Shown here: positions 1 through 34,746 of the stretch, in pieces
How the letters are laid out: every line of letters begins with the position of its first letter
Position numbering within the stretch: the stretch's first letter is position 1
IMG/VR virus record: IMGVR_UViG_3300000929_000088
Location: 1 to 34,746 of that record
Source: a virus
DNA: 34,746 nt
Reading direction: 5' to 3' (one strand)
The notes under the pieces: generated by a model
Told to the model about the DNA's origin: nothing
Databases searched by the model: none
Seen by the model: only the letters and a program-made list of their open reading frames with translations
Program-made: the position numbers and the translations under genes

Positions 1-163
1 AGACAAAAACATGAGTAAATTGACATTTTTTCACCTCATTGATTTTGATAGGTCTCTTTGATTTGTATAGGGGTCTGGAGATACTAGGAGTCCAGAAATA
101 GGATAAAGTGTCTTAAATGGCTTCTAAATGGCCTTAGAATTGATTCTATGATATGGGATGGAA
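1..163. other. Left-end non-coding region
   Basis: No convincing gene is visible. The stretch holds one copy of the five-copy intergenic element (core 92-135), followed in the minus direction by a short inverted repeat TCTGGA...TCCAGA and the 13-mer TCCAGACCCCTAT, also found at the 30844 copy. If the window ends were joined, transcription from here would enter the gene starting at 34679. Confidence 0.6.
92..135 (-). repeat. Five-copy intergenic element, copy A
   Basis: Read on the minus strand it follows the shared pattern AGGCC-N-TTTA, then ATTTAAGA-N-ACTTTA, then TTTCTGG. It closely matches the plus-strand copy at 30844-30887, including the downstream TCTGGA/TCCAGA inverted repeat. It sits just past the terminator of the early operon. 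By position it is a candidate promoter for whatever lies beyond the left end, which is the 34679 operon if the molecule is circular or permuted. Confidence 0.75.
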
Positions 164-192
164 TAAAAAAAGGGAGCCATCTCTGACTCCCC
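164..192 (-). terminator. Rho-independent terminator of early operon
   Basis: On the minus strand GGGAGTCA and TGGCTCCC form an 8-bp stem with one mismatch and a 4-base loop, followed directly by seven T residues. It begins about 20 bases after the stop of the SSB-like gene, the last gene of the early module. Confidence 0.85.
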
Positions 193-212
193 TCTTTCAC
201 TTCATGCACTCC

Positions 213-578
213 CTAGAATGGAAGGTCATCATCATCATCAGATGATTTGGCTCTACCATTTGAATCCACTTTCACACTGTTGGTCTTTCCACTTGCTGGA
301 GAGATGAGGTCACATGTCCATCCACTCAAAGATGTGAAGTACTTGACATCCCCACTGGGAGAGGTCCATGCTCTTCCTCTGATGTTCACTGCTGCCTCCA
401 CTACATCTCCCACAGAAAAATTCTTTGGTATGCTGGCAGAATCATTGGGCCACTCTGTCATGAGAGTCTGAGGATAGTCCTCTGATGTTTCAATGACCAT
501 CTCCACCTTGGAGAATTTGTCTGTGACTGTGATGATGTCACTGATGGACTTGATAGTCCCCTTTACTTTTGTACTCAT
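213..578 (-). CDS. SSB-like protein (DUF3127 type)
   Basis: A 121-residue protein that probably binds single-stranded DNA during phage replication and recombination. The body (residues 3-95) reads as an OB-fold of the DUF3127 type found in Bacteroidota and their phages. The tail is low in complexity and ends in an acidic run closing with DDLPF. Such a tip is the classic SSB C-terminal peptide that recruits partner proteins (established for bacterial SSBs; inferred here). It lies directly downstream of the exonuclease and the ERF annealing protein, so the three form a recombination cassette. The start codon follows an A/T-rich leader with no Shine-Dalgarno site. It is the last gene before a strong terminator. 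Confidence 0.8.
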   Translation of the reverse strand: MSTKVKGTIKSISDIITVTDKFSKVEMVIETSEDYPQTLMTEWPNDSASIPKNFSVGDVVEAAVNIRGRAWTSPSGDVKYFTSLSGWTCDLISPASGKTNSVKVDSNGRAKSSDDDDDLPF

Positions 579-580
579 AT

Positions 581-1423
581 TTATTGGTTTAAAAAATTAC
601 TATTTAACTCCTCCAGATACTCTCTGGCCATTGTCACTGATTCCTTGATTAGGAAGATGTACTCATCATCCTTGAGGAATTTATACAGTTTCACTCTGTT
701 CTCCTCTGGGATGTCCCCAAAGGTCATGGAGAATCTTATCTCATCCTCCAATTGCTCTGGAATCTCAATGAATCCATTGGCCCACTCTTGCCTTCTTATC
801 TCATCCAGAATCAATCTCTCTGGTGTATCCACTAGGCAGTACACAAGCTGATATTCATCCTTTCCAGTCAGCCAAAGATATCCTTGACCTTGGGCATAGT
901 AGGCTGGGTCAATGTCATTCTTGAAGTGTGGGAATGTGTGGATGTTCCATGAGGATTTGGCATCTGCCAGAAGTTCCTTGATGTTGAGGTCTGGCTCTCC
1001 AGTGATGTATTCATTAGAGAGTCTGTTCTTTCTGAATTCTACCCCATCAATCACCTCTGTGTCTAGTCCCCATCTCAGTACTCTATTGGCCATCTGCATG
1101 GATTCTGTCTCCACCTCAAGACCCTTGTCTGTGTACTTGTTTGAGAAATCCTTTGGCCTATTGAATGTCATCTCCACCCATAGGCCCTCCAGATAGGTCT
1201 TGGCTCCTTTGCTCAGTTCTGGCTTTGCATCCATCTTCTGCTGCAGTACATCTCTCCTCTTCGCTTGGATGTCAGTGAGTTTGATTTTCTCCAGAAGAGT
1301 CTTCAATTCATCCTTCTGATTGTCAGTGATTTGGGTCCCTCGGCCCACACTGGTGATGTGACTCAGAGCAGAGCATCTGAATAGATACCCACTCCAGTCA
1401 ACAAGTTCAATGCTCTTCTTCAT
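581..1423 (-). CDS. PD-(D/E)XK exonuclease, YqaJ/lambda-exo-like
   Basis: A 280-residue nuclease that probably resects double-stranded DNA ends to make the single strands used by the ERF protein. The core shows GEPD (142-145) followed by LLADAKS (151-157), which fits the PD-(D/E)XK metal site, and a downstream QGQGY (178-182) matching the conserved Gln motif of RecB/YqaJ-type nucleases. An acidic stretch at 103-108 may add a further metal ligand. The start overlaps the ERF stop by four bases (ATGA), so translation is coupled. An exonuclease beside an annealing protein is the usual phage two-component recombination arrangement. The exact subfamily is uncertain; the fold is well supported. Confidence 0.8.
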   Translation of the reverse strand: MKKSIELVDWSGYLFRCSALSHITSVGRGTQITDNQKDELKTLLEKIKLTDIQAKRRDVLQQKMDAKPELSKGAKTYLEGLWVEMTFNRPKDFSNKYTDKGLEVETESMQMANRVLRWGLDTEVIDGVEFRKNRLSNEYITGEPDLNIKELLADAKSSWNIHTFPHFKNDIDPAYYAQGQGYLWLTGKDEYQLVYCLVDTPERLILDEIRRQEWANGFIEIPEQLEDEIRFSMTFGDIPEENRVKLYKFLKDDEYIFLIKESVTMAREYLEELNSNFLNQ

Positions 1424-1932
1424 TCGTCTAATTTTTTGATTTGTTCATCACTCAGAGAGTACTTGTTCTCCAGTTCCTCTCTACTATACTCACCAGCCAG
1501 AATTGCCTCCAGTGCCTTCTTGAATCTTGAGTCTGCCAGTGCTGGCTTTTTTGGATTTGTAGGCTGACCAGCAGCATCAGAATCTGAGTCTGTGACTAGG
1601 CATAGCATCCCAGAGATGTGGTATCTCTTTGAGTAGGAGATGGCAGACCCCATGACTTGGAATTCATTCATCCCTTTTAGTTGGACCCCTTGAGGGATGT
1701 CCATTGTCCCCTCTATTGTCTCACCAGACTCCACATGGAAGACAATAGTGGTCAGACTTGTCCCACTCACTATCTGAGTGAATCCCAGACCATGCTTGGC
1801 CAGAAGTGGATTGATGACTCTCAGAATCTCAGAGAGACTGGTGTATGTGTATCCATACCCCTTGGTGTTCTTGTGGATGACTGGGACCTCTTGAGAGAAT
1901 CCAGCCAGAGCCTTGCAAAAATTTGCGTTCAT
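1420..1932 (-). CDS. erf: ERF-family single-strand annealing protein
   Basis: A 170-residue recombinase that anneals complementary single strands, as in the P22 Erf family. The N-terminal 120 residues carry family signs: YTYTSLSEILRVINPLLAKHGL (19-40 region), a hydrophobic core, and the GSAISYSKRYHISGMLCLVTD region, which is the common ERF signature. The last 45 residues look like a flexible linker and helical tail. It overlaps the exonuclease start by four bases, and the SSB-like gene follows, so it is the middle gene of a recombination cassette. The leader before the start is AATCAATAAACAGTTAAAT, A/T-rich and formed partly by the end of the preceding gene. Confidence 0.85.
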   Translation of the reverse strand: MNANFCKALAGFSQEVPVIHKNTKGYGYTYTSLSEILRVINPLLAKHGLGFTQIVSGTSLTTIVFHVESGETIEGTMDIPQGVQLKGMNEFQVMGSAISYSKRYHISGMLCLVTDSDSDAAGQPTNPKKPALADSRFKKALEAILAGEYSREELENKYSLSDEQIKKLDE

Positions 1933-1942
1933 ATTTAACTGT

Positions 1943-2170
1943 TTATTGATTACTACTATTATCCTTCACCTCATCATAATCACCAGATTCTGAGAAGTTG
2001 CTCATCCAGATTGTGACCATGGCTCTGGCCTCATTTCTAGTCATTGCAAAGTGTGCCTCCACATAAGGTGCAGCACCCCACATGTTGGTGTCCCCAGATT
2101 CTCTGAGGTCATTCAGATACTGGAAGACCTCTCTCTCCAGTTCTGTTGTTGGTCTCATTTTTTGTCCCAT
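1943..2170 (-). CDS. Small hypothetical early protein
   Basis: A 75-residue, largely helical protein of unknown function. It begins MGQKMRPTTE; a second ATG at codon 5 (2158) is an alternative start. The leader AAATCAAGAAAA is A-rich, as expected for Bacteroidota translation. It ends in Asn-Gln-stop, and the CAATAAA of that stop region doubles as the leader of the next gene. Position just upstream of the ERF gene suggests an accessory role in early replication or recombination, but nothing in the sequence proves this. Confidence 0.6.
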   Translation of the reverse strand: MGQKMRPTTELEREVFQYLNDLRESGDTNMWGAAPYVEAHFAMTRNEARAMVTIWMSNFSESGDYDEVKDNSSNQ

Positions 2171-2180
2171 TTTTCTTGAT

Positions 2181-2873
2181 TTATTGATTTACACTATTTG
2201 ATGACCTTGATGCAATCCACTCACCTCCTTTGTACTTGATGAATGTCTTGGCCTCCTTCAATGTCTTGCACCAGTTTGCCAGATTCCCACTTGAATCATG
2301 CTCCACTATGTAGGTCCTTGGATTGTCATCCACTGATTCATATCTGGATTCAATTTGCTTGTATGAAGATGATGGATAGACTTTCCACTTCACTCCTTTG
2401 TAGTCCACCATCCACCCATCTGACCTCAGAGGTCTGGACCATCTTGTGAGATTCACATCACTCACATCTGCTCCCATCAATCTGGCTCTCTTCCTCATGT
2501 AGTTGAGACAATTCTCTTGAGCCACTTTCCTCAGTGGTTTGTTGGTCTCAGCATTCCAGATGGTGTCCAATATCCACATGATTTGTTCTCCTTTTTGGCA
2601 GTGGTAGCCTCTCATCCAGATGACCAATGGATGACCCTTCCAAATCACTGGCAGACCCACTCTCCACTTGCTCCAGATGTAGCTGCCATTGTTTGGCTTG
2701 AATCTCTTCACATTCCTCCCTAGAGTGGATGTCTCTGACTCATAACTCCCAGAGATATCATTCTCAATGAGAATCTCCATCTCCTTGATGCCATTGCCAA
2801 CAAAGTGGATGTTTGCCCTTTTAGTGAATGACTGGGATAGGGCCTTCATTTGTTTCAGTTCTTGAATATACAT
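2181..2873 (-). CDS. Hypothetical early protein
   Basis: A 230-residue soluble protein that I do not recognise. It is rich in Trp, Tyr and basic residues (for example KGVKWKVYPSSSYK) and begins with a basic amphipathic helix. There is no clear catalytic motif, signal peptide or membrane segment. The C-terminal part, with GNLANWCKTLKEAKTFIK, looks like a small alpha/beta unit of a kind often seen in small phage proteins. The leader AACTAATAAAACAGATAGAC is A-rich. It sits in a run of tightly spaced early genes. The end SVNQ-stop resembles the terL end, a trait of several genes here where CAATAA serves both stop and next leader. Confidence 0.6.
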   Translation of the reverse strand: MYIQELKQMKALSQSFTKRANIHFVGNGIKEMEILIENDISGSYESETSTLGRNVKRFKPNNGSYIWSKWRVGLPVIWKGHPLVIWMRGYHCQKGEQIMWILDTIWNAETNKPLRKVAQENCLNYMRKRARLMGADVSDVNLTRWSRPLRSDGWMVDYKGVKWKVYPSSSYKQIESRYESVDDNPRTYIVEHDSSGNLANWCKTLKEAKTFIKYKGGEWIASRSSNSVNQ

Positions 2874-2891
2874 GTCTATCTGTTTTATTAG

Positions 2892-3353
2892 TTATCTATA
2901 CAAGTGAAATCCATCTCCACCATTCTCTCTGTTCTCCATGATGAGGTCCCTAGTGGATGACTGGAAGTCCTCTGCATCCTCATGGCTGATGTATGTCCAT
3001 GTGACTGGTCCCTCTGCCCATTCCCCAGCATTCTCTTGGGACTTATAAAACTGCTCCACTGATTCATATCTGGACAAATTTGTGGACTCACACATGTCAC
3101 AGTCTCTGCTCCAGACAATCATGCAAAAGTGTCCATGTGTCAAAATATCGCTTTCATAGATGACCTCTGCTGCACGTTCTCTCCTCTCCCTTTCCTCTGC
3201 ATCCTTTTTGATACGTTTCGCCCTTAAAACGTCTGAAAATACGCTTTTCATTAGATTCTTGTACATTGAGGGTCTTATTTCATTCCCTTTACCCTTTGCA
3301 TTGATGATGGCATTGATTGCAATCATTCTCTGCTCTCTTGTGATTTGATTCAT
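2892..3353 (-). CDS. Hypothetical early protein with CpG-normal N-terminus
   Basis: A 153-residue protein without recognised family. The N-terminal third is strongly basic and helical (RAKRIKKDAEERERRER, about 40-57) and could bind nucleic acid or form a coiled coil; the rest is acidic and contains three Cys (CMIVWSRDCDMC). The DNA coding for roughly residues 35-69 (3147-3250) holds at least six CpGs, while flanking genes have almost none, so this part may have come from elsewhere. A minus-strand hairpin near 3371-3392 lies in the leader between the ArdC stop and this start. Function is unknown. Confidence 0.6.
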   Translation of the reverse strand: MNQITREQRMIAINAIINAKGKGNEIRPSMYKNLMKSVFSDVLRAKRIKKDAEERERRERAAEVIYESDILTHGHFCMIVWSRDCDMCESTNLSRYESVEQFYKSQENAGEWAEGPVTWTYISHEDAEDFQSSTRDLIMENRENGGDGFHLYR

Positions 3354-3369
3354 TTCTCTGATGTGTTAA

Positions 3370-3392
3370 GGGGAGGACCAGATGGCCCTCCC
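3370..3392 (-). other. Intergenic hairpin downstream of ardC-like gene
   Basis: GGGAGG and CCTCCC form a 6-bp stem around a 10-base loop, in the 53-base gap after the ArdC-like stop. No T-tract follows on the minus strand, so a full terminator is unlikely. It resembles the hairpin at 4398-4418 on the other side of the same gene; both begin CTGGGAGG and are followed by TTAA on the minus strand. RNA processing or stabilisation is a plausible role. Confidence 0.5.
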
Positions 3393-3406
3393 AGATTTAT
3401 ACTTGA

Positions 3407-4375
3407 TTAAATATTTGATTTGATTAGTTCCACAGATTTGACTGCTTGAGTCATTGCTGAGACACATGCCTTCTTGTCATCCTTGAGCCTTGTGGTCCAT
3501 CCCTTGATGTATGCTTGAGAGTTCTCATCATTATCTTTGGGATTGAGACCACAATCTCCAGACAAGTACATGGATGATATCTCTGCCACCAGTTCCTCCT
3601 TTGCATAGGTCTCATCTCCCCAAGTTTTCACATCTGTCAAGGTGTCTCTGTTCAGTCTGTCCTTGTGTCCAGTTGAGTGTGACATCTCATGAAATAGAGT
3701 CTTGTAGTATGTGTCAAGGTCACAGAAGTCTTCCTCATGGGGCATGTTGATTGAATCTGTAGAAGGTCTGTAGTAGGCTCCTCCTCCTCCATGTCCCAAT
3801 GATGGACCAGACTCTCCTCCAATGTATCCCAGAATCACTGCCTCTGCCATCTCATTTGGAGTCTGCTCAGTCCCCTCAATCTTCTTGTCCAGACCCTTTG
3901 GCTCAAGGCCATCAATCTGGTCAATGTTAAACACTGAGAAGTATCTCAATGTGAAACATTTTTTAAATCTCTTTGCAGAGAATGTCAGTCCAGCCTTCTT
4001 GATGTCCTCCAGAGTATTGTAGTACTTTTTTGACTCCTTGTCCAAATATGATATCTTCCAGAGAAAGACCTCAGTGGACTTCTCTCCTCTCTTCACTTGA
4101 CCACCATTGGCCTTGGCTTGGTTGTATGTCATCCACTCATTTGCACTGTATCCCTCTCCTCTCATCATGGCATTGAGCCAGAAAATATTGAATCCATTGT
4201 ATGCCTTCCCAGTTGCCCAATTGATTGGTCCAGATGAGTCTTTCCATCCCATAAACCATCTCAGACCTTCTTTCTCCAGACCAGCAATGACCACATCATT
4301 GATGCGGTCATAAATATCCTTAGAATCTGATGATGATGTCTTGATTGCTTTGCTTGATTTTGTGATTGTTTTCAT
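3407..4375 (-). CDS. ArdC-like antirestriction protein
   Basis: A 322-residue protein of the ArdC type: an N-terminal ssDNA-binding domain (about 20-150, with RWFMGWKDSSGPINWATGKAYNG-like features) and a C-terminal zincin-like metallopeptidase domain. The zinc site is visible as HEMSH (229-233) with a downstream acidic helix KEELVAEISS (259-268) giving the third ligand. Known ArdC proteins protect incoming DNA from host restriction and have ssDNA-binding activity. An early position and the genome's avoidance of GATC and CpG fit pressure from restriction. The start follows the motif AAAACACGAC, shared with two other early genes. Hairpins flank the gene on both sides, suggesting separate control of its mRNA. 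Confidence 0.85.
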   Translation of the reverse strand: MKTITKSSKAIKTSSSDSKDIYDRINDVVIAGLEKEGLRWFMGWKDSSGPINWATGKAYNGFNIFWLNAMMRGEGYSANEWMTYNQAKANGGQVKRGEKSTEVFLWKISYLDKESKKYYNTLEDIKKAGLTFSAKRFKKCFTLRYFSVFNIDQIDGLEPKGLDKKIEGTEQTPNEMAEAVILGYIGGESGPSLGHGGGGAYYRPSTDSINMPHEEDFCDLDTYYKTLFHEMSHSTGHKDRLNRDTLTDVKTWGDETYAKEELVAEISSMYLSGDCGLNPKDNDENSQAYIKGWTTRLKDDKKACVSAMTQAVKSVELIKSNI

Positions 4376-4389
4376 GTCGTGTTTTTTTT
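4376..4389 (-). promoter_or_regulatory. Early leader motif AAAACACGAC before ardC-like start
   Basis: Minus-strand AAAAAAAACACGAC ends directly at the ATG. The same AAAAACACGAC occurs before the starts at 5267 and 9376. It contains a CpG, rare in this genome, so conservation is probably functional, either as translation leader or regulator site. Confidence 0.6.
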
Positions 4390-4397
4390 ATGATTAA

Positions 4398-4418
4398 GGA
4401 GGTGGACTATCCACCTCC
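4398..4418. other. Perfect intergenic hairpin upstream of ardC-like gene
   Basis: GGAGGTGGA and TCCACCTCC pair over nine bases around a 3-base loop CTA. It lies between the stop at 4444 and the ArdC-like start. There is no good T-tract on either side, so attenuation, mRNA processing or stability is more likely than simple termination. Confidence 0.6.
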
Positions 4419-4443
4419 CAGTGTGATTTTCTACTTTATTAAT

Positions 4444-5082
4444 TTAGCATGCTCCTAGTTTACTCATGACCTCCTCCATGGTTGGACCAGATGCCATCTC
4501 ATTGGATATCTTATTCAATATGTTCTGTATTTCCACCACATCAGCCATCTGTTGCTTCATGTCATACTTTCCCAGACCAAAGGACTGGATGGCTCTCCTC
4601 CTTGTCATGATGTCACTAACTACATCAAAAAAAGCAATCAAGAGATGGTCTTCCTCAAGCACCAGTTTTGCATCCACCTTGTTCATCACCTTAACCATCC
4701 CAAGGCTTCTGTCCTTGATTTCTGTTGTGTTCAAGACTTTCTTTGCATCTGCCACCTTTGCCTCATTTGACATCTCTTGAAGATTCACAATTTCACCATT
4801 TATCATGATTCCAGAGATGTGAGCATATTTCTCAATGTGAGACCAGATTTCCTCAAAAAATTCAAGTTGATTTGAATAGATATGGATGTCTGGAGTCATC
4901 AGTTCTCCAATGAATGTCTCTCTCCAGATGTTCACATCATTAACTGCAGAGGACACATAGTGAAATGTGGATTGAGTTTGTGTATCATAGTTAATTTTAA
5001 ATTTTATTGTAAAATTATCAGATTTCAAAATTGCTGCTCTCAGATTTGATTTGCTTGTGAAAATGTTTTTTCCTAGTTCCAT
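4444..5082 (-). CDS. Hypothetical early protein
   Basis: A 212-residue protein beginning MELGKNIFTS. The reading frame is open farther up to a GTG at 5151, but the ATG at 5082 is preceded by AAAAAAAAATAGGAATC, the A-rich leader typical here, and the upstream part overlaps another small gene, so the shorter form is preferred. The protein is mixed alpha/beta in the first half and helical in the second, without Cys-rich, membrane or catalytic motifs that I can name. It sits between a small basic protein gene and the ArdC-like gene in the early operon. Function is unknown. Confidence 0.65.
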   Translation of the reverse strand: MELGKNIFTSKSNLRAAILKSDNFTIKFKINYDTQTQSTFHYVSSAVNDVNIWRETFIGELMTPDIHIYSNQLEFFEEIWSHIEKYAHISGIMINGEIVNLQEMSNEAKVADAKKVLNTTEIKDRSLGMVKVMNKVDAKLVLEEDHLLIAFFDVVSDIMTRRRAIQSFGLGKYDMKQQMADVVEIQNILNKISNEMASGPTMEEVMSKLGAC

Positions 5083-5111
5083 GATTCCTATTTTTTTTTG
5101 ATTTAACTTGA

Positions 5112-5267
5112 TTACTTGATTAGACCTATTTGCACTCTTAACTGGATGCACTTGTTGTGATTGAATCCATAAATCTCAATCATAGCTTGGTGTTTAGCCT
5201 TTAGCTTGATGATTCTTCCTTCCTTAGTTCTTGAGTTAACTTGCTGATTTTGAGATACTTGTGTCAT
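5112..5267 (-). CDS. Small basic early protein, 51 aa
   Basis: A 51-residue basic protein beginning MTQVSQNQQV and ending IGLIK. It has KGRI-like and KLKAKH basic patches and no Cys pairs or membrane segment. Support for it as a real gene comes from its leader: AAAAACACGACAAA directly before the ATG, the same motif as upstream of 4375 and 9376. It ends 29 bases before the start at 5082. A small DNA- or RNA-binding or host-takeover protein would fit an early position, but this is only inferred. Confidence 0.6.
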   Translation of the reverse strand: MTQVSQNQQVNSRTKEGRIIKLKAKHQAMIEIYGFNHNKCIQLRVQIGLIK

Positions 5268-5270
5268 TTT

Positions 5271-5281
5271 GTCGTGTTTTT
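5271..5281 (-). promoter_or_regulatory. Early leader motif AAAAACACGAC before 51-aa gene
   Basis: Second of three copies of the CpG-containing leader. Here three further A residues separate it from the ATG. Confidence 0.55.
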
Positions 5282-5283
5282 CG

Positions 5284-5370
5284 TTATTGCCTTATGGCAT
5301 TACAAAGGTAGTCAAGGGATTCACTTATCCAAATTTTGTCATCACTTTTTTCAATTAAAAGTGTACTCAT
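5284..5370 (-). CDS. Possible micro-protein, 28 aa
   Basis: A 28-codon frame beginning MSTLLIEKSD and ending CNAIRQ, with the A-rich leader GATTCAGAAAA before its ATG. It fills most of the gap between NinG and the 51-residue gene, and the stop is just before the shared leader motif. Codon choice looks like that of its neighbours. It could be a genuine small early gene or chance; the promoter candidate at 5303-5333 overlaps its 3' half. Confidence 0.35.
   Translation of the reverse strand: MSTLLIEKSDDKIWISESLDYLCNAIRQ
5303..5333 (-). promoter_or_regulatory. Candidate flavobacterial-type promoter
   Basis: Minus-strand TTTG (5333-5330), a 19-base spacer, then TACCTTTG (5310-5303) match the Bacteroidota -33 TTTG / -7 TAnnTTTG pattern. 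A start site near 5296 would give a leader of about 30 bases for the gene at 5267. It overlaps the possible 28-residue frame, which lowers certainty. Confidence 0.4.
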
Positions 5371-5418
5371 TTTTCTGAATCCCTTTCTGTGACTGAGTTT
5401 CAAGACCACAAAAAAAGT

Positions 5419-5964
5419 TCATTTTTTTTGCTTTGGATACTTCTCCATGAGGTCTTGAAGTTCCTCTCTGGTCCACTTCCTAGTCTGGTGGGCCATTGAG
5501 TCCAGTCTTTGGACCTCATCCAGACCAATTCTGTTGATGAGTCCCTTCCTATATTCAATCAGATTCCCATGGAGATATTGATTGCACTTGACACACTGGC
5601 CATGTACATTTGACTCATCAAATCTCAGAGAGAAGTTGGTGGATGGATAGTAGTGTCCAGCATCATATTTCCCCTCAAGAGTCACATGGCATGAGATGCA
5701 CTTCTTGCCCTTGTCTCTCATTCTTATCCATGGATTGAAGCACTCTCTCTGGACCTTGCCCACTAACTTCTGGACTGTGATATTCTTGTCATGCCATTCC
5801 CTCCTTGCAATCCTTGCCTCAGTCAGTTTCTTTTTGAGTGCCTTCTCCTTGGCTAATAGGATGGCACACTGTACACTGCAGACATTCTGAGTTGATTTGT
5901 ATTGGAGAAAAACATTGCTGCAGTCTGGGGCCTTGCAAATCTTCTCAGAAGGGATTGTCTTCAT
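5419..5964 (-). CDS. ninG: NinG-like recombination protein
   Basis: A 181-residue protein matching the lambda NinG (Rap) family, whose members take part in phage recombination as branched-DNA nucleases. An N-terminal Cys cluster is visible (CKAPDC and CSVQC, residues 10-33), then a basic helical stretch with KKKLTEARIARREWH, the QRECFNPWIRMRD block, and a C-terminal HNH-like zinc unit with CISC, GHYYPS and CVKCN in the spacing usual for NinG. It starts inside the end of the DnaB gene (20-base overlap), so the two are co-translated. It joins ERF and the exonuclease as the recombination set of this phage. Confidence 0.85.
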   Translation of the reverse strand: MKTIPSEKICKAPDCSNVFLQYKSTQNVCSVQCAILLAKEKALKKKLTEARIARREWHDKNITVQKLVGKVQRECFNPWIRMRDKGKKCISCHVTLEGKYDAGHYYPSTNFSLRFDESNVHGQCVKCNQYLHGNLIEYRKGLINRIGLDEVQRLDSMAHQTRKWTREELQDLMEKYPKQKK

Positions 5965-7294
5965 CTCTCTGGATTTGGTTGAGTGAGTTGGTCTTCATTG
6001 ACTCATATCCCACATCTGAGAATCTGCTGATAGACAAGTCCACTGCCATGGGATAGATTCCACAATCTCCTTCTCTATTTTTGGCAATGATTATCTCTGC
6101 CATTCCATGGCTGGAGCCTCCAGATTCCATCATGTCCTCTCCATAGTATTCTGGCCTATGAATGAAGGCCACAATGGAGGCATCTTGCTCAATCTCTCCA
6201 GATTGTCTGAGGTCTGGGAGGCTTGGTCTCTTTCCTACCTTTGCAGAGTCTCTGGATAGTTGTGCCAATGCCATGACTGGGACTCCCAGATTCTGACTGA
6301 TTGCCTTGAGGTCATTGGAGGCATAGGTCACAGATTCATACATTGACTGTCTCAAGTTGGTAGGTCTGATTTTTTGTAGGTAGTCAACAATGACTACATC
6401 CACCCCTCCATCTGCTCTCCTTCTGGATATCTCTGCAGCTATGTCTCCAGAGGTCTGTGACCCTTCTACTATGTGCAAATTTTTCTCCATTCTCTCATTC
6501 CAGACATTGGTCACTCTTGTGCTTTGCTCATCAGTCATCTCTCCATATTTGATAGTGTTTGAATTGACCCTTGACTGGTGTGCCAGCACTCTCCTCATCA
6601 TCTGGCTCCTTGACATCTCCAGAGCAAAGATGATGACCTTGAGGTCCATCTTGGTGACCCAGTCTGCAGCACATGAGATGGCCCATGCAGTTTTTCCCAT
6701 TGCTGGTCTGGCTCCCACCACCATGAGGTCCACATCTTCCAGAAGCACTACTCTTCTGAATGTATTGAATGGGAGAGATATTCCAGTCAAGATACCAGCA
6801 GCAGCTTTGTCATGTGACTGGAGTACCTCCACAATGGTCTGTTTATTTGATGTAGGTCCAGAGATGACCTCATCCATCTCCTTGATTGATTCTGACATCC
6901 ATTGTCTGTACTTGTCCAGAGAAAAGGATTCATTCTCAATGCTGGTGTGGATATTTGAGGCCATCAATTGAGCCTTCCTCTGGTGGTAGTGATATTCTGC
7001 CTTATTCAAAAGTGAATCAATGTACATCATCTCCAGTGTGCCTATCTGTGAAGTCATCATTGAAACATTCACCACATACTTCTTGTCATAACCACCAGCC
7101 ATGAGAATCTGACTCACTGTGAGGATGTTTAATTCAGAGCCAGATTTGAGCAGTTTACTCATGACCTCATGTACTGCTTTGTGGATGCCTATCATGTTCC
7201 ACTTTGGATTGATTTTGGAGAAGATATCCAGAGCCTCTTGAGGTCTTGATGATACCATTATCACCCCATAGATTTTGTCAAGTGTCTCTTTCAT
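5945..7294 (-). CDS. dnaB: Replicative DNA helicase, DnaB-like
   Basis: A 449-residue hexameric helicase that would unwind the phage fork. The N-terminal all-helical domain (1-110) and linker precede a RecA-like motor: Walker A GARPAMGKT (194-202), a DnaB H1a-type block IIFALEMS (221-228), Walker B VVIVDYLQ (300-307), LAQLSRDS (343-350), the SLPDLRQSGEIEQDA block (358-372) and IIIAKNREG (401-409). Length fits the family. It overlaps the upstream gene by four bases (ATGA) and the downstream ninG by 20. The upstream 202-residue protein is a candidate loader. This is the clearest replication gene of the phage; no polymerase or primase is seen, so the host replisome is probably used. Confidence 0.95.
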   Translation of the reverse strand: MKETLDKIYGVIMVSSRPQEALDIFSKINPKWNMIGIHKAVHEVMSKLLKSGSELNILTVSQILMAGGYDKKYVVNVSMMTSQIGTLEMMYIDSLLNKAEYHYHQRKAQLMASNIHTSIENESFSLDKYRQWMSESIKEMDEVISGPTSNKQTIVEVLQSHDKAAAGILTGISLPFNTFRRVVLLEDVDLMVVGARPAMGKTAWAISCAADWVTKMDLKVIIFALEMSRSQMMRRVLAHQSRVNSNTIKYGEMTDEQSTRVTNVWNERMEKNLHIVEGSQTSGDIAAEISRRRADGGVDVVIVDYLQKIRPTNLRQSMYESVTYASNDLKAISQNLGVPVMALAQLSRDSAKVGKRPSLPDLRQSGEIEQDASIVAFIHRPEYYGEDMMESGGSSHGMAEIIIAKNREGDCGIYPMAVDLSISRFSDVGYESMKTNSLNQIQRDEDNPF

Positions 7295-7899
7295 TTTGTT
7301 GGGATGTATTTTGTTGAGTTAGTATCTTGATTGATAAATCTGTCCAGCTTGTCTGGTCTGGAGAAAAATTCCAGAGTTAGATGCTTGAATGGAGGACTGG
7401 TGGACTTGTGAAATTCATCAGCCTTGGCTGCTTTCATTGCAGAGATGATGTCCTTCTTTGTATAGCCTTCCTTGAGTCTGGCCTTGTACTTCCTTTTCAC
7501 CATGTCTGACATCACCCTTGTCTTCTTGTCAAAAATCAAATTATAGACCTCCATCAGTTTATCCCAGTTAACACTATCAGTGACAGTCACAGTATCAGTA
7601 TCAGTTAATTCTGTTGCACTAGGCTCAACAAGTGTTGTCATAAGTTGCCTCTGGGCAGCACTCAACTTGCCAGCACTTGACCTCTTGCCAATGATTCCCT
7701 CCCACTTCTTGAGGTCCCTTCTCAATTGCTGCTTGATAGGCTCAAAAGCCACCTCCATGAGCAATCCCTCTGGTTTTGGGTCAAGGTCATTCACATAATC
7801 AAGTATTAATTTGAATAGTACTCCAGACTCTGCATCTGGCAGCTTGTCCACTACCTCCTTGAGGTCAGTGTACAATACAAAAGATTTCTTTCCTTTCAT
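7291..7899 (-). CDS. Replication initiator or helicase-loader candidate (DUF6291-like)
   Basis: A 202-residue protein. The N-terminal 75 residues (KSFVLYTDLKEVVDKLPDAE onward) resemble the DUF6291 domain common in Bacteroidota phages, where a short winged-helix-like unit is expected. A linker rich in Thr, Asp and Val (about 94-107) follows, then a helical C-terminal unit (110-190) with YTKKDIISAMKAAK and FKHLTLEFF, similar to the C-terminal part of phage replication proteins of the DnaD-like type. Coupling to DnaB by an ATGA overlap at both ends supports a role in loading the helicase at the origin. The link is inferred from context. Confidence 0.65.
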   Translation of the reverse strand: MKGKKSFVLYTDLKEVVDKLPDAESGVLFKLILDYVNDLDPKPEGLLMEVAFEPIKQQLRRDLKKWEGIIGKRSSAGKLSAAQRQLMTTLVEPSATELTDTDTVTVTDSVNWDKLMEVYNLIFDKKTRVMSDMVKRKYKARLKEGYTKKDIISAMKAAKADEFHKSTSPPFKHLTLEFFSRPDKLDRFINQDTNSTKYIPTK

Positions 7900-8213
7900 A
7901 GTTCTCTATTGATATTTTTTCTTATTTCATCTTGCTGGGATGCTCTACTTCTGTATGACTTCCCTCTCAGTGACTCTTGCTCCTCTTGCAGTTTTGCTCT
8001 GACTCTCACAATGGACTTTTCACTGGTCAATTTGCCTCTGGAGAATGTGTCCAGAAAGTCAAATCCAGTCATGAGTTCTGTCTTCTCCTTTCCCATCTCA
8101 TGCCACCAGTATGTGGCAATCAGTTTGAAGTCATCATCTCTGAGATGTGGTACTGTTTTCAGCAGATGCTCCACCTTGCCCTTGATGTTTTTCATTTGTG
8201 TAAATAGACTCAT
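7896..8213 (-). CDS. Hypothetical early protein
   Basis: A 105-residue helical protein with a basic, Ser/Arg-rich C-terminus (RGKSYRSRAS). The block HLRDDDFKLIATYWWHEMG is distinctive and reminiscent of small conserved phage proteins next to replication genes, but I cannot name a family. The stop overlaps the start of the replication protein by four bases. A role in DNA replication is possible by context only. Confidence 0.6.
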   Translation of the reverse strand: MSLFTQMKNIKGKVEHLLKTVPHLRDDDFKLIATYWWHEMGKEKTELMTGFDFLDTFSRGKLTSEKSIVRVRAKLQEEQESLRGKSYRSRASQQDEIRKNINREL

Positions 8214-8220
8214 TTTGATA

Positions 8221-8463
8221 TTATTTAAAATTCATACTTGACTGGTATATCTGGCACAGTTTGCCATCAATCACCTCTTCTCTGTAGTTCATGTCCTTGA
8301 CCCTCCAGCATGACCATTCCACTATACTCTGGAGATATACTTCTCTCTCATATTTCTTCCCATTTTGGATGGAGTCTTTAATTTTGTATAGAGCCAGATT
8401 CAAATCATTCATGTCAGTGAATTCTATACTGATACTCAATACTTTCTTTTCTGATTTTGCCAT
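8221..8463 (-). CDS. Small hypothetical early protein
   Basis: An 80-residue protein, alpha/beta in outline, beginning MAKSEKKVLS. It has strands around SISIEF and a Trp/Cys-containing middle (EWSCWRVKDM). No motif identifies a function. The leader GAGAAAAATAGGGTAAC lies over the end of the preceding gene. It belongs to the early operon. Confidence 0.6.
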   Translation of the reverse strand: MAKSEKKVLSISIEFTDMNDLNLALYKIKDSIQNGKKYEREVYLQSIVEWSCWRVKDMNYREEVIDGKLCQIYQSSMNFK

Positions 8464-8464
8464 G

Positions 8465-8725
8465 TTACCCTATTTTTCTCATTATTTTACTTTTTGCCTC
8501 TTCCATGTCTCCACTCATGACCCACTCAATGAGGTCTTGAACATCTGAATGGTCCAATGTGATTGATGCCTCACCACTGCTGCACTTGTCACATTCTATC
8601 GTCTTGTAGCATCCACCGCAGCACATTGATGCTGGCTTGCTGCACTCTGGTCCCCACTCGTTGAATCCTTCACCATTGCACTCTGGGCATGTGATTTCAA
8701 TTGTCACTTCTATATTCTCGCTCAT
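8465..8725 (-). CDS. Zinc-ribbon protein, DnaJ-type Cys motifs
   Basis: An 86-residue protein with CPECNGEG (14-21), CSKPASMCCGGC in the middle and CDKCSSGE (47-54), a DnaJ-like CxxCxGxG zinc ribbon. The C-terminal half is an acidic helix pair. Such small ribbons usually mediate protein or nucleic-acid contacts; no enzyme activity is indicated. It starts within the stop of the upstream 52-residue gene (ATGA overlap). Confidence 0.65.
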   Translation of the reverse strand: MSENIEVTIEITCPECNGEGFNEWGPECSKPASMCCGGCYKTIECDKCSSGEASITLDHSDVQDLIEWVMSGDMEEAKSKIMRKIG

Positions 8726-8880
8726 AACTCAATAATGTATTTGATGTTGTTGATATTAATATCCTTTTTTTGCATAAACACTGCAATTGCACTGACTATG
8801 TTCTCTGATTGTACTGTGAATCCTCCTAGAGTTGGGGTGTCCATTCCTTCCAAGAAGTATGTGATGTGGAATGTCTTCAT
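8722..8880 (-). CDS. Small early protein, 52 aa
   Basis: A 52-residue protein starting MKTFHITYFL and ending NIKYIIEL. A beta hairpin and a central helix (SENIVSAIAVFMQKK) are likely. It is supported by the leader CCAAAAAAAGAAATAAA directly before the ATG and by the 4-base ATGA overlap with the zinc-ribbon gene, and it fills the gap between two clear neighbours exactly. I do not recognise a family. Confidence 0.65.
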   Translation of the reverse strand: MKTFHITYFLEGMDTPTLGGFTVQSENIVSAIAVFMQKKDININNIKYIIEL

Positions 8881-8881
8881 T

Positions 8882-9376
8882 TTATTTCTTTTTTTGGTTT
8901 CTGAATCCTACTATCTCACTCATAAATTTATTCCTCTCCATTCTGTTGACCCATTCAATGAGTTCTGTCTTTGTATCGTCTTGAGTATTGTGATATGGAG
9001 CCTCAACTCCATCAGATGCAATCAGTCTCCAGATGGTAGCCTTTTTTGTGGTCCATCCAGAATCTCTGACCACTTGCTCCTTCTTGATTGTGTAGTCATG
9101 TCCATCCAGTGTGAATGTCCTTCCACCAGTTTTGAGTTTGACCTCTCCAGTGAAAAGGTATTCACTGATAAATGAGTTCAATCTGTCCAGTTCATTTTTT
9201 GCCTTGATTTCTCTGGAGCAGATTCTTGAGAGATTTTTGTCATTGTAGATGTTGGCAAAATGAGTGTTTAAAATTTGATTTTTTTGATGGATGATGTCAT
9301 CAAGTTTCTCAACTTTGTCCCAATAGTCTTGTCTCAATTTCTGCAAATTAATGCAGTCAAAAATTGCTTTTTTCAT
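8882..9376 (-). CDS. Hypothetical first gene of early operon
   Basis: A 164-residue protein. The N-terminal 75 residues are helical and probably coiled coil (KLRQDYWDKVEKLDDIIHQK region), followed by a beta-rich part with FTLDGHDYTIKKE and a helical C-terminus ending in NQKKK. Family unknown. It is the first gene of the early operon, behind the leader AAAAAAACACGAC, the regulatory inverted repeats at 9456-9551 and the five-copy element at 9586. Being first and presumably early, it could act in host takeover, but this is inference. Confidence 0.65.
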   Translation of the reverse strand: MKKAIFDCINLQKLRQDYWDKVEKLDDIIHQKNQILNTHFANIYNDKNLSRICSREIKAKNELDRLNSFISEYLFTGEVKLKTGGRTFTLDGHDYTIKKEQVVRDSGWTTKKATIWRLIASDGVEAPYHNTQDDTKTELIEWVNRMERNKFMSEIVGFRNQKKK

Positions 9377-9389
9377 GTCGTGTTTTTTT
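9377..9389 (-). promoter_or_regulatory. Early leader motif AAAAACACGAC before 164-aa gene
   Basis: Third copy of the early leader, ending at the ATG. A TATCTTTG (9406-9399) fitting the Bacteroidota -7 box lies just upstream, though I see no good -33 box at the right distance. Confidence 0.5.
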
Positions 9390-9455
9390 ATGTTTGGCCA
9401 AAGATAAAGTCAAATAAATCTTAATTCCTAATTTTTAGCAATAAATCTCACATTT

Positions 9456-9551
9456 GCCCATTATCACTGGGATACAGAGCATTTTGTTAAATAAATATAC
9501 TTTTTTGTTAAAAAACTAACACTGCCCCTCTACAGCCCAGTGTTTATGGGC
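9456..9551. promoter_or_regulatory. Operator-like region upstream of early operon
   Basis: GCCCATTATCACTGGG (from 9456) and GCCCAGTGTTTATGGGC (9535-9551) are each small inverted repeats. Between them lies TGTTAAAAAACTAACA (9506-9521), fitting TGTTA-N6-TAACA. The same palindromic motif occurs at 24588-24603 and 33785-33800, and the GCCCA hairpin again at 24633-24649. By position this is the 5' leader or control region of the early operon. Confidence 0.55.
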
Positions 9552-9585
9552 ATTCTTCATATCTTTTATTTTTGATACTACCACC

Positions 9586-9629
9586 CCAGAAAGGTACTAA
9601 AGTCTCTTAAATCGTCTCTAAATGGCCTT
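9586..9629 (-). repeat. Five-copy intergenic element, copy B
   Basis: Minus-strand AAGGCCATTTAGAGACGATT followed by TAAGAGACTTTA and TTTCTGG. It follows the late terminator at 9674-9706 and precedes the early operon. The ACGATTTAAGAGACTTTA core is identical to the copy at 30844. Confidence 0.8.
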
Positions 9630-9673
9630 AAATCGAATTTGTGTTTTTTTCAAATTAGGCATTTTTCAAGCAT

Positions 9674-9712
9674 AAAAAAGGCCCAAAATTGATGTCAATC
9701 TGGGCCACTTTT
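9674..9712. terminator. Bidirectional terminator after amidase
   Basis: GGCCCA and TGGGCC pair, with an inner ATTGA/TCAAT stem. On the minus strand the stem is followed by TTTTTTATG, and on the plus strand by ACTTTTTT. It ends the tail and lysis operon about 25 bases after the amidase stop. Confidence 0.85.
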
Positions 9713-9730
9713 TTGATTCTTTTTGGTCAC

Positions 9731-10399
9731 TTATGGAGTACTGTCTTCAAAGGTGATGATTGAATGACTGAGTGACCTTGTTGCCAATTCTCTCCACTCA
9801 TCTGTGAGCATTTTTTTGGCCTCTTCCAGATTGTCATGGAATCCAATTTCACACAAAATGGCTGGACAGTTACTCTTTGAGATTATGTAGAAATTGTCAG
9901 ATTTAACTCCTCTCCATTTTGTCATGTTGGCAAAATTCTCCTTGAATTCATCCTCCATGATGTCCACCAGTTGCTCTGTTTTTTTACTTCTCTTTGGTGC
10001 AATATGGAGAGAGATGCCTTTTGCATTTGCCCACTTTCCATCACTCCCAGCACCATTGGAATGGATAGAAATGAGGATACATTTTCTCTCTTTGTTCTCT
10101 TTGTTTGCTCTCCTCACTCTGTCTCCAAGTGAGATGTCATCCTCCTCTGGGACCAGAAGAGAGGCAGAGATTCTCATCCTTTTCAATTCATTGACCAGCA
10201 TGCTTGCAAGTATTCTGTTGTTCACTCCTTCATAGATGACTACCTTTCCAGTCACTGGGTCCTTTGGACTTTTCTTGCCCACTGTTGGATAGTATCCCTC
10301 TGGATGTTTGTCATTGATTAGCCAGCCACCATGACCAGCATCAATCAGATAGTGGTACTTTGACCTCATTGTCCAGTCCTCATGCTCTGTGTGTTCCAT
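9731..10399 (-). CDS. N-acetylmuramoyl-L-alanine amidase, endolysin
   Basis: A 222-residue Amidase_3 zinc amidase that cuts the bond between muramic acid and L-Ala of peptidoglycan at lysis. Zinc ligands and catalytic residues are visible: DAGHGG (His23), YEGVNN (Glu57), ISIHSNG (His113) and the late CEIGF (Glu184). There is no signal peptide, so it needs a holin. The frame is open to 10561, but the ATG at 10399 follows AAACCGAGAGAAA, the leader also seen before the capsid and tail-tube genes; 10369 is another possible start. It ends the lysis cassette and the operon, just before a strong terminator. Confidence 0.9.
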   Translation of the reverse strand: MEHTEHEDWTMRSKYHYLIDAGHGGWLINDKHPEGYYPTVGKKSPKDPVTGKVVIYEGVNNRILASMLVNELKRMRISASLLVPEEDDISLGDRVRRANKENKERKCILISIHSNGAGSDGKWANAKGISLHIAPKRSKKTEQLVDIMEDEFKENFANMTKWRGVKSDNFYIISKSNCPAILCEIGFHDNLEEAKKMLTDEWRELATRSLSHSIITFEDSTP

Positions 10400-10697
10400 T
10401 TTCTCTCGGTTTATAGTTTCTTGTGAACCATTGGAGGTCGATTCCAATGTGTCTGATTTGTTTGCTCTTGCAGATTTGTTGGACCTTATGGTCCCATTCT
10501 TTCTCCCACTTATGGAAAATTTCTGTATAACCTCCCACAGTATCCTCATCAAAAATCTCATACAAAAATGATGTATTAATCTCCTCTAAGATGTTCACCA
10601 CCTTGAGGGCCTCTTGTTCGTATCTTCTTTTTTGCCATCTGTTGCTCAGACCACTCAGTGGCTGGATTGCATCATCTGGCTGGATTGCCTCAATCAT
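10380..10697 (-). CDS. Hypothetical protein in lysis cassette
   Basis: A 105-residue hydrophilic protein starting at the ATG that overlaps the spanin stop (ATGATTGA). The frame extends upstream to 10730, but that part overlaps spanin coding. It is helical, with several Trp and an acidic-basic pattern (KWEKEWDHKVQQ), and without signal or membrane segments. Its end overlaps the amidase by 20 bases. Its position between spanin and endolysin suggests a lysis-related or late virion role; I do not recognise it. Confidence 0.55.
   Translation of the reverse strand: MIEAIQPDDAIQPLSGLSNRWQKRRYEQEALKVVNILEEINTSFLYEIFDEDTVGGYTEIFHKWEKEWDHKVQQICKSKQIRHIGIDLQWFTRNYKPRENGTHRA
10404..10412 (-). promoter_or_regulatory. 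Late leader motif AAACCGAGA before amidase
   Basis: The motif AAANCGAGA lies just before the amidase ATG at 10399. The same pattern precedes the major capsid and the tail-tube genes. It includes a CpG, rare in this genome, and it settles the amidase start. Confidence 0.55.
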
Positions 10698-11226
10698 AAT
10701 CTCTCCAGATTTTAGTCCATAGCTTGTCAATCAAAATCCTCCCAAGAATACTGATGACAATCCCCACAAGTATCCAGAGCCACCATCTTGAATGGCTCCT
10801 CACAATCTTGGTCTTGTGCCTCACTTCCACTCTCTCATTCTTTGCATCCAGCTTGGCTTGTAGCTGGTCCATCTTGTACTTCCATTTTGACTCTTGCTCT
10901 TGCATCTTGATGAGAGCCATCTCAAGTCTGTGAGACTTTCTCACCTCTTGTCTGGTCCTTGCTTTCTCAATCTGAATCTGTTTGACTGGGATGATGGTAT
11001 CATATTGAATCTCTCTGACTATCTTCTCCCAGATAGTGGTGTCACCAAGATGGACCATGACTGAGTCTATGTGCCATCTGGTCAGTGTGATTGTATCATT
11101 ATACTGGGACACAATTTTTGGGTCCTTCTGTATGGCCTTTTCAAGCAGTTTCTGAGGACTTCTACATGATGAGAGTACTATCACACCAGTCATCACGATA
11201 AAGGCTCTTAAAATGGCTCTATTCAT
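10690..11226 (-). CDS. Unimolecular spanin (u-spanin) candidate
   Basis: A 178-residue protein with an N-terminal lipoprotein signal (hydrophobic FIVMTGVIVLSSC, lipobox LSSC with Cys21), a long charged helical middle (about 80-140, coiled coil likely) and a C-terminal membrane segment (WWLWILVGIVISILG). One chain anchored in the outer membrane by lipid and in the inner membrane by its C-terminus is the layout of unimolecular spanins such as T1 gp11, which fuse the two membranes at the end of lysis. It lies between holin candidates and the amidase. The ATG at 11226 overlaps the upstream stop (ATGAATAG); starts at 11235 or 11250 are possible. It implies a Gram-negative host. Confidence 0.75.
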   Translation of the reverse strand: MNRAILRAFIVMTGVIVLSSCRSPQKLLEKAIQKDPKIVSQYNDTITLTRWHIDSVMVHLGDTTIWEKIVREIQYDTIIPVKQIQIEKARTRQEVRKSHRLEMALIKMQEQESKWKYKMDQLQAKLDAKNERVEVRHKTKIVRSHSRWWLWILVGIVISILGRILIDKLWTKIWRDYD

Positions 11227-11407
11227 CTCTGTCATCTTTAGGTAGTCCAATGAGTGAGTCCTTGCTCCTTAATAGCAAAGCAGCCATCCCAAAGAATCCA
11301 GCCATGTCTGTAGTACTTGACCCTCTGTGAATCATCCACATGGAATACATGAGGAGAATCAGTGCCAGTGTTGTTGTCATCCAGTTTCTCAATACTCTAT
11401 TTTTCAT
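11219..11407 (-). CDS. Holin-like small membrane protein
   Basis: A 62-residue protein with two hydrophobic segments (TTTLALILLMYSMWMI and MAGFFGMAALLL) and a charged C-terminus (KDDRDE). Two membrane spans, small size and a place right before the spanin and amidase fit a class II-type holin that opens the inner membrane. The 24-base sequence shared with the GP88 leader lies upstream at 11430-11467, so expression of the lysis cassette may be separately controlled. The holin call rests on topology and context only; the upstream 114-residue protein is another candidate. Confidence 0.6.
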   Translation of the reverse strand: MKNRVLRNWMTTTLALILLMYSMWMIHRGSSTTDMAGFFGMAALLLRSKDSLIGLPKDDRDE

Positions 11408-11429
11408 TTTGTTGTTTTTTTGATCAATT

Positions 11430-11467
11430 TGTTAAAAATTTCACAATCCGGTGGTGTAAATTTAACA
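11430..11467. promoter_or_regulatory. Operator-like palindromic element before lysis genes
   Basis: Starts TGTTA and ends TAACA. Its first 24 bases (11430-11453) are exactly repeated, in inverse orientation, at 33799-33822 in front of the GP88 gene. It contains CCGG, one of the rare CpGs. In both places it lies about 20-25 bases before an A-rich leader and ATG, so a shared regulator or RNA structure is likely. The only GATC I noticed in the window is next to it (11422-11425). Confidence 0.6.
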
Positions 11468-11468
11468 T

Positions 11469-11813
11469 TTATTTAGTCATTATTTTCTCCACCATCTTCT
11501 GTATCTCTCTCACAATTCTCAATTCCATCTGGGCCATGTTGGTCTCCAGTTTCTGGTGTCCTTGGTGGACCTCTTTCTGTAGTTCTGTAAATTCTCCACG
11601 CATGTCATCAATTCTCTTGTGGAGTGCAGTGTTCATCTCCTTCTTTGCATCCTTGAGGTCTGCAAGTTGTTTCTCTTGCTCCAGATTTTTTGCTTGCTCT
11701 AGGTCAATTCTGCTCTTGAGTTTGACATAGGCTCCCACTGCTCCCACTATTCCAGAGGATGCACCAATCAGCACATCTAGGCCCACTCTGTAGTCTTCCA
11801 AATTTTCTGCCAT
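11469..11813 (-). CDS. Holin-like or lysis-associated membrane protein with coiled coil
   Basis: A 114-residue protein with one N-terminal hydrophobic segment (IGASSGIVGAVGAYV, about 17-31) followed by a long coiled coil (about 35-110, LEQAKNLEQEKQLADL then heptad repeats). Single-span proteins with such coils are found in phage lysis cassettes and may act as holin, holin regulator or membrane tether. The start shares one base with the upstream stop (TAATG). The operator-like element at 11430-11467 follows it, so it may close the tail group or open the lysis group. Confidence 0.55.
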   Translation of the reverse strand: MAENLEDYRVGLDVLIGASSGIVGAVGAYVKLKSRIDLEQAKNLEQEKQLADLKDAKKEMNTALHKRIDDMRGEFTELQKEVHQGHQKLETNMAQMELRIVREIQKMVEKIMTK

Positions 11814-12067
11814 TAGTTCCCAGTATTATTGCGTAAAAAATCCACAAGAGTGGTCTCAGTGAATACCACTGCTCCACTCTCATCTGTCCAGTTCCCAATG
11901 TCACTCACTGGGATATCTATTGACCCAGTCTGGCTTGATATTGAATAGGTGTCTGGCTCAACAGTTTTGAAATAAACTGACCCCAATTGCTTGAGGTTGT
12001 TCACCACCCCTCCAGTTCTGGTATCCTCTGCCACTATGTAATGGCCATCAATGTATAGCTTGCTCAT
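11813..12067 (-). CDS. Small tail-associated hypothetical protein
   Basis: An 84-residue beta-rich protein beginning MSKLYIDGHY, with repeated short strands (YFKTVEPDTYSISSQTG). It looks like a small structural or assembly protein. It lies between the 500-residue Cys-rich virion protein and the first membrane protein of the lysis group. Codon use is like the neighbours. Function unknown. Confidence 0.55.
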   Translation of the reverse strand: MSKLYIDGHYIVAEDTRTGGVVNNLKQLGSVYFKTVEPDTYSISSQTGSIDIPVSDIGNWTDESGAVVFTETTLVDFLRNNTGN

Positions 12068-12068
12068 A

Positions 12069-13571
12069 TCAGTAGAATGTTCTCTTGTTCTTTTTTCTTA
12101 TTCCCACAGTACATGTCAGCACTGCTCTTCTTTGCCATCTGTCAAGATAGTCAATCTCTGGAGCCTCCTCCACCACCACTGGGATGTCTAGTATGTTATA
12201 GAGATGATTGTGAGCATTGTAGTCACTGATGTACATGTCATTCTCACTCAAGAGATACAAGTCTGTGAGTGCAGTGATGAAACAAGGGAGAAGTGGGTCA
12301 GTGCTTATGATGTACTGGTCCAAGTTCTCTCTCACCACTGTCTTGACTGTTCTGTCTTGATAGATGAGGTTGTCAATCTCAGTGTTGACTTGTCTGTCTC
12401 CAATGAATCCATGGAATCTGATGCAGTCCTCCACATTTGCTCCAGTAAAGTTGATTCCTTCAATCTCTTGCTGGAGGTTGAAAACTACTCTGATTCTGGC
12501 AGTCTGTAGGGCATTCTGCACAGTGTATGGCTGGAGATTATACTGTCCCCAGATGAAGTCTCCAGTGACCCCAGAGATATCAAATGTCACTTTTAATGTG
12601 TAGCATCCAGCACCTTCCAATGGCAGCACATCCTTCCACTTTATTGTTGTATAGTAGGCATTTTCCTCATTTGGGAATTCCTCCACAGTTGGTGTGTACA
12701 GTGTCACTGGCTGGCCATCCTTCTCAAGAATAAATCCAAAAGAATCAGATGGGTCTGAGACCTTTATCCATGCACTGGTCACATCATTCTTCCAAGTCTC
12801 TGAGCCACCTCCAGCAAGTACCAACATGGGGCAGTCACAACATATTTTGAAGCCTCTATCTTGCTCCTCAAATATCTGAGGCAGTTTGATTGACTTGTAC
12901 TCCCTCTGGTGTCTGTCTTCTATTGGGATACATGGTGGGTCTGCACATGGTCCAGTGCTGAAAAAAGAGACATTTGATGGCTCCTTGATGTTCCATATCT
13001 CAGAGATAGGACATCCACATGGTTGCTGGAGGAGAGTCCATGCTTGTGTGCCAGTATTTGGACCAGCACCACATTTGCTCTCTGACAAAAACCACACACA
13101 ACTTCCATCAATTTGTGGAGCAGACCAGAGATAGTATCCAAAAAGTCCCACACAATACTCCCAGTATGGCTTTCCATTATACACACCAGCAGCATTGCTG
13201 ATGTTTGCTATGTCTTGAATTGATTGAATTCCAACAATCAGCGACACACTAAAGCAGCACTCTCTAAATCTATCACCACATGACAGAATCACCAATCTGT
13301 ATGGCCAGTCAATATAGTTCCATGTGCCAAATCCAATAGGGCAGCCATTATCTTCTGGCTCCATCTTGTAGATGGCAAGAGGTGGACCACCAAGTGAGTC
13401 ACTCACATGCCACTCATCAGTAGGAAAATAGAACAGATACAGAGTACCAAAATCCACAGTATTGAATTCATAGTATGAGGAGCCATTGAATAGTCCAATA
13501 GGTTGGAATTCTCCAGAGTCTGGATGGTCTCCTCCATTCCATTGTATGTATAAACATCCACAATCAGCCAT
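12069..13571 (-). CDS. Cys-rich virion protein, possible receptor-binding
   Basis: A 500-residue protein in the distal tail gene cluster. The first 245 residues are rich in Cys, Trp, Tyr, Gly and Pro (CGCLYIQW, ILSCGDRFRECC, QPCGCP, FKICCDCP), which suggests a beta-rich, perhaps disulfide- or metal-stabilised lectin-like fold. The C-terminal half looks like a connector or attachment domain with Gly- and Asp-rich beta strands. The start overlaps the previous stop by 8 bases. Gene order (after the tail fibre, before lysis) fits a tip adhesin. I do not recognise a family; adsorption is an inference. Confidence 0.5.
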   Translation of the reverse strand: MADCGCLYIQWNGGDHPDSGEFQPIGLFNGSSYYEFNTVDFGTLYLFYFPTDEWHVSDSLGGPPLAIYKMEPEDNGCPIGFGTWNYIDWPYRLVILSCGDRFRECCFSVSLIVGIQSIQDIANISNAAGVYNGKPYWEYCVGLFGYYLWSAPQIDGSCVWFLSESKCGAGPNTGTQAWTLLQQPCGCPISEIWNIKEPSNVSFFSTGPCADPPCIPIEDRHQREYKSIKLPQIFEEQDRGFKICCDCPMLVLAGGGSETWKNDVTSAWIKVSDPSDSFGFILEKDGQPVTLYTPTVEEFPNEENAYYTTIKWKDVLPLEGAGCYTLKVTFDISGVTGDFIWGQYNLQPYTVQNALQTARIRVVFNLQQEIEGINFTGANVEDCIRFHGFIGDRQVNTEIDNLIYQDRTVKTVVRENLDQYIISTDPLLPCFITALTDLYLLSENDMYISDYNAHNHLYNILDIPVVVEEAPEIDYLDRWQRRAVLTCTVGIRKKNKRTFY

Positions 13572-13839
13572 GTTGGTAGTCTAAAATATTGACAATAAAT
13601 CCCTTTGCTGCCTCATCCATGAATGGAAGAGTGGAGGCATTTATCTGACTAATCAGCACCATGTTTCCCAATATGTATGGATAGATGTACTGGGCCACCT
13701 CTGTGGATAGTTCTGACACCTTTGTCTCTGCAGTGTGCTTGTCATCCCCAAGTCCCATGAAATAGGCCACCAGTGCCATTGTACCCTCTTCAATCAGAGT
13801 CTCTCTCTGTAGATTTCTCTCTTTATAATTTCCTTGCAT
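13564..13839 (-). CDS. Small tail-cluster hypothetical protein
   Basis: A 91-residue, mainly helical protein with a moderately hydrophobic middle (QYIYPYILGNMVLISQ). It lies between the two likely adhesion proteins, overlapping the second by 8 bases, so it may be an assembly chaperone or a small tip component. The leader GGATAAAAAAGAGAAAAC is A-rich. No known family seen. Confidence 0.55.
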   Translation of the reverse strand: MQGNYKERNLQRETLIEEGTMALVAYFMGLGDDKHTAETKVSELSTEVAQYIYPYILGNMVLISQINASTLPFMDEAAKGFIVNILDYQHG

Positions 13840-13851
13840 GTTTTCTCTTTT

Positions 13852-15552
13852 TTATCCTATTTGTATCCCTAACGTGTTGATGTAAGCATCTCCATTGTAT
13901 GTATCTCCAGCATTAGCTGGGTCTCTATAAATCTTCACTACTATTGGGTCATTCGGTTGCAGATTCAAGGCTGCTCCATTGAATGTCAAAATGGCCTTTT
14001 GAATTGGGAAGCCATTGAGTGCTTGGAATGTATAGCTGGTCCATGTGGTATCTGCATCATTTCCAAAAAGTCCAAGGAGTGATGGTGTCTGAATACCCAC
14101 AAAGAATCTCACATTTCCTCCACCACCATTGGTGGAGAATAAACATGTGACCACTATGTCACTCCCATTGACATAATATGATGGGAGTAATGTATTTACA
14201 AAGCATCCATCTGGTGTCCCAGTCCCACTGAATAACTGGAATCTTGTGGACTCTGATAATGTGACTAGTGCAGTGGCTCCAATGTTTGTGATGCCATTCC
14301 ATGTGTATGCTGCAGCTTGAGACATGTCAAAAGCATAGAAGGTGTCAACATGTGTCTCTGACCCTCCAGATGCTGCTGGTTGAAAAGTTACATTTCCAAG
14401 TCCATCAGTAGTCATCACATCTCCAGCATTGCCATCCAGCACTGGAAGAGAATACTGTCCGAGAATATTTATCTCTCCAGTGGCTCTGTCTATTTTCACT
14501 GCCACATCTATCAATAGTCCAGCATCATCAAATCTGTAGATTTGAAAATCACTTCCAGCATTGCCTCCAGTCTCCAAAGTATCCACTACTATCTGCCATC
14601 TTGGGTCACCTTGATTGTTGAATTCCAGACCTCTCTTCTCACCATTTCCAGCAGATAATTTCAGAAGAGCCTCTTGTCCAGAGTTCGCTGAGATTGACAA
14701 AATATTCCCACCAGTCATCTGAGTGCTGCCAGCAAGGTCTGAGATGTCTAAGATGAATCCATTCAGACTCACAAATCTATTCCCAGACATGGACCCATCA
14801 GCATTGTAGATGTTCTCCAGTAGAGATGTGATGAGTACCTCTATAGGATATCCATCCACATCACCAATCCACACACTATCAGTTGACAGATTTGGAAGTC
14901 CAGCAGTTCTGGATGTGTTATAGACTTTTAGCTGACCTCCATTGACTGCTGATTTGAGTACAGTTGCCACTCTCTGAATCTCAGAGGCTCCAGTTGGTCT
15001 TGTGGTAGTGAATCCTCCTCCAGTACCCACATACAAGATATCTCCATCAGAGAATCCACTTGTATCAAGTCCTTGTATTTTTCCAAATGATACAACCTTT
15101 TTCGGATTTGTATCATCCAGCACTTCTGCAGTGACTCCAATACATGGCATTTTGTTTGGGTCAGTTGAATCACATGGCTCCACCACAAGGAGGTCATTGT
15201 CATAACCAGCCAAATAGACTGCAGTACCTTTGGGAATTGACCCAGTCAATGCTGATGTCTTGCAGTCCTTGACCACATTGCTGATGTTGGCAATGTCATC
15301 AGATATCCATTGTCCAGTAGTCACATCAAAATACAAGACTCTCCCATCATCTGAGTTGGTTGGACTCACTGGGAGTCCAGTAGTCACATCTGTGAGGTCA
15401 TTGAGTTGCTCTGCTCCAGATAGTACTGACTTGAGTGTGGCTCCAGAAATCTTCCTTGATTCATAGGTCACACCATTCCAGTAGTCAACGTCATAGAAGT
15501 CCTCATCATTAATCTGGAAGGCCTCCAGTGGATAGTTGTGAATGTTGCTCAT
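13852..15552 (-). CDS. Tail fibre or tip protein
   Basis: A 566-residue protein with the pattern of a phage fibre. The N-terminus has LNDLTDVTTG followed by DDGRVLYFDVTTGQWIS (about 50-85), a repeat style common at the base of fibres; the middle is rich in Gly, Asn, Ser, Thr and Asp (for example DGNAGDVMTTDGLGNVTF, 370s-390s); the C-terminal 160 residues form a beta-rich globular part likely to bind the host surface. No enzymatic motif is apparent. It follows the 762-residue tail protein. The leader AAAAAAAGAATAAA precedes the ATG. Confidence 0.65.
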   Translation of the reverse strand: MSNIHNYPLEAFQINDEDFYDVDYWNGVTYESRKISGATLKSVLSGAEQLNDLTDVTTGLPVSPTNSDDGRVLYFDVTTGQWISDDIANISNVVKDCKTSALTGSIPKGTAVYLAGYDNDLLVVEPCDSTDPNKMPCIGVTAEVLDDTNPKKVVSFGKIQGLDTSGFSDGDILYVGTGGGFTTTRPTGASEIQRVATVLKSAVNGGQLKVYNTSRTAGLPNLSTDSVWIGDVDGYPIEVLITSLLENIYNADGSMSGNRFVSLNGFILDISDLAGSTQMTGGNILSISANSGQEALLKLSAGNGEKRGLEFNNQGDPRWQIVVDTLETGGNAGSDFQIYRFDDAGLLIDVAVKIDRATGEINILGQYSLPVLDGNAGDVMTTDGLGNVTFQPAASGGSETHVDTFYAFDMSQAAAYTWNGITNIGATALVTLSESTRFQLFSGTGTPDGCFVNTLLPSYYVNGSDIVVTCLFSTNGGGGNVRFFVGIQTPSLLGLFGNDADTTWTSYTFQALNGFPIQKAILTFNGAALNLQPNDPIVVKIYRDPANAGDTYNGDAYINTLGIQIG

Positions 15553-15564
15553 TTTATTCTTTTT

Positions 15565-17853
15565 TTAGTTTGCAATTGTTTTGTTATCTCCACCAGTTGT
15601 GGTCTTGATTGTGCCATCTGTCATGGTCTTAAATATGACCCCATCACTAGGACATTTGGTCTTGATTTTTGTTGTGAATTTAACTCCACCAGATAAGTCA
15701 ATCAAGTCTGGATTGAAATAGCACTCCATTCTGGCCACATCTGGTGATGGATATGTGATTCCCATAAGCAATCCAGAAAGTGGCTCCAGTGGATTGTTGG
15801 TGTTATTATCATAGTTCACCACAGTACTCAAAATCCATCTCCTATCTGCTTGAAATGGCTCCACTGTAATCATTCCCCATGTACTAGATGGGTCCCAGAA
15901 TTGTCCATTGATTAGCTGGTGAGTGGCCACCACTCTCATGAGTTCTCCTTGCACCACAATCCCCACATTGACATTGCTTGAGTCAATGTACAGTTCTATG
16001 TTCTGTATCACTGATGGATTTGAGTCATAGTCTTTTATTCTCAGAGGCTCATTGTGCGTGTACTGTAGTCCTTCAATCAATGCACTCAATTCTAGTCTCA
16101 CAGTCCAATCTGGAAGGAGGTCATCATATTGCTGCCAGTTCTGATTTTGTGATGGATAGAAGTCCACACTGGCATTGAGTTGAGTGAGCCAGTACTTCCA
16201 ATTCATTAGCCATGGAGCAAAGATTCTCACTCCATACTTTGTGGGAGTGTCAAGTAATGGGTCAAGGTCAAGGACTGCAGTCAGTTTCTCTGATGTATTT
16301 GGTAGTGTATTGATGACAGTCTGAGATTCATTGAGCAGATACCTTCCATCATTGGATATCTGTACTGTGGAGAATCCAAAAATGACCTCTTGAAGAGTAA
16401 AGGAATCACCAGTCACAAAGTTGAAGGCCTCCATCTTGATTGAGACTGATTCCACTGGCTGATTCTTGTCCAATAAGAATCTCCCCACATAGGCAATGTC
16501 ATCCTCTGTGTTGCATTCAAATCCACTGAATGATGTATTGATGTCAGAGACATTCTCTGAGTGGTCTAGGAAGGCATAGGACTGCTCCATGAGCAATGGA
16601 CCTCCCTCTGGTGGGTCACATGTTAGCTGGGCATCATGTGCCAATAGATTCAGATTCCCACATCTGACCCATAGAAGGAATCTCCTATCTTGTGGGTCCC
16701 TCCCATCCATGAATGTCTGGAATGATGCACTGGGAGTGATTGTCACATTGATTGTGGTGACAGTCCCAATGGATGTCACTGAGTTGATTGTCAAATCATA
16801 GCCAGCACCAGATGGATTTGTGAATGAGTTGTATGTGGTGGCAGCCAGCACTGGACTGGTGGCCACAATCATGGTCAGAGCAGTCTGGCTCTGGACCTTA
16901 TTCTTGTAGTATGTTGGGTCAATTGAAAGATAACATGTACCAATTCCCAAATCAGTCACTGGTCCATCCACAATGATGTCACCAGTAGTGGGGACACAGT
17001 AGTCAATCTCTGGAAGTCCTTGGACCAGTACTGCATCAGATAGGCCAGTGTTGAATGGCTGGTCAAAGTATCCAGTATCTGCATCCAGAGAATAGGTCCC
17101 AGTGATTCTGTTGTATGGCTCTCCAGCCACCACTGCCCATTGAGTGCTGAATCCAGCCTTGAGGCAATCTGATGAAAAAAACCAAGCAGAGTCATACATC
17201 CCAGAATTGATGAATTTCACCTCCACCTCCCATCTGTAGAATTGGTCCACATTTATGATTCTTGTGATGCTGCTGGACACAAGGAATTGACCAGACTGAT
17301 TGCCTAGTATAGTGGCACTCAATGAGCCTCCCACAGAGAGTGCTGCAATCCCAGTCATCCTTGCTCTTGTGACCTCTCCATCAATCTGTGAGAATTGAGT
17401 GAATGGGGTCCCATTCTGTGAGTGATTCATCAACAAATCAAGCTGGTCAAATGGAAGAGCAGAAGTAGAGCCACTGGCCACCACTGCAGTGAGTGTCATT
17501 ATCTCTGAATTACCTATTGAGTACCATGTTGGGCAAGATGTCAAGTCAATCACAGAGTCATTGACAAAAGTTACAAAGGACCAGAATGGTGAAGCTATCA
17601 CTGCCCCACCAGATGTGTATCTCACACAATAAACCCATTGATTTGGTCTGAATCCAGCATCTAGCCATGATTGAGTTGACTGGACTTGGTTTGTAGTTGG
17701 GTCCAGTGTCAGTGGATTGCCTACAGAAGACATTCGTATCTGACCTCTGATGGTCATCACTGCAGTGACCTCATCACCAGCATTGGACTCATAGAATGAT
17801 GTTGACTTTCCTAGTGAGTCTGTGAATTGTATGTCATCTATTAGTATTGGCAT
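15565..17853 (-). CDS. Large tail-tip structural protein
   Basis: A 762-residue protein, beta-rich and low in charge, with many Thr, Ser, Asn and Gly, suggesting several Ig-like or jelly-roll modules. It has no signal, membrane or catalytic motif that I can name. Its place between the tail hub candidate and the fibre fits a baseplate or side-fibre component of a long-tailed phage. The end has repeated TMTDGTIKTTTGG-like residues. Start overlaps the previous small gene by 20 bases. Confidence 0.55.
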   Translation of the reverse strand: MPILIDDIQFTDSLGKSTSFYESNAGDEVTAVMTIRGQIRMSSVGNPLTLDPTTNQVQSTQSWLDAGFRPNQWVYCVRYTSGGAVIASPFWSFVTFVNDSVIDLTSCPTWYSIGNSEIMTLTAVVASGSTSALPFDQLDLLMNHSQNGTPFTQFSQIDGEVTRARMTGIAALSVGGSLSATILGNQSGQFLVSSSITRIINVDQFYRWEVEVKFINSGMYDSAWFFSSDCLKAGFSTQWAVVAGEPYNRITGTYSLDADTGYFDQPFNTGLSDAVLVQGLPEIDYCVPTTGDIIVDGPVTDLGIGTCYLSIDPTYYKNKVQSQTALTMIVATSPVLAATTYNSFTNPSGAGYDLTINSVTSIGTVTTINVTITPSASFQTFMDGRDPQDRRFLLWVRCGNLNLLAHDAQLTCDPPEGGPLLMEQSYAFLDHSENVSDINTSFSGFECNTEDDIAYVGRFLLDKNQPVESVSIKMEAFNFVTGDSFTLQEVIFGFSTVQISNDGRYLLNESQTVINTLPNTSEKLTAVLDLDPLLDTPTKYGVRIFAPWLMNWKYWLTQLNASVDFYPSQNQNWQQYDDLLPDWTVRLELSALIEGLQYTHNEPLRIKDYDSNPSVIQNIELYIDSSNVNVGIVVQGELMRVVATHQLINGQFWDPSSTWGMITVEPFQADRRWILSTVVNYDNNTNNPLEPLSGLLMGITYPSPDVARMECYFNPDLIDLSGGVKFTTKIKTKCPSDGVIFKTMTDGTIKTTTGGDNKTIAN

Positions 17854-18058
17854 GTTTCTGAGTTATTTCATTTATTGCATCCACATCTCCATTCTTGATG
17901 CTCTTCAAAATCCTACTCATATCTGCACGAATTGGAGCCACTTTAATACTGGCATCTTGAGGAATCTTAGACAGATGTGCATCCAGAATGTTTGTCATTC
18001 TTTTCAAGTCTGTCAGAAGGCTCTTCTCTATGTCTTTAATGTTCCTTTTGTTGTCCAT
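17834..18058 (-). CDS. Small tail-cluster hypothetical protein
   Basis: A 74-residue basic, helical protein (MDNKRNIKDI at the start). It follows the tail hub candidate by two bases and overlaps the next gene by 20, so it is clearly translated in the cluster. An assembly factor or tip chaperone is plausible, but no family is recognised. Confidence 0.55.
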   Translation of the reverse strand: MDNKRNIKDIEKSLLTDLKRMTNILDAHLSKIPQDASIKVAPIRADMSRILKSIKNGDVDAINEITQKHANTNR

Positions 18059-18060
18059 GT

Positions 18061-19776
18061 TTATGAGTTTATAGTTAAAACTGTCACCTTGCCATCTGCC
18101 CAGTTGAATGGCTCCTTGTATGTGATTGTGGAGAGGCTCTGCTCATCCTTGAATTGGATACTCAAAATCTCACACAGTACACCGTTAATGATGGCAAAAT
18201 TGTTATTGAGCAAATTTACGAATTCTTGACCATTCATCCTCACTGGTGCATTGCTTATTATTTTAAAATCATTCAATTGTATCTCATTAATCTTGTGATA
18301 CTTTTGATAGATGGCTCCAGCACTCATGATGTCCACATAGTTTGATGGCTGCTTTCCTCCTACAGTGTACATCAATTTTGTTGTGGAAAAAAATTGCTGG
18401 GACAGTTTCATGACTCCAATTCTACCCTCAATCTGTGCAGTATAGTTGCCATTCCCCCCAAAAGCATTGATGACCTCATCAGCCACCTCAAAGAATCCCT
18501 TTGCTATTTTCTCCAGCCAGTTCAGTGATTCCTTTCTCACTCCCAGAGCAAATGGAATGATGACCTCATTCAGTCCTTTGATTGACACAAGGTCTGGATT
18601 GTTCACAAGCACTGGCTCTGTACTGTACTCAGCATCTGTGGGGTCATAAAAGTCAACAGTATAGAGGTCAGAGAAATCCACATTATAATGGATGTAGTAT
18701 CTTTTCCAGATGTCCTCAGTGTTGTATGTATATTCACTCTGTCTCTTGTCTTGGATGTTTAGTGCTGGGATGAATTGGTTGGATGTCACATTCTGCCAGT
18801 AGTCTCTTCTCTCAAGTTGGACAATGCCATTCCTCACTCTGGTCCTTGCATTGAATGTGGTCTCCATTGCATTGAGCAAAGTATCAAGTGATGGAGTGGT
18901 GTCTGATGCACTTGGATACCCTTTGGTGTATGCAAAATTCAAGTCATTCTGTAAGAAGTCCCAGAAGGAGTCCTTGTCCTTCACAAGTGGCACTGGACAG
19001 ATGGTGAGTCCAGAGATTCCATCCAGAAGTGTGGACTGGAATTGATATCCTAGATAGTTGCACCCAGCAGTCAAAAGGTCCTTCACTTTGACGCCTTGAA
19101 AATATCTCACCTTTGGGAAGATTAACTCAAAAAACTGTTGCACCATCTTGATGAGTGCCACAATGGTCAAGGCCAAAATTGCTAACTGCAGAAGAGCCTT
19201 CACCACAAGAGTGGCAATTTCTGCTGGGTCAGTTGTGACTCCAGCACCCACCTCTGGTGTGACTGAGTCAATGATGTTGGTGATGGTCTCAGATAGTGCC
19301 TTGATTTGCTCAATGATATCCTTTGTCAATACATAGATAGATATCCCCAATCCTATTGCGGTGGCCACTGCATCATCTGGCAGAATCACATAGGGAATGT
19401 CAAAGGAATTGAATGTCACTCCTTTCCTTGCCATCAGTTCCCATGTGGTCCCCTCTGCTCTATCAAAAAAGTTGTCCTTCCCTCCTCTCCTCTTGATTTT
19501 CACCTCAATCTCAAAGTCTCTGAATATAGGCTCCTCAAGAAGGTCAACATAATACTCAAGCACCTCTCCTCCATTCGTCACCATAGTGTATGGAATTCCC
19601 TCAAAAGGACCATAAGTGAGCAAATGGGTCTGGATGAGGTCCACTGCCTCTCTGGGGAGGACTATCTTGTCAGTGTCCACCTCCAGAAAATCTGGTCTAT
19701 CTGTGAAGTCAGACTCCACACCAATGCTCAAGATGTTTCTGGGAGCCACCTCAACTCCATTCAAAAAATGCCTCAT
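18061..19776 (-). CDS. Distal tail or tail-hub protein candidate
   Basis: A 571-residue protein encoded right after the tape measure (4-base ATGA overlap), the usual place for the distal tail and hub proteins. The N-terminal 130 residues look beta-rich like a Dit-type or hub ring domain. Two hydrophobic segments lie at 137-151 and 188-209 (LLQLAILALTIVALIK), which is unusual for a tail protein and could insert into the host membrane during DNA entry. The rest is mixed alpha/beta with a VGGKQPSNYVDIMS segment. Role in tail tip or genome delivery is inferred from position and length. Confidence 0.6.
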   Translation of the reverse strand: MRHFLNGVEVAPRNILSIGVESDFTDRPDFLEVDTDKIVLPREAVDLIQTHLLTYGPFEGIPYTMVTNGGEVLEYYVDLLEEPIFRDFEIEVKIKRRGGKDNFFDRAEGTTWELMARKGVTFNSFDIPYVILPDDAVATAIGLGISIYVLTKDIIEQIKALSETITNIIDSVTPEVGAGVTTDPAEIATLVVKALLQLAILALTIVALIKMVQQFFELIFPKVRYFQGVKVKDLLTAGCNYLGYQFQSTLLDGISGLTICPVPLVKDKDSFWDFLQNDLNFAYTKGYPSASDTTPSLDTLLNAMETTFNARTRVRNGIVQLERRDYWQNVTSNQFIPALNIQDKRQSEYTYNTEDIWKRYYIHYNVDFSDLYTVDFYDPTDAEYSTEPVLVNNPDLVSIKGLNEVIIPFALGVRKESLNWLEKIAKGFFEVADEVINAFGGNGNYTAQIEGRIGVMKLSQQFFSTTKLMYTVGGKQPSNYVDIMSAGAIYQKYHKINEIQLNDFKIISNAPVRMNGQEFVNLLNNNFAIINGVLCEILSIQFKDEQSLSTITYKEPFNWADGKVTVLTINS

Positions 19777-22700
19777 TTTTTTACCTTGTATCTGTTGAAT
19801 TGTACATTGTTTCCTCTGGTGGTCTGTCTGACTATTGTCATGGCTCCAGTCACCACATCCTCCACTCTCAAGTCATGCTCTGGCTTTTCCTTGATTACCT
19901 TCTCAAGTGATAGAAGTCTCTGCACAATTGGAGCAGTATCCCATCCATTTCCTATCTGAGAGGCTCCTCCTTGCATTATCTTTCCATTCTGATAGTCTTG
20001 GGCCACTTTTGCCAGTGCATCATTTGAGAGGCCTCCTATGGCCCTATTTTGCTCCTTGGTCAAAACTCTCTCATTTGGATGTAGTATGGCATGAAATCCA
20101 CCTTGGCCATCAATGCCAGCACCATGGCTCCCAGTGTCCTCAGTTCCATCTTTGAATGTGGGAGTGAATTGAGCAATGAATTGCTGGAGAAGGGAGACAT
20201 CTTTAATGGTGTCAGTCAGAGGTGAGTCAGAGCCAGCTTGGACCTTCTGTCCATAGGTCTGAAAGACAGTATTTGCAAATTCAATCTTTGCCTTCAGTTT
20301 CTCCTCTTGTATTTTCTTTCTGTTGGCCTCGTCAATGATTCGCTGCTGCTCTGCCAGTGACTCTTTTGCATCAATGTTCCCATTAGCTGCCAAGTCCCTC
20401 AGAAAATCTGATTGTTTTTGTGCAGCATCAATCTCCTTGTCCAGTTTTGCAATCCTCTTGTCAGATAGAAGATTCAAGAAGTCTGTGGCCACTTGTGCCA
20501 TCTGCATCCTATCCTCCCACATTTGACCCTCTGCATCCTTGGCATTCTTTGCAGCATCCAGATTCACTTTTCCAGATTTATTTGCATAGGCAATCTGTAG
20601 GTCAATCAGTTCATCATTTGATGCCATCTGCTCATCAATAGCCTCATCATCTATGTCCTTGAGGTCATCAGCAGCATCCAGATGGATTTTTGTGATTTCT
20701 GCCTCCAGATTCTTGGCCATTTCAATCTTGATGGCATTAATCTCCACCAGTTGTGATTGATACTGTTCATCAATAGCCAGAAGGTCCTCTTGTAGTTCTT
20801 TTTGTATAGCTGCAATTTTGCTCTTGTCACCATTGGCCTCTTTGATTTTGTCTGCAGAGAAATTCATTGCACCAGTTGCAAGGAGTGACCTTTGCTGCTC
20901 CAGATTATTTGTGAGAGCATCCATCTCATCACTGTACTTGATTCTCATCTCTTGCTCCTCAAATCTCTTGTCTGCAAGTACTGCATCCTTTTTCATTTGG
21001 GTCTTCTTTGCAATCAGTTCCTCAAGTAGGTCCACATCAATAAATCCAGTAGTCTCTGCAGCAGTTCTCTGGGTCTCCATTTCTGCCTTGATTTGGTCAT
21101 CAAGTGAATCAATCTGTCTGTCCATTAATATCTGAGCAATGTCATTCTCTAGGTCTCTCCTTTCCTTCATGAGACTATTGTACTCTGTCAATAGGTCAAT
21201 GGTCCCCTTGAATTCAGTATTGAATCTCTTTGTCTCCTCTCTGATGTTTTTAGTGTTAGCAGTTACATTGGCTTGTGCTTGTGCAGTTTCAAAAGTTTGA
21301 GTTTTTGCCTCCTCCATCTGAAATCCATACTCTTCCACCTCTTCATTGTACACCTTCCATGACTTCCAATTTGCTGAGATTTTTCCTTCTGTGACTGTTA
21401 TCATCTTATTGAAGTCGTTCAAATCCACTGAGCCATCTCTCATCTCTGCTGCAAGTTCTTTGAATCCAAGTCTTTCCATACTTTCTGCAAAGGATTTGTC
21501 ACTCATCCCTCCACCACTCAAGACAATACCATTCCACTTTTTTGCATATCTCTGTAAAAAGTCCAAATCTTCTTGGAGTGCCTTGGCTCTGTCATTGACT
21601 GCTTTCCTATCAGATTTGGCTTGGTCTTGAGTCCTTTTGATAGCTTGCTCATTCAGTTGTCTGACCTCTGCCTCTGTTTTTTTCTTTTGTCTGATTAGTC
21701 TCTCATTTGCCTCCATCTCTTGCTGGAGTGCCTTGGCTCTTTCTGATGTTCTTTTTTCAGTTGTTTTGGCTGCTAGTTCTTGGATTTTGTCCACTGCTGC
21801 TGCTGCCTCTGCTGCTTGTCTTGCACCAGTTGCAATATCCCAGAAGGCCTTGGCCACCTCTATGAGTGCAGTGATTATCAAAATGAATGGAATCCCCTTC
21901 AATGCAGAGCCAAATCCTTTGGCAGTCTGGCCAGCAGTCTTGGTGGCTTTGTCCATTGCAAAAATACCCTTGACACTGTTCTTGAGTCCTCCAATCATTT
22001 CCTTGAGACCTCCAGTCATTACAAAGTTTGCAGCCTTTACTCCCAAGAGTGTGGTCCTATAAATTCCCCAAGCCATAATTGCAGACCCTAACACTGACAC
22101 AATCTGAGTCAGATTGTTAGCTATGAATCCAATTGTGGACTTTATTGTCTCACCTACTCCAGTCCCTTCATTGACTGACAAAATGAATCCCTCCCATGCA
22201 GACTCCAGAAGAGTGAATTGTCCACCAATGGTGTCCAGTCTCTTTGCTGCCATGTCCTCCAGTTCATCATTCACATCAGTGATGGAGTCTCTGAGTTCCA
22301 CCAATTGGTCTGACCCATCAAGGAAGGTCTGGAATGCTGCCACACTTCTCTTGTCTGTCAATTCCAATGCCTCACCAAGGTCTATGCCTCTAGCTTGTAG
22401 TTCTTGAAGTCCAGCAGCCAAATCATCTGCTGACTCAATTGGTCTGCCTAGTTGCTGGGCAAGGTCCCCATTGGCATCTGCTAAATTTAGAAGGATGTTT
22501 CTGGTGGCAGTGGCTGCACTACTTGCATCAAATCCACTGTTTGCCAGTTGACCCAATAGGGCAGTGGTGTCCTCTATTGAGAATCCAAATGACTTAGCCA
22601 CTGGAGCCACAGTGGAAAGGCCAGTCTCTAGTTTGGAGAAGTCTAGTGCAGTTTTTGTGGTGGCCACTCCCATCACAGATGTCACTCTGGCCATCTCAGA

Positions 22701-23726
22701 TGAATCCAGTCCAAATGCTCTCAATGCAGACCCAGCCAATGCTGCTGCTGCTGGAATATCTGCCCCAGTTGCTGCTGCAAAGTTTCCAATTGCTGCAGTG
22801 GAATTCTCAATCTCATCAGTAGAAAATCCCAGCTTTGCAAGTTCAATCTGCATCTCAGTGATTTGTGTGGCCGAGAATTGTGTTGTGGCTCCCAGTTCTT
22901 TTGCTTGTGCAGTCAATCCAGCCATCTCACTTGCAGTCTTCCCAGAGATTGCCAGAAGGTCTGCTTGTGCTTGGTCAAAGTTGACCACTATGTCTGTGGC
23001 TCCTCTGATTAGGCTCATGACTCCAAATCCACCAGCCAGTGTGGCCATAGATGCTCCCAGTTGTTTCAATGCTCCAGTGTAGTTCCCCACGTTTCTGAAA
23101 TTATCACCCACAGTGGAATCAATATCCTTGAGGGCCTTGTCTCCAGCCTTGGCCTCTTTGGTCACAGAGTTGTACTGTCTTGAGAGGTCTCTGTATGCAG
23201 TTGTGTTTCTTTTGCCATTTCTCTCAAGGTCCAGCATCCTTGCAGCAAGTTCCTTGGATTGATTCTTGAGGTCTCTGGTCTTTACCACCAGTTTAGTGTA
23301 CTCACTATTCTCAGCCTTGGCCATCTTTGCTGCTCTCTCAGATGCTTTGGCCACTCTCTCCTTCTCTTTGGCTTGTGCAGCATCTGTCTTGAGTCTCTGC
23401 TGGACTGTCTTCTCTTGCTCTTGTAGATTCTTTTGATTTGCTGCCAGTGCTTGACTCCTCTTCTTGACTGCATCAGCCTTGGCTTTATCAAGTTCAATGG
23501 CTTGCTTTTGCAGCTTATTGGCCTTCTCAGTTGACTTGACAAAGTTGTCAATTGCTTTGGTACTGTCAAACTTTGCACCACCCACAGACTTCTTGACTGC
23601 CTCTGCAGTCTCAGTCAGTGCTGCACTCAGTTTGTCAATGACTGCAATAGTCTCATCTGCAGATTCACGAATGTCACCAAAGATGTCATTTTCTGCTATT
23701 TCTTGCCTTGTGATTTTCTTTGCCAT
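19773..23726 (-). CDS. Tail tape measure protein
   Basis: A 1317-residue tape measure, which sets tail length and is ejected with the DNA. Order: coiled coils (30-200), the TP901-type core (about 245-470, with GATTQFSATQ at 279-288 and AATGADIPAAAALAGSALRA near 318-337), hydrophobic segments after residue 500 (SVLGSAIMAWGIYRT and GIPFILIITALIEVAKAFW), then long coiled coils. At about 0.15 nm per residue an all-helical ruler would reach roughly 200 nm, so a long flexible tail is expected. It overlaps the preceding gene by 41 bases. Best-recognised tail gene here. Confidence 0.93.
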   Translation of the reverse strand: MAKKITRQEIAENDIFGDIRESADETIAVIDKLSAALTETAEAVKKSVGGAKFDSTKAIDNFVKSTEKANKLQKQAIELDKAKADAVKKRSQALAANQKNLQEQEKTVQQRLKTDAAQAKEKERVAKASERAAKMAKAENSEYTKLVVKTRDLKNQSKELAARMLDLERNGKRNTTAYRDLSRQYNSVTKEAKAGDKALKDIDSTVGDNFRNVGNYTGALKQLGASMATLAGGFGVMSLIRGATDIVVNFDQAQADLLAISGKTASEMAGLTAQAKELGATTQFSATQITEMQIELAKLGFSTDEIENSTAAIGNFAAATGADIPAAAALAGSALRAFGLDSSEMARVTSVMGVATTKTALDFSKLETGLSTVAPVAKSFGFSIEDTTALLGQLANSGFDASSAATATRNILLNLADANGDLAQQLGRPIESADDLAAGLQELQARGIDLGEALELTDKRSVAAFQTFLDGSDQLVELRDSITDVNDELEDMAAKRLDTIGGQFTLLESAWEGFILSVNEGTGVGETIKSTIGFIANNLTQIVSVLGSAIMAWGIYRTTLLGVKAANFVMTGGLKEMIGGLKNSVKGIFAMDKATKTAGQTAKGFGSALKGIPFILIITALIEVAKAFWDIATGARQAAEAAAAVDKIQELAAKTTEKRTSERAKALQQEMEANERLIRQKKKTEAEVRQLNEQAIKRTQDQAKSDRKAVNDRAKALQEDLDFLQRYAKKWNGIVLSGGGMSDKSFAESMERLGFKELAAEMRDGSVDLNDFNKMITVTEGKISANWKSWKVYNEEVEEYGFQMEEAKTQTFETAQAQANVTANTKNIREETKRFNTEFKGTIDLLTEYNSLMKERRDLENDIAQILMDRQIDSLDDQIKAEMETQRTAAETTGFIDVDLLEELIAKKTQMKKDAVLADKRFEEQEMRIKYSDEMDALTNNLEQQRSLLATGAMNFSADKIKEANGDKSKIAAIQKELQEDLLAIDEQYQSQLVEINAIKIEMAKNLEAEITKIHLDAADDLKDIDDEAIDEQMASNDELIDLQIAYANKSGKVNLDAAKNAKDAEGQMWEDRMQMAQVATDFLNLLSDKRIAKLDKEIDAAQKQSDFLRDLAANGNIDAKESLAEQQRIIDEANRKKIQEEKLKAKIEFANTVFQTYGQKVQAGSDSPLTDTIKDVSLLQQFIAQFTPTFKDGTEDTGSHGAGIDGQGGFHAILHPNERVLTKEQNRAIGGLSNDALAKVAQDYQNGKIMQGGASQIGNGWDTAPIVQRLLSLEKVIKEKPEHDLRVEDVVTGAMTIVRQTTRGNNVQFNRYKVKK

Positions 23727-24120
23727 GCTTGTCTCTAATTGTAAAAAATTCGCTTACTGTTATCTCTTTTGGATTCAATCTAAATCCCATGTACTTTGAT
23801 AGGTGAATCACTGCCTCTCTGATTCCCATACCCTCTCCTCTGTTTGACATCATTGACTTCATCTCTGCCTCTGCCAGTGATATCTCTGTCAGTTTGAATC
23901 TGTCTCTGGTTTCCACATAGGACAATTGGAGCAGAGCCTTCTCCTTCATCTTCTTGAGGAGTCTTTTGTATAATTGGCCCAGTCCATATCTCTGAATGTA
24001 CTCATCATTCACCTTGTACCATGCCTCTGCTATATCTACCCCAGAAGTATTTTCTGGGTCCTTACACACATACTGATACTCTCCATCCTCTGTGATTCTT
24101 ATCCAGTTTTCAAGTGGCAT
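23686..24120 (-). CDS. Tail assembly chaperone candidate, second
   Basis: A 144-residue protein upstream of the tape measure, in the usual place of the lambda G/GT-type chaperones. The ATG at 24120 (MPLENWIRIT) lies four bases after the upstream stop (CATTGATGAGATG). Its frame is open to 24204, giving an 80-base overlap with the preceding gene, so a frameshift fusion is possible. The protein is helical and charged, with YGLGQLYKRLLKKMKEKALLQ. No family name can be assigned with confidence; role by position. Confidence 0.55.
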   Translation of the reverse strand: MPLENWIRITEDGEYQYVCKDPENTSGVDIAEAWYKVNDEYIQRYGLGQLYKRLLKKMKEKALLQLSYVETRDRFKLTEISLAEAEMKSMMSNRGEGMGIREAVIHLSKYMGFRLNPKEITVSEFFTIRDKHGKENHKARNSRK

Positions 24121-24124
24121 CTCA

Positions 24125-24586
24125 TCAATGGAGGCCCAGCATTGTCCTTGTGAAATCTTGGTACTTGACCCGAAGTACTGCCACAAGTTTGTCCATGTTC
24201 TCATCAGTTAGTCCTATTATTCCTTGACCATATTTGTCAAAAAGATTGTCACCATTTTCCTTGTCTGCACCATCTGAATCTATCACCAGAGAGTCATTCA
24301 AAACTATCACAAACATCAACCTAAAGAATTCACCAGTGTCCTCAAGAGTATAGTGGTCCATGAATTTTTTCCTACCTCCAGAGAGTATCTCTGTGAGTTG
24401 AGAATACCATCCAATCACATCACCATCCTCATCAATCCCTTCCTTTCTTAGTTGGTCATTTTGTATCCAGTGGAGTATCATTCTCCTCACATTTCCATCC
24501 ACAGAATCATACCACACAAGGGCATCTGTGAGGAGTCTTGTCTTCCTCAAAATTGTCCCCACTTCTGTCTTCATCACATCAATCAT
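24125..24586 (-). CDS. Tail assembly chaperone candidate, first
   Basis: A 153-residue protein, first gene of the tail operon. It is helical, with MILHWIQNDQLRKEG and a conserved-looking end YGQGIIGLTDENMDKL. Position between tail tube and tape measure suggests a chaperone that coats the tape measure. The palindrome TGTTAAGAATTTAACA (24603-24588) lies directly before the ATG, so a bound protein would block translation start or transcription. The next gene follows at four bases. Function by context. Confidence 0.55.
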   Translation of the reverse strand: MIDVMKTEVGTILRKTRLLTDALVWYDSVDGNVRRMILHWIQNDQLRKEGIDEDGDVIGWYSQLTEILSGGRKKFMDHYTLEDTGEFFRLMFVIVLNDSLVIDSDGADKENGDNLFDKYGQGIIGLTDENMDKLVAVLRVKYQDFTRTMLGLH

Positions 24587-24587
24587 C

Positions 24588-24603
24588 TGTTAAATTCTTA
24601 ACA
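24588..24603. promoter_or_regulatory. Palindrome TGTTA-N6-TAACA at tail operon start
   Basis: TGTTAAATTCTTAACA on the plus strand, ending two bases before the tail operon ATG (minus strand). A half copy TGTTAAATTTTCAAC follows at 24609-24623. The same motif lies before the early operon (9506-9521) and the GP88 gene (33785-33800). Confidence 0.6.
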
Positions 24604-24826
24604 TGGTTTGTTAAATTTTCAACGAGCCTCTAGCCCAGTGTTTATGGGCATCCAGCACTTCTCTGATTTTCCATACTACGACACCAGAAAAGCACTAAAG
24701 TCTCTTAAAACGCATTTAAATGCTATTTATGGCCATTTGCCACTTTTTCAATAATTCCATTTTTTTGAGCAAAAATCACCTTGAAATTGACTCAAAATTT
24801 GTCCACATTTAACTCCTAAATTTAGC
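24604..24826. other. Control region between tail-tube and tail operons
   Basis: About 220 bases without a gene. It holds the terminator of the capsid and tail-tube operon at its right edge (24827), the five-copy element (24684-24736), the 23-base block shared with 33871-33893 (24653-24675) and the GCCCA hairpin 24633-24649. Nothing else is evident. Confidence 0.7.
24684..24736 (-). repeat. Five-copy intergenic element, copy C
   Basis: Minus-strand GGCCATAAATAGCATTTAAA, then TTTTAAGAGACTTTA and TTTTCTGG. It is the most divergent copy, with about nine extra bases in the first half. Downstream it shares CAGCACTTCTCTGATTTTCC (on the plus strand) with the 33902 copy. Confidence 0.7.
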
Positions 24827-24856
24827 AAAAAAGGGGTGCATTTTCACACACCCCTT
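24827..24856 (-). terminator. Terminator after 53-aa gene
   Basis: Minus-strand AAGGGGTG and CACCCCTT form an 8-bp stem around a 10-base loop, followed by TTTT. It closes the capsid and tail-tube operon about 30 bases after the stop at 24886. Confidence 0.85.
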
Positions 24857-24885
24857 CCACCAATTTATCCACTAAATTCTCCAGA

Positions 24886-25047
24886 CTATTTGCTTGGAGT
24901 TTTTCCTTTTTTTGGATTTGCTTGCTGGTGTGCTTCCTTTACAATATCCCTCCGAATGTGTCCAAAATTTTCATAGGCCTCACTCAATTTGACTCCTTCA
25001 AGTGACTCAAATGAAAAGCACAAATTTCCAATTTTGATATTTTTCAT
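24886..25047 (-). CDS. Small protein after tail tube, 53 aa
   Basis: A 53-residue protein beginning MKNIKIGNLC and ending GKTPSK. It has a strand-turn at the start, an acidic-polar helix (ESLEGVKLSEAYENF) and a basic tail. It starts 10 bases after the tail-tube stop and ends right before a terminator, so it is the last gene of the capsid operon. It may be a small tail component or chaperone. The frame and placement are convincing; the function is not known. Confidence 0.65.
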   Translation of the reverse strand: MKNIKIGNLCFSFESLEGVKLSEAYENFGHIRRDIVKEAHQQANPKKGKTPSK

Positions 25048-25057
25048 CGTGATAATT

Positions 25058-25963
25058 TTATACGGTTACAGATTCAGCAGTCCCATCAAATCCTACTTTT
25101 GCCACAGTCAATCTCACTGCATCTGGAGGAGTTACTCCAGCATGTGTGATAGTGTATGTACCATCTGGATTTTCTACTACTAGAGACACTGCCAATGGAA
25201 GTCCAGAAGATACTTCTGTCACAGTCCAGTCAGTCACAAGTCCAGCACCTACATACTTTAATTTGTTGAATGCAGTCCCATAGTCAAAAGATGCCTCCAC
25301 CACTATCTCAGTGGCTGATGCTGATGTGATATTCAAGTTCACATCCACAAGTCCCTTCAATGATGAGAAGTCAATTCCAGCCTCCTCAGATGTCACCATG
25401 TACATTGTTGACTCGTCAAAGTTTCTGTCAAAATCAAAGCCTAGCATGATTTTCTGAACAGTGGAATCAGTTGCAAACATGAAGCGAGGGTCCCAAGAAG
25501 CATTGTCCACTGGGATAGGATATAAAAATCCATCAACCTCAGAGCCTATCAAGCTACCATTGACATCAACTATGTACACACCAAAGTCCACACATCTTGC
25601 AGCACTCAACTTGCCCAAAAATGTTGGAGTTGAGTCATCTGCCCAAAGTTCTCCAGAAAATGAGCGTTTTCCTTGTCTAAGGAAGGCCATTCTCCCAGAG
25701 TTAGCCTCTTCAAATTGAGAGTCTGCTTTTGGTAATTCAACATTCTCAAATGTTGGAATTGGAAACCATCTTTGAGATGGGTCAGCAGCATTGACGAAGT
25801 CTGCCCAGTTTGGGATTCCAGCACTCAAGTCAATACCATTCAAGTTGCCATCCTTATCTTTCAGAGGTACTTGAATCAAGTTGTTTGTCACACTAAAAAG
25901 TGGGACACAGTTTGGTCTTCCAGTATCAGAAAGACCCACATTGCAGTCGCATCCTATTGCCAT
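25058..25963 (-). CDS. Major tail (tube) protein candidate
   Basis: A 301-residue beta-rich protein, encoded after the connector genes and before the tail chaperone and tape measure genes, the usual site of the tail-tube subunit. The first 215 residues would form the tube domain. The last 85 (LVDVNLNITSASATEIVVEASF onward, ending in TYTITHAGVTPPDAVRLTV) look like an Ig-like surface domain, as in several long-tailed phages. The leader AAAACCGAGAAAAT before the ATG is shared with the capsid and amidase genes, consistent with high late expression. Assigned by position and composition. Confidence 0.65.
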   Translation of the reverse strand: MAIGCDCNVGLSDTGRPNCVPLFSVTNNLIQVPLKDKDGNLNGIDLSAGIPNWADFVNAADPSQRWFPIPTFENVELPKADSQFEEANSGRMAFLRQGKRSFSGELWADDSTPTFLGKLSAARCVDFGVYIVDVNGSLIGSEVDGFLYPIPVDNASWDPRFMFATDSTVQKIMLGFDFDRNFDESTMYMVTSEEAGIDFSSLKGLVDVNLNITSASATEIVVEASFDYGTAFNKLKYVGAGLVTDWTVTEVSSGLPLAVSLVVENPDGTYTITHAGVTPPDAVRLTVAKVGFDGTAESVTV

Positions 25964-25967
25964 ATTT

Positions 25968-25977
25968 TCTCGGTTTT
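25968..25977 (-). promoter_or_regulatory. Late leader motif AAAACCGAGA before tail tube
   Basis: Matches AAACCGAGA before the amidase and AAAAACGAGA before the capsid gene. The CpG inside is notable in a CpG-poor genome. Confidence 0.55.
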
Positions 25978-25994
25978 ATTAATTATTAAAAAAG

Positions 25995-26693
25995 TTAACA
26001 TTTACAATTCTTTTTATACTTCTGGAGAGTGAATTGCAATTCTACTCCAGAGAGATTTGCATCAATGATGTTCTGGATGAATCCAGTCTCTTGCTCCACT
26101 CCAAATCTGGAGAAGGTAATGAGTTGAAATTCCTCCACATCATCAAAATTGGATGCAGCACTAATGGCCTCAATGAGGCTGCCTACTAGCTGAGTCATTG
26201 GCTGGACCACTTGGACTCTGTGGTCCTTTGTATAGTAGTCCTTGACATTGGTCTCATCAAGAATGAACAGTCTCAAATCAGATGCCCTCTCCAGTGATTG
26301 CTCCCTTCCAAAGATTCTCTCTCTGGTGGTCTCAAGCAGCCACACAATTGGGGTCTTGCTTGTCACATCATTGGAGGCAATGGTCCACTCTCTATTGGCA
26401 GCCAGTCTGGTCCCAGTGATAAAGTATGGAGATGGGAGGTCAAATGTACCCTCAAAGATAGGCTCTGGCACTGTGTTCCCCATGTATGTGGCATTGATGC
26501 TCTCATCAAGTACCACTCCAGTGATTCTCCACTGTTCACCATCACTCACTCTGGTGAGTATCTTTCCCTCTCTGGCCCACTTGGTTTGACAAAAGTCACC
26601 AGCACCAGCAGCAGTGTTGACACCAACAATCTGGATGTCAATCTTGGACACTAGGTCCTCCACTATTGTGCAGATATCTTCTATCATAGCCAT
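25995..26693 (-). CDS. Head-tail completion protein candidate
   Basis: A 232-residue protein between the connector and the tail-tube genes, where head-closure and tail-completion proteins are usually found. It has alpha/beta character, with WAREGKILTRVSDGEQWRIT and a Cys-containing end (KKNCKC). Overlaps the connector gene by 10 bases. The name of a family is not clear to me; the role is from gene order. Confidence 0.5.
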   Translation of the reverse strand: MAMIEDICTIVEDLVSKIDIQIVGVNTAAGAGDFCQTKWAREGKILTRVSDGEQWRITGVVLDESINATYMGNTVPEPIFEGTFDLPSPYFITGTRLAANREWTIASNDVTSKTPIVWLLETTRERIFGREQSLERASDLRLFILDETNVKDYYTKDHRVQVVQPMTQLVGSLIEAISAASNFDDVEEFQLITFSRFGVEQETGFIQNIIDANLSGVELQFTLQKYKKNCKC

Positions 26694-27196
26694 GTCACTA
26701 GTCCCTTTGGTACTCCATTAAAATCATCAAAATCATAGGCATCTGGATTCTTCCAGATATACATCTGAATGGCCTTGTAACTTCTCACACCATCATTGTA
26801 TCTGGTATAGATTTGAGTGTACAAGGAGCCAGCTACTTCTGAATTCTGACCCACTGGTCTGACATTCCCATTGGGAGTCATCTGGACAATCTGGTCCTTT
26901 GTGTACTCATAGTAAATGAATCCCATCAGCATCTCCTTAATTCCATCAGAATCAAGTATCCTCCATGGAAGGTCAATAGTAAGTTCGTCAAATATCTTGA
27001 TGAATCTTGGCTCAGTGGGAGTGCCACCTCCAAGAATCAAGTCTGCATTGAATAGATTGAATAAATCCACCCCCAGCAGTTCTCTCAAGTATCTTGGCTC
27101 ATACTTATCAATGTATGACTGTATCCTTGGAATGTCATACATTCCAGTGTGCAGTTCAAACTTGCCCTCATTAAAATCACTTACTTGTACAATCAT
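26684..27196 (-). CDS. Head-tail connector protein (DUF6712-like)
   Basis: A 170-residue, mostly helical protein. Features such as IPRIQSYIDKYEPRYLRELLG (about 23-43), LPWRILDSDGIKEMLMGFIYYEY and the YKAIQMYIWKNPDAYDF end are like the DUF6712-type adaptor proteins of Bacteroidota phages, comparable in role to HK97 gp6, which form a ring under the portal. It follows the capsid gene and a small gene, as expected. The start is preceded by an A/T-rich leader. Confidence 0.6.
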   Translation of the reverse strand: MIVQVSDFNEGKFELHTGMYDIPRIQSYIDKYEPRYLRELLGVDLFNLFNADLILGGGTPTEPRFIKIFDELTIDLPWRILDSDGIKEMLMGFIYYEYTKDQIVQMTPNGNVRPVGQNSEVAGSLYTQIYTRYNDGVRSYKAIQMYIWKNPDAYDFDDFNGVPKGLVTWL

Positions 27197-27200
27197 TGTC

Positions 27201-27410
27201 TCAGTCTATTACTTGTCCAAATCCTCTCTCAGTGAAAAGTCTGGCTTGAAATGCACTCACCTTGTACTCCATCCCATTCAATAGACTGGGAGCAATCCCA
27301 TTCCCTCTGAATGTGTAGATGATTCCATCTTTGAATTCCTTCTTGATGGATTTTGGTGCTGCAGTTTTTGCCACTGGTCCAGTTGTTTTTGATGTCTGTC
27401 TCTTTGCCAT
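27201..27410 (-). CDS. Small basic head protein
   Basis: A 69-residue protein with a basic, Ala/Thr/Pro-rich N-terminus (MAKRQTSKTTGPVAKTAAPK) and a small beta domain (GIIYTFRGNG, EYKVSAFQARLF). It follows the capsid gene and a hairpin, and precedes the connector gene by four bases. It could be a minor head, decoration or assembly protein. No family is recognised. Confidence 0.6.
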   Translation of the reverse strand: MAKRQTSKTTGPVAKTAAPKSIKKEFKDGIIYTFRGNGIAPSLLNGMEYKVSAFQARLFTERGFGQVID

Positions 27411-27426
27411 TGTGCTTGTATTGTAA

Positions 27427-27470
27427 GGGAGTCAGAGCCATTGTGTGAGGACTGACTCCCTCAATTTTTT
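27427..27470. terminator. Hairpin after major capsid gene
   Basis: GGGAGTCAG and CTGACTCCC pair over nine bases. On the plus strand it is followed by TCAATTTTTT, giving a terminator-like shape for that strand, while on the minus (coding) strand the stem is followed by TTACAATAC. In the sense direction it is thus more likely a partial terminator or a 3' stabilising hairpin that raises capsid mRNA relative to downstream genes. Confidence 0.6.
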
Positions 27471-27480
27471 ATTAAATCAA

Positions 27481-28716
27481 TTAAGGCTGCAGAAGTGTTG
27501 CTTTATCAAGTGCAAAATTACCCTTAACAAATGCACCCACATTGTTTGACTTAACATAGTGACAAGCACGAGCCTCACACAATACAGTCATCATGTTGCG
27601 TGTGAAATCGTCATTGATATATCCCACTTGAATATTCAAATCCTCTCTCATTCTCACGTTTGACTTCGTGAAGTCTCCAACTAAATAATCTCCAGATGTT
27701 ACTCCATTGTTTGCCACCACTGGCACTGATGCCACTCTTGTGATTCCATCTGCCATAGGCACAAAGATTGGAAGAGTGTACTCACCAGTGGATGATTTTG
27801 TCAATTCCATAGCTGCCAAATCTGCTGGATTCATCAAGATGTAGTTTGCCATGAAATCTGCATTGGCAATCTGTGCCATTGCCACTCTCAATACATCCAA
27901 ATCATTTGCAAAAGGAATGGCTCCCACAAATTGTGCTGCTGGAGTGAAAGGTTGTGCATAAGACAATAAACCAGTAAGATTGTCACCAATTCCATCACCA
28001 GACAAAATCTGCTCATCAAGTTTCAATTCTACAATCTCAATCAATTCATTGTTAATCTCTCCACGCATGAATGACAAATCATCCACCATCTCCTTGGATA
28101 CCTTAATCCATGCAGCCACTTTTTTCACCTCTGCAGATGCCTCTACAAGGTCAAAATCTGCTTGAGGCTTTGCCACACCTTCTCCTACCATTCCAGCACC
28201 ACCTTCTGGATTCTTTTGCTCAATCCAAACTGCATATTTGTTGGTGATTCCAGCACTGTTGGAAAGTTCTCTCATGAATGGCTTTCTGCGTACAATACGA
28301 GAAACACCAGCCTCAAGTTCTGACAGACCTACAGTACCACCAGAATAGTTGCCAGTGATTGTCATGTCTCCCACTGCTTTGATTGCAAGATTCATCACTC
28401 CACCCTTCTCTCTGATGCTCTTGATTGCATCAATGTTGTCTGCAAATGCCTTGGAGATTGCATCCTTCAATCCCAATTTTTTTGCTGGCTCATCTGCTTT
28501 CTCCTTCAATCCAGCAAATTTTGCCTCAAGATTGGTGATGGCTGACTTCATTGCAGTTGCCTCATCATTCTTGTCATTCTTTTCAATCATTGTCTTGATT
28601 GATGTGATGTCCTCCTTGATTGAGTTCATCTCTTCCTTTGATGCAGTTCCTTGCATCTTCTCAGTGATTGAGTTGTTTATTTTTTCAATCACTTGTTCTG
28701 GGGTCATGTTCTCCAT
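27481..28716 (-). CDS. Major capsid protein, HK97 fold
   Basis: A 411-residue major capsid protein that builds the icosahedral shell. The N-terminal 105 residues are charged and helical (delta-like scaffold domain, with long coiled coils), to be removed by the protease encoded next door. The HK97-like body follows (about 115-411), with GNYSGGTVGLSELEAGVSRI, AAWIKVSKEMVDDL, the EQILSGDGIGDNLTGL loop, NYILMNPADLAAMEL and the C-terminal ACHYVKSNNVGAFVKG. Length and order fit the family. The leader AAAAACGAGAGGAAAC precedes the ATG. A hairpin follows the stop. Confidence 0.92.
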   Translation of the reverse strand: MENMTPEQVIEKINNSITEKMQGTASKEEMNSIKEDITSIKTMIEKNDKNDEATAMKSAITNLEAKFAGLKEKADEPAKKLGLKDAISKAFADNIDAIKSIREKGGVMNLAIKAVGDMTITGNYSGGTVGLSELEAGVSRIVRRKPFMRELSNSAGITNKYAVWIEQKNPEGGAGMVGEGVAKPQADFDLVEASAEVKKVAAWIKVSKEMVDDLSFMRGEINNELIEIVELKLDEQILSGDGIGDNLTGLLSYAQPFTPAAQFVGAIPFANDLDVLRVAMAQIANADFMANYILMNPADLAAMELTKSSTGEYTLPIFVPMADGITRVASVPVVANNGVTSGDYLVGDFTKSNVRMREDLNIQVGYINDDFTRNMMTVLCEARACHYVKSNNVGAFVKGNFALDKATLLQP

Positions 28717-28722
28717 GTTTCC

Positions 28723-28732
28723 TCTCGTTTTT
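28723..28732 (-). promoter_or_regulatory. Late leader motif AAAAACGAGA before capsid gene
   Basis: Matches the AAANCGAGA motif of the tail-tube and amidase leaders, 6 bases before the capsid ATG. It contains one of the few CpGs of the region. Confidence 0.55.
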
Positions 28733-28734
28733 AG

Positions 28735-29505
28735 TTAAAAATTATTACCTACTTTATTCCAATCAAATGCTTTGGGAATGGTCTCCAAAATATCGGCTGA
28801 GTGACCCTTGACAGTCGGCTCAGTGATGGCAAGGTCCATCATTCTAGCATTTAAAAACTTCAACCTCATCTCAAGGTTGTATTGTCTTTCATCTGTTCCC
28901 TTCCCATTGAAAATGGACTTGGTGATGACTTGTATCTCTTTATTCAATTCAATAGCCAAATCTCTCCTCTCATGACCTTTGGCCACATCTATCACTCCAG
29001 TGTACTGGTTAGCACCAAAAGTCACCGCAGAGAATTCCCAGAGGGCCAATTCTGACACCTTGAAAAATCCTCCAGCATCAAGGCTCTTGTCCTCTATGAA
29101 TTCAATCTTGTCAGATATGTATTTGAATCCAATTGAATGCTCTCTAATGATTCCATCTTTGTAGTCCTCCAGTGCATCCTTTCCATCTGTAGAGTTCCCC
29201 AATTTTGCCACCACAAAGAGGCCATTGTTGTCTTCCTCCATGGTCATTGGAAGTCCTATCTGTTTCTGCCAGTCATGATGTCTGAGGAATGCAATCTGTC
29301 TATTTGAGCCAGATTGTGGACCTCTCTCAGCAAGTGACTTGGTGAAGGCTCCCTTGACAATCATGTCCCCATCTGAGTCTATTGTGTCAAAGGATGAGAC
29401 ATACATGGCCACCTCTCTTGATGAAAGGTCCAAGTCCTTCAATGCGAAGGCTCCCTTGATGCTATAGTCTCCCAGAGAGACTCTGCTTGATTTTCTCATA
29501 ATCAT
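28735..29505 (-). CDS. Prohead maturation protease, HK97 family
   Basis: A 256-residue serine protease that trims the capsid scaffold domain during head maturation (family U35/S78). Catalytic residues are visible: His in LRHHD (76-77), Ser in REHSIGF (Ser124) and Glu in ALWEFSAVTFGANQ (157). The N-terminal EVAMYVSSFDTIDSDGDMIVKGAF (31-54) is the typical start of the domain. It ends 18 bases before the capsid start. On its upstream side it faces the divergently oriented portal gene across a 107-base region with several palindromes, an unusual arrangement. Confidence 0.93.
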   Translation of the reverse strand: MIMRKSSRVSLGDYSIKGAFALKDLDLSSREVAMYVSSFDTIDSDGDMIVKGAFTKSLAERGPQSGSNRQIAFLRHHDWQKQIGLPMTMEEDNNGLFVVAKLGNSTDGKDALEDYKDGIIREHSIGFKYISDKIEFIEDKSLDAGGFFKVSELALWEFSAVTFGANQYTGVIDVAKGHERRDLAIELNKEIQVITKSIFNGKGTDERQYNLEMRLKFLNARMMDLAITEPTVKGHSADILETIPKAFDWNKVGNNF

Positions 29506-29612
29506 GTGAATTATTATACAAAATTAACTAATTTTGTGCAGATATGATTAAAATCTAATCAATCATTGATTAAAAAATGCTCAAAATCATAAGCAAAATA
29601 TCTGCATAGCGT
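29506..29612. promoter_or_regulatory. Palindrome-rich divergent region between protease and portal
   Basis: Three inverted repeats are packed in 88 bases: ACAAAATTAACTAATTTTGT (29518-29537, perfect 9-bp arms), TAATCAATCATTGATTA (29556-29572, perfect 8-bp arms) and an outer pair GCAGATAT (29538-29545) / ATATCTGC (29598-29605) that brackets the second. The genes on either side are divergently oriented. Divergent promoters with regulator sites, or a structured DNA site, are possible. No five-copy element is present here. Confidence 0.6.
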
Positions 29613-30833
29613 ATGGGACAAGGGAATGACAATACATTCTGGGCCAATTTTTTTGGACTGAATCCAAAGGAGAACCAGAGACACATCAATCAGTGGGGAC
29701 TGAATTGGGGAAGTTCAATAGAAAACAGAGTCTGGGGAGTCAAGCAGCCCATCTGGATAGACACACATGATGCTTATCTCCATTATTTGGAAGTCCCAGA
29801 GTTGAGGACAGTCATCAATAAGAGAGCAGACATGATGGCCTCTGCCTTTCCAATTCTAGTAGATAGGGATGGAGAGAGAGTGGAGAATCACTGGGCCATT
29901 GACCTAGTGGAGAATCCAAATCCCACACAGTCATGGAGTGATGTGATATTCAGTCTCTCAGTAAATGACTCATTGTACAGTAATGTGTTCGCCTATGCAC
30001 CAAAGAGGTCCTTTGGAGTGGTCAATCTATTGGTCCCACTTCCTTCTGACAAGATTGTCATCAATACCACTGGGAAGAGACTCAGACAGATGGACATAGA
30101 GGGTCTCATTAGAGACTTCCAATTCTGCTATGATGATGGAAACAAGGACACACTGGAAGTGGATGAGGTCATCTATCTGACCACCCCAGATGGTCTGAAC
30201 ATCATCAATCCCAACAGTCGAATGGATGCCCTCAAGTATCCCCTATCAAATATCAGAGCAGCCTACAACAAAAGAAATGTCCTTCTGGAGAACATTGGAG
30301 CCATAGGAATCCTCTCAGCACAGAAGGGAGACATGGGAGGAGCAATCCCAATGACCCCAGAGGAGAAGTATGACATCCAGCGTGACTGGTACAGAAGGTC
30401 AAAGGATGAATTGATTATCACTGAGGCAGATGTCTCATGGCAGCCCATGTCATTCCCTACAAAAGACCTCATGCTCTATGAGGAATTAACTGCAGACAAG
30501 ATGGCCATTGTGGATATCTTCGGCCTCAACTCCTATGTGTTCAGCCAAGAGAAGGGAGCCACATTCTCCAATGTGAAGGAAGGTCTGAAAATGGCATACC
30601 AGACATCCATCATCCCAGACACTGAGGCCATGTATGATGGACTCTCTGAGCAGCTAGGTCTCACAAAGGATGGATTGAGATTGGTCCCAGATTTCACACA
30701 TGTGCAAGTGCTGGCAGAAGATGAGAATGAAGCAGCTAAAGCATTGGACACAAGAGCAGCAGCACTCCTCAAGATTCAGCAGTCTGGAGTCATATTGACA
30801 GATGAAGAGATGAGACTCATCCTCAATCTATAG
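29613..30833 (+). CDS. Portal protein, HK97 type, inverted orientation
   Basis: A 406-residue portal forming the dodecameric DNA gate of the head. The phage_portal family pattern is visible in ELRTVINKRADMMASAFPI (64-82), the WAIDLVENPNPTQSWSDVI block, DEVIYLTTPDGLN, and the C-terminal VDIFGLNSYVFSQEKGATFSNVKEG region, then a helical crown with DEEMRLIL. An in-frame stop (29607-29609) just before the ATG fixes the start. It is the only plus-strand gene, though it sits in the standard place between terL and the protease. Its base composition matches the rest of the genome, so foreign origin is unlikely. A five-copy element follows it in the same flipped orientation. Confidence 0.93.
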   Translation: MGQGNDNTFWANFFGLNPKENQRHINQWGLNWGSSIENRVWGVKQPIWIDTHDAYLHYLEVPELRTVINKRADMMASAFPILVDRDGERVENHWAIDLVENPNPTQSWSDVIFSLSVNDSLYSNVFAYAPKRSFGVVNLLVPLPSDKIVINTTGKRLRQMDIEGLIRDFQFCYDDGNKDTLEVDEVIYLTTPDGLNIINPNSRMDALKYPLSNIRAAYNKRNVLLENIGAIGILSAQKGDMGGAIPMTPEEKYDIQRDWYRRSKDELIITEADVSWQPMSFPTKDLMLYEELTADKMAIVDIFGLNSYVFSQEKGATFSNVKEGLKMAYQTSIIPDTEAMYDGLSEQLGLTKDGLRLVPDFTHVQVLAEDENEAAKALDTRAAALLKIQQSGVILTDEEMRLILNL

Positions 30834-30843
30834 GATGCCCATA

Positions 30844-30887
30844 GAGGCCCTTTAGAGACGATTTAAGAGACTTTATCTCATTTCTGG
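30844..30887 (+). repeat. Five-copy intergenic element, copy E, inverted
   Basis: Plus-strand GAGGCCCTTTAGAGACGATT followed by TAAGAGACTTTA and TTTCTGG. It lies between the convergent portal and terL ends and is opposite in orientation to the other four copies. Downstream TCTGGAC...GTCCAGA (30882-30906) forms a perfect 7-bp inverted repeat, and TCCAGACCCCTAT is shared with copy A. Confidence 0.8.
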
Positions 30888-30908
30888 ACCCAAACTATGT
30901 CCAGACCC

Positions 30909-32336
30909 CTATTGATTCACGCTGGAATGTCTAAAAGTTCTCAGCATGGACTGCATAAACATGGCCAGTCCAGCAGCACAATCTGGAGCATCATCATTCC
31001 GATTCTTGCCCTCCTTGGAGAATGAGTACATGTTCTCCATGAATTGGACACAGTCTGGAGTCTCTCTCTGGACCCACTTGAAAGTGTTGAGGATGAATGC
31101 ACTCTGCATGATGATTCTGGTCATCTTGTTTGTAGTGTTGTGGACTTGGAGAATCTTGGCCCTTGTCTGCCTTGACAATTCCCTTGAGTACATGGCTCCC
31201 ATGCTATTGGATTCCACTCTGCAATATGAGACCCTCCACTTGTTCAGTATGGCTGCAGCCAGTGGGATAGTCACATCAGTATTCTCTCTGGTGTAGATGT
31301 AGTCCACAATATAAATCTCTGACCCTATCACTGCACCCACTATCAGAGCCATGTAGTCATTCCCTTGGTCTGCCACATCTATGTAAGCAAAGGAGCCATC
31401 CATGAGAGTCTCTCTTCCATTGTGTTGGGCATTCATTGGCTCTGGTGTGACTGCTCTGATGTAGTCCTCTGGAGATACAATCTGCATCCCTCCAAAGAGT
31501 CTGCCCTCCATGTCCACTGGCTGCTGCTGATACTCTGCCAGCCATATCTCTTTGGCCATCCTTGACCTCTTCTCATGATACTCCTCAGAGGTCATCACGT
31601 TCTCACAGAAGGACCTATCATGGTCATCCAGTGCTGAGACCACAATACTCTCCTCATAATCACCACCAGCCATGGCCTCTCCAATGACATCAGATACAGA
31701 CCATCTGGTCCCTATGTCTATCCTTGAGCATCCACTCTCCATCCTTGAGTCATGAGTGGCACTCTTCCACTGTTTGATTGAGTCATTCTTTGTGTCACTC
31801 AGTGCATCCTCAAGGCCTCTGTATAAGTCATCTGTGATGGCTACCTTGGTGGCTCCAAATCCTATGATTGTCCCACCTACTCCAGCACCAAAATAGGACA
31901 CCATCCTTGCCTTGGTAGTGTTCCATCCTTGGAGATTCTTTTTGTCATCTGAGAGCCTCACTGGGAAGACCTCCTTGAATCTATCACTGTTCACTATGGC
32001 CCTCACATCATAAGAGAATTTAAGATACAGAGTGGCAGTGCATGTGTTCCTCATCACTGAGTCAGATGGATTCCTCCCCAATGTCCATGCACAGAATAAA
32101 GATGTGAGATATGACTTCCCAGCACGAGGAGGCATGGATACAGATAGGCTCTTGATGGCTCCCTCTTCCACTCTCTGGAAAGCATCTGCCACCTCCTTGA
32201 GGAATGGTCTGGCCTCAAAGAATTCCTTGTCATAGTACAGACAAAACTGCCAGAGATTCCTTCTGGATACTTCCCTCATCACTATGAGTCTCACATGGTC
32301 CTTAGATGTCATCATTGGGTCCAGATTTGGATTCAT
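30909..32336 (-). CDS. terL: Terminase large subunit
   Basis: A 475-residue DNA-packaging motor. ATPase: Walker A MPPRAGKS (68-75), Walker B VAITDD (165-170), coupling-type GTRWS (209-213). Nuclease (RNase H-like): Asp320 in YIDVADQGND, Glu375 in RVESNSMG, Asp448/449 in RNDDAPD. All key acids are present, so packaging and cutting should work. The start overlaps the small subunit by 35 bases. The stop is inside the repeat region behind the portal gene. Family is clear (Terminase_6-like C-terminus). Confidence 0.95.
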   Translation of the reverse strand: MNPNLDPMMTSKDHVRLIVMREVSRRNLWQFCLYYDKEFFEARPFLKEVADAFQRVEEGAIKSLSVSMPPRAGKSYLTSLFCAWTLGRNPSDSVMRNTCTATLYLKFSYDVRAIVNSDRFKEVFPVRLSDDKKNLQGWNTTKARMVSYFGAGVGGTIIGFGATKVAITDDLYRGLEDALSDTKNDSIKQWKSATHDSRMESGCSRIDIGTRWSVSDVIGEAMAGGDYEESIVVSALDDHDRSFCENVMTSEEYHEKRSRMAKEIWLAEYQQQPVDMEGRLFGGMQIVSPEDYIRAVTPEPMNAQHNGRETLMDGSFAYIDVADQGNDYMALIVGAVIGSEIYIVDYIYTRENTDVTIPLAAAILNKWRVSYCRVESNSMGAMYSRELSRQTRAKILQVHNTTNKMTRIIMQSAFILNTFKWVQRETPDCVQFMENMYSFSKEGKNRNDDAPDCAAGLAMFMQSMLRTFRHSSVNQ

Positions 32337-32922
32337 TTAGTAGGTCCAGAAGTTGGTCAGTAGAGTACCCAGATAGGTCTGGAGAATCAGTCTCCACCTT
32401 GACCTCTTGTCTCTCTATGTATCCCCTCTCCTTCCCCTTGGTCTTGAGGTAGAATATCACTGCAGCAGTATTCCCTCTTCCTATCAGTTTGAGCAGTTGA
32501 GACTCAGCGAAGTCCAGAGCCTTATTGGACAGTGATTCATAGGCCATCTTATACTCTCTGGACTCCCTCATCCACTTGTAGTGATTCGTTCTGCTTATGC
32601 CCAGCGTATCACATGCAGTCTGGACTATCCCCATGGACTGCTCCAGTGCTGCCAGTAGATTAATCTGGAGAGGATTCAAATCAGTCTCCTCCAGAATCAT
32701 GACCTCTGGAGATTGGCTCACCTCTGGGACCTCCTCAATCCTATGCTTGCATAATACCTCATTTTTCTGGTCTGGTTGGTCAAAATCGCAAAAATCGCTT
32801 TTTTGTATGTTCACTTCTGTACATCTCGCGTGTGTTTTTTCACCTTTTCCTTTTTTCATTTTTTCTCTTTTAGTAGTTTCTGGAGGCACTTCTGGACCTA
32901 TCTGGACTCTTGTCTCACTCAC
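32302..32922 (-). CDS. terS: Terminase small subunit candidate
   Basis: A 206-residue protein directly upstream of, and overlapping, terL. The middle has a helix-turn-helix (QTACDTLGISRTNHYKWMRES, about 109-129) as in phBC6A51-like small terminases that bind the packaging site. Helical stretch SNKALDFAESQLLKL and FYLKTKGKERGY follow, typical of the family. The first 65 residues are basic and poorly ordered, and part of their DNA (about 32785-32860) is CpG-richer than the rest. It would recognise the phage DNA for packaging. Confidence 0.8.
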   Translation of the reverse strand: MSETRVQIGPEVPPETTKREKMKKGKGEKTHARCTEVNIQKSDFCDFDQPDQKNEVLCKHRIEEVPEVSQSPEVMILEETDLNPLQINLLAALEQSMGIVQTACDTLGISRTNHYKWMRESREYKMAYESLSNKALDFAESQLLKLIGRGNTAAVIFYLKTKGKERGYIERQEVKVETDSPDLSGYSTDQLLDLLNESKSGPNDDI

Positions 32923-33139
32923 TCTGTGATTGTGTCTCTCTTCTTATACGTTTTTTTTCTTGCTCTTTTTTAGCAACTTCACTTTGAGTATACAAATCAA
33001 TACATTTCTTATCGTATGAATGGAAATCCAATTCAGTTCCATCGGCTTTTCTAACTGATGTATGGGAATAATCACTTATTTTTTCCTTACACCAATCACA
33101 ATAAGTGATTGTCATTTCAACCATTTCCCTTTTCTTCAT
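32915..33139 (-). CDS. Small zinc-finger protein
   Basis: A 74-residue protein with CDWC (14-17) and a later H...KKCIDLY (40-48), giving a likely CxxC...HxxxxxC zinc site, and a basic Lys/Arg/Glu tail. The gene is more AT-rich than its neighbours and has CpGs, so it may be a recent arrival. Its 5' coding part carries a 10-bp inverted repeat (33070-33110). It overlaps the terS start by 8 bases. Function unknown; DNA or RNA binding is possible. Confidence 0.65.
   Translation of the reverse strand: MKKREMVEMTITYCDWCKEKISDYSHTSVRKADGTELDFHSYDKKCIDLYTQSEVAKKEQEKKRIRRETQSQSE
33070..33110. repeat. 10-bp inverted repeat within zinc-finger gene
   Basis: AATCACTTAT (33070-33079) and ATAAGTGATT (33101-33110) are perfect inverted arms around a 21-base loop, inside the first 25 codons. 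It could fold in the mRNA near the start codon and reduce translation. Confidence 0.5.
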
Positions 33140-33172
33140 CTTATTCTGTTATTGTTTCAATTTTTAGCCAAA

Positions 33173-33763
33173 TTATTTGCTGAAATTATCAAGGAGGCAG
33201 AAGTTGACTCTGGGAGTCCTTGCTTGCTCATCACATGTGTCAATGGGTCTGCCATTGGCTTGCTCCTTGGTCTTTATTATCTCCACATTCTTGAGGTCAT
33301 GCTCTTCAATCAGTTGGTCATGTTTGCCTCCTCTACTTGCAGTCAATATGAGATTCTCTGGAATTGAATCCAATCTGTTGACCCAGTATGTGAGGCTCTT
33401 CGTATAGGCCCAGAATTCCACAGATGGATGCTCCTTGCATATCTGGAGCCACATGTCAAAATAGTCTTGAGAATAGAAGTCACCACTCATGTGGATTCTG
33501 ATTGCATTGGCTTGAGATGGAATGACTGGGATTCCTCCAGACCTTAAAAAGTCAAAGTTTTTCCACCTATGCTCCCTCACTGCTGGGAATCTTTCTTGCA
33601 TTGCAGAATAACATCTGTAGGCATTGCTCTTGTTTTCAAATTTGCCAGATATTCTATCCACCTTGACCAGACATTCAAGAGCAAAAGGACAAGAGAATCC
33701 ACTTGGAAGATTCCACTCATAGACTGTCCCTAGATAGTATTTTGTCTTCTTCAAAAATTTCAT
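33173..33763 (-). CDS. GP88-like phage protein
   Basis: A 196-residue protein that resembles the Gene product 88 family: YEWNLPSGFSCPFALECL (about 14-31), a CYSAMQE block, IRIHMSGDFYSQDYFDMW (near 91-108), WAYTKSLTYWVNR, LTASRGGKHD and a late TCDEQA. The biochemical role of the family is not established. The frame is open to 33892, but the upstream part runs through repeat sequences; the ATG at 33763 has the leader CCAAAAAATCACAAA and is preferred, 33823 being an alternative. Palindromes at 33785-33822 lie just upstream. Confidence 0.65.
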   Translation of the reverse strand: MKFLKKTKYYLGTVYEWNLPSGFSCPFALECLVKVDRISGKFENKSNAYRCYSAMQERFPAVREHRWKNFDFLRSGGIPVIPSQANAIRIHMSGDFYSQDYFDMWLQICKEHPSVEFWAYTKSLTYWVNRLDSIPENLILTASRGGKHDQLIEEHDLKNVEIIKTKEQANGRPIDTCDEQARTPRVNFCLLDNFSK

Positions 33764-33784
33764 TTTGTGATTTTTTGGATGAAT

Positions 33785-33822
33785 TGTTAAAATTTTAACA
33801 CCGGATTGTGAAATTTTTAACA
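33785..33822. promoter_or_regulatory. Operator-like palindromes upstream of GP88-like gene
   Basis: TGTTAAAATTTTAACA (33785-33800) is a perfect 16-bp palindrome. It adjoins a 24-base block (33799-33822) repeated exactly, in inverse orientation, at 11430-11453 near the lysis genes. Together they form a site of about 38 bases ending about 20 bases before the A-rich leader. Confidence 0.65.
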
Positions 33823-33901
33823 TTGTGTTATTTTTATTTTTCGCTCTGTATCCCAGTGGTAGTGCGGATTCAGCACTTCTCTGATTTTCCATAGTGAGAT
33901 A

Positions 33902-33945
33902 CCAGAAATGGCATAAAGTGTCTTAAATCGAAGATAAAGGGCCTC
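33902..33945 (-). repeat. Five-copy intergenic element, copy D
   Basis: Minus-strand GAGGCCCTTTATCTTCGATT followed by TAAGACACTTTA and TTTCTGG. Downstream it shares a 23-base block (33871-33893) with the 24684 copy. It lies between the ParB-like gene and the GP88-like gene, upstream of the terminase operon. Confidence 0.8.
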
Positions 33946-33966
33946 TATGCTCATTCTGGTGTTTTG

Positions 33967-34449
33967 TCAATTGTGTTCAAAGTTGCTCACTTTTGCATGT
34001 TTCAATCTGGGCAATTTTGGGGTCCAATTGTACTGCTGAAAGTTCTCACAGTCCTCACACATCATCTCAATCTTCTCACCTTTGGTCATGCCCAAAACTT
34101 GGACCACTTCCACTGAGTTCATTCCAGCAGCTTTGTGGATTTGTAGGATTCTGGTCCCAGATATGACATATCCACTCTCATCAATTATGATGTCTCTGAA
34201 TTGTCCTATCTCATGCCAGTCTCTCTCCTCCACTCTTCTGACTGCCTTCTCAAATGTCTTGGCTCTGATGCCTTCCAAGTATTTGATTTTCGTGTATGGA
34301 TATCTCTCATCTGTACAGATGAATCTATCCTCTGAAAGTGTGAGGATGTCATCATCTTTGATGTGAGGATACTTCCATGACCAGTATCTTGGGTCATCTT
34401 GATTGGTGGTCAATTGACTGATGAGCATCTCCTTGTGAATTATCTCCAT
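33967..34449 (-). CDS. ParB-like domain protein
   Basis: A 160-residue protein starting at the ATG that overlaps the upstream stop by 10 bases (MEIIHKEMLI); the open frame further up (to 34647) overlaps the membrane protein and is unlikely to be used. The middle (about 75-120) has FRDIIIDESGYVISGTRILQ and SVEVVQVLG, the pattern of a ParB-type nuclease or DNA-binding fold (hydrophobic strand, gly-x-R/T-R, then strand). The C-terminus has a CEDC pair. In phages such domains occur with methyltransferases or as lone regulators. The full family features are not complete, so the call is tentative. Confidence 0.5.
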   Translation of the reverse strand: MEIIHKEMLISQLTTNQDDPRYWSWKYPHIKDDDILTLSEDRFICTDERYPYTKIKYLEGIRAKTFEKAVRRVEERDWHEIGQFRDIIIDESGYVISGTRILQIHKAAGMNSVEVVQVLGMTKGEKIEMMCEDCENFQQYNWTPKLPRLKHAKVSNFEHN

Positions 34450-34679
34450 AACCAGTACAAGAATGAGACTACAAGGATGACCATAAAGGACCTCAGTATT
34501 GAGATTCCAATGTACTTCATGTCTTGATAATATTCCAGAATATCTGGACCATTGCCCATGACCATGAATACCATCAAGAATCTGTCCATGATGAATGTGA
34601 CAAAGAAGATGGGCATGAGGATGATTCCCAATGCCATCATGTACCACTTGCCTCCTTTGTTTTTGACTTCTTTCTCCAT
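34440..34679 (-). CDS. Small membrane protein
   Basis: A 79-residue protein with two hydrophobic segments (MMALGIILMPIFFVTFIMD and GISILRSFMVILVVSFLYWL) and a basic N-terminus (MEKEVKNKGGK). The ATG at 34679 is preceded by GTAAAAAAAAAAGC, the A-rich leader; a start 11 codons earlier is less likely. It is the first gene in transcription order. A role in membrane alteration, superinfection exclusion or lysis is possible, but the sequence gives no more. Confidence 0.6.
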   Translation of the reverse strand: MEKEVKNKGGKWYMMALGIILMPIFFVTFIMDRFLMVFMVMGNGPDILEYYQDMKYIGISILRSFMVILVVSFLYWLWR

Positions 34680-34746
34680 TGCTTTTTTTTTACTGTGAGT
34701 CAAGGCATCCAATAGGAAACACGACTAACCCACCAGATACCATTGA
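34680..34746. other. Right-end non-coding region
   Basis: Short leader region before the first gene. I see no terminator, element copy or clear promoter. Upstream control may lie in the left end if the molecule joins. Confidence 0.4.

Follow-up and report, generated by a model that had tools for sequence, protein, structure and literature searches.

A repeated intergenic phage element with the arm-core-arm geometry of a DNA gyrase site, also found upstream of host gyrB

Known strong gyrase sites

To our knowledge, strong binding sites of DNA gyrase are known mainly from phage Mu and the plasmids pSC101 and pBR322, besides a degenerate motif in E. coli. The par region of pSC101 is a gyrase-binding locus, and the BIME-2 elements of E. 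coli are multicopy, intergenic and gyrase-associated, in which respects they are like the element described here; they differ from it in sequence and origin, and we know of no BIME-2 at phage operon joints. The E. coli motif, obtained by Topo-Seq, consists of a 47-bp periodic arm, a 36-bp core and another 47-bp arm, with a period of 10.75 bp (PMC6379681); the same motif has been restated with structures (PMC12393610). At the strong gyrase site (SGS) of Mu, the published cuts A/AATCA and T/GATTT put the centre of the G-segment at 17877.5 (PMC9886550), and one phased arm dominates (PMC10052514).

The element analysed here is repeated in a viral DNA of 34,746 nucleotides (IMG/VR record IMGVR_UViG_3300000929_000088), the whole of which is referred to as the window. 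Judged by sequence comparison, each copy is quite likely a site where the DNA gyrase of the host binds strongly and wraps the DNA, set between operons as a topological boundary or sink.

The element and its copies

Five copies had been claimed for the window and all five exist, four on the minus and one on the plus strand. They are listed with their putative gyrase footprints, each placed by PWM match, together with a promoter box close to one of them.

Copy 92: motif 136 to 92, putative footprint 21..152, minus strand; strong arm 105-148, core 69-104, weak arm 25-68, centre 86.5; located where the SSB/recombination operon ends, with gene 34647-33967 on its other side if the ends join
Box TATCTTTG: 9399..9406, minus strand; -7 box of the Bacteroidota type (TAnnTTTG), about 174 bp away from the centre of copy 9586, immediately before gene 9376-8882
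Copy 9586: motif 9630 to 9586, putative footprint 9515..9646, minus strand; strong arm 9599-9642, core 9563-9598, weak arm 9519-9562, centre 9580.5; flanked by the endolysin gene and the replication operon
Copy 24684: motif 24728 to 24684, putative footprint 24613..24744, minus strand; strong arm 24697-24740, core 24661-24696, weak arm 24617-24660, centre 24678.5; upstream of tail gene 24586-24125
Copy 30844: motif 30843-30887, putative footprint 30827..30958, plus strand; strong arm 30831-30874, core 30875-30910, weak arm 30911-30954, centre 30892.5; in the gap where the 3' ends of portal (plus) and terL (minus) converge
Copy 33902: motif 33946 to 33902, putative footprint 33831..33962, minus strand; strong arm 33915-33958, core 33879-33914, weak arm 33835-33878, centre 33896.5; flanked by gene 34647-33967 and the terminase operon

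Four of the five copies have AGGCC-N-TTTA and ATTTAAGA-N-ACTTTA in exact form, and all of them have TTTCTGG; the copy at 24684 has diverged (ATAGC..., TTTTAAGA), yet it can be aligned end to end with the others. The 15-bp core ATTTAAGANACTTTA, with up to two mismatches allowed, has six matches in the window versus 0.24 expected, a number reached in no shuffle. The conserved unit comprises about 130 bp per copy and is thus larger than the motif first reported, which is the strong half of the site, a 44-bp arm with phased TTT. The three boxes by which the element had been described are there, but what is regular in it is the recurrence of TTT at intervals of 9-11 bp, together with a 36-bp spacer, and not a set of separate boxes. 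Open frames run over the right-hand part in some copies; they are not kept between copies, and a coding repeat was rejected. Pattern matches in L090 and L102, and in the similar L120, look like coding sequence and were left out.

A GC/AT profile trained without the window ranks copies 24684, 33902, 9586 and 92 first to fourth, in that order, among 34,615 window positions, and copy 30844 as number 22. Counterparts occupy the same positions in related phages: copy 92 in L005, between SSB and a nuclease-like gene; copy 24684 in G014, G004, G003, G022 and G023, as located by the tail-gene homologue; copy 33902 in G014, G004 and L005; and copy 30844 at the same junction in L005 and L006, where the counterpart is weaker. 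Sites comparable to copy 9586 lie after a similar-sized gene and before the next operon in G008, G017 and L103. A blastn search of positions 29400-34746 against 50,697 phage records returned no match, and a terminase search gave distant matches only.

Arm-core-arm geometry

Geometry was counted on 107 non-redundant phage sites, the gap being scored wherever the arm recurs in inverted form. This gap is exactly 36 bp in nine of 13 independent sites and 35-37 bp in 12 of them (probability 2e-18, sites treated as independent), while direct copies of the arm are absent. The gap also peaks at 36 in Bacteroidota chromosomal sites other than gyrB. GC content is mirror-symmetric about column 61.5, the middle of the 36-bp core, with r=0.78 in phages and r=0.78 in the other host sites. 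The strong arm is periodic in phages and hosts (P<0.0005) and the core is not; in the phage group of the window type, periodicity of the second arm is not significant alone (P=0.10), and periodicity continues upstream of the strong arm, past the gyrase footprint. Many related phage sites are palindromic; in the window itself the weak arms are degenerate and do not repeat the strong arm in inverted orientation.

The 44-36-44 layout and, in the strong arm, the 10-11-bp phasing match the 47-36-47 layout and the period of the E. coli gyrase motif (PMC6379681). That motif, however, is degenerate and was missed by motif finders, whereas the present element can be retrieved by exact pattern search, its arm being nearly invariant base by base (GCGATTTAAGACACTTT). 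If gyrase is what binds here, the Bacteroidota enzyme would therefore have to be unusually sequence-specific, or be helped by another DNA-binding protein.

Scoring of proven gyrase sites

The GC/AT profile of the Bacteroidota-phage sites, built without any gyrase data, was applied to sites at which gyrase action is established. On phage Mu it has a local maximum exactly at 17877.5, rank 24 of 36,586, and each arm used alone peaks there as well. A core of 36 outperforms every other even length that was tried, and among 21 rotations of the arms zero phase gives the best result; column-permuted profiles reach the observed result in 0.1% of cases and random-window profiles never do. The Mu site (cuts around 17,876-17,880) lies between operons, where the end of gene G is followed by a terminator and the late promoter; it shares with the element an intergenic operon boundary in late genes, AT/GC-phased arms, the 36-bp core and a single dominant arm. 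It differs in being one central site with a role in transposition, while the element sits at operon joints in as many as five almost identical copies, is nearly invariant in sequence and takes a palindromic form in many relatives.

The top position of pSC101 under the profile is 4741.5, which we place in par; this test is less specific, since with other core lengths, too, the par region scores at rank 1-2. Both are extrachromosomal, and par is a gyrase site that probably holds the top-scoring position under the element's profile; unlike the element, par is a single copy with a function in partition and has no base sequence in common with it, and the match is one of position. The gyrase site of pBR322 in tetC was not recovered by the profile (rank 580 of 9,332).

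Placement and orientation

The original prediction had the element lying between operons and after gene ends and made its presence in intergenic regions of relatives a point to be looked at; of 101 sites classified in related phages, 77 are intergenic, against about 10% of the DNA, and the four window copies assigned to operon boundaries do lie there. The fifth, copy 30844, had been accounted for by a flip of the portal segment. The portal inversion is common to the two closest relatives, L005 and L006, which makes an assembly error or a transient flip improbable as its cause. Relative to co-directional genes the arm is oriented at random (33 same, 25 opposite; P=0.36), and convergent gaps hold 12 of the 77 intergenic sites, a slight enrichment only.

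These numbers bear on the idea of a phage promoter or sigma target, in which the last TTTA would be a -33-like box and TATYAAAAA, 20 bp further on, a -7-like box, with a factor on the array as activator. Most window copies indeed precede operon heads, and the window-type group has a TATYAAAA block at a constant distance of about 20 bp after ACTTT; but that block is not the TAnnTTTG of a Bacteroidota sigma-A promoter (TTTG / TAnnTTTG), in keeping with the earlier observation that the element does not fit the Bacteroidota -33/-7 promoter. Against a promoter also stand the random orientation, the 12 sites between convergent genes (copy 30844 included), the many palindromic sites and the standard TAnnTTTG boxes downstream of the element in several genomes (read directly in G008, G017, G014, G004, G005 and L104). 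Near copy 9586 such a box occurs on the transcribed strand at 9406, outside the element, and TATCTTTG is likely the real promoter there. We therefore regard a promoter function of the element as very unlikely.

A transcribed RNA element (antiterminator, leader or small RNA) is scarcely credible: the right-hand part is conserved over about 75 nt in the window-type group, with an apparent NNCC...GGNN hairpin, but RNAalifold found 0 pairs on 22 sequences, an Rfam search gave nothing above threshold, and many sites lie on either strand relative to genes. Of what had been predicted, the layout stood, while the promoter or sigma and the RNA or antitermination readings were not supported; the best fit, a gyrase site, had not been among the functions proposed.

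A possible role at operon joints

At such a gyrase site, the 44-bp TTT-phased arm would wrap one GyrA C-terminal pinwheel and the 36-bp core would sit in the DNA gate of the enzyme, the second arm (inverted in many phages, degenerate in the window phage) being offered to the second pinwheel. Gyrase bound at operon joints could then remove positive supercoils ahead of RNA polymerase and keep the supercoiling of one transcription unit from disturbing the next.

The host copy at gyrB

In 45 of 120 genome matches the arm lies upstream of gyrB, whose identity was confirmed with NCBIfam TIGR01059. Where neighbours were examined, the gyrB sites are between divergent genes, and a sink for positive supercoils does not explain them; the host arm would probably let gyrase sense or regulate its own synthesis. 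A further, tentative proposal, which we hold to be somewhat doubtful, is that the gyrase of Bacteroidota follows a true sequence code, in which its pinwheel reads the near-invariant phased arm, and that phages use it for one anchor per operon joint and the host for feedback on gyrB. Were this so, gyrase would be targetable by sequence (through a near-invariant, often palindromic, multicopy site common to many phages and host gyrB), phages would appear to manage supercoiling operon by operon, regulation of gyrB by upstream binding of gyrase would become directly testable, and ready-made high-affinity substrates would be at hand for structural and fluoroquinolone work on the Bacteroidota enzyme.

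The same placement could reflect a sequence-specific Bacteroidota regulator or nucleoid protein, which oligomerises on direct repeats one helical turn apart and has gyrB as its target, phages having copied the site for operon control. Near-invariant bases across unrelated phages and hosts, single-copy placement at gyrB and the repeat spacing of 10-11 bp would all suit such a protein; it does not predict that an inverted arm follows at exactly 36 bp, or that phase and centre agree with the Mu gyrase site, and we consider it unlikely. A DnaA-box-like TTATCAACA adjoins the host copy in many genomes, which, with the multicopy intergenic nature of the site and the fact that par of pSC101 is itself a gyrase site, might point to a replication origin, partition site or recombination site. 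This is highly improbable, given five dispersed copies at operon joints and no phage recombinase or initiator identified as a match; a chromosomal origin at the gyrB site was rejected for the one genome analysed (G038), where GC skew shows no switch and, over 400 kb, is for the most part below or close to zero to either side of the site.

As for the preferred reading, a gyrase site, the gyrB set has its own geometry: the best gap is 33, not 36, and the second arm is periodic (P<0.0005). A symmetric profile built from this set does not pick out the gyrase site on Mu (rank 1,856); its strong arm alone ranks 591 of 73,340 there, exactly at 17877.5.

The element in the window and in related phages

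All five copies of the intergenic element claimed in the original prediction are present in the window, far above chance expectation. By gene content (terminase, portal, head protease, capsid, tail, endolysin, DnaB, Erf and SSB) this virus record is a tailed phage, with nearly all its genes on the minus strand; no close isolate was found in the phage collection. Related genomes, whose search had been proposed together with the prediction, also carry the motif, mostly in intergenic positions (77 of 101 classified phage sites, with about 10% of the DNA being intergenic). Iterated over 234 loci, a weight matrix yielded 190 matches above its 16-bit cut-off, and in reversed sequence nothing exceeded 12 bits; 107 phage sites were left once copies more than 75% identical had been removed. 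The core pattern was found in many further viral contigs, pattern scans giving host and phage ranges as lower bounds. No report of the element was found in open-access papers.

The half that is conserved, an arm of 44 bp, reads approximately nnAAATnnnnTTTAAGGCATTTTnAAGCGATTTAAGACACTTT, with TTT or AAAT repeated each helical turn. Its position is kept in relatives, where genes are mechanical ORF calls: it adjoins the tail-gene homologue in five of them (G003, G004, G014, G022, G023), precedes the terminase operon in G004, G014 and L005, one of the window's closest relatives, and in loci L097 and L110 is immediately upstream of a gene reading as terL. In L005 the element is found between SSB and a nuclease-like gene.

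Two arms around a 36-bp core

Many relatives possess a second, inverted arm. When this was scored at each gap from 0 to 109 bp, the phage sites peaked sharply at 36 bp: 12 of the 16 positive-scoring sites have this gap and 15 have 35–37 bp (9 and 12 of 13, respectively, with palindromes counted once for both strands); the tiny binomial probability for the 13 sites is only nominal because some come from related phages. No direct (non-inverted) second arm scored above 0. Chromosomal sites other than those at gyrB likewise peak at 36, and in both sets GC content is mirror-symmetric (r = 0.78) about column 61.5, the exact midpoint of the 36-bp core.

Comparison with proven gyrase sites

In the E. 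coli gyrase motif a 36-bp core is flanked by two 47-bp arms that have a GC period of 10.75 bp (PMC6379681), and in the wrapped structure 48 bp surround the pinwheel and adjoin a 35-bp gate segment (PMC12393610). Since this geometry resembles that of the element, a GC/AT profile derived from the phage sites, with the core masked, was run across phage Mu, whose gyrase site took no part in building it. The published cuts, A/AATCA and T/GATTT, place the Mu cleavage centre at 17877.5 (PMC9886550); the profile has a local maximum exactly there (rank 24 of 36,586), adjacent positions dropping immediately, and either arm taken by itself also peaks there. The rank worsened with other even core lengths and with rotated arm phase; column permutation equalled it in 0.1% of cases, random windows in none. 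On pSC101 the best position is 4741.5, where other core lengths also score well and which we take to lie in the region of the gyrase-binding par locus. The pBR322/tetC gyrase site, at what we assume to be its position, was missed (rank 580 of 9,332). Trained without the window, the profile ranks the five copies 1, 2, 3, 4 and 22 of 34,615 positions.

In the window itself the second arms are degenerate, a single arm dominating as in Mu (PMC10052514). The arm varies far less than the E. coli motif, which is degenerate; thus the gyrase of Bacteroidota may recognise DNA sequence, or may be assisted by another protein.

The copy upstream of gyrB

A genome scan gave at least 120 matches; among the matches listed, 45 sit about 120–460 bp upstream of gyrB (neighbouring gene assigned to GyrB by NCBIfam), on its strand. 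In 19 match-bearing genomes searched again, the core pattern, exact or with one mismatch, occurs at most once per genome. Phage and gyrB sites agree also at flanking bases outside the search pattern: on the gyrB matrix 11 of 23 phage arms exceed 0, while 99% of random sequences fall below -3.9. The gyrB set shows periodicity in both arms and none in the core; its best inverted-arm gap is 33, not 36. The TAnnTTTG boxes of gyrB are downstream of the site in this set.

In many Flavobacteriaceae (e.g. host loci L199, L210, L249) TTAACAAATGTTGATAATT, containing the DnaA-box-like TTATCAACA, adjoins the gyrB arm; DnaA control of gyrB through it is possible. Similar sites occur away from gyrB on Bacteroidota chromosomes (L163, L169, L181, L185, L239, L243, L256 and others), some palindromic at 35–36 bp, some at gene 3′ ends.

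Placement and proposed function

A phage-specific promoter, one of the options originally offered, is very unlikely. Among 58 co-directional sites the arm points with the genes in 33 and against them in 25 (P = 0.36); the 30844 copy has converging gene ends on its two sides, so a promoter there would be useless; and separate boxes lie downstream, namely TATCTTTG in the window, at 174 bp from the midpoint of the 9586 site, and similar boxes in several relatives.

The sequences themselves show that the sites are repeated and conserved, share the geometry and register of gyrase sites, are placed intergenically and have a counterpart at gyrB. From these features we infer that gyrase would bind and wrap DNA at every copy. 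At operon ends it would strip positive supercoils, which at the convergent 30844 junction would meet from two sides, and it might insulate adjoining promoters; through the gyrB copy, gyrase might regulate itself. The phage copies suit such a sink, one being convergent and the others following gene ends. For gyrB sites that separate divergent genes it is not a natural role, and regulation is the likelier one.

Other features of the window

The portal gene (29613–30833) is inverted relative to terL and the protease, as in the closest relatives L005 and L006, whereas all more distant relatives examined have it co-directional with both; the inversion is clade-specific. The ATG at 33892 of the gene at 33173–33892 lies inside the element; since homologues in relatives G004 and G014 begin at ATGAAATTT, its true start is probably near 33763. 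Three further features were seen:

24823–24909, minus strand: weak similarity to the ylbH leader of Rfam, at 30.9 bits against a gathering threshold of 50, probably due to chance
11430–11470 and 33782–33822, inverted orientation: second repeat pair, 41 bp (88%), AATTGTTAAAATTTTAACACCGGATTGTGAAATTTTTAACA, TTTAAC-rich
about 9440–9475, minus strand, downstream of the 9586 site: part of the conserved right-hand region repeated in inverted orientation, CTCTGTATCCCAGTG...GGGC

The last could be a second, facing half-site; in G008, G017 and L103, too, the element is followed by similar inverted copies.

Follow-up and report, generated by a model that had tools for sequence, protein, structure and literature searches.

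The head genes of tailed phages follow a widely conserved order and usually lie on one strand. How, then, should a head block be read in which the portal gene alone faces the other way? This question is raised by the window analyzed here, a 34,746-base virus record whose minus strand carries nearly all long genes: within its head block the gene for the portal, the ring through which DNA enters the capsid, is the sole plus-strand gene, while those for the small and large terminase subunits (terS, terL), the head maturation protease, and the major capsid protein (MCP) are all on the minus strand. An initial annotation, made from the letters of the window, offered three readings of the 1.4-kb segment holding the portal and a short repeated element: that it was inverted in evolution, that it inverts actively, or that it is an assembly error. 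Our comparison with relatives shows that the opposite-strand portal layout is real, old, and widespread among uncultured phages related to this one. In our judgment, it is probably a fixed, inherited layout in which the portal is a unit driven by a promoter of its own, placed back to back with that of the capsid operon.

Organization of the Head Block

The gene order terS–terL–portal–protease–capsid, typical of HK97-type modules, had been proposed for the window together with the isolation of the portal on the plus strand, and family assignments with PHROGs and Pfam bear out both (Table 1). A similarity search of phage DNA with the window returned no match, and no title retrieved from the literature (titles, with parts of PMC8776804 and PMC11267871) describes an opposite-strand or divergently transcribed portal gene. 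Elsewhere in the window, positions 3407–4375 encode an ArdC-like anti-restriction protein (PF08401, PF18818), and a palindrome-like sequence of 41 nt is present twice, in inverted orientation (11430–11470 and 33782–33822, 88%), as a possible operator of a phage regulator.

Table 1. Features of the window, with positions, strands, and supporting remarks.
Feature	Position	Strand	Remarks
terS, terminase small subunit	32302–32922	−	PHROGs/Pfam
terL, terminase large subunit	30909–32336	−	Convergent with portal
Portal protein gene	29613–30833	+	PHROG 2662, E 3e-30; Pfam PF04860, E 3.5e-24
Protease(−)/portal(+) divergent intergenic region	29506–29612	.	107 bp
Head maturation protease	28735–29505	−	Divergent from portal
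MCP, major capsid protein	27481–28716	−	PHROGs/Pfam
TAATTTTG, candidate sigma-A type −7 box for portal	29529–29536	+	TAnnTTTG consensus (PMC9723704)
TAATTTTG, candidate −7 box for protease–capsid operon	29519–29526	−	2 bp from portal box
GATTAAAATCTAATC, 15-bp palindrome-like motif, candidate operator	29546–29560	.	Just downstream of portal box
Repeated element copy	30832–30905	+	Directly 3′ of portal, in portal's direction
Repeated element copy	74–146	−	3′ of 213–578(−)
Repeated element copy	9564–9640	−	3′ of endolysin 9731–10561(−)
Repeated element copy	24662–24739	−	Between head/adaptor-side and tail genes
Repeated element copy	33879–33957	−	3′ of 33967–34647(−), before GP88-like gene

Distribution and Inheritance of the Portal Strand

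A comparison of the portal strand in related phages, suggested by the initial annotation, came out clearly. The first scan of viral contigs recovered nine loci with 36–83% portal identity, all of which share the layout of the window: in 9/9 the portal is opposite every terL, protease, or MCP gene found adjacent. Wider scans, which confirmed at least 572 matches, provided a working set of 196 distinct loci besides the window, named phage records among them. With three loci unlabelled for strand (L106, L133, and L137), the portal opposes its neighbors in 110 of 194 labelled loci and is co-oriented with them in 84, counts that are not frequencies in nature, as the loci are the best 80 matches per scan and include near-copies. 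One locus of the opposite class, L123, was later judged a probable chimera (see below) and was omitted from the larger portal tree and the extended promoter-box counts. The one relative found by scanning prokaryote genomes is a MAG contig from Flavobacterium with a co-oriented portal, and in six of six named records (Freya_2, Danklef_1, Arctus_1, phi18:1, phi10:1, and ctUhy936) the portal shares its strand with the annotated head or terminase genes. In seven loci (L004, L005, L061, L067, L071, L085, and L091), the major capsid gene is relocated behind relatives of the window genes at 25995–26693 and 26684–27196.

The two strand states are not scattered over the phylogeny. A portal tree of 92 rows needed four strand changes, with a shuffled mean of 30; a larger tree of 183 rows (108 opposite), leaving out far outgroups, the chimera, and the short locus L100, needed three, with a shuffled mean of about 57, and its starred branches force three. 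Trees of MCP (67 rows) and TerL (71 rows) required two changes each. All were quick searches without bootstrap, unrooted, with long branches flagged. So few changes make portal orientation a clade-level trait, inherited over deep clades, and the MCP and TerL trees indicate that exchange of the portal alone does not account for it. Of the three initial readings, inversion in evolution stands as an old, lineage-wide state, found in relatives with as little as 36% portal identity, but not as a change private to this contig.

Stability of the Orientation

Because two strand states occur in the group, and one co-oriented locus (L044) is nested among opposite loci at 80% portal identity, the segment might be an invertible switch that flips within the population and so connects or disconnects the capsid operon. 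We regard such a switch as very improbable. Clusters drawn at ≥90% portal identity contain mixed strands in 0 of 16 cases (60 members), and at 80% identity in one of 17 (L031 with L044), against a background of only three changes over the whole 183-row tree. The initial statement that no long inverted repeat joins the two junctions proved correct in a dedicated search: the best ungapped score was 7, below the shuffled mean of 7.8, and 98 of 100 shuffles did at least as well. No site-specific recombinase was matched among the proteins scanned, a set without small ORFs, though such an enzyme could be the host's. Furthermore, the portal usually has its own candidate promoter box in either orientation (see next section) and would thus not be cut off by a flip. 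The proposal of active inversion thus finds little to sustain it.

An assembly error or chimera in the window contig is still more improbable. Errors of this type do seem to occur in the collection, and L123 provides an instructive example. Compared with L092, to which it is 93–97% identical, L123 has a flipped portal, breaks inside the portal and terL, and a lost protease, with overlaps of 8–9 nt at the joints; it is probably a chimera or misassembly and serves as a yardstick for such errors. The window looks unlike it: the junctions are intergenic and the genes intact, the same intergenic junctions are found in two relatives from other metagenomes (L001 and L002), and about a hundred further loci have the same layout. 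What remains looks like a stable layout passed on by inheritance; neither a recent inversion, nor a switch, nor a mistake in assembly seems to account for it.

Candidate Promoters between Portal and Protease

Flavobacterial sigma-A recognizes TAnnTTTG at −12 to −5 (PMC9723704), and the same −7 consensus applies in Bacteroides (PMC7366714). The sequence CAAAATTAACTAATTTTG at 29519–29536 holds one TAnnTTTG box per strand, back to back, and is the only such pair in the 34.7-kb window. The initial annotation had considered a promoter for the capsid operon to be missing, a view that is not confirmed, given the candidate −7 box on the protease side of this pair. No clear −33 box could be established for the candidate promoters; scans for sigma-70 promoters and terminators rose only modestly above shuffle levels and were set aside. 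A face-to-face TAnnTTTG pair is also present at 9389–9406, before the gene at 8882–9376 and near the start of the replication block.

The boxes recur throughout the group. Among the divergent intergenic regions of 35 distinct loci, a box is found on the plus strand in 33, on the minus strand in 30, and on both in 29 (means of 200 shuffles: 3.3, 3.3, and 0.3, respectively). Likewise, the 100 nt upstream of the portal in 81 distinct opposite loci contain the plus-strand box in 73, its mirror in 72, and both in 66, against shuffle means of 11.3, 9.1, and 1.4 (maximum of 5 for both); 15 of the 81 are without one or both boxes, L009 being without either. In co-oriented loci, the portal box is found in 45/60 upstream regions, while the mirror box, and hence the pair, is found in 1/60. 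The mirror box thus tracks the presence of a divergent gene. Of 31 co-oriented loci, 12 show a box no more than 100 nt from the protease, and in L044, co-oriented amid its opposite relatives, separate boxes precede the portal and the protease. The portal box of the window starts 84 nt before the ATG, farther out than the 26–33 nt most often seen in opposite relatives, which, like the upstream regions lacking boxes, speaks against a promoter role. From their consensus and distribution, we infer that the boxes act as working promoters.

The spacing of the two boxes bears on another reading, namely that the two symmetric copies of TAATTTTG serve chiefly as an operator, a palindrome to which a protein binds, and not as two promoters. 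The pair is indeed palindromic, and a second palindrome-like motif adjoins it. However, the geometry of the boxes varies while both persist: 20 of the 81 opposite loci have them back to back (2 bp apart in 19 of these 20), as do 0/60 co-oriented loci, 14 of 81 have them face to face, and otherwise they are spaced apart. Moreover, the mirror half disappears when there is no minus-strand gene to serve (1/60), as expected of a protease-side promoter. We therefore hold the operator reading to be quite unlikely and retain that of two divergent promoters.

The adjoining motif, GATTAAAATCTAATC, has a distribution of its own. Its 13-base core occurs 24 times near portal starts and nowhere else in 1.58 Mb of loci, counting both strands. 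An operator common to the group was considered and rejected, since an exact core is limited to three opposite loci and 19 co-oriented ones. When viral contigs were scanned, the motif turned up in at least 117 stretches; among the matches listed, 20 place it at a portal belonging to this group, one has such a portal with the motif elsewhere, and 96 have no such portal. In some members of the group, the motif may serve as an operator.

The Portal as a Probable One-Gene Unit and the Element behind It

At its 3′ end, the portal converges on terL across a gap of variable length: in 82 opposite loci with both genes, this is ≤30 nt in 17, 31–200 nt in 22, and >200 nt in 43. ORFs of at least 60 amino acids lying in the gap are on the terL strand in 96 of 97 cases, which makes the portal probably a one-gene transcription unit and the gap probably a place where accessory genes collect (e.g., in L018, L058, and L087).

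In the window, this gap is occupied by one of five copies of a repeated element (Table 1). As the initial annotation had observed, the portal-side copy is flipped relative to the four others, with which it forms inverted pairs (I1–I4) that join 30832–30899 to 80–136, 9574–9630, 24672–24728, and 33890–33946 and are 74–88% complementary; a profile finds all five copies with E-values of 6e-17 to 3e-20, having been built from these same copies. Every copy is 3′ of a gene and oriented as that gene is read, and the relative L014 repeats this arrangement with three copies, one behind the portal, each 3′ of a gene in the gene's direction. An element that goes with the end of the portal unit would explain why it is flipped together with the portal. 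Alternatively, the flipped copy could be a promoter, reading antisense into terL behind the portal, in place of a transcript-end or unit-boundary element. We give this alternative serious weight, though below that of a boundary element: three of the four other copies are also upstream of a minus-strand gene in the window (the fourth is at the window edge), whereas the consistent 3′ placement of the five copies and of those in L014 speaks against it, and behind the portal there is no plus-strand gene to drive.

Two further roles for the element were tried and rejected. As a conserved RNA, it showed no consensus pairs in eight copies, and no Rfam family matches it; the fold z-scores of the five window copies (0.25, 0.46, −3.22, −2.63, and −1.04) leave just two that fold distinctly better than shuffled sequence. 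Nor does it accompany the portal in general, since most opposite relatives have no repeated element there: among 52 portal 3′ flanks, only 12 match elsewhere on their own locus, mostly over 14–28 nt. Two copies of the element share the start of a mini-ORF, and the GP88-like gene (33173–33892, PF17338), whose called start overlaps the repeated element, probably has its real start later than the first ATG.

Proposed Explanation and Significance

We propose that the portal would be transcribed as a one-gene unit from its own host-type promoter, of the Bacteroidota sigma-A kind, standing back to back with the one that serves the protease–capsid operon, and that its transcription would run convergently toward terL. 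The phage group probably infects Bacteroidota. In the sampled tree, the portal strand has changed about three times, and a portal carrying its own promoter could change strand without loss of expression.

What such an arrangement would do for the phage is a matter of speculation. The portal-to-capsid ratio might be set by competition of RNA polymerase between the neighboring sites, or by transcripts that continue out of the terL operon and run antisense to the portal. PMC12825309 reports basal transcription too weak for polymerases to compete at the five promoters tested, but also that one direction, when strongly activated, can repress the opposite one, which limits the ratio-control idea to strong promoters. 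A bolder version is that the portal is a self-contained, separately regulated promoter–gene cassette, whose symmetric bidirectional sigma-A promoter forces the polymerase to choose between the portal and the capsid operon and is adjoined in some members by a portal-specific palindromic operator; this would hold the ratio of the portal ring to the much more plentiful capsid protein, leaving the strand of the cassette evolutionarily free. We consider this version doubtful.

A large group with a lone opposite-strand portal and about three strand changes amounts to a natural experiment on the purpose of co-transcribing portal and capsid genes, and on the means by which a phage balances a component present in 12 copies against hundreds of capsid subunits. 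The group would also add an example of divergent promoters that are symmetric and based on the −7 consensus of Bacteroidota.

Comparison with Known Systems

Compared with the HK97-type head module of tailed phages, the window has the same gene order and the same families, but its portal alone is on the other strand, so that the genes are not co-oriented. By portal similarity, the nearest named records are Forsetiviridae, namely the Polaribacter phages Freya and Danklef, at 27% identity over 88% of the query; all their head genes seen are on one strand, unlike those of the window.

The closest parallel to the intergenic region is found among the bidirectional bacterial promoters of Warman, Grainger, and colleagues (PMC12825309). 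These are pseudo-symmetric, with a core box on each strand, and are expected to bind polymerase in two orientations; the window pair likewise has a core box on both strands, close together, and the same expectation applies to it. The boxes of the window differ in being of the Bacteroidota −7 type, non-overlapping, and 2 bp apart. From their positions and the placement given in PMC9723704, the start-to-start distance would be ~27 bp, compared with the 18, 10, and 23 bp common in E. coli according to PMC12825309.
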